From IMG/VR virus record IMGVR_UViG_3300032083_001905, positions 1 through 40,911 of that record: DNA of 40,911 bases. One strand, given 5' to 3'. The notes under the pieces are model-generated. The model ran no database searches. It was not told the origin of the DNA and saw nothing but the letters and a program-made list of their open reading frames with translations. The translations under genes and the position numbers were made by a program. This document shows positions 1-40,911 of this stretch, piece by piece. This stretch comes from a virus. Numbering within the stretch: position 1 is the first letter of the stretch; every line of letters starts with the position of its first letter.

Positions 1-169
1 TAACCAATATCATATACATTTCAATCAAAAATTTATGTTTGTTTTTAGTCAATTTATCTATGTTGTCTTTTAACCACTTTAATTCTTTCTTGAAATGTTT
101 TCGTGCAATCTCACGATTTGCCTTCATAGTGCTTGGTTTAGGTTTTTTATAAAATGGATTAAAATTCAT
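1..169 (-). CDS. Hypothetical small basic protein, C-terminus cut by window edge
   Basis: An open frame begins with ATG at 169 and runs off the left edge after 56 codons. An AGAGGG ribosome binding site at 175-180 fixes the start; the ATG at 173 would stop after three codons. The protein starts MNFNPFYKKPKPS and is Lys/Arg rich with a predicted helical stretch (HFKKELKWLKDNIDKL). Its start overlaps the end of the zinc protein gene by 11 bases, so the two are probably translationally coupled. I do not recognise the family. Confidence 0.6.
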   Translation of the reverse strand, partial: MNFNPFYKKPKPSTMKANREIARKHFKKELKWLKDNIDKLTKNKHKFLIEMYMILV

Positions 170-299
170 TCATTCCCTCTAATCTTGCTGGTAGTACAAA
201 TATCATATTACATTCATCACAACAAGTTCCCTTGAATATAGGTTCTGCATTGTGTCCAAATTTATCATCAATCCAATTAGTACAAATATCACATTCCAT
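159..299 (-). CDS. Small CxxC/CCxxC zinc-binding phage protein
   Basis: This gene encodes 46 residues. An N-terminal CDIC pair and a central TCCDEC motif, followed by LPARLE, give four cysteines suited to one zinc. The pattern NAEP..xG.CCDECN..V.PAR matches, from memory, a family of tiny proteins common in tailed phages; their function is unknown. The ATG overlaps the stop of the preceding gene as TAATG, which supports the start. It could bind nucleic acid or a protein partner. Confidence 0.7.
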   Translation of the reverse strand: MECDICTNWIDDKFGHNAEPIFKGTCCDECNMIFVLPARLEGMNEF

Positions 300-457
300 T
301 ACAAAGCCTCCCAATCTATATCAATGTTACCACCGATGGGAATGCGCGAGAGTGTTGTTTTATTATCTAATCTATTTAACTCTTCACAATTATATCTTTG
401 AGTTCCACAAGCGTGGCAATTCTTATCTCCACAATGTTGTCCGTATTCGTATATCAT
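299..457 (-). CDS. Hypothetical 52-aa Cys-containing protein
   Basis: This 52-residue open frame (MIYEYGQHCGDKNCHACG...) has an N-terminal cluster of three cysteines and two histidines (C9, C14, C17 with nearby His) that could hold one metal ion, and a fourth cysteine further on. Both ends are joined to neighbours by TAATG overlaps, the main evidence that it is translated. The second half (RIPIGGNIDIDWEAL) is uncharged to acidic. No family recognised. Confidence 0.6.
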   Translation of the reverse strand: MIYEYGQHCGDKNCHACGTQRYNCEELNRLDNKTTLSRIPIGGNIDIDWEAL

Positions 458-702
458 TACGCAACCTCCACTTCTTGATAAAAATCTTGTGATAAGATTT
501 CAAATCCATTTCTATCCATATAATCATCTGTTAATAATTGATGTAATGTATTTCTACCATTTTCAGACATCCAAGTTTCACGATGAAATTTACCATTAAC
601 TCTCATCTCTACTATTTTAACACAATTATCTACAGAAGACCAACAATATTCTACCAATACTTTATCTCCATTTTTAACTTTCCAATTATATACAAAACTC
701 AT
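457..702 (-). CDS. Hypothetical 81-aa protein
   Basis: The start is placed at the ATG at 702 (MSFVYNWKVKNGD) because GAAAGGGTAAAT precedes it; an upstream start at 735 would intrude into the next small gene. The first half looks like a small beta fold (alternating WKVKNGDKVLVEYCW, VKIVEMRVNG) and the second half is helical and acidic. It ends in a TAATG overlap with the downstream gene. No known family recognised. Confidence 0.65.
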   Translation of the reverse strand: MSFVYNWKVKNGDKVLVEYCWSSVDNCVKIVEMRVNGKFHRETWMSENGRNTLHQLLTDDYMDRNGFEILSQDFYQEVEVA

Positions 703-704
703 AT

Positions 705-791
705 TTACCCTTTCTTTGCACAATACCAAGTGCAATAATTTTTATCTTTATAATTAACATAGGCTTTCTTATCACATTTACAACAACTCAT
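705..791 (-). CDS. Tiny Cys-rich peptide, 28 aa
   Basis: This 28-codon open frame has four cysteines arranged as CCxC near the N-terminus (MSCCKCDKK) and CTWYC near the C-terminus, a plausible single zinc site. Its ATG shares a base with the stop of the upstream gene (TAATG), and the next gene starts three bases after its stop. It is too short to classify; its place in a coupled series of small genes is the main argument that it is real. Confidence 0.5.
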   Translation of the reverse strand: MSCCKCDKKAYVNYKDKNYCTWYCAKKG

Positions 792-1075
792 TACTTAGCC
801 TCCAAATTTAAGAAACAATTATTGTATTCTTCCCACATACCCCAAATACTTGTTTTCCAATCATTATAAATAATAGTAGTTACATCTTGTGTTTCTTCAA
901 TGAAATCAAAGAACGCTAATAAATCAGTATCACTTAGATTACAATACCATTCATTATCTAAATCATAAACGTGAGCTCTGGTGCCCTCATTTTTATCAAT
1001 AGTTCCATCTTCATTAATTGGATGTGTGATTAATTTTCTTGTTAACGCGGTTCCAACACTATTTAGTAAAATCAT
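791..1075 (-). CDS. Hypothetical 94-aa phage protein
   Basis: The ATG at 1075 (MILLNSVGTALTRKL) is chosen because AAAAGGAG lies immediately upstream; the in-frame start at 1111 would overlap the promoter and lacks such a site. The protein is acidic and aromatic, with a C-terminal half (LLAFFDFIEETQDVTTIIY, then WGMWEEYNNCFLNLEAK) that looks helical. It is the first gene after the promoter at 1117-1145 and heads the run of small coupled genes reaching the window edge. Function unknown. Confidence 0.7.
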   Translation of the reverse strand: MILLNSVGTALTRKLITHPINEDGTIDKNEGTRAHVYDLDNEWYCNLSDTDLLAFFDFIEETQDVTTIIYNDWKTSIWGMWEEYNNCFLNLEAK

Positions 1076-1116
1076 AAAACTCCTTTTATTATTTTTATCA
1101 CTTCTAATCATACTAT

Positions 1117-1145
1117 AATATACGAAGAATATGGCAAATAACCAA
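1117..1145 (-). promoter_or_regulatory. Putative sigma70-type promoter
   Basis: Reading the minus strand, TTGGTT (1145-1140) lies 17 bases upstream of TATATT (1122-1117), preceded by TTCG. TTCGTATATT recurs at 4331-4340 and 40533-40542. Transcription should begin near 1110 and give a leader of about 35 bases carrying AAAGGAG for the gene at 791-1075. No T4 late-promoter TATAAATA is present. Confidence 0.5.
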
Positions 1146-1162
1146 ATGTTTTATGTGTTTTA

Positions 1163-1193
1163 TTTGTAACAGTTTGTAACAGGAATGTTACAA
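1163..1193. repeat. Tandem 10-mer plus perfect palindrome next to promoter
   Basis: TTTGTAACAG occurs twice in direct tandem (1163-1172, 1173-1182). The second copy forms, with the following bases, an inverted repeat: TTGTAACA (1174-1181), GGAA, TGTTACAA (1186-1193). It sits between the tRNA 3' end and the promoter -35. It may be an operator with a full site and a half site, or a hairpin marking the tRNA transcript end; no T-tract follows on the minus strand, which argues against a classic terminator. Confidence 0.55.
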
Positions 1194-1200
1194 TGAGGTG

Positions 1201-1274
1201 TGGAGCTGATAGGACTCGAACCTACGACTTCTTCCGTGCAAGGGAAGCACTCTCCCAAACTGAGTTACAGCCCC
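1201..1274 (-). tRNA. tRNA-Ala (anticodon TGC)
   Basis: The 74-base gene folds as a full cloverleaf. The acceptor stem GGGGCTG pairs with CAGCTCC, with a G3-U70 wobble, the classic identity element for alanyl-tRNA synthetase, and discriminator A73. The D arm is ACTC/GAGT, the anticodon stem CTTCC/GGAAG encloses loop CTTGCAC with anticodon TGC, and the T loop is TTCGAGT. CCA is not encoded (CAC follows). The 5' end overlaps the HNH gene stop codon. Confidence 0.95.
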
Positions 1275-1699
1275 ATAGTTTTATTTTTTCTTCGTTTCCA
1301 AGCTTCTTTCATAACTTGTGATTGTTTTTCTCTATAACTATCTGAATTATGATTTTCACTGTTGGTGTTACCATTCATAGATTTACTTATTTTGTCTTTA
1401 GTTTTAGAGTTCCACTTTTGAGTTTTTCTTATTTGACTAATTTTTTTCTTATGATTTTCAGACTTTTTGACACCAAGATTACCTTTAATACCACCAATAC
1501 TTGAACGCATCAACTGTATATCTTCCATACCAATTTGTTTAGATAAACCTTTCCAAGCCAATAAGTCCTCTTGTTTTCCATATTTTTCATATAACTTTCT
1601 GTGTTCTTCAGCGTGTTCCTCTATAGTAAGTTCTATGAGATTTTCATTTTCATCACCCCCACCCATATGTTTTGGAATTATATGATGTTTATGTTTCAT
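1265..1699 (-). CDS. HNH homing-type endonuclease with NUMOD-like repeats
   Basis: This 144-residue protein begins MKHKHHIIPKHMGG and continues ENLIELTIEEHAEEHRKLY, the H-N-H layout of small phage HNH nucleases (HHIIP, N in ENLIEL, H in EEHAEEH). The tail has NUMOD3-like DNA-contact segments (KSENHKKKIS, NSENHNSDSYREK) and ends very basic. Such proteins usually cut DNA to spread their own gene. The stop codon TAA forms tRNA positions 8-10 of the downstream tRNA-Ala, so gene and tRNA overlap by 10 bases. The start is coupled to the metallopeptidase gene by TAATG. Confidence 0.88.
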   Translation of the reverse strand: MKHKHHIIPKHMGGGDENENLIELTIEEHAEEHRKLYEKYGKQEDLLAWKGLSKQIGMEDIQLMRSSIGGIKGNLGVKKSENHKKKISQIRKTQKWNSKTKDKISKSMNGNTNSENHNSDSYREKQSQVMKEAWKRRKNKTMGL

Positions 1700-2109
1700 T
1701 AAATCAAATTTTCTTTTTTAAATCTTGTTTTCCATTTAGACCAATTTTTTTGGCCAAACTTTTCTGCTTCTATCTCATACTTGTTGTCTTTGTATTCATC
1801 TTGGTCATTAGCTATTCTGTAGTTCATTTCCATTTCATACATATCTTTGAACTTCTTCCAACCATATTTCTTGGCATCCATCGCATGATAGATTTCGTGA
1901 AGTATTGTAATTAAGAACTCTTTTATTTGTCTATTCTTAATTGTTTTATACCGTGTAGATAATTCCAATGTGCCGGTATCAACATTGTAATGTGCATGAT
2001 TTTTCATTGATTTTAATTTAACTCTAACATTACCAACCTTGTAATGTTTCAATAAATCTGAAATCATTTTGTTTTTATTTGTTTCTGATATAAATTCTCT
2101 TATTAACAT
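1699..2109 (-). CDS. Zincin-like metallopeptidase (HEIYH motif)
   Basis: The protein has 136 residues from the ATG at 2109, which is coupled as TAATG to the preceding gene; a TTG start further upstream is less likely. Residues 71-75 are HEIYH within ITILHEIYHAMD, the HExxH zinc site, and a later glutamate-rich helix (EIEAEKFGQ) could give the third ligand. The arrangement resembles SprT/ImmA-like minimal peptidase domains. Phage members are often of unknown target. No signal peptide, so action in the cytoplasm is expected. Confidence 0.7.
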   Translation of the reverse strand: MLIREFISETNKNKMISDLLKHYKVGNVRVKLKSMKNHAHYNVDTGTLELSTRYKTIKNRQIKEFLITILHEIYHAMDAKKYGWKKFKDMYEMEMNYRIANDQDEYKDNKYEIEAEKFGQKNWSKWKTRFKKENLI

Positions 2110-2342
2110 TATATTTTTGTCTTTATTACTTTTGTCCAACGACTACCACTATGTCTTGGTTCATCATTTTCATCTGAATCTAAAAATGGGCTATTCTGAT
2201 GTATACTTATCGTACTACCTGATATATTACTTGGGTTATCAACATAGTTTTCCACAACTTTTTTAGCTTCGTCTACGATTTCTTTTTGTAGTTTTTCTAA
2301 TTCTTCTTTTTGTTTTTTTGTTAAATTATTATCTTCCATCAT
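2109..2342 (-). CDS. Hypothetical coiled-coil protein
   Basis: The start is taken at the ATG pair at 2342/2339 (MMEDNNLTKKQKEEL) because GGAG lies just upstream; a GTG at 2375, coupled to the previous stop, is an alternative giving 88 residues. Residues 5-35 form a charged heptad-like helix (KKQKEELEKLQKEIVDEAKKV). The second half is Ser/Asn rich and probably unstructured, with a basic C-terminus. Function unknown. Confidence 0.6.
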   Translation of the reverse strand: MMEDNNLTKKQKEELEKLQKEIVDEAKKVVENYVDNPSNISGSTISIHQNSPFLDSDENDEPRHSGSRWTKVIKTKI

Positions 2343-2374
2343 TATCTCCAACATTTCTAAACCTGGCCCACACA

Positions 2375-2575
2375 CTATAGAAAACTCGCACTAACTTGAT
2401 TACCTGTAACCCACCAAAGCTTTCCACTTCTGTCTTGAACTTGTATTTTTTTTGTATCAAATCCTTCAACTTTGCAAATTGTATTTTTATACAACATACC
2501 ATTTACCGTTGGTATATCTTCTTGAATACAAACTCGCTTACCAACCTTTAACTCTTTACCTCTCACATCTTTCAT
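2375..2575 (-). CDS. Hypothetical small SH3/KOW-like protein
   Basis: This 66-residue protein starts at 2575 after a strong AGGAGATAAA site. The composition (KVGKRVCIQEDIP, TICKVEGFD, KIQVQDRSGKLWWVTGNQV) suggests a small five-stranded beta barrel of SH3 or KOW type, a fold phages use for binding nucleic acid or protein. That is inferred from the strand pattern only. It lies 8 bases downstream of the HNH-like gene and probably shares its transcript. Confidence 0.65.
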   Translation of the reverse strand: MKDVRGKELKVGKRVCIQEDIPTVNGMLYKNTICKVEGFDTKKIQVQDRSGKLWWVTGNQVSASFL

Positions 2576-2583
2576 TTTATCTC

Positions 2584-3087
2584 CTATTTACAAAATTTCT
2601 TAGCACTTGGAAAGTGTCCATTAAATGAATAATAACAATTACTACATAATAATCTAATGTTACCATCTAACCAATTCTTACTATCACCATCTTTAAAATC
2701 CACCCCTAAACATATCTTATTTGTAGCTAAGTTTACTTCATTATAACCACAATGATGACACTCATCTAACCAATAGCCTTTCTTAATCAATTCTTCTTTG
2801 ACTGTTGATTGATTCCACTTTCTTGGAACTTTTCTCTTACCAAGTATTATATCTTCAACATTAGTGGTTCTACTTACCCAACCTTTTTGGATACCTATAC
2901 CAGTTTGATTCAAATGTTGGTCGAATACTTTATAATACTTGGCCCATTTCCTATAAGTGGTGTAACATACATTCATCCATTTAGCCGCAGCCATATTGGA
3001 CTTCGTATGTTTTTGAGCCTCTAAAATCATATTCTTGGTTATTACTTTTCTCCTACCAGGAATGTTTAAAGGACGATTTGCACTCAT
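2584..3087 (-). CDS. HTH plus treble-clef (degenerate HNH-like) protein
   Basis: The 167-residue protein has two parts. Residues about 15-65 look like a helix-turn-helix (MAAAKWMNVCYTTYRKWAKYY). Residues about 110-155 hold CHHCG and CSNC pairs around DFKDGDSKNWLDGNIRLLCSNC, the zinc frame of HNH/treble-clef nucleases. The usual catalytic His before DGD/DGN is replaced (LGVDFKDGD), so it may bind DNA without cutting. Proteins of this layout occur in other marine T4-like phages as far as I recall. It could be a transcription factor or an inactive homing enzyme. Confidence 0.65.
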   Translation of the reverse strand: MSANRPLNIPGRRKVITKNMILEAQKHTKSNMAAAKWMNVCYTTYRKWAKYYKVFDQHLNQTGIGIQKGWVSRTTNVEDIILGKRKVPRKWNQSTVKEELIKKGYWLDECHHCGYNEVNLATNKICLGVDFKDGDSKNWLDGNIRLLCSNCYYSFNGHFPSAKKFCK

Positions 3088-3320
3088 TAGATTTTCTGAA
3101 ATACTTTTGTTTTTCTATTAAAACTATAAATCTTTTGAGTTTTAAGATTTCTTCCTTCTGTCAAACTTGATTTGCGCCAAGGGATTTGTTCTTCCTTTGG
3201 TTTATTAGTTTGCCAAAACAATTCATCAACCTCTAAATCCTCAAATCTGTATTCTTCAAAGTCTTGACTTAAATTACTTGGTGGGTTATATCTATCACCC
3301 GCTTGATTATTAATTGGCAT
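3087..3320 (-). CDS. Hypothetical 77-aa protein
   Basis: This small protein is acidic in its first half (FEEYRFEDLEVDELFW) and basic in its second half (LKTQKIYSFNRKTKVFQKI), with no cysteines and no membrane segment. Its ATG overlaps the stop of the preceding gene as TAATG, and its own stop overlaps the HTH/treble-clef gene start, so it is translated as part of a tight series. No family recognised. Confidence 0.65.
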   Translation of the reverse strand: MPINNQAGDRYNPPSNLSQDFEEYRFEDLEVDELFWQTNKPKEEQIPWRKSSLTEGRNLKTQKIYSFNRKTKVFQKI

Positions 3321-3547
3321 TATTCAACCTCCATCCAACCGGCAGATTGTTCAACTATACCTGCGATTGCTTCAAACTCTTGTTTAACTGATTCAAAAAC
3401 ATTTACTTTATTGTAATCACCATCAATGTTTTTTGATTTTTTACCTTTTGGAATGAAAACGGCCTTATCCAATTTATCATACATTGAATCCAATGCACTT
3501 TTAATTACTTGTATTTGGTCGTAACCTTCTTTACTTATTTTAGACAT
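3320..3547 (-). CDS. Hypothetical 75-aa helical protein
   Basis: The sequence looks mainly helical (YDQIQVIKSALDSMYDKLDKA and VKQEFEAIAGIVEQSAGWMEVE) with a basic loop between. It is joined to both neighbours by stop/start overlaps. No catalytic motif or metal site is visible, and I cannot assign a family. Confidence 0.65.
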   Translation of the reverse strand: MSKISKEGYDQIQVIKSALDSMYDKLDKAVFIPKGKKSKNIDGDYNKVNVFESVKQEFEAIAGIVEQSAGWMEVE

Positions 3548-3750
3548 TATTTGTCCTCCTGTAACAGTTGTTTTTCTTGTTGTTCTTTTTCTTTATCAAA
3601 CATATCTTTCGTATGTTTTCCGATAAATTCGTTTACATCAACATTAAGTCTTGTTAATTCACTTAATGCTAAATCTTTTACAAATTGCTCTTGTTCTGAA
3701 TCAAGAACAGTTGTCATTAATTTTGTTATATATCCACCTAATTTATTCAT
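3547..3750 (-). CDS. Hypothetical 67-aa helical protein
   Basis: This small protein is probably all-helical, with a middle segment EQEQFVKDLALSELTRLN and a highly charged tail (DMFDKEKEQQEKQLLQEDK) that may form a coiled coil. Its start lies 8 bases inside the end of the lipoprotein gene, so it is likely co-translated with it. No known family. Confidence 0.65.
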   Translation of the reverse strand: MNKLGGYITKLMTTVLDSEQEQFVKDLALSELTRLNVDVNEFIGKHTKDMFDKEKEQQEKQLLQEDK

Positions 3751-4198
3751 TTATTTTTACCTCTATATTATCCAACCATTGTGTTCCATAATTATCATAA
3801 TATCCTACCCAAATAGTTGCAGTTTGTCCTATGTTTTCTTCCATAACACCCATCATTTGATATGAATATCCATCATCAGACGAATAACCACTACCATTGA
3901 CTACAGGTACATCTTCACAATAATCCCAAGTACAACCTTCAAAAGTTACATTTGTAACCCATTCAACATACTCCATTTCGTAACCAATATACGCTTTTAA
4001 CTGAGTAAATGTTTGTATTTCACCATCATTATAATCTAATTGATAAACACCATTCTTATCCATTGGTAAATTAGGTGCTTCTATTTCTAAATGACAATTT
4101 GTACATTCATCACTTGGACCAAATACATTACTTTCACAACCAATTGTAATTACACATATTGTATATATAAATATATACTTAATCATCTTTTTTAACAT
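3743..4198 (-). CDS. Predicted lipoprotein
   Basis: The 151-residue precursor starts with a basic tip (MLKKMIKY), a hydrophobic core (IFIYTICVITIG) and Cys21 in the setting TIGC, a signal-peptidase-II lipobox. The mature part is acidic and beta-rich, with four further cysteines (CTNC, and Cys residues at GCTWDYC) that could form disulfides outside the cytoplasm. Phage lipoproteins such as T5 Llp are known to block receptors and exclude other phages; a similar role here is inference from location signal alone. An AAAGGAG site lies within the end of the upstream basic-protein gene. Confidence 0.75.
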   Translation of the reverse strand: MLKKMIKYIFIYTICVITIGCESNVFGPSDECTNCHLEIEAPNLPMDKNGVYQLDYNDGEIQTFTQLKAYIGYEMEYVEWVTNVTFEGCTWDYCEDVPVVNGSGYSSDDGYSYQMMGVMEENIGQTATIWVGYYDNYGTQWLDNIEVKINE

Positions 4199-4316
4199 AT
4201 TTCTTTTTTCTCCTTTTGTTTTTAGCTTCTTTAAGACTTTTTCTCTTTTTAAATTTCTTTTGTCGTCTTCTATCTTCTCTTAAATCATCATAATTTAAAT
4301 AATCTATCTTAGACAT
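4179..4316 (-). CDS. Very basic 45-aa protein
   Basis: A strong GGAGGT site precedes the ATG at 4316. The protein has a short acidic start (MSKIDYLNYDDLRED) and then an almost unbroken run of Lys and Arg (RRRQKKFKKRKS, KNKRRKKKYVKK), suggesting binding to nucleic acid or to an acidic host protein. It is the first gene after the promoter at 4331-4360 and overlaps the lipoprotein gene by 20 bases. Position and composition resemble host-takeover genes, but no homology is claimed. Confidence 0.65.
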   Translation of the reverse strand: MSKIDYLNYDDLREDRRRQKKFKKRKSLKEAKNKRRKKKYVKKDD

Positions 4317-4330
4317 TTATCTATACCTCC

Positions 4331-4360
4331 AATATACGAAACTTTACGCATTAAAGTCAA
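4331..4360 (-). promoter_or_regulatory. Promoter with AAAGCTTG -35 element
   Basis: On the minus strand TTGACT (4360-4355), preceded by AAAAAGC, is followed after 18 bases by TATATT (4336-4331). TTCG directly precedes the -10. The -35 lies inside the end of the 53-aa gene, so this promoter starts a new transcript for the basic protein, the lipoprotein and genes below. The same AAAGCTTG element occurs at three other promoters in the window. Confidence 0.7.
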
Positions 4361-4505
4361 GCTTTTTTTTATTTAATTCATCTACTAATTTTAGAACTTT
4401 ATCTAATTTGTCTTGATAAAATTGTTTTTCTTTTTTTGTTGCATGTGGTGATGTTGATTTTAAACTCCACCACATTAATATTTCATCCATTTTTAATTCA
4501 TTCAT
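4344..4505 (-). CDS. Hypothetical 53-aa protein
   Basis: A 53-codon frame begins at 4505 (MNELKMDEILMWWSLK), overlapping the stop of the sugar dehydrogenase gene by 8 bases; an internal ATG at 4490 would give 48 residues. The second half is a Lys-rich amphipathic helix (KEKQFYQDKLDKVLKLVDELNKKK). The distal end contains the -35 of the next promoter. Function unknown. Confidence 0.5.
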   Translation of the reverse strand: MNELKMDEILMWWSLKSTSPHATKKEKQFYQDKLDKVLKLVDELNKKKLDFNA

Positions 4506-5346
4506 CTGTTACAGCTCTACCTTTTAATTCTTTCCAATCTTGTTCTGGTCTTACCTCTAAATTAGTTTCCCAAGCACCAAATAGTGTTTTTGCAGGTATT
4601 TCCATTTTATAACAAATATCAATCAATGCATTAATATCTTTTGGGAAACAACTTCCACCAAATCCAAGTTTTCCATCAGGACCTGGTACTGCCCAATGTG
4701 ATTTACCTAATCGTTCATCATAAGTAGAATACTCTACAACTTTATCATAATCAATATTTAATTCATCACATATCATTTTCATTTCATTTGCAAATGATAC
4801 TTTGGTTGCTAAGAATGTGTTTGTCATATACTTAACCATCTCAGCAGTTATAGAACCTGTCTTGACTATTTTCACATCAGGAAACACCAATGAATATACT
4901 TGTCTTAACTTTGTTGTTGATGGTCTTTCACCACCAATAATGATTCTATTCTGATTCTTGAAGTCATCAATGAAATTAGCTTCTGTTAAAAACTCAGGAT
5001 TAAATATAACTGATATGTTATGACATTCTTTATTTAATCTATTTGTTGTTCCAGGTGGTATCGTAGATTTGATAGCAACTATTCTACCTGATACATTCCT
5101 ACTCACAACCATGTCGTTTATGTCTTTAACTATAGCCTCAACTATACTTGTATCACAACTACCATCTTTTTTCATCGGTGTTGGAACACACACGAATATG
5201 ATATTTGTTAATTCAACCAAGTCCTCTAAATAATCAACACTACATTTATCTTTATCTAAATCATATGTGTCCACATCATAATGTTTACTAAACACTTCTT
5301 TAACTGCAGTTCCCACATAACCTTGTCCTACTATTCCTATGTTCAT
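4498..5346 (-). CDS. Nucleotide-sugar 6-dehydrogenase (UDP-glucose/GDP-mannose type), short form
   Basis: Enzymes of this family oxidise a UDP- or GDP-hexose twice with NAD to the uronic acid. Residues 7-12 (GQGYVG) form the Rossmann nucleotide loop, VPTP (54-57) and the NPEFL segment (116-120) follow, and GFGGSCFPKD places the catalytic Cys at 233. The protein has 282 residues, whereas family members usually exceed 380: it ends after the central dimerisation helix and lacks the C-terminal UDP-binding domain. The start at 5346 is coupled by ATGA to the epimerase gene. Whether it is active alone is uncertain; a paired acidic-sugar route is likely. Confidence 0.88.
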   Translation of the reverse strand: MNIGIVGQGYVGTAVKEVFSKHYDVDTYDLDKDKCSVDYLEDLVELTNIIFVCVPTPMKKDGSCDTSIVEAIVKDINDMVVSRNVSGRIVAIKSTIPPGTTNRLNKECHNISVIFNPEFLTEANFIDDFKNQNRIIIGGERPSTTKLRQVYSLVFPDVKIVKTGSITAEMVKYMTNTFLATKVSFANEMKMICDELNIDYDKVVEYSTYDERLGKSHWAVPGPDGKLGFGGSCFPKDINALIDICYKMEIPAKTLFGAWETNLEVRPEQDWKELKGRAVTDE

Positions 5347-6218
5347 AATTGTTCCTTTATCCAATCCTCTAAGTTAACCTTTGGTTTCCATTTTAGTTTC
5401 TTTCTAGCTAATTCAGACCTACACAATGTATCTCTTGCCTCACCTGGTATCATATCAATGTAAGTCCAAGCTGGGTCAGGAAACATATCCACTACTTGTT
5501 TTATACTGTAGTTTTTACCCCTACCTAATTCATAAACATTACCCCATTTATTTAATTGAACAACTTTCATCATAGCATCAATTATATCATCAACATGTGT
5601 AAAATCTCTTCTCTGTTTACCATCTCCAGTTATAGTAAATGTTTCATTATTTCTATATTGTTCTAAAAATATAGGTAAGACAGTTCTGTAACTTCCCTCT
5701 GTTGGCATACAATCACCATAAACATTATAGAATCTACATATTGTAATATCTAATCCATATATTTGTTCATAAAGTTTACAAAGTTCTTCACCTTGCCACT
5801 TACTAAATGTGTATGGATTCTTGTGAGTACCACCCCAAAAAGAGCTTGAACCAGCGTAAACTACAGGAATTTTATGTTTCTTAGCATACTCTAAAACATT
5901 CTGTGTTCCACCAACATTAACATCACACACCTCTTTTGGATTATTGAATGACGGACCTATTCTTGGTAATGCAGCTAAATGAAATATTACATCAAATTCT
6001 TTAGTATGAACCCAAGCGTGTTGAATTTTATCAAAGAATGCACCTTCTCTAATCCCATCTCTAATATCTACTTTGAGGTATTCGACACCATCAAGTTCAT
6101 TTTTTCTATCACCTGTGGTATAATTATCAAATGAAACTACTTGATGGCCATCTTTCAATAGTCTTTCACATAAATTAGTTCCTACAAATCCTACACCTCC
6201 AGTTACTAACGCTCGCAT
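5343..6218 (-). CDS. NAD-dependent SDR nucleotide-sugar epimerase/dehydratase
   Basis: This 291-residue extended short-chain dehydrogenase has the NAD loop TGGVGFVG (6-13), FHLAALP, the SSSFWGG active-site strand (124-130) and the catalytic YxxxK as Y136/K140. Late motifs RRDFTHVDDI and GEARDT are typical of UDP-glucose 4-epimerases and UDP-glucuronate decarboxylases. The substrate cannot be fixed by eye. Coupled by ATGA to the dehydrogenase downstream, it could act on the uronic acid that enzyme makes. Length is slightly short but complete. Confidence 0.88.
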   Translation of the reverse strand: MRALVTGGVGFVGTNLCERLLKDGHQVVSFDNYTTGDRKNELDGVEYLKVDIRDGIREGAFFDKIQHAWVHTKEFDVIFHLAALPRIGPSFNNPKEVCDVNVGGTQNVLEYAKKHKIPVVYAGSSSFWGGTHKNPYTFSKWQGEELCKLYEQIYGLDITICRFYNVYGDCMPTEGSYRTVLPIFLEQYRNNETFTITGDGKQRRDFTHVDDIIDAMMKVVQLNKWGNVYELGRGKNYSIKQVVDMFPDPAWTYIDMIPGEARDTLCRSELARKKLKWKPKVNLEDWIKEQL

Positions 6219-7390
6219 TTAATCAATCCTTTCTCATACGTTCTTATTTGTTTTATATATATTTCAAATATATCTAATTCAAACCTACCAACTTCAAGTT
6301 TTTCATCGTTAGCTAGTATTTCTGGTAGTTGTTGAAGCATACTAAAATAATTATTGTTTAAATCACCTAAATCAAATCTAACCTCTATATCGTTTTGAAT
6401 GTTATCATCAATTGAATATATTCTTTTATTCAAATCATATAAAGTGTTTGGTTGTTCTTTATCAATGTAATCTTGAGCATATGTGTCAACATATAATGTA
6501 GAACAAAATGGTTCAAGATGTTGTATCATTTCACCATTACAATTTTTTACAACAAATCCTATATCATATACAGGAACAACAATTGGTTTCATCAAAGAAT
6601 CGTGTTTAACCACAGTTCCCCATTTACGAATAAAGTTTCTCATATTCTTTGTTGTTGTGTGTATCCATTCAGGTGAATCTTTACCAGGAGCACCACCAGC
6701 CATTGGATTGAATCTACTACCACGACTTGTCATATGATATACAAACCCATCCCAAGTCTGAACAAACTTACAACCATTTAGTTGTAGTCTGTTGAATATA
6801 TCCGAATCCTCTTTTGATTGTGGAGCGAATAACTTGTCGTGACCACCAACAGCCCAATAGTCATCTTTGTAAATAGCCCACGGCGCGAATACACCTTCTG
6901 TAGTTTTGTTTTGTTTAAATTTATCTAAATCTTTTAAAAACTTTTGTTCTTCAAACTCTTCAGGTTCAATACCATAGTCAGCCAATATCTTTTCAGGACC
7001 TGGAGGATGTAAAGATGGTTCTATTCTTGTAGCAGTAACCACTACACCTCTTTTAATATGTCTGTTTATCTCCACATCAAGTCCGGGAGTAACATACATA
7101 TCAGCGTGAAGAAACATAACAATATCATTAGATGCTTTTTCACATAAATAATCATACCAATAAACTATACCTTGCCGTTCTGGTCCTTTATTTCTAAATA
7201 TTTTAACATTGTGGTCTGTTTTTTTAATTTCTTGTAACCACTCCCAAGTACCATCACTTGAAAAATCATCAGCCAAAAGTATTTCGTGAACATAACCTAA
7301 ATTCTTTCTGATAGAATTATACATCCATTTTAAATATGTTAAATTATTTCTACTCGGTGATACAAAACTAATTGATTTCATTTCACTCAT
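6206..7390 (-). CDS. GT-A family 2-like glycosyltransferase
   Basis: The 394-residue protein begins with a GT2-type fold: SFVSPSRNNLTYLKWM, then EILLADDFSSDGTWEWL for nucleotide binding, and FLHADMYV as the DxD-like metal site. A middle section (DEDS-like QSKEDSDIFNRL) fits acceptor recognition. The last 130 residues (from about KNCNGEMIQHLEPF) form an extra domain I cannot place. The ATG at 7390 is preferred because GAGGG lies 8 bases upstream and it overlaps the methyltransferase stop. It probably adds a sugar to the glycan built by this cluster. Confidence 0.82.
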   Translation of the reverse strand: MSEMKSISFVSPSRNNLTYLKWMYNSIRKNLGYVHEILLADDFSSDGTWEWLQEIKKTDHNVKIFRNKGPERQGIVYWYDYLCEKASNDIVMFLHADMYVTPGLDVEINRHIKRGVVVTATRIEPSLHPPGPEKILADYGIEPEEFEEQKFLKDLDKFKQNKTTEGVFAPWAIYKDDYWAVGGHDKLFAPQSKEDSDIFNRLQLNGCKFVQTWDGFVYHMTSRGSRFNPMAGGAPGKDSPEWIHTTTKNMRNFIRKWGTVVKHDSLMKPIVVPVYDIGFVVKNCNGEMIQHLEPFCSTLYVDTYAQDYIDKEQPNTLYDLNKRIYSIDDNIQNDIEVRFDLGDLNNNYFSMLQQLPEILANDEKLEVGRFELDIFEIYIKQIRTYEKGLIKCER

Positions 7391-8486
7391 TCCACCATCC
7401 CTCAGATTCAACAGTTACCATTTTCTTATTTACAAAATTAACATAATCTTGGTCAACTCTAATCAAAAATTCAGAATATTTTTGAAGTTCATCCTCACTA
7501 AGACTTATTCCAACACCAAGTTTCTGATGTACTTCTTTCACATCGTATCCCATCATATTATTTCTAACCTCTTGTAAAAGATTAGCCTCTGGACTAATAG
7601 GTTCTAATTCACTTTTAACTTTTTTTCTAATTACAGCTACAGAGTCATAAATTTCTACACTTTGAATTGATAAATCATAATAACTTGGTTTTTCATCTAT
7701 TAATTCTGACTCAGCTCTTTTAGATTGTTGTCCATTTTTTTTGTAATAACAAGAATGTATGTTATCTACAAAAGATTTTATTAATTCAATAAATGAAGTT
7801 TCACCTTTATATTTACCCTCAAATTTAGGCCAATAACAACATTGTATATCTTCTATCACATAAATACCACCATCTTCTAACAATGGCCATAAAGTTTCAA
7901 ATGAAGTTTTTATTTGTGTCATAGTGTGGCCACCATCATCAACCACTATATCTAATTTACCAGCATCTTTGTGAATTTTTTTTAATAATTCAACATCAGT
8001 TTGACTACCCTCATATATTTTAACTCCATTTTTAGCATCACCTGTAGCAAATTGTTGAGTTTTAGGGTCAATATCAAGTCCGTATATTTTAGATTCTGGT
8101 AGATATATTCTCCAACCCCATAAAGCACCAGCCCATCTGTTTCCAATTTCTAAAAAAGAGTATTCTTTATCTCTATCTAAATTTAGTCCATCATAAACAT
8201 CAAAAAAATGTGACATTCTTCTATCTGACAAACTATCAGCACCTAATGTGTTTTCATCATTTAAGGATGCAACTGACAAGAGTTTTCCTATGAGTACAGA
8301 CTCTTTCATATTTTTTGTTTTTTTAGATAAAAACTTTAAATCTTTTTTATCTGGTTTGTAGTCTCTATTAAATTTATAAAATTGACCATCTATGAAAGAT
8401 GTTTTAATACCTTTAAAAAATTTCTCAAACTTTTTAGTGTCTTTTTTAGGGTCTAACCCAGTTTCGTTAGTATTTTTTGTTTCCAT
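7383..8486 (-). CDS. Class I SAM-dependent methyltransferase of sugar cluster
   Basis: In this 367-residue protein the core lies at about 110-230: SFLEIGNRWAGALWGW is motif I (SAM loop), IYGLDID motif II, KLDIVVDDGGHTM motif IV and GGIYVIEDIQ motif V. This resembles the macrocin/cephamycin-type O-methyltransferases found in polysaccharide and antibiotic clusters. The first 90 residues are Lys-rich. It starts 34 bases inside the preceding GT gene, with AGAGGAG 14 bases upstream. A sugar O-methylation role is likely; the phage's own MetK could supply SAM. Confidence 0.8.
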   Translation of the reverse strand: METKNTNETGLDPKKDTKKFEKFFKGIKTSFIDGQFYKFNRDYKPDKKDLKFLSKKTKNMKESVLIGKLLSVASLNDENTLGADSLSDRRMSHFFDVYDGLNLDRDKEYSFLEIGNRWAGALWGWRIYLPESKIYGLDIDPKTQQFATGDAKNGVKIYEGSQTDVELLKKIHKDAGKLDIVVDDGGHTMTQIKTSFETLWPLLEDGGIYVIEDIQCCYWPKFEGKYKGETSFIELIKSFVDNIHSCYYKKNGQQSKRAESELIDEKPSYYDLSIQSVEIYDSVAVIRKKVKSELEPISPEANLLQEVRNNMMGYDVKEVHQKLGVGISLSEDELQKYSEFLIRVDQDYVNFVNKKMVTVESEGWWNE

Positions 8487-9388
8487 ATTTTTAAAAAATT
8501 CTCCTCTGAATAGTTTTTTGAATATAAATCTTTTGTTTCATTTGAACAATGATTATAAAAATCTTTATCTTTTAATTTATTGGCTAGTTCTTTAGCCGTT
8601 TTAATATCTCCCTCCTCCATGCTCAGAGATGGATGTAGAACCTTTTGAGTGTTCACATTATCATAACCAATACAAGGTATTCCAAGATAACTACAATTTA
8701 AATTAAAAGAACCTGCTGATGGTGTTCCTAATTGAACAGCGTATTTATGTTTTGAAAGTTCATACATAAAATCAGTCCAAGTAACCCAATCTAAATGTTT
8801 TATATCAAGTTCTCTCTCTTGGTCTTTCATTCTTCCTGTTGTTGGTGCCCAAACATCGTCTGATATTTCTCTAGCAACCATATAAGAATCTATACCTCTA
8901 TAAATACTCACGAAGTTACCACCAATCATAACCGATTCATTTTTTTTATCACTTGTTTTTACATTGTCACCAATCATAACTGTTGGTAGTAATTCACAAG
9001 GTTTATTAGTTAAGCCTCTATAATACTTTAAGTCCACATCATTGTGACATAAAATTAAATCAAACTCTAAAATTGTGTTGAAATACCAAATCTGTTCTTC
9101 TATTTCATTATCTTGCCAATACCAATATGTACTCTCCTGCATTATAGCTATTTTTTTACACACTCTTCTTAAATTCTTTATGAATGGATAATTAATTAAA
9201 TAGTTTTTAGTTTTTGGTATAATCACAACACCAACATCATAAGAATCTGCTGATAAGGTATGTAAAGAATTAATTGGATGATGTGTAGCATCTAAACTAC
9301 ATATCCAAGATACATCACTCCTCATATTTGGATTACTTCTTGGTATTTTACCTTGATAATTACCCTCTGTAAAAAATCCTATGTTCAT
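8453..9388 (-). CDS. Putative GT-B type glycosyltransferase
   Basis: The 311-residue protein starts MNIGFFTEGNYQGKIP and shows alternating strands and helices as in GT-B enzymes: DVGVVIIPK, KKIAIMQEST, FDLILCHNDVD in the first half, and VMIGGN, YAVQLGTPSAGSFNLNCSYLGIPCIGY in the second, which resembles the donor-binding region (Gly-rich loop followed by a small-residue helix). A clear EX7E motif is absent, so the assignment is tentative. It is coupled by ATGA to the dehydratase gene upstream. Confidence 0.55.
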   Translation of the reverse strand: MNIGFFTEGNYQGKIPRSNPNMRSDVSWICSLDATHHPINSLHTLSADSYDVGVVIIPKTKNYLINYPFIKNLRRVCKKIAIMQESTYWYWQDNEIEEQIWYFNTILEFDLILCHNDVDLKYYRGLTNKPCELLPTVMIGDNVKTSDKKNESVMIGGNFVSIYRGIDSYMVAREISDDVWAPTTGRMKDQERELDIKHLDWVTWTDFMYELSKHKYAVQLGTPSAGSFNLNCSYLGIPCIGYDNVNTQKVLHPSLSMEEGDIKTAKELANKLKDKDFYNHCSNETKDLYSKNYSEENFLKIWKQKILTKLG

Positions 9389-10296
9389 TCGTTTATTAAC
9401 TCCAACATTTCTTCATCACTCATTTTGTCTGCAGATTCGGAAGAGTATTCAATATTTAATTTATTTTTACCATCATTTAATTGTTTTTTTAATATTATTA
9501 AATTATCTTTAATATATGTATATGGTAATTCTCTTTCACTCATTAGTTTTTCATTTAATCTTTCACCTGGCCTCAAGCCAACAACTTCAACATCACTTGA
9601 TATTGTTTTAGCTAAATCATACATATTCACAGACTTCATAAATGTAGAAGCTGTAAAACCTCCACCATTTTTTTCACAATAATTTATGGTATCGTGTATC
9701 AAGTTTACTGCAGATTTTTTTGAGAACATTAATCTATTCATATTTTTATCTGTTAGTTTTAAAGATTCACCTTTTTCTTTTTGACCTAACCAAAATGGTA
9801 TTACAGAACCATTCGTGTTAGCTACATTTGCGAATCTACAAACAGCAAATTTGTTTCGTGATGTGTTAGCTTCGTGAAAACAATGTTCCATAAGTGATTT
9901 ACTATAACCATATACGTTTTCAGGAAAACAAGCTTTATCTGTACTGATTCCTATTGTTATAGGGACATTTGCTCTAACACTAGCAGATATAACATTTAAA
10001 CTACCCAATACATTTACTTTACATGCGTTAATTGGATTTTCTTCAGCTAAATTTACATGCTTCATCGCAGCCATATGAATCACAACATCAGGTTTTACTT
10101 TTGAAAATATTGTGGTTAAATTATCTTGACTTTCAATATCAGAAAAATATATATTTACTTTTGGAAATTTTCTTTTTAACTCAGCCTGCAATAATTCATT
10201 TCTTGATATTGAACTGAACTTATAATCATTATAAAATTCATCAATAAATGCTGAACCTATTGTGCCTGAACCACCCACTACTAGTATTTTTTTCAT
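9385..10296 (-). CDS. NDP-sugar 4,6-dehydratase, FlaA1/PseB/CapD-like
   Basis: Enzymes of this family dehydrate UDP-GlcNAc (often with C5 inversion) in the first step to deoxyamino sugars. The NAD loop is VVGGSGTIGS (6-15), IHMAAMKHV is the typical second motif, and the signature STDKACFPENVYGYSK spans 118-133 with the Asp-Lys catalytic pair 120/121. VVGLRPGERLNEKL near the C-terminus is also diagnostic. Full soluble length, no membrane domain. Together with the DegT aminotransferase, acyltransferase and CMP-sugar synthetase it suggests an amino-sugar or nonulosonic acid branch. Confidence 0.9.
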   Translation of the reverse strand: MKKILVVGGSGTIGSAFIDEFYNDYKFSSISRNELLQAELKRKFPKVNIYFSDIESQDNLTTIFSKVKPDVVIHMAAMKHVNLAEENPINACKVNVLGSLNVISASVRANVPITIGISTDKACFPENVYGYSKSLMEHCFHEANTSRNKFAVCRFANVANTNGSVIPFWLGQKEKGESLKLTDKNMNRLMFSKKSAVNLIHDTINYCEKNGGGFTASTFMKSVNMYDLAKTISSDVEVVGLRPGERLNEKLMSERELPYTYIKDNLIILKKQLNDGKNKLNIEYSSESADKMSDEEMLELINE

Positions 10297-10298
10297 CT

Positions 10299-10943
10299 CT
10301 AACCCCTAAATATTTCTATTATTCTAAATTGTTCAACAAACTCTTTTCCTCGTTTTTTACATTGAAAATTACTATGAAACGAGTCTAATGTTGGCTTTTG
10401 AAAATATAATTTATCATTTTGTGATTTAAACTCTTTCAAAGATTCTAATTTTCTATCATAAAAATTTGTAACATCAACAAACATATTTGGAATCCAAGTA
10501 TTTAATGTGCTAACAGTTTTATATTCAATCAATGATATGGTATTTTTTCTAACAAGAGCATCACCAAATTTATTTACAAAACGATGTTCATACATTGAAT
10601 CTTTACTTGGTGGAATAAGAATACAATCATATTCGTGCACATTTAAAAATGTTTTTTCAATATAATTAATCCATTCAGGTTCACTTTTATCCTCTATGTA
10701 TTCACTATCAGAAAACCATAAAAGTTTAATATTTTTACATCGAGCTTTACTCCAAACATCATGCACTTCTTTTCTTCTATCTTGTTCGTTGGTGACATCA
10801 AATCCTTTAGCACCACCACGACTTAAACAAAAAATATCAAATTTAGTATTTGATTTTTTTGCTATTGTTCCTAACATACTATACTCCACATCATCTGGAT
10901 GCGGAGATAGACATAACACTCTTTTAAAATTTAAAAATTTCAT
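10299..10943 (-). CDS. PIG-L/LmbE-family deacetylase
   Basis: Members of this zinc-dependent family remove N-acetyl groups from GlcNAc derivatives. The opening LCLSPHPDDVEYSMLG carries the HPDD motif at 15-18 with metal ligands His15 and Asp18; the second-site H of the family may be at YEHRFVN. The start is the ATG at 10943: AGGAG precedes it by 8 bases and it overlaps the upstream stop as ATGA; a GTG at 10952 is less likely. Placed between the dehydratase and acyltransferase, it could free an amine that is then re-acylated. Confidence 0.88.
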   Translation of the reverse strand: MKFLNFKRVLCLSPHPDDVEYSMLGTIAKKSNTKFDIFCLSRGGAKGFDVTNEQDRRKEVHDVWSKARCKNIKLLWFSDSEYIEDKSEPEWINYIEKTFLNVHEYDCILIPPSKDSMYEHRFVNKFGDALVRKNTISLIEYKTVSTLNTWIPNMFVDVTNFYDRKLESLKEFKSQNDKLYFQKPTLDSFHSNFQCKKRGKEFVEQFRIIEIFRG

Positions 10944-11815
10944 TTCGTCCACTCCTGCTTTATTGATTTAAATGGTTTGTTTGTGTAAAATTTTATTCCT
11001 CTTCTCCTTAAATAATCTCTTAAATCCTCAACAACATCATTACCTTTACCATTTATAATTTTTCTTTTTTTTAGGTCAAAGGTAGTAGTACAACTCATTC
11101 CTTCAGAAAACTCAGTCAAAAGTATTTTTCCGTTTTTATATTCTGTTGTATGATACCAATAAACTTTTTTTTCATCAAGTAGTTTTTTCCAATCTTTTAA
11201 AATATCATTTATTAATTTTTCCATCTCGTTTTCATTTAATTCTTTTGGATAATAATTCTCTTTGATTACTTTACAAGGTGAACCAGCTGCTAAACAACCA
11301 CTTGGTATATTCCTATTGATTGTAGAACCAATACCTATAACTGAATCATCTCCTATTGTAACATTAGGTAAAACAATACATCTTGCTGGTAACCACACAT
11401 TGTTACCTATCTTAACAGGACCAAAATCTGATGGGAAACCTTGTGTAATATCTAACCAAGCTCCATGTGTCCAAATCATAACTTCAGCACCAATTCCAAC
11501 ATCATCACCAATCTCAACTGATTCTGATGGATTTATAATAGTTCTTTCAAAGATACCAACATGCTTTCCTATCTTTACATTTGAATTAGTACCATTAGAA
11601 CCACCCCTACCTATCTCAACACCATCAGCCATATAAAGAAATTCACCAACTTCAAAGTTTCTACACGAAATCTTAACATCATTACCAATTTTTGATAACT
11701 TATCTATTTTAATAGAGTTACAATGAATTTGAACATTGTCTCCAATCACAACAGAATCATCAATGTCAATGTTGTTTGCTATAATTTTACTATTTTTTCC
11801 TATTTTGTAAGTCAT
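10940..11815 (-). CDS. Left-handed beta-helix acyltransferase
   Basis: Residues 1-190 are built from hexapeptide repeats (IGKNSKIIAN, VVIGDNVQI, VKIGKHVGI, VEIGDDVGIGAEVMI, VKIGNNVWLPARCIVLPNVTIGDDSVIG), the mark of trimeric acetyl-/acyl-CoA transferases. WTHGAW contains the likely catalytic His. The region ends with AAGSPCKVI, typical of sugar O-/N-acetyltransferases. Residues 200-291 form an additional basic domain unlike the family core. It is joined by TAATG to the aminotransferase upstream, so N-acylation of the aminated sugar is a natural guess. Confidence 0.88.
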   Translation of the reverse strand: MTYKIGKNSKIIANNIDIDDSVVIGDNVQIHCNSIKIDKLSKIGNDVKISCRNFEVGEFLYMADGVEIGRGGSNGTNSNVKIGKHVGIFERTIINPSESVEIGDDVGIGAEVMIWTHGAWLDITQGFPSDFGPVKIGNNVWLPARCIVLPNVTIGDDSVIGIGSTINRNIPSGCLAAGSPCKVIKENYYPKELNENEMEKLINDILKDWKKLLDEKKVYWYHTTEYKNGKILLTEFSEGMSCTTTFDLKKRKIINGKGNDVVEDLRDYLRRRGIKFYTNKPFKSIKQEWTK

Positions 11816-12939
11816 TATTTAAAACTTTTTATTTTATTAACTATTAATTTAATTTCATCGTCTTTTAAAGATTGATGTAATGGTATACATAATGTTTTAT
11901 TAGCGACAAAATCGGTATTTGGTAAATTATCTAAACCTCTACATTTATCTTTATAATACTCAACCCAATGTAATGGATAATATCTAAAAGTAGTATAAAT
12001 ACCATTTTCTTTTAAGTACTTAGCCAATTCATCTCGTTCCTCTAATTGAATCCAATACATATAATATGAAGATTCTACTTCATTTGATAAATTAGGTGGT
12101 ATTGTTAACCATTCTAATGTACGAAAGTTTTGGTCATAAAAACAAGCAATTTCTTTTCTTTTTTTAATAAATTTATCAACTTTCTTTAATTGTTCTAAAC
12201 CAATAGCAGATGTTACATCATTTACTATTGCTCTTCTTGATGGTGATGATATATCAAATTCCCACCACTTATTATCTAAACTACTCGTCATACCACTTGG
12301 TGTCTCTAAACCTAAATAACATCTTTTTTCTAATTCAATTTTATCTTTTGGATTTTTACAATGAATTAAACCACAGTCACCTGCAACTAATATTTTCATA
12401 GAGTCAAAAGACCAAATACCAAAATCTCCTATTGTTCCTGTATTTTTATTTTTATATGTTGAAAATGGACTACAAGCATTATCTTCAATAAGTTTTATAT
12501 TATTTTGTTTACATAATCTAACTAAAGAATCCATTTCACAAGGTAATCCACCATAATGTAAAATAATAACTGCTTTTGTTTTCTGTGTTATTTTTTGATA
12601 TATATCATAAGAGGTAACATTTAATGTGTCTTTTTCTACATCACAAAATACAGGTGTAGCACCTAATTTTAATATAGCATTACCTATACCAACAAAACTT
12701 ATTGATGGGATTATAACTTCATCACCCTTACCAATACCTAAATAATCTAAAATTTGAAATGCACCCTCAGTACAACAAGTCGTTGTGAGAACATTCTCAA
12801 TACTACATCCTATTTTGTTAGCTAATTGATTTTCAAACTCTGATGTTTTTGGACCTTTACCAATCCAATTCGAATCAAAAACCTCTTTTATTGCTTCAAG
12901 TTCTTCATTTCCTAATGAAGGTTGAAATACTGGTATCAC
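11815..12939 (-). CDS. DegT/DnrJ/EryC1 family sugar aminotransferase
   Basis: PLP enzymes of this family transfer an amino group to 3- or 4-keto NDP-sugars. The 374-residue sequence opens IPVFQPSLGNEELEAI and WIGKGP, shared with perosamine/PseC-type enzymes. IEDNACSPF has the PLP-ring Asp153, and SFDSMKILVAGDCG has the Schiff-base Lys182. The start is a GTG at 12939 preceded by GGGAGAGAGG. It would act on the keto sugar made by the dehydratase two genes below. Confidence 0.92.
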   Translation of the reverse strand: MIPVFQPSLGNEELEAIKEVFDSNWIGKGPKTSEFENQLANKIGCSIENVLTTTCCTEGAFQILDYLGIGKGDEVIIPSISFVGIGNAILKLGATPVFCDVEKDTLNVTSYDIYQKITQKTKAVIILHYGGLPCEMDSLVRLCKQNNIKLIEDNACSPFSTYKNKNTGTIGDFGIWSFDSMKILVAGDCGLIHCKNPKDKIELEKRCYLGLETPSGMTSSLDNKWWEFDISSPSRRAIVNDVTSAIGLEQLKKVDKFIKKRKEIACFYDQNFRTLEWLTIPPNLSNEVESSYYMYWIQLEERDELAKYLKENGIYTTFRYYPLHWVEYYKDKCRGLDNLPNTDFVANKTLCIPLHQSLKDDEIKLIVNKIKSFK

Positions 12940-12953
12940 TATAACCTCTCTCC

Positions 12954-15017
12954 CTAAACACCTGATGATGGAGTTTTTTTGTTTTCTTCTTTTCTTAGTT
13001 CTTCTAATAAAAAGTTTTTATTTTCTACTAATTCATCTAAATTTTTATATAAAAATTCAGGATGACATTTATAGTTTCCTTGAGACCTACCAACCCAAGC
13101 AGCTTGAAAACACCATTTTTCTTTGTCTTCCTCTTGGATTTTATTTTCATAAAAATATGTCCCGTTGTATTCTTTTAATCTACTTATATTATCAACGCCA
13201 TTTACCAAGAAATCTTGCCAATCATATTTTGATTTATATGTTTTTATTTCATCTTTTACATCCATTGTCATTAACAAGAATACTTGAAAGTTAATCAAAT
13301 CCGTTAACATATCTGTAGATGTATTGAGTTTATGTTTTTTCTCAAAGAAAGATATAAATTCTGTAATGTTTGATTCAAGTGTCGAACTATCAGTAACACA
13401 CCTTAACCAACTAGCTTCTTCAATCGGCCATAAGATACTAGCTAAATTTGGGTCGTGATGGTCCCAGCCACCACCTGAATATCCTTTATCCATATAATCA
13501 ACAAGTGTTTTATATTCCTTGTGGAATAAAGAATCTTTATGAGTTTGAGAAAACTCAACAAATGATTCATAGAAAGTCATATACTTCAAATCATAAGCTT
13601 GATTGTAAAATTTAGAAATATATTCTAATATACCCATACTATGAAATGCTTGTGTTACCCAACCATATAAATACATTTGTTTTAATTCATCCAATGTGAA
13701 AGAATTACTTCCAACAACAATGTCTTCCCATTCTTGATATTCACCTCTGTTATTAACTGATGAATGCCATAAGTAAATTGGAGAACGAATACTTTGTATG
13801 TCATACTTTTTTACATAATGTGGGTCATTCATTGGTGCGTTGGTAAATACACCACAATTATAAACATACACCACAGGTCTTGGGAATAATTCCATTAATT
13901 GTTCCATACCATGCTTATATGTTTCTAATGTTTCACCTGGCATACCCATAATTATTTCTGTATAGTTTTCTATTTTTTCTTTTCTAAATTTTTGAACTAA
14001 TCCACTAAATTGGTCAAACTTTATATTTTTTCTTTTAATTATATTTAATGTATTTGGGTCTAATGATTGAACAGCTAATGTAACAGCTCTTAATAAATCA
14101 GCATCAAGTAGTTCTTTAGCTATTGGTATAATTTTATCTGAAGATATTTTAGCCCAAGCTGGTCTTATCCTACCAGGAAATCCCTTTTCCATCTTTTCTG
14201 ATTTAAGTTTTTTAGCTAACTCCATATCTCTATCAGTAAATATACCAAAATTAGCGTCACATACATCAACATAAGGTATTTTATTATCAGCAAACCACTC
14301 TATCTCATCAAACAACCTATCCATTCCCCATCTTCTAACTGATGTTTTGGTAGCACTACCCCAATCACAGAATGTACAAGAAAAAGGACAACCACGATTA
14401 GTTTCCCAAGCTGCTATGTAATCAACACCCTCAACAGGTTCAACTAAATCTAATACCATATTATTTAAATATGCAGATGGTATTTCATCTAAACTTTTTA
14501 TTCTTGTTTGTGGTGATGTTTTATAACTTTTTGTTTCTAATCCGTTTATTTTTGCATAATTTTTATCTTTTAAAAATTCTTCAAAAACTTGTTTGACCGT
14601 ATATTCTCCTTCTTGATGAACTAACATATCTACATATGGATAATCATCAAAGAAATTACCTGTAGTATTTTTTTTCCACCCTAAAGGAACTGTACCTTTG
14701 TAACGTAGAGGAACATTTGGTCCTCCAAATATAACCATACAATCAGGATATTTTTCTTTAACTCTTTTAGCTAATTCATTTGTTATCTCCCAATTCCAAA
14801 CATAACAAGAACATATCAATATATCCGGGTCTTTTATTCTTTCTACATATTCCTCTAATTTATTTCTAAATATAAATGTTGTTTCATATTGAAATCTTTT
14901 CTTTAATTCTGGAAAAGAATTTACATATGAAAACAATGAGGCTACACTATATGGAAAGTGTATAGATGTTCCGTATTGATAATTAAATTGTGAACTATAT
15001 ACTTTTATTTTTTTCAT
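12954..15017 (-). CDS. Radical SAM enzyme with B12-binding-like N-terminus
   Basis: The 687-residue protein has a Rossmann-like N-terminal region (about 1-150: ILICSCYVWNWEIT, CMVIFGGPNVPLR) as in cobalamin-dependent class B enzymes, but no DxHxxG motif is visible, so cobalamin binding is doubtful. The radical SAM domain starts near 200, with NRGCPFSCTFCDWG giving C210, C214 and C217 for the 4Fe-4S cluster; MGMPGE follows. A long C-terminal part (about 420-687) is unassigned. It may methylate or rearrange a sugar. The phage MetK could supply its SAM. Confidence 0.85.
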   Translation of the reverse strand: MKKIKVYSSQFNYQYGTSIHFPYSVASLFSYVNSFPELKKRFQYETTFIFRNKLEEYVERIKDPDILICSCYVWNWEITNELAKRVKEKYPDCMVIFGGPNVPLRYKGTVPLGWKKNTTGNFFDDYPYVDMLVHQEGEYTVKQVFEEFLKDKNYAKINGLETKSYKTSPQTRIKSLDEIPSAYLNNMVLDLVEPVEGVDYIAAWETNRGCPFSCTFCDWGSATKTSVRRWGMDRLFDEIEWFADNKIPYVDVCDANFGIFTDRDMELAKKLKSEKMEKGFPGRIRPAWAKISSDKIIPIAKELLDADLLRAVTLAVQSLDPNTLNIIKRKNIKFDQFSGLVQKFRKEKIENYTEIIMGMPGETLETYKHGMEQLMELFPRPVVYVYNCGVFTNAPMNDPHYVKKYDIQSIRSPIYLWHSSVNNRGEYQEWEDIVVGSNSFTLDELKQMYLYGWVTQAFHSMGILEYISKFYNQAYDLKYMTFYESFVEFSQTHKDSLFHKEYKTLVDYMDKGYSGGGWDHHDPNLASILWPIEEASWLRCVTDSSTLESNITEFISFFEKKHKLNTSTDMLTDLINFQVFLLMTMDVKDEIKTYKSKYDWQDFLVNGVDNISRLKEYNGTYFYENKIQEEDKEKWCFQAAWVGRSQGNYKCHPEFLYKNLDELVENKNFLLEELRKEENKKTPSSGV

Positions 15018-15198
15018 TCATTGTCCTTTTTAAATTTTTAATTTGTTCATCATTCAAGTTATATTCTTTTTTTATTTCACTAAATAAATCTTTTGGTGAT
15101 AAACATTTATCACCTCTTACTTCTAACTTATATGGTATATCCATGCACCAACAATTTCCATTTGGTTTACATTTTGAATCATTATTTTTTTCACTCAC
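14995..15198 (-). CDS. Small CWC-type Cys-rich protein
   Basis: A GTG at 15198, preceded by AGGGG, starts a 67-residue frame. The N-terminal half carries CKPNGNCWCMDIP and CLSPKDL, matching from memory the bacterial Cys-rich CWC family of small metal-binding proteins; the second half is a charged helix. It overlaps the radical SAM gene by 23 bases, so the two are made together, and a helper role for that enzyme is possible but not shown. Confidence 0.6.
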   Translation of the reverse strand: MSEKNNDSKCKPNGNCWCMDIPYKLEVRGDKCLSPKDLFSEIKKEYNLNDEQIKNLKRTMNEKNKSI

Positions 15199-15210
15199 TT
15201 AAATTTTCCC

Positions 15211-15993
15211 CTATCTCATTGGATTATGTGGGTCTAATTCCCCACGTCCCATTTCATATAAATAGTCTGAATCTAAATATCTATCACTTAAATAATCAAT
15301 AGACTCTCTTCCAAACACTTTATTCATCTTATATCCAAGCATAAACATAAACATATTTCCTGTACTACCCAAACCTGTTGTTCCTCTATAACAGATTTTT
15401 TGGTGTTTTTCACTCCACTCTAACGGCACCCAAGCTTCTTTTCTTGGTTCAAATTCACCAATAGCTTTTAAATCTGAATATTTACAACATATGAAACTAC
15501 CTCTAATCACATAAGTCGGAGACATTGATTCTTGAAAAATATGTTTACTATCATCCCTAGCATAATCTATTGGTTTAAGTTTACCATCTAATTCTTCTGA
15601 TATTGCAACTTTAAGATAATCGGTATGTGGATTAAATTCAGGTACAGGATAATTAAAACAATTTCCTAAAAATTTAGCTCGTCCATCACTAAGTTTTTCA
15701 ACACATATGTTTATAAATTCCCAATTTTTTACAATGACATCATCGTGAATAAAAAAACAAATAGTATCATCATCTACATTTAAATAATCAAGTCCTTGTT
15801 GATAAGCTACAAACTCTTCACCAACATTTGGAAATAATTTATAATCAAAATTTTCTGTTATATATGGTGCGGGTTCTTTGTGACAACTAAAAAATACCTT
15901 GACATCATCATTAATTTCTGTCATTTCTTTCAGTCCTTCGTAAAATTCCATTTGATTGTAGTGCCATCCTACTATTATAAATTGTATTTTCAT
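15211..15993 (-). CDS. GT-A-like glycosyltransferase
   Basis: This 260-residue protein starts with a beta strand and WHYNQMEFYEGL, then DVKVFFSCHKEP, and DDDTICFFIHDDVIV holds a DxD-like metal site (IHDD). AYVIRG-like TYVIRGSFICC and AIGEFEPRKEAWVPLEW fit the acceptor side of GT2-type enzymes. The start at 15993 has AAGGA 9 bases upstream and overlaps the upstream stop as ATGA. Sugar specificity cannot be read. Confidence 0.7.
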   Translation of the reverse strand: MKIQFIIVGWHYNQMEFYEGLKEMTEINDDVKVFFSCHKEPAPYITENFDYKLFPNVGEEFVAYQQGLDYLNVDDDTICFFIHDDVIVKNWEFINICVEKLSDGRAKFLGNCFNYPVPEFNPHTDYLKVAISEELDGKLKPIDYARDDSKHIFQESMSPTYVIRGSFICCKYSDLKAIGEFEPRKEAWVPLEWSEKHQKICYRGTTGLGSTGNMFMFMLGYKMNKVFGRESIDYLSDRYLDSDYLYEMGRGELDPHNPMR

Positions 15994-16946
15994 TTTAATG
16001 CGTCCTTCCAAGTAAATGATTTGTGATTTGAATTAAAAATATTGTTGCAGTTTTCTAAACTCATTTTAAAAGCTTTTGTGTACCACTCGTTTTGATTTCT
16101 TAACTTTCCTACATCGTGTTCATTAAATTTATCTTTACCAATAACATTGAGCATTTTTTTAGGATGCTTTCTATTGTGAACCATTAGTATATTTTTAAAG
16201 TGATACTGAGGTATATTTCCAAGAACCTTTTGAGTCATATACATAAATGCTGTATCTTCGTGTACAAAGAATACTGACTTAGGAATATTAACACCTGATT
16301 TTATAACCTCACTACTTATTACTAATCCACAACCTTGAAACTTATGAGGTGATATTGTTGTAATCATTAAATCTTCTACTTTATCATTAAATGAGTTCAT
16401 TTCATTTTTTGACATTGTATATTTTAAACTCCACCAATTTTCAGTATCTTCTGGCTCAAATGTTTTATCAGTAAATTCAATATGTTCTAATGGTTTCCAA
16501 GATTCATCCCACATTTTAGATGTACCAAATGTAGCTAAATATTTAGATGTTTGAGTTGAAACTTGATTGTGTAAAGAATCAAGAATTATAAAAGTTTGTC
16601 TTGGCGCTAACATATCAGGTTCACCCCAAACTAAAACGTCAACTTTATCACAAAAGTCGGTATTAAACTTCTGCCTATATTCTGATATGGAATATAAACC
16701 ATCTACAATTCTGTAATTAGCCGATAGTTTATTTACTTTTTCCTCTATAGATGATATACATTTTTTCATATCATCATCTGTACCATTAAAATTTTCATAG
16801 TTTTTATTATTTTTGGTTATAGTAAAATCAATTAGAACCTCACCATCATAGGAAGCAACTGCATCTATTAGTGAATCAATGTATTCTCCAATTATATCAG
16901 CTTCATACCATTGTACTAAACAACCTATTGCAAATTTTGTTTTCAT
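15990..16946 (-). CDS. Putative GT2-like glycosyltransferase
   Basis: The 318-residue sequence begins MKTKFAIGCLVQWYEADIIGEYIDSL, which looks like the first strand and helix of a GT-A fold. LVWGEPDMLAPRQTF provides an acidic metal-site candidate, and CGLVISSEVIKSG with FFVHEDTAFMYM resembles the late DxD/ED region of such enzymes. There is no exact signature, so it is a structural guess. The start has AGGAAATTT directly upstream. Neighbours on both sides are glycan enzymes. Confidence 0.55.
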   Translation of the reverse strand: MKTKFAIGCLVQWYEADIIGEYIDSLIDAVASYDGEVLIDFTITKNNKNYENFNGTDDDMKKCISSIEEKVNKLSANYRIVDGLYSISEYRQKFNTDFCDKVDVLVWGEPDMLAPRQTFIILDSLHNQVSTQTSKYLATFGTSKMWDESWKPLEHIEFTDKTFEPEDTENWWSLKYTMSKNEMNSFNDKVEDLMITTISPHKFQGCGLVISSEVIKSGVNIPKSVFFVHEDTAFMYMTQKVLGNIPQYHFKNILMVHNRKHPKKMLNVIGKDKFNEHDVGKLRNQNEWYTKAFKMSLENCNNIFNSNHKSFTWKDALK

Positions 16947-16953
16947 AAATTTC

Positions 16954-18477
16954 CTATCTTATTTTTTCAATTTTTGATAAACCTATTCCACTTTCACCTG
17001 CAAATGAATACAACAAAAATAAATCATCATCATCTTTAAAAACGAATGGGTCTCTAACCTGATTTAATGGTTGAAGAGCTGCTCCGAATGATGATGGAAA
17101 CTTTGGTAAATGAACACCCTCAAATTCTAATTCTGGTTTTAGAACAGTTTGAGATTCTAAAATTTCCCAATTATCTATGTCGTCATCTAATTTTAATTTT
17201 ATCATCATTATACTTTCAGGTGAATGACCAACAACAGTGTAAAATACATATAAATAATCTGATTCTACAAATGTTGAAGCGTGTCTCATATTAGGTATCA
17301 AATTAAATATAGTTTTAAACTTTCCATCCCATTTATCCGATTCATATAATATACCATCAATGTTTTTATTTTTAGCTAAAGCATAAACTTTATTCTTATA
17401 CTTGAACACACTAAAATAGAACATACCTAATATACCACTATTTGAATTAAAAAACAAGCCATTTTTTGAAAAAGATACAAAAGAACATTGATTGTGTGGA
17501 GCTCCCTCTTGACTTGTTACTCCGTGATAATACATTACAATCTGTTTTTTATCCTCATCAATATGAACATTAGGACTAGCTATATGGTCTTCACATTCTG
17601 ATTCTTCTACATTTAATACACCACCTTCATAAATTTTCCACGGTCCTTTTACATCATCTGAGTAAGCCATTCTAATATGTTCTCCACTATGATGTGCAAA
17701 ATATAAATAATATTTACCCAATGGATTTTCTACCCATTCAGGAACTTTAATTAATGATGGTCCGTTTATATTGTTCCCCAAAGCACCTAGCATATCATTG
17801 GTTATTATAGGTCCAAGTCTTGTAGCAGAGAACTCTGAATTAAAATTGTATCCAAAGTTTATCAAATCTTTAGAATGAAAATTACTCACTAAGTTAATTG
17901 TGTCTTCATCATAGTATTTAGAAAAATGTAATTTATCCCTATAACCACCTTTTTTTACTGGTAAATTGGATTTGGGTATATTTAAAGAGTCACAAATAAA
18001 ATTAAAATCATGTTCTAAGTTTTCGAATCTACCAATATAATCTAATTCTATTTTGTCTCCAATCATTATGTATGGATGTAATGTGTCATGTGATAACATA
18101 TTTTCATCTCTAACCCATTGTTTAAATCCATCAACTGAACAGTCTTCAGCTATTTTAACTTTTCCCCTCTTATCCCAAAAATATCTTGACACTTGTATTT
18201 CAAATGGGTTTCTAATAAATGCAAACTTAAAATACGAGTTCCATATTTCATCACCTAAAAATTGTTTGGTTTCAGCAATTGTTGGATGTGGGTGATTAGT
18301 CCAAAATTTATCCATATTTAAACCAGTAGAATGACTATTATCATCGATACCATCTCTATACTGACCAGTTATTATATCATCATCTCCACAATGTTTAGCT
18401 AAGGCTACTTGTATACTTGAACCAGCAGTTTTCCTTGTTTTAAAAAATATGAACTTATGTTTATGAGATATTATCAT
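16954..18477 (-). CDS. Sulfotransferase fused to GH43-like five-bladed propeller
   Basis: Two domains lie in one 507-residue frame. Residues 1-213 are a carbohydrate sulfotransferase: FFKTRKTAGSSIQVAL (11-26) is the PAPS 5'-phosphate loop and FAFIRNPFEIQVSRY (85-99) the 3'-phosphate loop. Residues about 215-507 show the strand pattern of GH43/GH68-type propellers (SLIKVPEWVENPLGKYYLYFAH, HIASPNVHID, QIVMYYHG, QVRDPFVFKDDD). The frame is unbroken and each part is near full size. The likely role is sulfating a glycan while binding or trimming it. Donor PAPS must come from the host. The start has GAGG upstream and overlaps the GT8-like gene by 17 bases. Confidence 0.8.
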   Translation of the reverse strand: MIISHKHKFIFFKTRKTAGSSIQVALAKHCGDDDIITGQYRDGIDDNSHSTGLNMDKFWTNHPHPTIAETKQFLGDEIWNSYFKFAFIRNPFEIQVSRYFWDKRGKVKIAEDCSVDGFKQWVRDENMLSHDTLHPYIMIGDKIELDYIGRFENLEHDFNFICDSLNIPKSNLPVKKGGYRDKLHFSKYYDEDTINLVSNFHSKDLINFGYNFNSEFSATRLGPIITNDMLGALGNNINGPSLIKVPEWVENPLGKYYLYFAHHSGEHIRMAYSDDVKGPWKIYEGGVLNVEESECEDHIASPNVHIDEDKKQIVMYYHGVTSQEGAPHNQCSFVSFSKNGLFFNSNSGILGMFYFSVFKYKNKVYALAKNKNIDGILYESDKWDGKFKTIFNLIPNMRHASTFVESDYLYVFYTVVGHSPESIMMIKLKLDDDIDNWEILESQTVLKPELEFEGVHLPKFPSSFGAALQPLNQVRDPFVFKDDDDLFLLYSFAGESGIGLSKIEKIR

Positions 18478-19219
18478 ATAGAGCCTCGTATGTTTTTTTC
18501 ATCCAATAATATGTTAAACTTGAATCGTGATTGTTAGGTATAGCATTATAGTGATATATCCAACCCAACTTGGTAAACAATAAATCTTCATCTAATATTT
18601 CTTTTAAGAACATATCTTGCATATTAAATTTATAGGATAATAATTTAAAGTCAATTTTTTCTTTGTGCATAAAAAAGTTTATTACTGGTTGGTCTGTACC
18701 AACACCAAAAGTATCTTGTATTTGAACAATTAAATCTCTATTTTCAAGATAAAAATTTATTATGTCCTTGTACATTTTTTTATGTTTTTTGTTCATCACT
18801 AAAAAGCCTGAATTTATATACTCCCATATTGGAAAAGTAAAATCATTAAATAAATGTTTTGAATAATTTTCCATACTTCTACAAACCCAATCCATACTAC
18901 CATGAACAGGAACCGCACAAAATTTATTCTCAGTCATTTCAAAAAAGTTTGGACAATCTGGATGAACTATTGTGTCGGCGTCAACCACAGCGATTTGATT
19001 GTATTTTATATCACTGTTATCTAATAAATCAAAAACATATAATTTGTACCAATTAGGTTTCATAAAATCAGGTTCATACATAAATTCATCTAACATAAAA
19101 AATTCTGCATCATTTTTTTCACACCAAGTTTTCCAACTTTTTACAGAATATTCATATGGTTTAGACCTGTTGATTCTTTTATCATCTTGTATGTTTGTCA
19201 TAAACACTATATTTTTCAT
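18461..19219 (-). CDS. GT8-like glycosyltransferase, copy A
   Basis: This protein has 252 residues from the ATG at 19219, which overlaps the upstream stop as ATGA. QIAVVDADTIVHPDCPNFFE gives the DxD metal site, YINSGFLVMNKKH and GTDQPVINFFMH are the later conserved blocks of GT8-like enzymes, and WIYHYNAI resembles the terminal metal-ligand His region. The next gene upstream has the same architecture (DSDTMIHWNAPNIFD, YINAGVLFFSNQH, GKEQTLLNFH), so the pair arose by tandem duplication. Confidence 0.8.
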   Translation of the reverse strand: MKNIVFMTNIQDDKRINRSKPYEYSVKSWKTWCEKNDAEFFMLDEFMYEPDFMKPNWYKLYVFDLLDNSDIKYNQIAVVDADTIVHPDCPNFFEMTENKFCAVPVHGSMDWVCRSMENYSKHLFNDFTFPIWEYINSGFLVMNKKHKKMYKDIINFYLENRDLIVQIQDTFGVGTDQPVINFFMHKEKIDFKLLSYKFNMQDMFLKEILDEDLLFTKLGWIYHYNAIPNNHDSSLTYYWMKKTYEALYDNIS

Positions 19220-19968
19220 TTGTAGTTCTCCCCAATTACATCCCAAGTCTGCTTCATCAAGTTAATCCTATCGGGTATTCCAAAACCAGTAAAGTGTAAT
19301 ATGTATCCGTATTTTATAAAAAACGGCGTATCATCTTCGTTTAGTTGCCAATTGTGAGTAAACATTTGTTTTTTGTGTAAACCCATTAGATTCCAAGATG
19401 GTTCTAAAAATTTTCTTTTGTAATTAGATTCTTTAAGATGGAAGTTCAACAAAGTTTGCTCTTTCCCACCACCTAAAGTCCAATTATCAAGTTCGTGTTG
19501 ATTTTCAAAATAAAAATTTAATAGTTTTTCAAAGAATGGTAAATGTTGATTAGAAAAAAACAATACTCCAGCATTAATATATTCATCAATATCAATCTTC
19601 GTATTTGGAAAAAACTTGCTGTAAGCATTTAAACTATCTGTCAACCATCTTAAATTAATATCATCTATAACTCCACAAAATTCATCATCATACATATCAA
19701 ATATATTTGGAGCATTCCAATGTATCATTGTATCTGAATCAACGACTCCTATTTTTTCATAATCTTTGGCTCTTTCATATATAAGTTCTTTGTTCCACAC
19801 TGGTTTACCTAATCTATTATCATGCTCCGTGATTAACATAAAGTCAACATTGTTTTTTTTACACCAATACTCCCAAGTGTTAATTGAATATCCACTATAC
19901 TCTGTATTTTTATAAGTTGATGTATTGTGGTTTATAGCAACCATGTAAATTAAATTTTTATTAGACAT
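19216..19968 (-). CDS. GT8-like glycosyltransferase, copy B
   Basis: The 250-residue paralogue of the gene downstream carries GVVDSDTMIHWNAPNIFD (DxD), YINAGVLFF and KEQTLLNFH, and ends with ILHFTGFGIPDR, matching the position of WIYHYNAI in copy A. Its start lies 8 bases inside the preceding gene. The two copies have diverged strongly, so they probably use different donors or acceptors in successive steps. Confidence 0.8.
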   Translation of the reverse strand: MSNKNLIYMVAINHNTSTYKNTEYSGYSINTWEYWCKKNNVDFMLITEHDNRLGKPVWNKELIYERAKDYEKIGVVDSDTMIHWNAPNIFDMYDDEFCGVIDDINLRWLTDSLNAYSKFFPNTKIDIDEYINAGVLFFSNQHLPFFEKLLNFYFENQHELDNWTLGGGKEQTLLNFHLKESNYKRKFLEPSWNLMGLHKKQMFTHNWQLNEDDTPFFIKYGYILHFTGFGIPDRINLMKQTWDVIGENYK

Positions 19969-20911
19969 TAAATAAATCTCCTAATTTATTCTTAATTTTT
20001 GATTTAATAATAATATCAATATTTGGTTTTATTTCTAAAAACTTTTTATCTGATAAAACATAATGTCCACAGATTTTAATTAATTCTTCTTTGTTATCTT
20101 CAGGTACAAAATCATCATCAACCCATTTTTCCCATCTCTTTGAATCATAACATATTTTATAATAATCTTCTATATCATCGCCCATGTGTTCTAAATAACA
20201 TAATGTTTCTAATTGTCCAAACTCTGGCGCTATATTTAAACTATCTAATCCAGCTTCAAACCTAACTTTAACATCTTCATTTGTTAAATAATCACCATTA
20301 TGTTCTTTACTTAATTTACCCCATCTTTTACAAACTCTAATAAAATCTTTTAATCTGTCTAAATCAAAGTTACCTGTATTAACTCTTTTACCTAAGTCTA
20401 AACCAACACCTGATTGAACCACCGCGTATTTAATATTTTCAAAAAATTCAAAGTGTGATAATTCTTCTAATAACTTGTCCAATTCATCAGGAGTAAATTT
20501 CCTAATAGCTTCTTCAGTACCAACTTCAAATAAAGTATTTGGATTCATATTATGAATATAATTAATTGTTGCTAAAGTTTCTTTCAAACCATCATCAAAA
20601 TTAGGATAAGCTTTCCAGGGGTCTATATGAATTATGTCAAAGTTCTCACAATCATATCTAAATGATTTATAACCATCATCATCTTTATAACCTTGTCCAG
20701 CCCCACCATGGTCTCTTTCGATTGGAACTCTACCATCAACATAATCTGAAAATTCCTCTGTTGTCCAATTGTTAACATAACCACCATTGTATTCAACTTG
20801 TCTTCGTGATGGTATGAATCCAATTTTGTTATCAGTTTCCTCTGTAAATTCAATTACAGCATCTACTACATTCTTACTCATTGGTCCTATATAAAATTTA
20901 AATTTATTCAT
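19961..20911 (-). CDS. TIM-barrel protein, tagatose-bisphosphate aldolase (GatZ/KbaZ)-like
   Basis: The 316-residue protein has barrel-like spacing: IGFIPSRRQVEYNGGYVNNW with TTEEFSDYV, VPIERDHGGAGQG, FDIIHIDPWKAYP, TLFEVGTEEAIRKF, KVRFEAGLDSLNIAPEFG. The RQVEYNGGY and RDHGG blocks recall the NQVNQFGGY and GGDHLGP blocks of GatZ/KbaZ proteins. In a glycan cluster such a barrel could make or cleave a sugar-acid carbon bond. The similarity is partial and from memory. A promoter lies immediately upstream, only 5 bases from the ATG. Confidence 0.5.
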   Translation of the reverse strand: MNKFKFYIGPMSKNVVDAVIEFTEETDNKIGFIPSRRQVEYNGGYVNNWTTEEFSDYVDGRVPIERDHGGAGQGYKDDDGYKSFRYDCENFDIIHIDPWKAYPNFDDGLKETLATINYIHNMNPNTLFEVGTEEAIRKFTPDELDKLLEELSHFEFFENIKYAVVQSGVGLDLGKRVNTGNFDLDRLKDFIRVCKRWGKLSKEHNGDYLTNEDVKVRFEAGLDSLNIAPEFGQLETLCYLEHMGDDIEDYYKICYDSKRWEKWVDDDFVPEDNKEELIKICGHYVLSDKKFLEIKPNIDIIIKSKIKNKLGDLFNV

Positions 20912-20916
20912 AATAT

Positions 20917-20945
20917 AATTTACAACCTTTTTTTTAATTTTCCAA
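20917..20945 (-). promoter_or_regulatory. AAAGCTTG promoter abutting start codon
   Basis: On the minus strand AAAAGCTTGGAA, with -35 TTGGAA at 20945-20940, is followed after 17 bases by TAAATT (20922-20917). Only five bases separate the -10 from the ATG at 20911, so transcription should begin at or next to the start codon. The promoter at 33565-33593 has the same layout, including AAAAAAAGGTTG before the -10. It would add internal expression within the glycan cluster. Confidence 0.6.
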
Positions 20946-22517
20946 GCTTTTATTTAATAAATTTTTACCTAAATAAAATAATAAATGACAATATGGATAG
21001 TGATGAAATTTGGCTATATTTAAAAATATTAAAGCTGTCATAATCTTAACCTTTTTTACATCATAACCCCATTTATTTATGTATTCTACAAATATATCTT
21101 CACAATCAATGTTTATATTTTTTCTTAAAAAATCATATTTGATTTCATTCATAGACCTATCAAAACTATATAAATCATCATTTATAATATCGTGAGATAT
21201 AATTAATCCATGCATTAATTTAGCTAAATCATAATAAACATCACCATAATCTAATTTACCACAGAAATCTTGTCTCCAATCCAAAAGAGTAATTGGTAAA
21301 GTATTGTGACTGTTACCTTCAGATACTAATATGTTTTCAAAATGTAAGTCTCCGTGAAATCTAACAGGTATTCCATCTGCAATATAATTCCAATCCACTC
21401 TGTCTAATAAAGATTTTACTGAAGGAACTTTTGTACCATTTATAACTTCTTTATCACTATCTGAATTACCGAATCTTTTAAAATAATCATCAACTCTTTG
21501 ATATGTTTTATCTTTATAAAATCCTAAACAACTCTGTTTAAATTCTTTTTTATTTACCTTAATAGGTTCGTGAAACGATTTAAGAGAATCCAATAGAAAT
21601 TTAAAGTTTTCCGTTGTTACTGCTTCTGAAAATATTGTTCCATTAACTTTTTTATATGAGTACATATTTTCTGTAACATCTATTACTGTTGGAACATATG
21701 GTTTTAATGATTCAGACCTTATAGCTCTATTTTTAATAAAATCAGTATCTATACAAAACTTCAAAACTTTATCTTCTACGAACCAAATAGCTTCATTTGG
21801 TTTTTCTAAAATGTTTGGTTCATCATCTTGTTTTAGTTTTTCTTTAGCTTTCAACAAAATATCTCTATTACCTGTATCATACCATTCAAACTTAATAGAA
21901 TCAAATCTTATATTTTTTTCCATCATTTTTTGAATAGCATAACTCTCACCAGTTAATATAGCTTTCTCATCAATCAAACTCCAAAACTCTTCGTAGTCTT
22001 TAATACCACATACACCAATGTAAGCTGGACTACTTGGTGATTCATTTTTTTCATATAGTTTATCAGCTATACCATTTTCACCTACACTTAAAGACCTATA
22101 ATCCACTCCACCATTTACATCAGAATAACCAATCCAATTATTGAAACTCATTTTCTGTAATGATGGTAACTCATCAGTTATAATAGTATCATTAGATATA
22201 AAAATAAATTCACTCTGTAAATACTTTCTACACTTATTTAATGTATAACCAAGACCTGAACCCTCACCTTCGTAAATATCTATATCCACAAAAGTAAAGT
22301 TTCTATTAGGATACGCTAGTGTTAAGAACTGACGAATGTAATTACCTTTATAACCTAAAGCTACAACTATTTCTATATCTTCGTCAAACTTTTCAACTAT
22401 ATGAGATATAACAGGCTTGTTCCCTACCGACAACAAAGCCTTATTCACATTATCCGTGAACTCTCCAAGTCGTGCTCCTACACCAGCACAAGGTAAAAAT
22501 ACTTTATAATTAGTCAT
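20934..22517 (-). CDS. Nucleotidyltransferase-aminoglycoside/choline-kinase-like fusion
   Basis: The 527-residue bifunctional protein has an N-terminal sugar/choline-phosphate nucleotidyltransferase (1-225; LPCAGVGARLGEFTDNVNKA at 8-27 is the NTP loop, SND at 108-110 the metal site). The C-terminal part (about 240-527) is an APH/choline-kinase-like phosphotransferase: RFHGDLHFEN gives catalytic Asp390 and Asn395, and LLDW gives Asp413. Such a fusion could phosphorylate a compound and then activate it as an NDP derivative, as LicA and LicC do for choline. The start at 22517 has AAGGA upstream and overlaps the cupin gene. Confidence 0.85.
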   Translation of the reverse strand: MTNYKVFLPCAGVGARLGEFTDNVNKALLSVGNKPVISHIVEKFDEDIEIVVALGYKGNYIRQFLTLAYPNRNFTFVDIDIYEGEGSGLGYTLNKCRKYLQSEFIFISNDTIITDELPSLQKMSFNNWIGYSDVNGGVDYRSLSVGENGIADKLYEKNESPSSPAYIGVCGIKDYEEFWSLIDEKAILTGESYAIQKMMEKNIRFDSIKFEWYDTGNRDILLKAKEKLKQDDEPNILEKPNEAIWFVEDKVLKFCIDTDFIKNRAIRSESLKPYVPTVIDVTENMYSYKKVNGTIFSEAVTTENFKFLLDSLKSFHEPIKVNKKEFKQSCLGFYKDKTYQRVDDYFKRFGNSDSDKEVINGTKVPSVKSLLDRVDWNYIADGIPVRFHGDLHFENILVSEGNSHNTLPITLLDWRQDFCGKLDYGDVYYDLAKLMHGLIISHDIINDDLYSFDRSMNEIKYDFLRKNINIDCEDIFVEYINKWGYDVKKVKIMTALIFLNIAKFHHYPYCHLLFYLGKNLLNKSLEN

Positions 22518-22869
22518 TAGTTCCTTCTCTACCATAATCATCTTCTAATCTGACAATATCATCTTCACCAAAATATGTTCCAGTCTGAACCTCAATAAAT
22601 TTTAAATCTTCATCTTGTCTATTTTCAACTCTATGTGCAGTTCCAACAGGAACTATTATCACCTCACCAACCTTATATGTTGTTTCCACATCATCTAATG
22701 TTGCAACAGCTTCACCTTGAACCACAACCCAAGCCTCACTTCTCTTGTGGTGATATTGATAACTTGGTCTTCCACCTTTTTTAATCACTATCTCTTTTAC
22801 TTTACAATACTCTGTATCTAATAAGTTCTCAAATGTTCCCCACGGCCTTTCTTCTTTATAATTTGACAT
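22510..22869 (-). CDS. Stand-alone type II mannose-6-phosphate isomerase cupin
   Basis: All 119 residues match the C-terminal cupin of ManC/AlgA-type bifunctional enzymes: RPWGTFENLLD, YQYHHKRSEAWVVVQGEA (metal ligands His40/His41 and Glu45), VGEVIIVPVGTAHRVEN (His79) and IEVQTGTYFGEDDIVRLEDDYGR. The usual attached mannose-1-phosphate guanylyltransferase domain is missing; the nucleotidyltransferase encoded just downstream may replace it. A role in isomerising a phosphosugar is probable. Confidence 0.9.
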   Translation of the reverse strand: MSNYKEERPWGTFENLLDTEYCKVKEIVIKKGGRPSYQYHHKRSEAWVVVQGEAVATLDDVETTYKVGEVIIVPVGTAHRVENRQDEDLKFIEVQTGTYFGEDDIVRLEDDYGREGTND

Positions 22870-23212
22870 CTTCTATCCCCTCGTTTCTATATAAGTTAAT
22901 TGAATAAGCTGTATCTCTTTCACTATTAGGTTTTCTATCATTAACCACTATTCTGTCTCCACCACCTACTCCCATAATCAATTGGTCATAGAATATATCA
23001 TACATTGATAATTGTTGCTCAGTTTTATTTCTTAAACTTTCTCTTCTACCAGTTATCAAAATGATGTTATACCCTTTAGCATCCCATTCGTTTATTTTTT
23101 CTATTGTTCCATTTAATGGTGATGCATTTAATTGACTTGATAATCCTTGATTACGATGTTCTAATAAAACACCATCTATGTCACATATTATTGTCTTTGG
23201 TTTATTGTTCAT
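22856..23212 (-). CDS. HAD-family phosphatase, small
   Basis: In 118 residues, IICDIDGVLLEH gives the HAD motif I (nucleophile Asp11, Asp13), ILITGRRES motif II, and VVNDRKP a weak motif IV region. The tiny size and lack of a cap suggest a macromolecule or sugar-phosphate phosphatase, similar to small HADs in capsule clusters. It starts after AGGG and overlaps the next gene upstream by 11 bases. It is one of two HAD proteins in this stretch. Confidence 0.75.
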   Translation of the reverse strand: MNNKPKTIICDIDGVLLEHRNQGLSSQLNASPLNGTIEKINEWDAKGYNIILITGRRESLRNKTEQQLSMYDIFYDQLIMGVGGGDRIVVNDRKPNSERDTAYSINLYRNEGIEDVKL

Positions 23213-24029
23213 TTAAATCCCTATACATTAAATGTCTATCACGATATTTAAATTTGTGTATTATATTATAATTTAAATGTTTTGTTAAATAATTACAAAC
23301 CATAAAATGACTAGATATACCAGCATACTGACGAATACTCATCTCAGATTTTGGATTACAAAAATCATTTAGTAAATCATATAATTTAGAAAACTCATCC
23401 ATTTTATGAGAATCTGAAACAAACCATCTATCTGGTAACTCTACTATTGAATGTGAATAAAGAAATCCCATTGCAATTTCTGAAATTTTCTGACGATTAG
23501 AATCTGAAGGTATTGGTGTTGATGTATAAAAGTATTCAGAATTAAATTCTTTTTCAAAGATTATCTTATCCAACCAACATAAATCTAACCTTGACTGCAT
23601 CACTAAATCATACTTGAAGTTATTTTCTTCTTCATATTGTTTTTTTAACTCATTTGATTTCTTAAAACTATACCACCGACTATAATGAGCCTGGCCTCTT
23701 TGTTCATCATACCCACCACCCATAGAATGTGTTCCAACATAATCTGGTATTGAAAACTTTCTCTGATTTTCAACAAGATACTTTTTTGGTTTATATAATT
23801 CAACCATTTTATCTTTTAGGTTAACATCCCAAGTATGAAAAAATATATCCACATCATTATGTTTTATAATATTTTCATAAAGATATTTATGAGATGTTTC
23901 TAAAACTCTGATTGAACTATTATTTTCACCTTTTTCAAAATCAGTAGAATGATAGTTTTTACCTGTAGATTCTCCACCATGTATTCCGTGAAAACATAAT
24001 GCTATCCTCTTACGACTTTTTGTATTCAT
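23202..24029 (-). CDS. Putative glycosyltransferase-like cluster protein (DFxHTW type)
   Basis: This 275-residue protein starts MNTKSRKRIALCFHGIHGG. The block DVDIFFHTWDV and the pair SRWYSFKKSNELKK with FKYDLVMQSRLDL are shared, from memory, by uncharacterised proteins in marine bacterial and phage polysaccharide clusters, thought to be glycosyltransferases. SRLDL may hold the DxD-like site. The ATG at 24029 is chosen over a TTG at 24044, with GGAGGG directly before it. Function remains inferred. Confidence 0.55.
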   Translation of the reverse strand: MNTKSRKRIALCFHGIHGGESTGKNYHSTDFEKGENNSSIRVLETSHKYLYENIIKHNDVDIFFHTWDVNLKDKMVELYKPKKYLVENQRKFSIPDYVGTHSMGGGYDEQRGQAHYSRWYSFKKSNELKKQYEEENNFKYDLVMQSRLDLCWLDKIIFEKEFNSEYFYTSTPIPSDSNRQKISEIAMGFLYSHSIVELPDRWFVSDSHKMDEFSKLYDLLNDFCNPKSEMSIRQYAGISSHFMVCNYLTKHLNYNIIHKFKYRDRHLMYRDLNEQ

Positions 24030-24690
24030 GACCCTCCAATCCAAAATTTAAAAATGGATTCAATGAATAGATATTACATTTATACTTTTTCATTAAAAAT
24101 GCTCTTATTGATTGAGTTTGAATCTCTATAGCGCTCATAAAATCATTTATACCACCCCAATTTCCAGCTGAAACCCAATCTTTTTCCATATAACCCTCGT
24201 AATACAAATTACCATCCAAAGTCCCACAATCGTGACCCGATAAGATTATATTTTTTGCTCCCATATAAGCTGCTATGTGTATAAGACTTGTGACACTTGA
24301 CCTACTCACTATAATTTCATCATCACCTAAATTATTTAATTCAGTTTCAAAATCTTGAGACCTAGCATTGTGATTAAACATATAAGCATTACTATGTTCT
24401 GGTAGATTTTTTCTTTTTTCATGATAACCCATAAAGTGTTCAGCAAAAATCAATGGTGTTCCTATAGAATTTAATTTTCTAATACTTCTTGGAAATCTTG
24501 GTTCTTCTAAACAATCTTTCATAACAACATAGTCACAAGGATAATGTTTATAAACATGATTTTGACCAATAACAATTTTGTTTTTAAAAAAATCATCACT
24601 AATATAATCCATTGATGAACCAGCTAATATAAGCCATATATCCTCACCTTTATATTTATTTTTTAACTCTTTTAAATTTTTATATTCCAT
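24010..24690 (-). CDS. DUF115/Maf-like putative glycosyltransferase
   Basis: In this 226-residue protein IWLILAGSSMDYI is a Gly/Ser loop, FKNKIVIGQNHVYKHYPCDYVVMKD and RSSVTSLIHIAAYMGAKNIILSGHDCG follow. This layout (loop, V-x-x-N, substrate GxD near the end) resembles the DUF115 family (flagellin sialyl-type transferases, MptE-like). Since a CMP-sugar synthetase is the next gene upstream, it is a candidate to use that activated sugar. AGGAG precedes the ATG. Confidence 0.5.
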   Translation of the reverse strand: MEYKNLKELKNKYKGEDIWLILAGSSMDYISDDFFKNKIVIGQNHVYKHYPCDYVVMKDCLEEPRFPRSIRKLNSIGTPLIFAEHFMGYHEKRKNLPEHSNAYMFNHNARSQDFETELNNLGDDEIIVSRSSVTSLIHIAAYMGAKNIILSGHDCGTLDGNLYYEGYMEKDWVSAGNWGGINDFMSAIEIQTQSIRAFLMKKYKCNIYSLNPFLNFGLEGHEYKKS

Positions 24691-24692
24691 AT

Positions 24693-25358
24693 TTAACTCC
24701 TATATTTTTTATAAAGAAATTCAGCAAATTCAAAGTCTATTGGATTATCAATATCAACAGCTTCAAAATCATCAAGTTTGTAAAACAAAGGTTTTTTTCC
24801 AACAATATTTCTATATTTAATCATATTCTCCTTTGATATTATTGATATTCCATATGTTAAACTAACTATGTCTGGTAAATCTTGTGTGTTAGGTGAATCT
24901 GATGGTTTGTAATTCATTGGTTTTTCATCTAACCATAAGTGTTGTTTAACATCAGTCACCGTAGTTAAACTATCATATCTATCTTTTGCATTTCTAAATC
25001 TATTAATGAAATCATAATAGGTATCTACTTTAATCAATGGTGCTGTACAAGGACTATAAATAATATAATCTGTATCTGTATTCTCTGCTATGTTCTGAAA
25101 AAACTCACTATTATTACATTTTGAACTAGCATAGTAATCTTCTCTCACACATTTACTGACACCATATTCATCTGCTATATTTAAAGCTATTTCTGAATCT
25201 GTATTAACCACTATCTCATCTATTACATCAACTTGTTTCAATACATCAAGTTTAACTTTTAACAAATTACTATCAGCGAAAGGTTTAAAATTTTTATTCT
25301 TAACTCTTTGAGAACCCTTACGAACAGGCACAACTACAGTAATTTTTTCTCTACTCAT
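24693..25358 (-). CDS. CMP-sialic/nonulosonic acid synthetase (NeuA-like)
   Basis: NeuA-type enzymes join CTP and a keto-acid sugar to give the CMP-sugar donor. VPVRKGSQRVKNKNFKPF (10-27) is the nucleotide loop with RxGS-like and K-N-K residues; DEIVVNTDSEIAL, YIIYSPCTAPLI and DFEAVDIDNPIDFEFA near the C-terminus are further family blocks. At 221 residues it is a normal single-domain form. GAGGAG lies upstream. It strongly implies that the cluster makes an acidic nine- or eight-carbon sugar. Confidence 0.88.
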   Translation of the reverse strand: MSREKITVVVPVRKGSQRVKNKNFKPFADSNLLKVKLDVLKQVDVIDEIVVNTDSEIALNIADEYGVSKCVREDYYASSKCNNSEFFQNIAENTDTDYIIYSPCTAPLIKVDTYYDFINRFRNAKDRYDSLTTVTDVKQHLWLDEKPMNYKPSDSPNTQDLPDIVSLTYGISIISKENMIKYRNIVGKKPLFYKLDDFEAVDIDNPIDFEFAEFLYKKYRS

Positions 25359-25719
25359 CTAACAACTCCTCTAAAAATTTTATTGTTCTTTTTCTCGATT
25401 TTAAACTTTTAAACTCTAAAGCTTTATCATCAATATAATAATCAGCAACAATCTTTGGACTCGGACCTGACTTCTTATCAAAGAATGGATTAACATTAAT
25501 ATCATCAAACTCTAACTTGTGGTCTGTACACCATTCTATAGCTTCTTGTAATGCAGGTTCACCTCTACTTGTCCATAGTATAAGTTTATGTCCTTGTTCT
25601 TTCAACTTAATCAATACATTTAACAATTCTTTCTGTTCATCTGATTGTAATCCAATATCAGGAAAACTATATTCAGTCAAACAACCATCAAAATCTATAG
25701 CGAATGTTAACTTACTCAT
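25351..25719 (-). CDS. HAD-family phosphatase
   Basis: In 122 residues, AIDFDGCLTEY provides the motif I Asp9/Asp11 and KLILWTSRGEPALQEAIEW motif II; PSPKIVADYYIDDKALEF gives the Lys and acidic motif III/IV residues. Similar small HADs are common in phages and in capsule clusters. Next to the CMP-sugar synthetase it could remove the 9-phosphate of a nonulosonic acid phosphate, as KdsC-like enzymes do. GGGAG precedes the ATG. Confidence 0.78.
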   Translation of the reverse strand: MSKLTFAIDFDGCLTEYSFPDIGLQSDEQKELLNVLIKLKEQGHKLILWTSRGEPALQEAIEWCTDHKLEFDDINVNPFFDKKSGPSPKIVADYYIDDKALEFKSLKSRKRTIKFLEELLDE

Positions 25720-26809
25720 ATATCTCCCCTACATTCGCTTCTACTAATGTTTTAGCTATCTGATATGCCTCTTTTATATTTTTCATATCTGTATAAAATC
25801 CTTTATCATCGTAATCATAATTCTCTTTTATATTTTTATATATTAGATTTCTAGCAAATGTTCCAATTGATACTCCTTGAAAGTTAACATTAGATTGTTT
25901 AGCTAATTTAGATGTTAATGAATTAGTTCCACCTGACATCAATATATTTACTTTTCTTTTCTTTAGATAATATAATTCATTAGTTCTTTTATTTAACTTC
26001 ATATTAAATGCCTTGTTAACAACATCTGCAGTAGAGACAGCTTGTAGTGTCGTGTTATAGTTATCCTCACCACCTGACATAGGATAACCATCAGCTTGAA
26101 TAATTAATCTATCTCCCATTATTTCTTTTGCTTGTTTTATTCTGTGTTCTAACCCAAAGTTACCTAAGTGTAATCTATCTAAACACATAGAGTTATGTCC
26201 ATTTGGATTTGATTTATTTACTATATCCCATTCTTTCATAATATATTCATCTTCAGCTATAGCTGCATGTAACTCAATGTTTTCAGCTCCAAGTTCTATA
26301 CATTTAGGTAGAACTTCTTCTAAACCTTTTTCGTTATGAGTATAAGATATAATATCATCTCTTGGACAAATAGCACTACAATCTCCACAACCAATACATT
26401 TTTCTTCTATTACATAAGCCACTTCTTTACCTATTTCAATAGGTTCTATGGCTTCCGTTGGACAAACTGGCGCTACACATAATCCACATTTAATACAAGT
26501 GTTAGGGTCAATAAATGCTTTTCTTACATGATGGTCACCTGGCATTCCAACACTAACCATTATGTATGGTCTTGTTTGTAAATTAATACCCAGTGAGTCT
26601 GATATGTCAAATGCTCTATCTATACCTTCAACACAGGACTCAACAACTTCTGGCGTAGCAGATATATCTAAACCCTTAGCACCAGCTAAAGTATAAATCA
26701 TTGTTAATCTTTTTACTTCTTCTAAATTTTCATTACCTGCACCACAAATCATCTTAAAATATTTTTGATTATCAAATAATCTTTGTAATGTTTCAAATCT
26801 TTCATTCAC
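25712..26809 (-). CDS. LdpA-like 4Fe-4S protein
   Basis: This 365-residue protein has three regions. Residues 15-100 (YFKMICGAGNENLEEV, IYTLAGAKGLDISATPEVV) match the N-terminus of cyanobacterial LdpA as I recall it. Two 4Fe-4S motifs follow: C105-C108-C111-C116 and C138-C141-C144-C148. The C-terminal region has IIQADGYPMSGG, ILMSGGTNSLTSKLA and GVSIGTFARNLI, matching LdpA blocks. LdpA was described as a redox sensor of the circadian input pathway; here the context is sugar synthesis. The GTG start at 26809 is coupled to the upstream stop as GTGA. Chemistry unknown. Confidence 0.75.
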   Translation of the reverse strand: MNERFETLQRLFDNQKYFKMICGAGNENLEEVKRLTMIYTLAGAKGLDISATPEVVESCVEGIDRAFDISDSLGINLQTRPYIMVSVGMPGDHHVRKAFIDPNTCIKCGLCVAPVCPTEAIEPIEIGKEVAYVIEEKCIGCGDCSAICPRDDIISYTHNEKGLEEVLPKCIELGAENIELHAAIAEDEYIMKEWDIVNKSNPNGHNSMCLDRLHLGNFGLEHRIKQAKEIMGDRLIIQADGYPMSGGEDNYNTTLQAVSTADVVNKAFNMKLNKRTNELYYLKKRKVNILMSGGTNSLTSKLAKQSNVNFQGVSIGTFARNLIYKNIKENYDYDDKGFYTDMKNIKEAYQIAKTLVEANVGEIYE

Positions 26810-27576
26810 GATATTCTATCCAATATTGTCTTAGACCTTTTTATATATTCACCACCTATTTTGTTGTAATAATTAGCTTTATAATTTAACCAACTTGATT
26901 CAAAGGATAAAGAGTTTTTTATTAACTCTTCTAAATTATCCATATTCACTTTGTTCAAATCTATAATTACATTTCTTGTCTCTATATTGTTTAGTAATTT
27001 TTTACTGAACATATCTTGAATAAAGTTAATACTAGAACTACCAATATTTCCACCCATCAAAGTTTTGAACCCGTAGTTTTTAGATTGTGTCAATATATCA
27101 GTAACAACTTTACACATTTTATTTGATACAACATCTTGTTTTCCATATCCAAATGACTTGGTTAAATCAGACCTACCAATAACAATACCAGTCAACAACT
27201 TAGAGGATGGTGAACTTAATATCTTATCTAAATTTTCATACGCAGTTTTACTTTCAACATTAATATAAAATTTCATTTTTTCTCTTTTATCAATATCAAT
27301 ATTTGTAATAACAGCTTCAACAAATTTTTGTAATGCAAACTCAGATTCTATCATTGGAGCAACAATACCATTTACATCTAATGATAAACAATTATTTATA
27401 TCACTAATAGCTTCACAACCACCTATTTTTACACTTATGTAAGCACTCACAGAATCACATATTCTTTTCATCTTAACAACATCATCAAAAATAACACCCT
27501 CATCTTCAAATGATTGTTTTATACCAACAACACCATCATTCATTAATTTTTCTAATATGTTTTTAAATTGTATCAT
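26806..27576 (-). CDS. HpcH/HpaI aldolase/citrate-lyase-like TIM-barrel protein
   Basis: The 256-residue protein shows ISVKIGGCEAISDI, LSLDVNGIVAPMIESEFALQKF, FYINVESKTAYENLDKIL and LTGIVIGRSDLTKSFGYG, the order seen in pyruvate/PEP-dependent class II aldolases. These normally use a divalent metal and join or split a keto acid and an aldehyde. The metal Asp/Glu pair is probably E in NVESK and D in GRSD. It is coupled to the LdpA-like gene, so the two likely act together, possibly forming the carbon skeleton of the acid activated by the CMP-sugar synthetase. Confidence 0.7.
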   Translation of the reverse strand: MIQFKNILEKLMNDGVVGIKQSFEDEGVIFDDVVKMKRICDSVSAYISVKIGGCEAISDINNCLSLDVNGIVAPMIESEFALQKFVEAVITNIDIDKREKMKFYINVESKTAYENLDKILSSPSSKLLTGIVIGRSDLTKSFGYGKQDVVSNKMCKVVTDILTQSKNYGFKTLMGGNIGSSSINFIQDMFSKKLLNNIETRNVIIDLNKVNMDNLEELIKNSLSFESSWLNYKANYYNKIGGEYIKRSKTILDRIS

Positions 27577-28183
27577 AAAATAAATTTTGTTTCACTTGTC
27601 TATCAATTGTTTTAGGATGATAGAATGAAAATTGTTCTTCTGCTGGTAAATAAGTATGTTCTTTATATCCTGTTAATACTTCGTGTACTTTGTTTTTCCA
27701 AAGTATATTTGGACGATTCCTCCAAATTCTACCTTGATAATCAGGAAAGTTTACCCAACCTTTTTCGTTCACTTGCCAACCCCATTTATTAATATGCTCT
27801 TGTGTAATACCATCAACTTTATTTACTCTCGGCACCCAATATAAATCTATTGTTGGGTTTGAAGCGAATATTGGTTTGAGGTTCTTCATTAATGATTTGT
27901 GTGGAATCTCATCAGCATCTATATTTACAATATAGTCATTTTTGCACATACGAGTCAAGTAGTTTTTTTGTCCAGCATAATCTTTTAACAAATGTCGTTG
28001 TTCAAAAGTCATCTCGTGCATTGATGTCATTACATCTAATATCTCTATTGTCTTTTTATTGTCTGAATAATCATCAAGAATTACTATCTCATCTTCTTCG
28101 TCTTTGTGTTTGACTAAAAACTCTAATAATTTTTGTAGTGATGTGTCTTCATTGTGAGTCAATACACTATAACTAATTTTCAT
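27563..28183 (-). CDS. Family 2 glycosyltransferase
   Basis: In 206 residues, ISYSVLTHNEDTSLQKLL opens the GT-A fold, DEIVILDDYSDNKKT binds the nucleotide, and DYIVNIDADEIPHKSLM contains the DxDE metal motif. The middle part (YWVPRVNKVDGI, GRIWRNRPNILWKNKVHEVLTG) is typical of the WaaE/KdtX subfamily, which adds glucose to lipopolysaccharide core. AAAGG precedes the ATG. It opens the glycan cluster in transcription order. Confidence 0.88.
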   Translation of the reverse strand: MKISYSVLTHNEDTSLQKLLEFLVKHKDEEDEIVILDDYSDNKKTIEILDVMTSMHEMTFEQRHLLKDYAGQKNYLTRMCKNDYIVNIDADEIPHKSLMKNLKPIFASNPTIDLYWVPRVNKVDGITQEHINKWGWQVNEKGWVNFPDYQGRIWRNRPNILWKNKVHEVLTGYKEHTYLPAEEQFSFYHPKTIDRQVKQNLFYDTI

Positions 28184-28187
28184 TTTT

Positions 28188-28841
28188 TTAACCTTTATCT
28201 AATTTGTTCACTAAATTGTTTAAAGCATTATCAATAAATTTATCAATATCTCTTTCTTCTTGATTATTTTCAGTTTGTTGTGGTTTTGTAGGTTCTTTTG
28301 GTTTTTCCACCTCTGTTTTTGGTTTTTCAGGTTGTTTTGGTTTCTCAGCTTGTTTTGGTTTGTTATCCACTTTTTCTTCTTCTTTTAATTTCGTGAATAC
28401 TCTAATTGGTTCTAAAAAAACTGAACTTTTTCTAGCCTTGTAATAATCGTAAGTTCTATATTGACCTGAAACTCCTAAACCTTTTGATAACAAATCATAC
28501 GCTCTTGGTTTAATACCTTTTATATCATTTTGTAACATATTTTGATTTATATCTAATTTATACAAATTATTTTCTTTATCAATGGTTACAAACTTTCCAA
28601 TTTGTTCAAATATTTGAATTTGTTTTCCTGTAATTTCTAATTGAATTTTATTTGATTCCTCAAGTTTGATTCCAATTAATTGAGTTGATACTCCTTTTTG
28701 TCCCTTTACTATTAAAGATGGATTTAAAACTAATATACTATGTACTTTTGCTTTACCTGTTGACTTTGATTTATATTTAAATGATATAATATCACCAGCT
28801 TGAACATTTTCCCAATTATATGGTAGTTTTCTATTCGCCAT
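28188..28841 (-). CDS. Hypothetical protein with Lys/Pro-rich tail
   Basis: The 217-residue protein begins with a beta-rich domain of about 130 residues (AGDIISFKYKSKSTGKAKVHSILVLNPSL, LIGIKLEESNK), plausibly a small barrel. Residues about 155-195 are a low-complexity KPKQ/EKPK stretch, followed by a short helix (IDKFIDNALNNLVNKLDKG). The layout suggests a folded head, flexible linker and C-terminal binding helix. It may be a virion or scaffold-linked protein; I cannot name a family. AGGAAACTTAAA precedes the ATG. Confidence 0.7.
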   Translation of the reverse strand: MANRKLPYNWENVQAGDIISFKYKSKSTGKAKVHSILVLNPSLIVKGQKGVSTQLIGIKLEESNKIQLEITGKQIQIFEQIGKFVTIDKENNLYKLDINQNMLQNDIKGIKPRAYDLLSKGLGVSGQYRTYDYYKARKSSVFLEPIRVFTKLKEEEKVDNKPKQAEKPKQPEKPKTEVEKPKEPTKPQQTENNQEERDIDKFIDNALNNLVNKLDKG

Positions 28842-28842
28842 T

Positions 28843-29283
28843 TTAAGTTTCCTGTTTTAATAATTCATTTACATATGACATACCTTCAAGAAATAAATCA
28901 TAAATTTTAGAATTATCCGTATCTACTTTCTTCTCATAAAAACCACCTTGTTCATTTGGAAAGTCTTTTCTATCGTCCTCTGGTATTTCAACCATTGGAG
29001 CGAAAGCCCACTTTAATTCTTTTTTAATATTTACAGGATACAACATACCAATCGGTAATGCTATAATAGTTGGAATCCAAATCTTACCATTTTCTTCAAC
29101 AGCCCAATTCTTCATATCTTCACCAAGTTTCTGAAACTCTTCATTGGTTTCTTTCGTACCTGTGAATTTAGTTGAAGTTGTGTAACCACAATTAATACAC
29201 TGCATTACTTGGGATTCTTCTTTTCCAGCTACATGTAGTGCTTTTTCTCCACATAAGAAACAATTACTTATTAAGTCTTTCAT
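28843..29283 (-). CDS. Zinc-ribbon protein, 146 aa
   Basis: CFLCG at 8-12 and CINCGY at 29-34 form a four-cysteine zinc ribbon. The rest (residues 45-146) is mixed alpha/beta (IWIPTIIALPIGMLYPV, WAFAPMVEIPEDDRKDF) without a known signature. Its start is coupled as ATGA to the end of the GT4 gene upstream, and its stop lies two bases from the next gene. Function unknown. Confidence 0.7.
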   Translation of the reverse strand: MKDLISNCFLCGEKALHVAGKEESQVMQCINCGYTTSTKFTGTKETNEEFQKLGEDMKNWAVEENGKIWIPTIIALPIGMLYPVNIKKELKWAFAPMVEIPEDDRKDFPNEQGGFYEKKVDTDNSKIYDLFLEGMSYVNELLKQET

Positions 29284-30623
29284 ACAGTGGCCTCACTTGT
29301 TACTTTTTTTAATTTTGGTAGTTTAATTTTTGGTGCTTCTGAACCACCTGTTTTTTTTAATTTTGGTAAATTCAATCCAACCTGTTGAGGAACTTTATCA
29401 ATATATGGTGTAATGATTTCATCAAGTTTTTCAGTCATTTTATTTAATGTAAATTTATCTCTATTTACTTTCATTAAATTTAATGCTTTTTCTTTTACTT
29501 TATCATAATTTTTAAATGTGTAATTCATAGCTCTATACGCTTGAGTTTCATTTACATTAAACCATTGTGATTCAGAAACTATTATATCTTTCCATACTTG
29601 TGATTTAGGAACTTGAACCATTTCACCACCCAATAACATAGAGTTTTCTTTTGATAAAAAGTCCAACTGACCACTCCAAGCACTAGCGATTACAGGTAAT
29701 CCAACCATTGTAGCCTCTTGTAAAGGTCTTCCATATCCTTCACCATGTGTTAGTGATACGAATGATTTTACCTTTGGATGATTATACAATTTGTTCATCT
29801 CATCAGGTGATAATGAACCGTGTAATAAATATACATTTGGTAGATTCCAATCTTTTGGAAATTTGTTTTTTATTTGTCTTATTTTTTCTAAACACTTTTC
29901 TCTATCCATTATAGAAAATGTAGCGCCTGCACTTTTTAATATTAAAGCTGGTTTTTCTTTTTTATTTGCAAATGATTCATAAAATATTTTTACCAATTTT
30001 GCTATGTCTTTTCTATCTTCACCATATCCACCATTACCCCACAATCCAACATGTAAGAATGCAAAGTCTTCTTTAATACTGTCAACTAAATCCAATGATG
30101 CATCATTAATTGGTTTGTAAATATCCTCATTTGTTCCTTCAAATAAAACTTCCATTGGTTTTTCAAGTTTTAAGTCACCAATTTTTTGTTGTTGACCATC
30201 TGGCAGTTTTTGGATTTTTTCATAAAGAGCTTTTACAAATCCATCTTTAGAATGTTCTGATGGGACAATTATTAAATCCATTTTGTTACAACCATCTAAC
30301 CATTTATTTGAAACTGATGTTGTTTCAATACCTGCAGTTATCCCAATGTTTACTTTACCCCAAGTTTGAAATTCATTTGGTATTCTAATATCAATGTAAA
30401 CATCAGGTTGTTTATCTAACTTTGGTTCTGATAAAATACAATCGAGAATATTTTTATCTAACTTATTATCTAATGCATCTCTTGGTGTTTCACCCCAATT
30501 TACATCTAATATTTTTATATCATATTTATCATGTGTAATTAAAGAACGAACTAAATCTCTTGCGTGGTCACCATATCCACTTCTTGAACTTACTGGTGCA
30601 CATATTAACATAACTTTTTTCAT
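29280..30623 (-). CDS. GT4-like glycosyltransferase with LPKLKK tail
   Basis: The 447-residue protein starts MKKVMLICAPVSSRSGYGDHA, a GT-B N-terminal domain with a Gly-rich loop. The C-terminal domain carries SLTHGEGYGRPLQEATMVGLPVIASAWSG, the donor-binding EX7E-like region of family 4. The last 30 residues are a tail with LPKLKK twice (LNLPKLKK, KIKLPKLKK). The start at 30623 is coupled by TAATG to the preceding GT4 gene; a further upstream start would overlap it. It may glycosylate phage DNA, protein or a glycan precursor. Confidence 0.85.
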   Translation of the reverse strand: MKKVMLICAPVSSRSGYGDHARDLVRSLITHDKYDIKILDVNWGETPRDALDNKLDKNILDCILSEPKLDKQPDVYIDIRIPNEFQTWGKVNIGITAGIETTSVSNKWLDGCNKMDLIIVPSEHSKDGFVKALYEKIQKLPDGQQQKIGDLKLEKPMEVLFEGTNEDIYKPINDASLDLVDSIKEDFAFLHVGLWGNGGYGEDRKDIAKLVKIFYESFANKKEKPALILKSAGATFSIMDREKCLEKIRQIKNKFPKDWNLPNVYLLHGSLSPDEMNKLYNHPKVKSFVSLTHGEGYGRPLQEATMVGLPVIASAWSGQLDFLSKENSMLLGGEMVQVPKSQVWKDIIVSESQWFNVNETQAYRAMNYTFKNYDKVKEKALNLMKVNRDKFTLNKMTEKLDEIITPYIDKVPQQVGLNLPKLKKTGGSEAPKIKLPKLKKVTSEATV

Positions 30624-32038
30624 TACGCGACCTCCAATGTATATTTTTCTCGTGGTTTCCAATTTTCAAATGTAGATTCAATGTTTTTAATAAATGATTC
30701 CGACATAAGTTCTCCAGTCATTCTACCTTCATTTAAAACAAATTGCCTCCCCAACTCACCACATCTTTCTCTTTCTTCAGGACCAGCTTTATACCATTCC
30801 AATAGTGATTCACCAGCGTCTTCAAATGAACATCTATCATCAAATATGTAAGGTGTTAGTGGTGAACCACAACAAGATATATTACTTGGAAATACAGGTT
30901 TAACCCATTCTCCATGTCTTGTATAAGTTCCTCTGTGATTAGATTGTAACTCAACATAATCCTCAGCAGTTAAGTATTCATCTTTGTTGTTTTTAAATCC
31001 ACATTGGTCTTGTAATCCACCAGTTACATTAATCACTATACAACCACCCGTATGTAACATTTCACAACTACCTAAACCGAATCCTTCATTGGAAGCCATA
31101 TTGATATAAACATCACAAGAATTATATAGATAATTCATTTCTTCATCATTAAAAGTACCATGTGGTTGATTATCGTGTGTGAATATTACTGGATAATCAG
31201 GAAGTAATGTAGAACAAACGGCTCTCATATCAGTTCCATTTTCATCACTTGGTTGTGAATGAAATACAAGAACACAATCTTTTCTTTTCTCGGGTGATAA
31301 TTTATCCATCATATGTTTGTAAGCTAATGCAACATCACCAGGAGATTTTCTTCTAATGTTTCTATTCAGATAAAGTATTTTAAAGTTATACTTATCTAAT
31401 CCGTGTTTTTGTTCAAACTCTTTAAATTTGGTATCACCTTTGTCTTCTATTTTATTTATTCTTCTGTCTGAAATTCCGTGAGGAACATATTGTGTTTGCC
31501 AATCTTCATATCCGTATTTAGAAAGTATTCTTTTATTAATACCATAAGTTTGTTTTGATATTGACATTAACATATCTGAACTTCTGTAAAAGTTTGTGTT
31601 GTATAATGGGTCAGGTATATCATCCCAAATGTTATAATACATAATAGGAATGTTTTGTCTTATCTCATGTTCCATTTGATATAACCAAATCCAAAATCTT
31701 GGGTCTGTAAAATGTATAATAGCATCTGGTTTCTCTACTAATAATAATTCTCTCATTACTTGTGGATTACCATAACCTGATATTGGATATATTTTAAGAT
31801 GTGCATCTTTTACTCCCCATTCTTTTCGAACAGCTTCACTCATATCTACTATTTTACCTTCTTCTGGATGTTTTACCGCTCCACCTAATTGAATCCAATC
31901 ATATTTATGAATTGTTCCCATCACAAATTCTTTTGCTTGTGTTGCTATTCCACTATGCATTCTCAAGTCATCTGATAATAGTAGAATTTTTTTCTTTCTT
32001 TTAGGTGTTTTTAATTTTGGAAGTTTTATTTTACTCAT
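30623..32038 (-). CDS. GT4-like glycosyltransferase with KLPKLK head
   Basis: The 471-residue GT-B enzyme begins MSKIKLPKLKTPKRKKKI, a basic head sharing the KIKLPKLK motif with the tail of the next gene. The Rossmann loops are LLLSDDLRMHSGIATQAKEF and ILYLNRNIRRKSPGDVAL; NMASNEGFGLGSCEMLHTGGCIV is the donor-binding EX7E region. The two GT4 enzymes are neighbours but not close copies. Similar tandem GT4 genes occur in other marine myoviruses, as far as I recall. Confidence 0.85.
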   Translation of the reverse strand: MSKIKLPKLKTPKRKKKILLLSDDLRMHSGIATQAKEFVMGTIHKYDWIQLGGAVKHPEEGKIVDMSEAVRKEWGVKDAHLKIYPISGYGNPQVMRELLLVEKPDAIIHFTDPRFWIWLYQMEHEIRQNIPIMYYNIWDDIPDPLYNTNFYRSSDMLMSISKQTYGINKRILSKYGYEDWQTQYVPHGISDRRINKIEDKGDTKFKEFEQKHGLDKYNFKILYLNRNIRRKSPGDVALAYKHMMDKLSPEKRKDCVLVFHSQPSDENGTDMRAVCSTLLPDYPVIFTHDNQPHGTFNDEEMNYLYNSCDVYINMASNEGFGLGSCEMLHTGGCIVINVTGGLQDQCGFKNNKDEYLTAEDYVELQSNHRGTYTRHGEWVKPVFPSNISCCGSPLTPYIFDDRCSFEDAGESLLEWYKAGPEERERCGELGRQFVLNEGRMTGELMSESFIKNIESTFENWKPREKYTLEVA

Positions 32039-32054
32039 AACCTATTTCTCCTAT

Positions 32055-32249
32055 TTAAAAGTTGCTTCCACTTATGATTAAATTGTCATAAGTTTCAATT
32101 TCTTCTCTAAATTTCTCATCTTGTAAAAATCTATCAACTGAACGATTTGTTAATTTTTGTAAAGTCATCTTCGTGTTGACAGTATTTAATTTAAACTTTT
32201 CGTATAAACCTTCTAATATTTTTACAGATGTTAGTTTTGTATTTTTCAT
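32055..32249 (-). CDS. Ribbon-helix-helix-like small DNA-binding protein
   Basis: In 64 residues, TKLTSVKILEGLYEKFKLNTVNT followed by MTLQKLTNRSVDRFLQD fits a beta strand then two helices, the MetJ/Arc layout. The strand TSVKI would lie in the DNA major groove of a dimer. GGAGATATA precedes the ATG. It heads the transcript entering the GT4 pair and could regulate it or the AT-rich gap just upstream. Confidence 0.7.
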   Translation of the reverse strand: MKNTKLTSVKILEGLYEKFKLNTVNTKMTLQKLTNRSVDRFLQDEKFREEIETYDNLIISGSNF

Positions 32250-32300
32250 ATTATATCTCCATCGTATTTACATATATAAATATATAGATATATAAAAAAA
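32250..32300 (-). promoter_or_regulatory. AT-rich intergenic region, possible promoter
   Basis: This 51-base gap is among the longest noncoding stretches in the window. The minus strand reads as runs of TATATA with TGTAAATA (32272-32265) close to the gene start, one mismatch from the T4-type late promoter TATAAATA. Placement would put transcription a few bases before the GGAG of the RHH gene. No -35 resembling AAAGCTTG is present. A late or middle promoter is possible, not certain. Confidence 0.3.
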
Positions 32301-32702
32301 CTATGAAATAATTATTCTTTTTTTATTTAATTTTTTAGCGTAAGTCAATGTTGAAAATGTTCCATCAGAATCCACACCTTCTGGAATGAATGCTACAATG
32401 AAATCTGATGTTCCAGCAATTATTTTATTTCTTGCATGAAAATTTCTAATGTTATATGGTTTTCCATATCTTGATTCGGGCATTGTACAATATAAATTAT
32501 ATGGGTCGTGGAATGGTGGGTATTCTTCATACATCAATCCTAATTCCAATGCGTATTTTTTAGCATATCTATCAGCACCAGTCTTACAACCACCACTAAC
32601 GATTATCGTTTTCTCACCATATTCGTTTTTTAATTTGAATACAAAGTCTTTAATCTTCTTCTTGTTCTCATATCTTCTACTCCCTACGATTGCGACTTTC
32701 AT
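32301..32702 (-). CDS. SLOG/DUF2493-like Rossmann protein
   Basis: The 133-residue protein starts MKVAIVGSRRYENKKKI and carries IIVSGGCKTGADRYAKKYALELG, the GxxG.xGAD nucleotide-binding pattern of the SLOG superfamily (YspA, DprA/LOG relatives). PESRYGKPYNIRNFHARNKIIA fits the conserved RN..I region of the DUF2493 type. It may bind or hydrolyse a nucleotide derivative such as ADP-ribose species; phage relatives are mostly uncharacterised. Coupled by TAATG to the Cas4-like gene. Confidence 0.75.
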   Translation of the reverse strand: MKVAIVGSRRYENKKKIKDFVFKLKNEYGEKTIIVSGGCKTGADRYAKKYALELGLMYEEYPPFHDPYNLYCTMPESRYGKPYNIRNFHARNKIIAGTSDFIVAFIPEGVDSDGTFSTLTYAKKLNKKRIIIS

Positions 32703-33559
32703 TACACTCCCACACTACAATGTTCTGTTTTTCTAAACTCACACCATTTACAAGCTTTCTTACTTGGTGTTGGTATTATGTTTTCTGATACTTTATTTCC
32801 ATCATTATCAAATGCTAAATCCAAGAATGTATTTAACCTCTTAGCCACTTTGTTCATACTTACAGTACCACTTGCTGGTGAAAACTTCTGAACTCTTTTT
32901 TGTGGAAACTGAGCGTTTTCCCATAGTTTTCTTTTAACGATAAAGTATTCTACTTCTATCTTATCTATAGGATGATTGTATTGTTTTGAATAAAATTGTT
33001 TGTATAATAATAATTGTTGAGTTTTGTTCTCATCTTTTTTCATCCACTTATTCCAGCCTTGTGTGGATGTCTTTATATCATAAATTGTTATTGTATTGTG
33101 AAACTCATCTAATATAACCAAATCCAAGTAACCAATGATTTTAACATTTTTCTTTAAATCGACTTCAATTGGAACTTCACAACCTATAAGTTTATATCCT
33201 CGTTTACTGAAATAATCAGCTCTTCTCTTCTTAACAAAGTCTAATATATTCACACCATCTTGAAAGAACTCTCTTAATTGTTCCAATGTACAAGGTTCTT
33301 TACCCTCTTCTTCTTTAGCTTTTTTGAATCCCTCAATGAGTTTATCGTGTAATCTTTGTTCAAGATTTAATTTATTTGCATTCTTAATACTATCGTTGTA
33401 CATAACTTCTAACCAAGTTTGTATAACTTCGTGCATCGCTGTACCGAATATTAAATGTATATTTGTTTCAAATACTCGTAACTTATCTATATAGTTGAGC
33501 TTCCACCTTTGTGGACACTCACTAAACATTGATAATTGACTATAACTAATTCTTCCCAT
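32702..33559 (-). CDS. Cas4/RecB-like PD-(D/E)XK nuclease with Fe-S cysteines
   Basis: The 285-residue protein opens with ISYSQLSMFSECPQRWKL (Cys15), typical of AddB/Cas4-type nucleases. GTAMHEVIQTW holds the conserved His, IIGYLDLVILD and ITIYDIKTS the catalytic Asp/Lys, and QLLLYKQFY the QxxxY motif. The C-terminus gives Cys270, Cys273 and Cys281, which with Cys15 can bind one 4Fe-4S cluster. It probably trims DNA ends in replication or recombination. The promoter at 33565-33593 lies five bases from its ATG, so it may be translated from a leaderless mRNA. Confidence 0.88.
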   Translation of the reverse strand: MGRISYSQLSMFSECPQRWKLNYIDKLRVFETNIHLIFGTAMHEVIQTWLEVMYNDSIKNANKLNLEQRLHDKLIEGFKKAKEEEGKEPCTLEQLREFFQDGVNILDFVKKRRADYFSKRGYKLIGCEVPIEVDLKKNVKIIGYLDLVILDEFHNTITIYDIKTSTQGWNKWMKKDENKTQQLLLYKQFYSKQYNHPIDKIEVEYFIVKRKLWENAQFPQKRVQKFSPASGTVSMNKVAKRLNTFLDLAFDNDGNKVSENIIPTPSKKACKWCEFRKTEHCSVGV

Positions 33560-33564
33560 ATTAT

Positions 33565-33593
33565 AATATACAACCTTTTTTTCTTTTATCCAA
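33565..33593 (-). promoter_or_regulatory. AAAGCTTG promoter abutting start codon
   Basis: On the minus strand TAAAGCTTGGAT (-35 TTGGAT, 33593-33588) is followed after 17 bases ending in AAAAAAAGGTTG by TATATT (33570-33565), then ATAAT and the ATG at 33559. Expected initiation 6-8 bases past the -10 falls on the start codon. The same five-base spacing and the AAGGTTG before the -10 are found at 20917-20945. Confidence 0.7.
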
Positions 33594-33596
33594 GCT

Positions 33597-33962
33597 TTAT
33601 TTATCCTCTAATTTTATATGATTCCATTTTTGTCTTGAATCTTGTTTGAATGCTCCAATGTATTTGAAATTATTTTTACCCCACTCATCAGGTGATATTA
33701 AAGTCATAAAGTTTGTACCATCATTTCTTTGAAACAGATAATATGTTTTTCCCATTACAGGTGTGAATAACATTTCACTTTCAAATATAACTTTGTTCCA
33801 ATTAAAATCTTGAATTAATTTGTCATAAGCTTCTTTTAACTCTTTAAATCTTTCTGTAAAGTGTTTTTTTACTTGTGTAGATTGGGAGGGTTTCCACTCA
33901 TCAATTTCGTAAACAGCACCCTCAACATCATCTATTTTTATAATTTTATTATTTATCCCCAC
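33597..33962 (-). CDS. DUF2452-like protein
   Basis: A GTG at 33962 preceded by AGGA is taken as start (121 residues); an ATG at 33989 lies within the metK gene and is less likely. KPSQSTQVKKHFTERFKELKEAY, then FNWNKVIFESEMLFTPVMGKTYYLF, MTLISPDEWG and YIGAFKQDSRQKW match my recollection of the DUF2452 family, found in bacteria and phages without known function. Its end leads directly into the -35 of the next promoter. Confidence 0.7.
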   Translation of the reverse strand: MGINNKIIKIDDVEGAVYEIDEWKPSQSTQVKKHFTERFKELKEAYDKLIQDFNWNKVIFESEMLFTPVMGKTYYLFQRNDGTNFMTLISPDEWGKNNFKYIGAFKQDSRQKWNHIKLEDK

Positions 33963-34903
33963 GATTGTCCTGTCCCCATATGACCCCATTCAGCAGTTTT
34001 TTCAAATTTAGGTTTTTGTAATTCTAATGTTTTTATAATACCATTTGGTGACAAATCATAAATGTCATTTACCATAATTTCAATCCCATCAACAATAGCA
34101 GTGGCTTGAACTGGTTTATCATAACCAATTGCATAAGCTAAATACACATATACTTCTTTTGCTTTACTTTGTTTTAAAAAATCAACTGCAATTCTACGAG
34201 CCATATACGCTGCACTTCTATCAACTTTCGATGAATCTTTACCACTGAATGCTCCTCCTCCGATTGGAACTCTTGGTCCATAATTATCAACCACAAGTTT
34301 CCTACCAGTCACACCAGCATCTGCGTCAAATCCACCCATATCCCAGTCACCTGCTGGATTGATATGTATCTCGACATCATCTGTATGATATTGTAACCAC
34401 TCATCAACAACTTCTTTTAATTTTTCTTTTGTAGAGTTTTGGAAACTTGCAACTATTGTTTTTATCTTTCCATCATCTGTTGTAACTTGTGTTTTACCAT
34501 CATAAGGGAAATAAGAATAAATACTCTTACACAAATCTCTTGCTAAATATAATTCGTGTGGGATATATTCATCATTCTCATTACAAGCGTATCCAACCAT
34601 AATTCCCTGGTCACCCGCTCCACCTGTATCTACACCTTGTGCTATAAAATTACTCTGTTTTACTATATTTGTTTGAACTCCAATTTCTTTTCCATACACT
34701 CGTTTAACCACACTTGGAATATCCACATATGCATTTGTTGTTAATTCTCCTGTAATTGTTATTATTCCGTGACCGCCCATTGTTTCAATAGCAGCTCTTG
34801 TATTTGGGTCTTGTTCCAAACACGCATCTAATATCGCGTCTGAAACCCTATCACAAATTTTATCTGGATGTTTTGGTGTTATGCATTCTGCAGTTCTAAT
34901 CAT
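33953..34903 (-). CDS. metK: S-adenosylmethionine synthetase, shortened
   Basis: MetK makes SAM from methionine and ATP. ECITPKHPDKICDRVSDAIL (6-25) holds His12, Asp14 and Lys15 for ATP; GAGDQG (95-100) and GGGAFSGKDSSKVDRSAAY (215-233) are the other signatures. The protein has 316 residues against about 384 in bacteria, missing central loops but keeping active-site blocks; the end TAEWGHMGTGQSW resembles the bacterial FPWEK-type end. It lies between the ATP-grasp and DUF2452 genes. SAM would serve the methyltransferase, the radical SAM enzyme and possibly DNA modification. Confidence 0.93.
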   Translation of the reverse strand: MIRTAECITPKHPDKICDRVSDAILDACLEQDPNTRAAIETMGGHGIITITGELTTNAYVDIPSVVKRVYGKEIGVQTNIVKQSNFIAQGVDTGGAGDQGIMVGYACNENDEYIPHELYLARDLCKSIYSYFPYDGKTQVTTDDGKIKTIVASFQNSTKEKLKEVVDEWLQYHTDDVEIHINPAGDWDMGGFDADAGVTGRKLVVDNYGPRVPIGGGAFSGKDSSKVDRSAAYMARRIAVDFLKQSKAKEVYVYLAYAIGYDKPVQATAIVDGIEIMVNDIYDLSPNGIIKTLELQKPKFEKTAEWGHMGTGQSWG

Positions 34904-35813
34904 TTTGTTCTCCTATGTTTAATCCTAATTTTAATTTTATAAATGATACAATTTCTTTTGCAATATTCTTCTTTGTAAAGTTTTCCATTCCTTCAAAACC
35001 TGGATTACTATTTACTTCACATATTTTGTATCCACCATTTTGGAATAATAAATCCACACCAGCTATATCTAAATTTAATGCTTTTGATGATTCTGATGAT
35101 AACCATTCTATTTGTTCATTAACCTCATATGGAAATCCCTCTCCACCACGAGTTATGTTAGCTCTGAAATCATCATCAGTAGCTTGTCTCATCATACAAC
35201 CAACCACTTTATCATTAACCACAAATACTCGTAAGTCTTTACCCCAAGTATCTTTGATAAATTCTTGTAAAATAATATCATATGATTTTTTTGTTAACTC
35301 AGCCATAGTGACTAATTGTCTTAATTGTTTTTTGTCCTCACATAAAAACACACCTCTACCATAACTACCACTAATCTTTTTTACAATCACAGGAAACCCA
35401 ATGTTCTTTTCCACAAAGTCAATATCAATTGGATACCTTAACAACATTGTCTTTGGTATGTCTAAATTTGATTGTGCTAAGATTTGATGTGTGTATAATT
35501 TATCCTTTACATTATCTATAGCATCTGATGAATTAATTACAGGTACTCCCATTCTTTCAAAGTGTCTGATAACTGCTTTTATATAATAACTCGTTCCACT
35601 ACCTGTTCTTGGAAATACAAATGTTGGTAAATCACTTGGTTCACCATTTACCAGTATTGATTTTTTATTATCTTTGTTTACAAATATATCAATTGTGTTT
35701 GGGTCTACTAATTGAATATCAATATCTTGTTTTTGAAATTCTTCAATCAATCTATTGGTTTCATATGATTCCCAAAATCTATCTTTAACTAACATCCAAC
35801 CAAATCTATTCAT
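34896..35813 (-). CDS. RimK-like ATP-grasp ligase
   Basis: The start is the ATG at 35813, with AAGGAG seven bases upstream (305 residues). DKLYTHQILAQSNLDIPKTML, FPVIVKKISGSYGRGVFL (ATP-grasp Lys and Gly loop), IILQEFIKDTWGKDLRVFVV (hinge) and ICEVNSNPGFEGME (metal Glu and Asn) are the standard blocks of RimK/LysX ligases, which join an amino acid to a carboxylate through an acyl phosphate. The target is unknown. It overlaps the Mom-like gene upstream and metK downstream by 8 bases each, so the three are made together. Confidence 0.9.
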   Translation of the reverse strand: MNRFGWMLVKDRFWESYETNRLIEEFQKQDIDIQLVDPNTIDIFVNKDNKKSILVNGEPSDLPTFVFPRTGSGTSYYIKAVIRHFERMGVPVINSSDAIDNVKDKLYTHQILAQSNLDIPKTMLLRYPIDIDFVEKNIGFPVIVKKISGSYGRGVFLCEDKKQLRQLVTMAELTKKSYDIILQEFIKDTWGKDLRVFVVNDKVVGCMMRQATDDDFRANITRGGEGFPYEVNEQIEWLSSESSKALNLDIAGVDLLFQNGGYKICEVNSNPGFEGMENFTKKNIAKEIVSFIKLKLGLNIGEQND

Positions 35814-36561
35814 AAAACTTCTCCTTTGATTCAACCTCAATCTTTTGTATTTCAGGATAGAATTGATAAGCATCCTTTGGATAAGGTTGTGCTTTATGTA
35901 TTAATGTATTCATTATCTTCTTCTTATCTTTTTTCCCACACAACAAATATAAGTATCTATGTTTCTCAGGTTCTTCTTTTCTCCAAAATGTATGTCCGAT
36001 TCTTTTCTTTAATTTCTCTAAATTATGAGAACCAAACTTCGTAGTAACATTTCGTGAGTGCATCCACTTACCATCTTCTGTAAGTCGTATAGCATAATTA
36101 GGCATTAGTCGAATACTATTACCTTGATATATCCAATTCGTAGCTTGGTAAATAATACCCAAGTGTCCTTGTTCCGGGTCTGAGTAACTTACCAATACTT
36201 TTATCTCACTAGCGTTTTCCTTTAACCAATTAAATGTTTTGGATAAAACCACACTCTCTGTGTTCTTACCATAATCATCAAAGATAAATAACCTTGTTAA
36301 CTCCAACACCTCTTCTTCCTTTAACTCAGGTGAAATAGATTTAGGAGCACTCCTACCTACAGGATAACCATAGATAGCCACACCAGCTAACTTCTCATCT
36401 TTCTCATCAAAGAATGTATGTTCATTATCTGTTTCATAAAACACACCTAAAGCATATCTACAACTTGTCCATTTGTGACTGTAGTGATTTTTTACAATCA
36501 TTTGTTTAGCTATCTTTTTTGATATTTCTCTTATGGTTATTTTACTTGGATTGATTGACAT
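35806..36561 (-). CDS. Mom-like GNAT-fold DNA-modification protein
   Basis: In 251 residues, IAKQMIVKNHYSHKWTSCRYALGV, LAGVAIYGYPVGR, VLELTRLFIFDDYGKNTESVVLSK and VLVSYSDPEQGHLGIIYQATNWIYQG follow the order of the phage Mu Mom family, which converts adenine in phage DNA to a carbamoylmethyl form. The blocks also fit a GNAT acyltransferase core. The ATG at 36561 is preferred over the TTG three bases upstream. Adjacent ATP-grasp and Nmad1 genes strengthen a nucleotide-modification role, though no activity is shown. Confidence 0.75.
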   Translation of the reverse strand: MSINPSKITIREISKKIAKQMIVKNHYSHKWTSCRYALGVFYETDNEHTFFDEKDEKLAGVAIYGYPVGRSAPKSISPELKEEEVLELTRLFIFDDYGKNTESVVLSKTFNWLKENASEIKVLVSYSDPEQGHLGIIYQATNWIYQGNSIRLMPNYAIRLTEDGKWMHSRNVTTKFGSHNLEKLKKRIGHTFWRKEEPEKHRYLYLLCGKKDKKKIMNTLIHKAQPYPKDAYQFYPEIQKIEVESKEKFYE

Positions 36562-36754
36562 CAAAGTTTCTATCTAATGTTTCTAAATTTTCTTCTGCTT
36601 GTGATAAACTCTCTGTCCATTTCTTTACTTCAGTTAATAAGTCTGAATGTTCTCCAATCATTGTAGCGTCATTGAATAATAAATCCAAATGAGCTAGTGC
36701 TTCTGTTCTTTGTGCTTGATAAGCGTCTTTTGCTGCTTGTATCAATTGATTCAT
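36542..36754 (-). CDS. Hypothetical 70-aa helical protein
   Basis: This protein is probably two helices: LIQAAKDAYQAQRTEALAHLDLLF and DLLTEVKKWTESLSQAEENLETLD. It is acidic overall and has no cysteines. It overlaps the Mom-like gene by 20 bases. GGGGAAAG before the ATG lies in the end of the Nmad1-like gene. A small structural or regulatory role is possible; no family recognised. Confidence 0.65.
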   Translation of the reverse strand: MNQLIQAAKDAYQAQRTEALAHLDLLFNDATMIGEHSDLLTEVKKWTESLSQAEENLETLDRNFDVNQSK

Positions 36755-36755
36755 T

Positions 36756-37151
36756 TTACTTTCCCCATTTTCCGTTTTTAACTATTGTAGCCATAATACC
36801 ATAATTAGATACATCTAAATATGCATCTTCCAATGGTTCATCTACGGCTGACTCTTTATTACCCATTAATAATGTTTTTAATCTTTGAATTTTATCATTC
36901 ATTCTAAACCACAATCCAGTTAGGGATAATTTAATCTCATCACTTGTTTGTAATTGTGTTCCAACTGAAATATTACCAGGACCATAATCGTGTTGTTTTC
37001 TACAAAACAATTCATATTGTTCTCTTTGTAATCTTTTAAACTCACCAGTCATTTCAGGCCATTCTTTTTCCATTTGTTCTACAATTGGATGTTTGGTAAC
37101 CGTCAAGTCCATTTCAGTCATTGTTAAATCATTTTCTTTTATGTTGCTCAC
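36756..37151 (-). CDS. DUF1599/Nmad1 nucleotide-modification-associated protein
   Basis: In 131 residues, ELFCRKQHDYGPGNIS, LTGLWFRMNDKIQRLKTLL and DEPLEDAYLDVSNYGIMATIV are the conserved blocks of the Nmad1/DUF1599 family, an all-helical MazG-related fold often found near DNA-modifying genes in phages. MazG-like enzymes bind or hydrolyse nucleotides; Glu/Asp residues in DEPLEDAYLD would hold Mg. The start is GTG at 37151, coupled as GTGA to gp62, with GAGG upstream; an internal ATG is less likely. Confidence 0.85.
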   Translation of the reverse strand: MSNIKENDLTMTEMDLTVTKHPIVEQMEKEWPEMTGEFKRLQREQYELFCRKQHDYGPGNISVGTQLQTSDEIKLSLTGLWFRMNDKIQRLKTLLMGNKESAVDEPLEDAYLDVSNYGIMATIVKNGKWGK

Positions 37152-37567
37152 TTTAATAACCTCTTTATTGTTTTTTCATTCATTCCATACTTTTCTAATA
37201 TTTCAATCAATTCATTTTTTGCAATTAAATCCAAATAATCCTTTACTTGTGATTTACTACATTCAAAATGCATAACCATAATATCAATTAATTCAGTATT
37301 ATATTTCTTATCTTTCTTACCTTTAATGTATTTACTAAATCTTTTGCCTTTTGGTAACATATCACAATACCATTTATAAACCTCTCGTGGTTCTAATGTT
37401 CCAATAGAATACTTTTGAAAGTAATTTACAATCTCAAGAAAGTCTTTATCCATCGATAACCAACGATTGATTATGAATGGGCTGAATTTCTTTTGTTCAT
37501 CTTCTGTAAAATCATTCCAATGTTTTTTAGAAACTAATATTTCATTTATCCAATTAAATATTGTCAT
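37148..37567 (-). CDS. 62: Clamp-loader small subunit (T4 gp62-like)
   Basis: In T4, one gp62 with four gp44 loads the sliding clamp. The 139-residue sequence opens TIFNWINEILVSKKHW and continues FSPFIINRWLSMDKDFLEIVNYF, the NPF/FIIN.WLSM block of marine T4-like gp62, then LPKGKRFSKYIKGKK. It is coupled by ATGA to the FmdB-like gene upstream. Identity rests on this block and on synteny with gp44 and gp45; several small genes have been inserted between. Confidence 0.85.
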   Translation of the reverse strand: MTIFNWINEILVSKKHWNDFTEDEQKKFSPFIINRWLSMDKDFLEIVNYFQKYSIGTLEPREVYKWYCDMLPKGKRFSKYIKGKKDKKYNTELIDIMVMHFECSKSQVKDYLDLIAKNELIEILEKYGMNEKTIKRLLK

Positions 37568-37764
37568 TTACTAAATCCCCACGAACCATCTTTAGAAGCT
37601 GGTTTTGCATTAGGTTTATATATTCTTTCCATTTTTTCATCATCACCATTTACATTTGGGTCATAACAACATTTAGGACACAATTGTGTTTTTGTATCTC
37701 CCATACTTTTTAGAAAATCTTTTTCTAAATCACAAGTATTACATTTGTAAGTATAGAAAGGCAT
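37564..37764 (-). CDS. FmdB-like zinc-ribbon protein
   Basis: In 66 residues, MPFYTYKCNTCDLEKDF is the FmdB-type beginning, and CPKCCYDP with the first CNTC pair forms the zinc ribbon; the tail is basic and flexible. Bacterial FmdB proteins are putative regulators, and small phage forms are common. It follows another zinc-ribbon gene without a gap and may take part in transcription or DNA contacts. Confidence 0.75.
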   Translation of the reverse strand: MPFYTYKCNTCDLEKDFLKSMGDTKTQLCPKCCYDPNVNGDDEKMERIYKPNAKPASKDGSWGFSK

Positions 37765-38001
37765 TTATTGAAGTCCATTTACATCTGTAAACTCTTTATT
37801 TACATGTCCACATTTTTCACAAGCAAATACTTGCATTGGAATTATTGTTTCTTGTCCATTTGGTGCAACTAATGCTGACATCTTTCTTAATAAAAGTGTT
37901 TGTTTAAATGTTGAACCACCACAAGATTCACATTTGATTTGTGATGTTTTGCTAAAATCAATTGATTCTTGCATTTGACCATTTTTACCTGGAATCATCA
38001 T
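37765..38001 (-). CDS. Zinc-ribbon protein, 78 aa
   Basis: CESCGG and CEKCGHVN form a classical four-cysteine ribbon around TFKQTLLLRKMSALVAPNGQE. The same pattern (KQ..LLRK.SAL..P.GQE) recurs, from memory, in other T4-like marine phages, function unknown. Two ATG codons in tandem start the gene at 38001, with GGGAG seven bases upstream. It is located in the replication module between groES and gp62. Confidence 0.75.
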   Translation of the reverse strand: MMIPGKNGQMQESIDFSKTSQIKCESCGGSTFKQTLLLRKMSALVAPNGQETIIPMQVFACEKCGHVNKEFTDVNGLQ

Positions 38002-38002
38002 T

Positions 38003-38161
38003 TTACATCTCCCGTTTTATTTCTGTTATTGTAACATCTTTTAATTTCCAATTCGTCTTAGATAAAATTGTTTCATCATCATAAGGTGGATTGTGTAATG
38101 TTATGGTTAAGTCAGGTTTATCTACCCAATCTATGTGTTCTATTTTAAATGTTTTACTCAT
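38003..38161 (-). CDS. Hypothetical 52-aa protein
   Basis: This 52-codon frame (MSKTFKIEHIDWVDKPDL, then LHNPPYDDETILSKTNW) starts at 38161 by a TAATG overlap with groES and ends one base before the zinc-ribbon gene. AGGG lies eight to nine bases upstream. The beta pattern and acidic PPYDDE loop suggest a small folded domain. No family recognised. Confidence 0.6.
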   Translation of the reverse strand: MSKTFKIEHIDWVDKPDLTITLHNPPYDDETILSKTNWKLKDVTITEIKREM

Positions 38162-38466
38162 TATTTATCCCTAACTATTGACATCACTTCATTTACACTC
38201 ATTAGAATATAATCCTCACCATCAATCTTATGTTCTGCTTTTTGTGCATTTTTGTTATATAGAATTGTATCACCTTCTGATACCACAAGTGGAATCATTG
38301 TTCCCGTTGCAGAATACATACCATCACTTGCAGCTACAACCGTACCTTCAATCAATGTACCATCTTGTACAGTGTCTGGTAAAATAATACCACCTTCTGT
38401 AATGTGGTCATCTTTAACTTCTTTTGGTTTTACAACGATTTTATCGTTTACTGGTTTTAATCTCAT
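38161..38466 (-). CDS. groES: GroES-like co-chaperonin
   Basis: GroES caps GroEL during protein folding; T4 gp31 does this for the capsid protein. The 101-residue sequence has the GroES opening (RLKPVNDKIVVKPKE), the mobile loop with GGIILPD that contacts GroEL, and the closing YNKNAQKAEHKIDGEDYILMSVNEVMSIV. It is closer in pattern to bacterial GroES than to T4 gp31. It lies directly after gp44 (ATGA overlap), an unusual place for a chaperonin gene. Confidence 0.92.
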   Translation of the reverse strand: MRLKPVNDKIVVKPKEVKDDHITEGGIILPDTVQDGTLIEGTVVAASDGMYSATGTMIPLVVSEGDTILYNKNAQKAEHKIDGEDYILMSVNEVMSIVRDK

Positions 38467-39368
38467 TTTAATATCCTCATTATTCTTATTATTAGTGACA
38501 TAAAGTTAATCTCTTTGTCAACCACATTTACATCTTGGAATTGTGCTTCTGCTATATTCATAATACATTCAGCTTGTTTTCCATTACCATAATTGTCAAC
38601 CTCATCATATAATAATCTAAACAACTCTGAATAATCACTAATGGAATTATCAGCGATTAGTTTTCTTATGTCGTTTAGTTTACTACCATTGGATAACATT
38701 TCTAACAATTGTAGTTTGTAATTATTTTGAATTACAGAACTTGTATCGATTGTTAATTTACCATCAATGATTTGTCTTTGAGCTGAATTAATAACTCTAC
38801 GAATATCAGGATAACCTGCGTTTACAATTAGAGCTATATCATCAAGTTCAAATTGACAATTCTCTTCTTTCAAGATATTAACCATTTGTTGTGCAACTTC
38901 TTTCTTTGAAGGTGGTACAACTTTATATGATTGACATCTTGATTGAATTGGGTCGATTATTCTTTCTACATAATTACAAGTCAATATGAATCGACAATGT
39001 TTTGAAAAGGTTTCCATTAGGTTTCTCAATGCAGCTTGTGCATTTGGTGTAAGATAATCACACTCGTCAAGAATGATTACTTTCAAAGATTTGAAACCTA
39101 CGGATGAAGCGAATGTTTTGATTTTGTTTCTAACATCATCCACTTTGTTCTCATCAGAAGCATTGATATACATATAATCACAATCAATATTGTTGACTAC
39201 TATCTTGGCTAATGTTGTCTTACCAGTACCAGCTTTACCAAAAAGAAGAAGGTGAGGTACATCTTCTGATTCGAGATATACCTTCACTTTTTCTTTAAGA
39301 TGCTCGTTACCTACATAAGTTGATAAGTCCTTTGGACGATATTTTTCTACCCATAAAGAATGAGACAT
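38463..39368 (-). CDS. 44: Clamp-loader large subunit (T4 gp44-like)
   Basis: In this AAA+ ATPase, WVEKYRPKDLSTYVG is the RFC box, GKAGTGKT (44-51) Walker A, VIILDECDYL Walker B with Asp101/Glu102, sensor-1 in FILTCN, and SRC (143-145) the arginine-finger motif of clamp loaders. The 301 residues fit gp44 (about 320). It is coupled to the clamp gene by TAATG. It opens the clamp for loading at primer ends in the phage replisome. Confidence 0.96.
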   Translation of the reverse strand: MSHSLWVEKYRPKDLSTYVGNEHLKEKVKVYLESEDVPHLLLFGKAGTGKTTLAKIVVNNIDCDYMYINASDENKVDDVRNKIKTFASSVGFKSLKVIILDECDYLTPNAQAALRNLMETFSKHCRFILTCNYVERIIDPIQSRCQSYKVVPPSKKEVAQQMVNILKEENCQFELDDIALIVNAGYPDIRRVINSAQRQIIDGKLTIDTSSVIQNNYKLQLLEMLSNGSKLNDIRKLIADNSISDYSELFRLLYDEVDNYGNGKQAECIMNIAEAQFQDVNVVDKEINFMSLIIRIMRILK

Positions 39369-40087
39369 TAATCAACATCCTGCATAGCAACTATGAAATA
39401 TGTAGAATCATAGTCATCGATTTTGAAGTTTACTTTAGCCAATCCTTCAGTAGAAACTTCTAAAATAGCTGATGAACATTCACGATTTGCAACCAATACT
39501 TCTTTGAAAAGATTAGCATTAAATGTGATTGGTGTATCAACATCACAAGAAGTAGATTCAACAGGTATGTTAACTCTATTTGTATTTGTTGATGAGTAAC
39601 CAATAACCACTTGACAACCATCATCTGTTTTAACAACAGAAAAAGTATCAACACTACTTAAAGCACCTTTACCTTTAATAAAAGTATCAATGAAACTTCT
39701 TTCAAGTTTGATTTTAGTTCCAAACTCTGGAAGTCTTTTCATTTGTGGTGGGTCGGATATAACTGATAAATCACTTAATACATAATCCACAGATGTAGTT
39801 CCGTGTTTTAATTTAAGTGAAACAGCTTTATCACCGAATCTTGTTAAGTCTAATGATACATCATCACCTAACACATTTATCAAACTTTTTAATTGGTCGG
39901 TTTGATATACACCAATTTCAGCATCTTCAAATGGAAACTTATCCACTTTTACACTACCTAATAAAGATTTATCAGGAGTTACAAATGATGTTGATATTGA
40001 ATCACCACTTGATTTCCATTTTACTGAATTTACATTTCCACCCAAATTGTACTTTTGAATGAATTTATCTAACTTACTTTTTTGCAT
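39368..40087 (-). CDS. 45: Sliding clamp (T4 gp45-like)
   Basis: The 239-residue protein matches gp45-type DNA sliding clamps in length and composition, with two repeated halves (LDKFIQKYNLGG..., FIDTFIKGKGALSS...) and late strands such as FNANLFKEVL and AKVNFKIDDYDSTYFIVA. The trimer holds polymerase on DNA and in T4 activates late promoters. An AGGAG site nine bases upstream and the promoter at 40125-40154 serve it directly. Identification rests on synteny plus fold pattern. Confidence 0.9.
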   Translation of the reverse strand: MQKSKLDKFIQKYNLGGNVNSVKWKSSGDSISTSFVTPDKSLLGSVKVDKFPFEDAEIGVYQTDQLKSLINVLGDDVSLDLTRFGDKAVSLKLKHGTTSVDYVLSDLSVISDPPQMKRLPEFGTKIKLERSFIDTFIKGKGALSSVDTFSVVKTDDGCQVVIGYSSTNTNRVNIPVESTSCDVDTPITFNANLFKEVLVANRECSSAILEVSTEGLAKVNFKIDDYDSTYFIVAMQDVD

Positions 40088-40124
40088 CTTACATTTCTCC
40101 TATGTTTAAGATTTATCATTTAAT

Positions 40125-40154
40125 AATATAATACTTTTTTACCATATAAGTCAA
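40125..40154 (-). promoter_or_regulatory. AAAGCTTG promoter of the clamp gene
   Basis: On the minus strand TTGACT (40154-40149), within ATAAAGCTTGACT, is followed after 18 bases by TATATT (40130-40125). Transcription should start near 40118, with a leader of about 30 bases holding AGGAG. It lies in the 76-base gap between the 110-aa gene and gp45, one of the longest gaps in the window. Confidence 0.75.
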
Positions 40155-40163
40155 GCTTTATTT

Positions 40164-40496
40164 TTACCAAAACTTATTAGTAATTATTTCTTGACTTGAT
40201 TTGTAATCTACTGTGACGTAATATCTCAATGGTACTTGTTGTTGTTGTCTTTTCGAAAATGAACCATAACCATCAGCTATTACTTCTGAAGTAGGTCTCG
40301 TATCTCGCTTCATTGAGCCAGTTACTTGAAAAGATTTAACACTACCATCGTTACACTCTAAATCAAGATAATCACCTACATTTTGTTGATTCATAACATT
40401 ATAACTCCAACGAAGCTGAGATAATGTTTCAGGTATGTTTTGTACTTTATTACAATAAGTTCTTAGTTCTGTTCTTTTATTATTTAATTTAATCAT
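40164..40496 (-). CDS. Hypothetical 110-aa replication-region protein
   Basis: This protein opens MIKLNNKRTELRTYCNKV and is beta-rich and basic (LRYYVTVDYKSSQEI, QQQQVPL). It does not resemble T4 RegA, which would be expected near this place, nor another replication protein I know. AGGAG lies six bases before the ATG. A promoter candidate at 40533-40561 lies upstream, and its stop abuts the clamp promoter. Function unknown. Confidence 0.7.
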   Translation of the reverse strand: MIKLNNKRTELRTYCNKVQNIPETLSQLRWSYNVMNQQNVGDYLDLECNDGSVKSFQVTGSMKRDTRPTSEVIADGYGSFSKRQQQQVPLRYYVTVDYKSSQEIITNKFW

Positions 40497-40615
40497 TTAT
40501 TTCTCCTATGTTTAACTTTAATTAACTTACTTAATATACGAATAAAAGTAGTTATATTCGGTTTTTTATTTTCAAATACCATATAACTTTTTTCTTCATA
40601 GTTAAAATTAAACAT
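40493..40615 (-). CDS. Possible 40-aa protein
   Basis: A 40-codon frame (MFNFNYEEKSYMVFENKK...) ends in an ATGA overlap with the 110-aa gene and starts inside the end of the 37-codon frame upstream. Both overlaps support translation, but the ribosome site is weak (AAAG) and a promoter candidate lies within the frame. The C-terminal half is basic (LIKVKHRRNK). It may be only leader sequence. Confidence 0.35.
   Translation of the reverse strand: MFNFNYEEKSYMVFENKKPNITTFIRILSKLIKVKHRRNK
40533..40561 (-). promoter_or_regulatory. Weak promoter candidate, TTCG-TATATT -10
   Basis: TTCGTATATT (40542-40533 on the minus strand) matches the -10 of the promoters at 1117 and 4331. The -35 at 17 bases (CCGAAT) is poor, so an extended -10 or an activator would be needed. 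It would start a transcript near 40526 with AGGAG for the 110-aa gene. Confidence 0.35.
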
Positions 40616-40721
40616 AAAAATCTTTGTTTACAAACATTTGATTAGAGATTGAGGTGATACATTTTTGATTAATAAAACCTAAACTATTGAAAATACTTAA
40701 CTTATGTAATTTTACACTCAT
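40608..40721 (-). CDS. Possible 37-aa protein
   Basis: A 37-codon frame from the ATG at 40721 (MSVKLHKLSIFNSLGF...) has GAGG eight bases upstream and follows the polymerase stop by 23 bases. It is otherwise unremarkable: mixed polar/hydrophobic, one cysteine. The ribosome site and the overlap with the next frame are the only support. The stretch 40497-40744 holds only this frame, the 40-codon frame and the weak promoter. Confidence 0.4.
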   Translation of the reverse strand: MSVKLHKLSIFNSLGFINQKCITSISNQMFVNKDFYV

Positions 40722-40744
40722 TTGTATTACCTCTGTATCACCAT

Positions 40745-40911
40745 TTAAAAGAATCTTTCCAATGTATTTGCTTTATCAACAGGCATATCCCATTTCAATG
40801 CTTCGTAAAACATTCTTATTTTCTTCTCTAATGCTCTTGAGAATAACTTATCATAATCTATGTTTTCCTTAATGAAATCCATAATTTCTTTTGGGTCATC
40901 ATAACCTTTAA
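40745..40911 (-). CDS. 43: DNA polymerase C-terminus (T4 gp43-like), partial
   Basis: The last 54 codons of a gene entering from the right edge end KANTLERFF. The pattern IDYDKLFSRALEKKIRMFYEAL lines up with the C-terminal thumb of T4 gp43 (IDY..L....F.KPL), and the terminal LERFF fits the clamp-binding peptide of T4-type polymerases. Position next to gp45 and gp44 supports this. Unlike T4, where 43 follows 45-44-62-regA, here it precedes gp45 in transcription. Confidence 0.8.
   Translation of the reverse strand, partial: KGYDDPKEIMDFIKENIDYDKLFSRALEKKIRMFYEALKWDMPVDKANTLERFF

Follow-up and report, generated by a model that had tools for sequence, protein, structure and literature searches.

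Why does a T4-like phage carry some 24 kb of genes for sugar chemistry, and what does their product decorate? The window analyzed here, a stretch of 40,911 nucleotides from a virus (IMG/VR record IMGVR_UViG_3300032083_001905), holds at 4498-28183 an unbroken run of 27 consecutive minus-strand ORFs. A first-pass annotation of the same DNA had counted some 25 genes and described a glycan-biosynthesis island of about 24 kb, tightly overlapped and as AT-rich as the replication core. The island is real and as compact as described: genes overlap at 20 of 26 junctions, the widest gap is 22 nt, and the GC content of 27-33% resembles that of the flanks, without a step at either edge. On the replication side it is adjoined by gp44/gp45-type genes, the other flank consists of small genes, and a Mom-family gene also adjoins it. 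Matches to the T4 late-promoter octamer (11 versus 11.7 expected) and scans for sigma-70 promoters and terminators were at chance level. Above the Pfam cut-offs, the island encodes a UDP-sugar dehydrogenase, epimerases, two GT2 proteins, a Methyltransf_24 protein, a PIG-L protein, a hexapeptide acyltransferase, a DegT aminotransferase, a B12-type radical SAM protein, a sulfotransferase, a PMI-type cupin, a CTP_transf_3 protein and an HpcH/HpaI-type aldolase; the sulfation, methylation, radical SAM and CMP-sugar enzymes named in the annotation were thus all recovered by domain search. The genes are as follows, with percentages referring to the relatives G005, G016 and G017.

4498..5364, minus strand: UGD-like UDP-sugar dehydrogenase, left border gene (PF03721, PF00984; 83% in G005); NAD and central domains only, without the C-terminal domain, relatives' copies being about as short
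5343..6218, minus strand: NAD-dependent sugar epimerase/dehydratase (PF01370, E 8e-47)
6206..7411, minus strand: GT2 glycosyltransferase, retained in relatives (PF00535; 63% in G005)
7383..8486, minus strand: class I SAM methyltransferase (PF13578 above cut-off)
8453..9388, minus strand: putative GT-B-like protein, by inspection (no Pfam or PDB support; in most relatives' islands)
9385..10296, minus strand: short Polysacc_synt_2 protein, nucleotide-sugar dehydratase/epimerase (PF02719, E 2e-58)
10299..10952, minus strand: PIG-L sugar N-deacetylase (PF02585)
10940..11815, minus strand: hexapeptide acyltransferase (PF00132, NCBIfam)
11815..12939, minus strand: DegT sugar aminotransferase (PF01041, E 1.5e-82; nearest NCBIfam PseC, under its cut-off)
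12954..15017, minus strand: B12-binding radical SAM protein, KedN5-like C-methyltransferase family (PF04055; NF033712 under cut-off; 68% in G016)
14995..15198, minus strand: small protein of 67 aa (no match above cut-off)
15211..16011, minus strand: putative GT-A-like protein, by inspection (no Pfam match; 47% in G005)
15990..16946, minus strand: putative GT-like protein, by inspection, family A12
16954..18477, minus strand: sulfotransferase (residues 1-210, PF03567) with a weakly matching GH43-propeller-like C-terminal part (E 0.05)
18461..19246, minus strand: putative GT-A-like protein, family A10 (VDADT motif; no Pfam or PDB support)
19216..19968, minus strand: paralogue of 18461..19246 (31% identity)
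19961..20911, minus strand: KbaZ/GatZ-like TIM barrel, D-tagatose-bisphosphate aldolase non-catalytic subunit family (69% in G017; 28% versus annotated plasmid homologues; PDB matches weak)
20934..22541, minus strand: sugar-1-phosphate nucleotidylyltransferase/APH-type kinase fusion (PF00483 and PF01636 just under cut-off; NCBIfam; PDB profile)
22510..22869, minus strand: mannose-6-phosphate isomerase-type cupin (PF01050, E 1.6e-28), joined to the kinase enzyme as one fusion in G017
22856..23212, minus strand: HAD phosphatase (PF25109, PF03767 above cut-off)
23202..24044, minus strand: family A2 protein, co-travelling with the kinase/cupin/HAD/KbaZ module
24010..24690, minus strand: MptE-like protein, distant to the Maf flagellin glycosyltransferase domain, candidate CMP-sugar transferase (PF01973 at 27.8 bits, cut-off 34.6)
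24693..25358, minus strand: CMP-acid-sugar cytidylyltransferase (PF02348 at 55.9 bits, cut-off 22.6; PseF at 61 bits, under cut-off)
25351..25719, minus strand: small HAD phosphatase, family A9 (phrog_1238; DFDG motif)
25712..26809, minus strand: LdpA-like TIM barrel with two [4Fe-4S] sites (PF12617, Fer4; eight invariant Cys)
26806..27576, minus strand: HpcH/HpaI-type aldolase, SFEDEG-motif subfamily (PF03328; best PDB profile match the 2-keto-3-deoxy sugar aldolase YfaU)
27563..28183, minus strand: GT2, right border gene (PF00535; 84% in G005)
29280..32038, minus strand, flank: GT-B glycosyltransferase pair, conserved in the lineage (phrog_2170, PF00534; relatives)
33953..34903, minus strand, flank: S-adenosylmethionine synthetase (PF00438, PF02772, PF02773)

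About eight island ORFs had no family above the cut-off in the domain searches. A number of them resemble glycosyltransferases, among them the 18461/19216 family with its VDADT motif; the label stays putative because Pfam and PDB profile searches with the unassigned GT-like families returned no match.

Comparison with relatives revealed that this is a cassette-exchange glycan locus. In the closest relative, G005, both flanks are present at about 80% identity and the same border genes, the GT2 at 27563-28183 and the UGD-like gene at 4498-5364, enclose another glycan cluster; 17 of the 25 between-border genes of the window have no homologue there at all. G016 and G017 likewise carry differing clusters between kept borders, and it is these three relatives that document cassette replacement. 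The Microcystis phage isolate Mel-JY01 has the same arrangement in reduced form, with a smaller cluster, and the whole island gave no megablast match against isolate phages. Since the right border GT2 is part of the conserved phage flank, the swapped part extends over about 6.2-27.56 kb. The recurrence of flanks and glycan cluster at the same place in independent contigs also rules out a chimera of phage and host DNA, which the annotation had named as refuting its reading. Its second concern, inactivating mutations, was not borne out either: the island genes are intact and under purifying selection (codon-position differences 0.29/0.19/0.46).

The polymorphism of LPS-like phage clusters, and the clusters themselves, are already published. 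The newest part of the system is a conserved module of aldolase, LdpA-like Fe-S TIM barrel, HAD phosphatase, CMP-transferase and MptE-like protein, which is largely common to SAR11 and keeps its gene order in phages and in Pelagibacter; the aldolase-LdpA-HAD-CTP transferase genes also occur in cellular genomes, e.g., of Pelagibacteraceae. The SFEDEG-motif aldolase subfamily was present in 73 viral loci, and 12 loci with an LdpA-like protein were found via the aldolase alignment. Searched alone against IMG/VR, the LdpA-like protein had no match, nor did it or the CTP-transferase match isolate phages. It is a distant homologue only of circadian LdpA (157 bits to NF045992, equivalog cut-off 450), and its structural model matched aldolase-type TIM barrels only, with the ferredoxin insert at low confidence; the MptE-like model (pLDDT 73) had no significant fold match in the PDB. 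A CMP-acid-sugar cytidylyltransferase and an HAD phosphatase are shared with the Kdo, pseudaminic acid and sialic acid pathways, but an HpcH/HpaI-type aldolase and an Fe-S TIM barrel take the place of their NeuB/PseI/KdsA synthase. As no NeuB, PseI or KdsA-type synthase is among the Pfam domain matches of the island, and the aldolase stands beside the LdpA-like protein instead, the CMP-sugar branch is, judged from its gene content, not the standard Kdo or sialic acid pathway. The module is predicted to make a CMP-3-deoxy-ulosonate by an uncharacterised route, and we found no paper describing an LdpA/aldolase pathway in the open-access literature.

The annotation had further seen a near-complete pathway. 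If a surface polysaccharide is meant, this does not hold, as the island has neither an initiating transferase nor a flippase, a polymerase or an ABC exporter. A scan for membrane proteins, with E. coli clusters as positive control, flagged six proteins in the control, none of the 27 island genes, none of 122 ORFs in the relatives' islands and none of 15 in the P-SSM2 cluster. Among 941 ORFs in the 73 viral loci not one was polytopic, whereas cellular loci had 18 such ORFs out of 394. The MATE-type flippase PF13440 and the initiating transferase PF02397 were absent from the records of 11 relatives, with positive controls, and PF02397 had no match in the window. Bacterial O-antigen and capsule loci likewise have conserved border genes around interchangeable glycan genes; the phage island differs from them in lacking Wzx, Wzy, an initiating transferase and an ABC exporter. 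This absence of membrane-embedded assembly and export genes weakens the case for the host surface and favours cytoplasmic glycosylation of a virion protein; between the two targets that the annotation had offered, host surface and virion coat, the balance appears to tip to the second.

We thus propose, with a probability of about 0.5, that the island is one allele of the cassette-exchange locus of an uncultured T4-like phage lineage and that the cassette glycosylates a phage protein in the cytoplasm. Relatives retain the small GT2 on the replication side and the UGD-like and GT2 genes on the other, and differ in what lies between. The cassette would supply NDP- and CMP-sugars for an acidic oligosaccharide bearing sulfate and methyl groups and deacetylated or aminated sugars. 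A CMP-3-deoxy-ulosonate may come from the aldolase, the LdpA-like protein, the HAD phosphatase and the CTP-transferase, and a second NDP-sugar from the module of kinase-nucleotidyltransferase, cupin, HAD and KbaZ-like protein. Soluble glycosyltransferases could then build the chain directly on a putative acceptor protein of the capsid, fibre or tail, in which case exchanging the cassette would give the virion a different type of glycan. Glycans on phage virions are known from work cited in PMC12619734, and in large eukaryotic DNA viruses soluble glycosyltransferases decorate the particle (PMC4691112). Chloroviruses and mimiviruses resemble the phage in encoding nucleotide-sugar enzymes together with such transferases; they infect eukaryotic hosts and their glycan has been demonstrated on capsid or fibrils, whereas for the phage it is predicted. 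More tentatively, this T4-like lineage may possess a serotype-like virion locus, with swappable cassettes, rare acidic sulfated sugars and a CMP-3-deoxy-ulosonate route shared with SAR11.

We consider remodelling of the host surface rather unlikely. Phage enzymes would add sugars, at the cytoplasmic face, to the LPS core or to lipid-linked O-chain intermediates of the host, whose flippases, polymerases and Lpt would carry out the export, and rival phages would be excluded during infection. This has been proposed for cyanophage and pelagiphage clusters (PMC7824862, PMC7029224), and occurrence of the ulosonate module in Pelagibacteraceae makes host-like sugars plausible. The missing genes are compatible with such a target, as the host's own flippases and polymerases might take over the export of a unit made by the phage; all of the examined viral clusters lack an initiating transferase, a flippase and a polymerase, in contrast to cellular loci and the clusters of E. 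coli, which nevertheless speaks against it. Attachment of the sugars to modified bases in phage DNA, as a block to nucleases, is improbable. The Mom-family gene and the two conserved GT-B genes adjoining the island would fit, as would virus-encoded glycosyltransferases that hypermodify DNA (Pyle et al. 2024, as cited in PMC12619734). However, a thymidylate synthase/dCMP hydroxymethylase-family gene, present in G007, is absent from the complete Mel-JY01 genome and from seven of eight IMG/VR relatives, most of them fragments. In size and variability, and with its sulfation and ulosonate module, the cluster also goes far beyond known DNA glycosylation systems, which counts against this explanation. 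Very improbable, finally, is a secondary-metabolite pathway, suggested by the likeness of the KedN5-like radical SAM protein to natural-product enzymes and by the metabolite proposed for a second cyanophage cluster (PMC7824862), or filler riding along for headful packaging, raised as stuffer DNA in PMC3037559. Against the first speak the many genes resembling glycosyltransferases and the lack, among the domain matches, of an exporter or of an enzyme that would form a scaffold; against the second, purifying selection and co-travelling modules.

Several previously described phage clusters resemble the island. The cyanomyovirus 'LPS' clusters of P-SSM2 and S-SSM7 (PMC3037559, PMC7824862) are likewise T4-like and polymorphic, with co-directional epimerases, glycosyltransferases and a methyltransferase and without membrane proteins. 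The P-SSM2 cluster adjoins hli genes, whereas the island of the window lies between gp44/gp45-type replication genes and small genes and adds a sulfotransferase, a B12 radical SAM protein, PIG-L and the CMP-sugar and LdpA-like module. The pelagimyophage host recognition cluster (PMC7029224) is also a hypervariable island with glycosyltransferases, in which radical SAM cassettes differ among relatives; it is embedded, however, in structural genes, with VrlC and gp14 on either side and tail fibres present, and its divergence has been described as gradual rather than as wholesale replacement. No tail fibre gene is among the domain matches of the window, whose flanks hold replication-type and small genes.

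The role of LPS-like clusters in T4-like phages has long been open, with host-surface change, rival exclusion and stuffer DNA all proposed. That no viral cluster examined contains membrane-embedded assembly parts is a concrete argument for cytoplasmic glycosylation of the virion, and Mel-JY01, an isolate with the same locus, makes this testable. Should virions indeed wear exchangeable sugar coats, views of how phages adsorb, how stable they are and how they are detected in aquatic systems would need revision. The aldolase/LdpA-like/HAD/CMP-transferase module, in turn, suggests that bacteria among the most abundant in the sea possess an uncharacterised acid-sugar pathway.

The glycan-gene island at 4498-28183 occupies a site of cassette replacement between conserved border genes. 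In the closest relative, the 51 kb record G005, most genes on both sides share ~70-90% protein identity with the window, but the 22 kb between the border genes differs from the window's content: G005 lacks a homologue for 17 of the 25 window genes that the borders enclose, and identity rises above 50% for just two. DNA-level homology is continuous up to 27564, the end of the border GT2 gene, stops there apart from a few short matches, and picks up again in the GT2/UGD genes at the opposite side. Two further relatives, G016 and G017, retain most border genes around contents that are different again. At this position the Microcystis phage isolate Mel-JY01 (complete genome, 190 kb) has a smaller glycosyltransferase cluster, preceded by the genes for clamp loader, SAM synthetase and PD-(D/E)XK nuclease. 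A phage/host chimera, considered in the first-pass annotation, is thus rejected, as the flanks are shared with G005 and a glycan cluster lies at this position in G005, G016, G017 and, in reduced form, Mel-JY01. Contig L181 (NZWA01000089.1), from the bacterial MAG Flavobacteriales NAT55, is itself a phage contig of this lineage because the order of the phage core genes is kept there, along with a full island start.

The IMG/VR record is linear (40,911 bases) and every recognised gene lies on the minus strand. Between 28183 and 4498 are 27 ORFs, with 20 of 26 junctions overlapping and a widest gap of 22 nt; island GC is 27-33%, with no step relative to the flanks.

Features of the window (island families, except the 24010-27576 row, matched Pfam over cut-off)
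Left flank: small phage genes and tRNA-Ala
4498-5364, minus: UDP-sugar dehydrogenase (UGD-like), usual C-terminal domain absent
16954-18477, island: sulfotransferase
24010-27576, minus: aldolase, LdpA-like protein, HAD phosphatase, CTP transferase, MptE-like protein
Elsewhere in the island: sugar epimerases/dehydratases, two GT2, Methyltransf_24, PIG-L (motif HPDD), hexapeptide acyltransferase, DegT aminotransferase, B12-type radical SAM enzyme (CPFSCTFC), mannose-6-phosphate-isomerase-type cupin
Also in the island: HAD phosphatase; CTP_transf_3 and HpcH/HpaI (the CTP transferase and aldolase of 24010-27576)
28.2-40.9 kb, minus: two GT-B glycosyltransferases, PD-(D/E)XK nuclease, RimK-like ligase, GroES, T4-type clamp loader and clamp
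33953-34903, minus: S-adenosylmethionine (SAM) synthetase, all three Pfam domains
35806-36564, minus: Mom-family protein (DNA-modification gene)

The UGD-like protein lacks the C-terminal UDP-binding domain; local truncation is rejected, as the relatives' versions are just as short (260-290 aa). Catalytic motifs are legible in the translations of the kinase (HGDLHFEN), dehydrogenase (GGSCFPKD) and HAD (DFDG). A nucleotidylyltransferase-kinase fusion matched its own Pfam families just below cut-off, its nucleotidylyltransferase assignment being backed by NCBIfam and PDB profiles. Several further ORFs look like glycosyltransferases, and the 18461/19216 family has a VDADT motif; Pfam and PDB profile searches gave no proof of this identity. 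Sulfotransferases occur fused to other domains, to a weakly matching propeller-like part at 16954-18477 and to a methyltransferase in the relative G014 (L107:5963-7267).

The SAM synthetase, listed by PHROGs as unknown function (phrog_1569), adjoins the clamp loader in Mel-JY01 too and could supply the island's methyltransferase and radical SAM enzymes. The Mom-family gene matches two places in G017 (12-296 and 2087-2695). Just beyond the left border, a small protein with a lipoprotein-like N-terminus (ITIGC; 3743-4198, minus) is only 44% conserved in G005, against ~80% for its neighbours. Nearby minus-strand genes at 2584-3087 and 1265-1699 appear by inspection zinc-finger/HNH-like and homing-endonuclease-like, labels for which Pfam gave no support; the former is retained in distant relatives (33-38%), and both could aid cassette mobility.

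The co-occurrence of an aldolase and a CMP-acid-sugar transferase suggests CMP-3-deoxy-ulosonate as the predicted product of the module at 24010-27576. The aldolase family occurs in 73 IMG/VR contigs; the LdpA-like gene follows directly in 12, and then the HAD gene in 11 of these. Loci L108, L109 and L111 have the whole module in the window's order. The LdpA-like gene is not strictly required, since it is missing, together with its HAD, from L110 and L112. The LdpA-like family conserves the eight cysteines of two [4Fe-4S] sites, and is modelled as an aldolase-type TIM barrel whose ferredoxin insert is of low confidence. Among cellular organisms, Pelagibacteraceae, Prochlorococcus, Thioglobus, Chloroflexi and others carry homologues; Pelagibacteraceae locus L189 has the window's order aldolase-LdpA-HAD-CTP transferase, and in several bacteria one operon combines the LdpA gene with those for an HMGL aldolase-MptE fusion, HpcH/HpaI aldolase, HAD and KdsB-like cytidylyltransferase. 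Several Prochlorococcus single-cell genomes (L195-L202, L205) have two aldolase-family genes with one or two LdpA-like genes nearby. We found no description of an LdpA/aldolase route in the open-access literature searched.

A hydropathy test (19 residues, threshold 1.8) found no transmembrane segments in the 27 island proteins, in 122 ORFs of the relatives' islands or in 15 of the LPS-type cluster of cyanomyovirus P-SSM2; it flagged WbbH, RfbX, WzxC, WcaJ, WcaD and Wzc of the E. coli O-antigen and colanic acid clusters. None of 941 ORFs in the 73 IMG/VR loci around the aldolase is polytopic, whereas cellular loci centred on LdpA homologues have 18 among 394 (Fisher p = 2e-10, an optimistic value as the viral loci are partly related). 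MATE-type flippase (PF13440) and initiating transferase (PF02397) were absent from the whole records of 11 relatives, with positive controls; PF01943 flippase and Wzy inside the clusters were covered by the hydropathy test, expected to flag them, rather than by name. On their own, these clusters are therefore unable to produce a polysaccharide for export, and the near-complete pathway initially proposed is unsupported for such a product.

We favour, at a probability of about 0.5, cytoplasmic glycosylation of virion proteins as putative acceptors, in which soluble glycosyltransferases would use phage-made nucleotide sugars. Chloroviruses and mimiviruses decorate their own particles via such soluble enzymes and virus-encoded nucleotide sugars (PMC4691112), and virion glycans are known in mycobacteriophages (Freeman et al. 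2023, as cited in PMC12619734). Remodelling of the host surface, the published view (PMC7824862, PMC7029224), would proceed via host export and is a serious but rather unlikely candidate. Glycosylation of DNA is improbable; this reading is weakened by the lack of a dCMP-hydroxymethylase-type gene in Mel-JY01 and in most relatives, whose records are mainly fragments. What little likelihood is left falls to a metabolite pathway or filler. The stuffer-DNA idea for phage clusters (PMC3037559) is disfavoured by constraint and by modules moving together: pooled differences between island genes and their nearest relatives are 0.29/0.19/0.46 at codon positions 1/2/3, so the genes, which are intact, are constrained, and cupin, nucleotidyltransferase-kinase, KbaZ-like, HAD and 23202 families recur together in G014 and in G017, where the cupin is joined to the kinase enzyme in one protein.

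Polymorphic glycan clusters in T4-like phages are an already described kind of object; new here are the cluster's position, its clean replacement as a cassette, its membrane-free character and its sulfation/B12-radical-SAM/ulosonate content. If virion proteins are the acceptors, cassette exchange would alter the glycan type of the virion.
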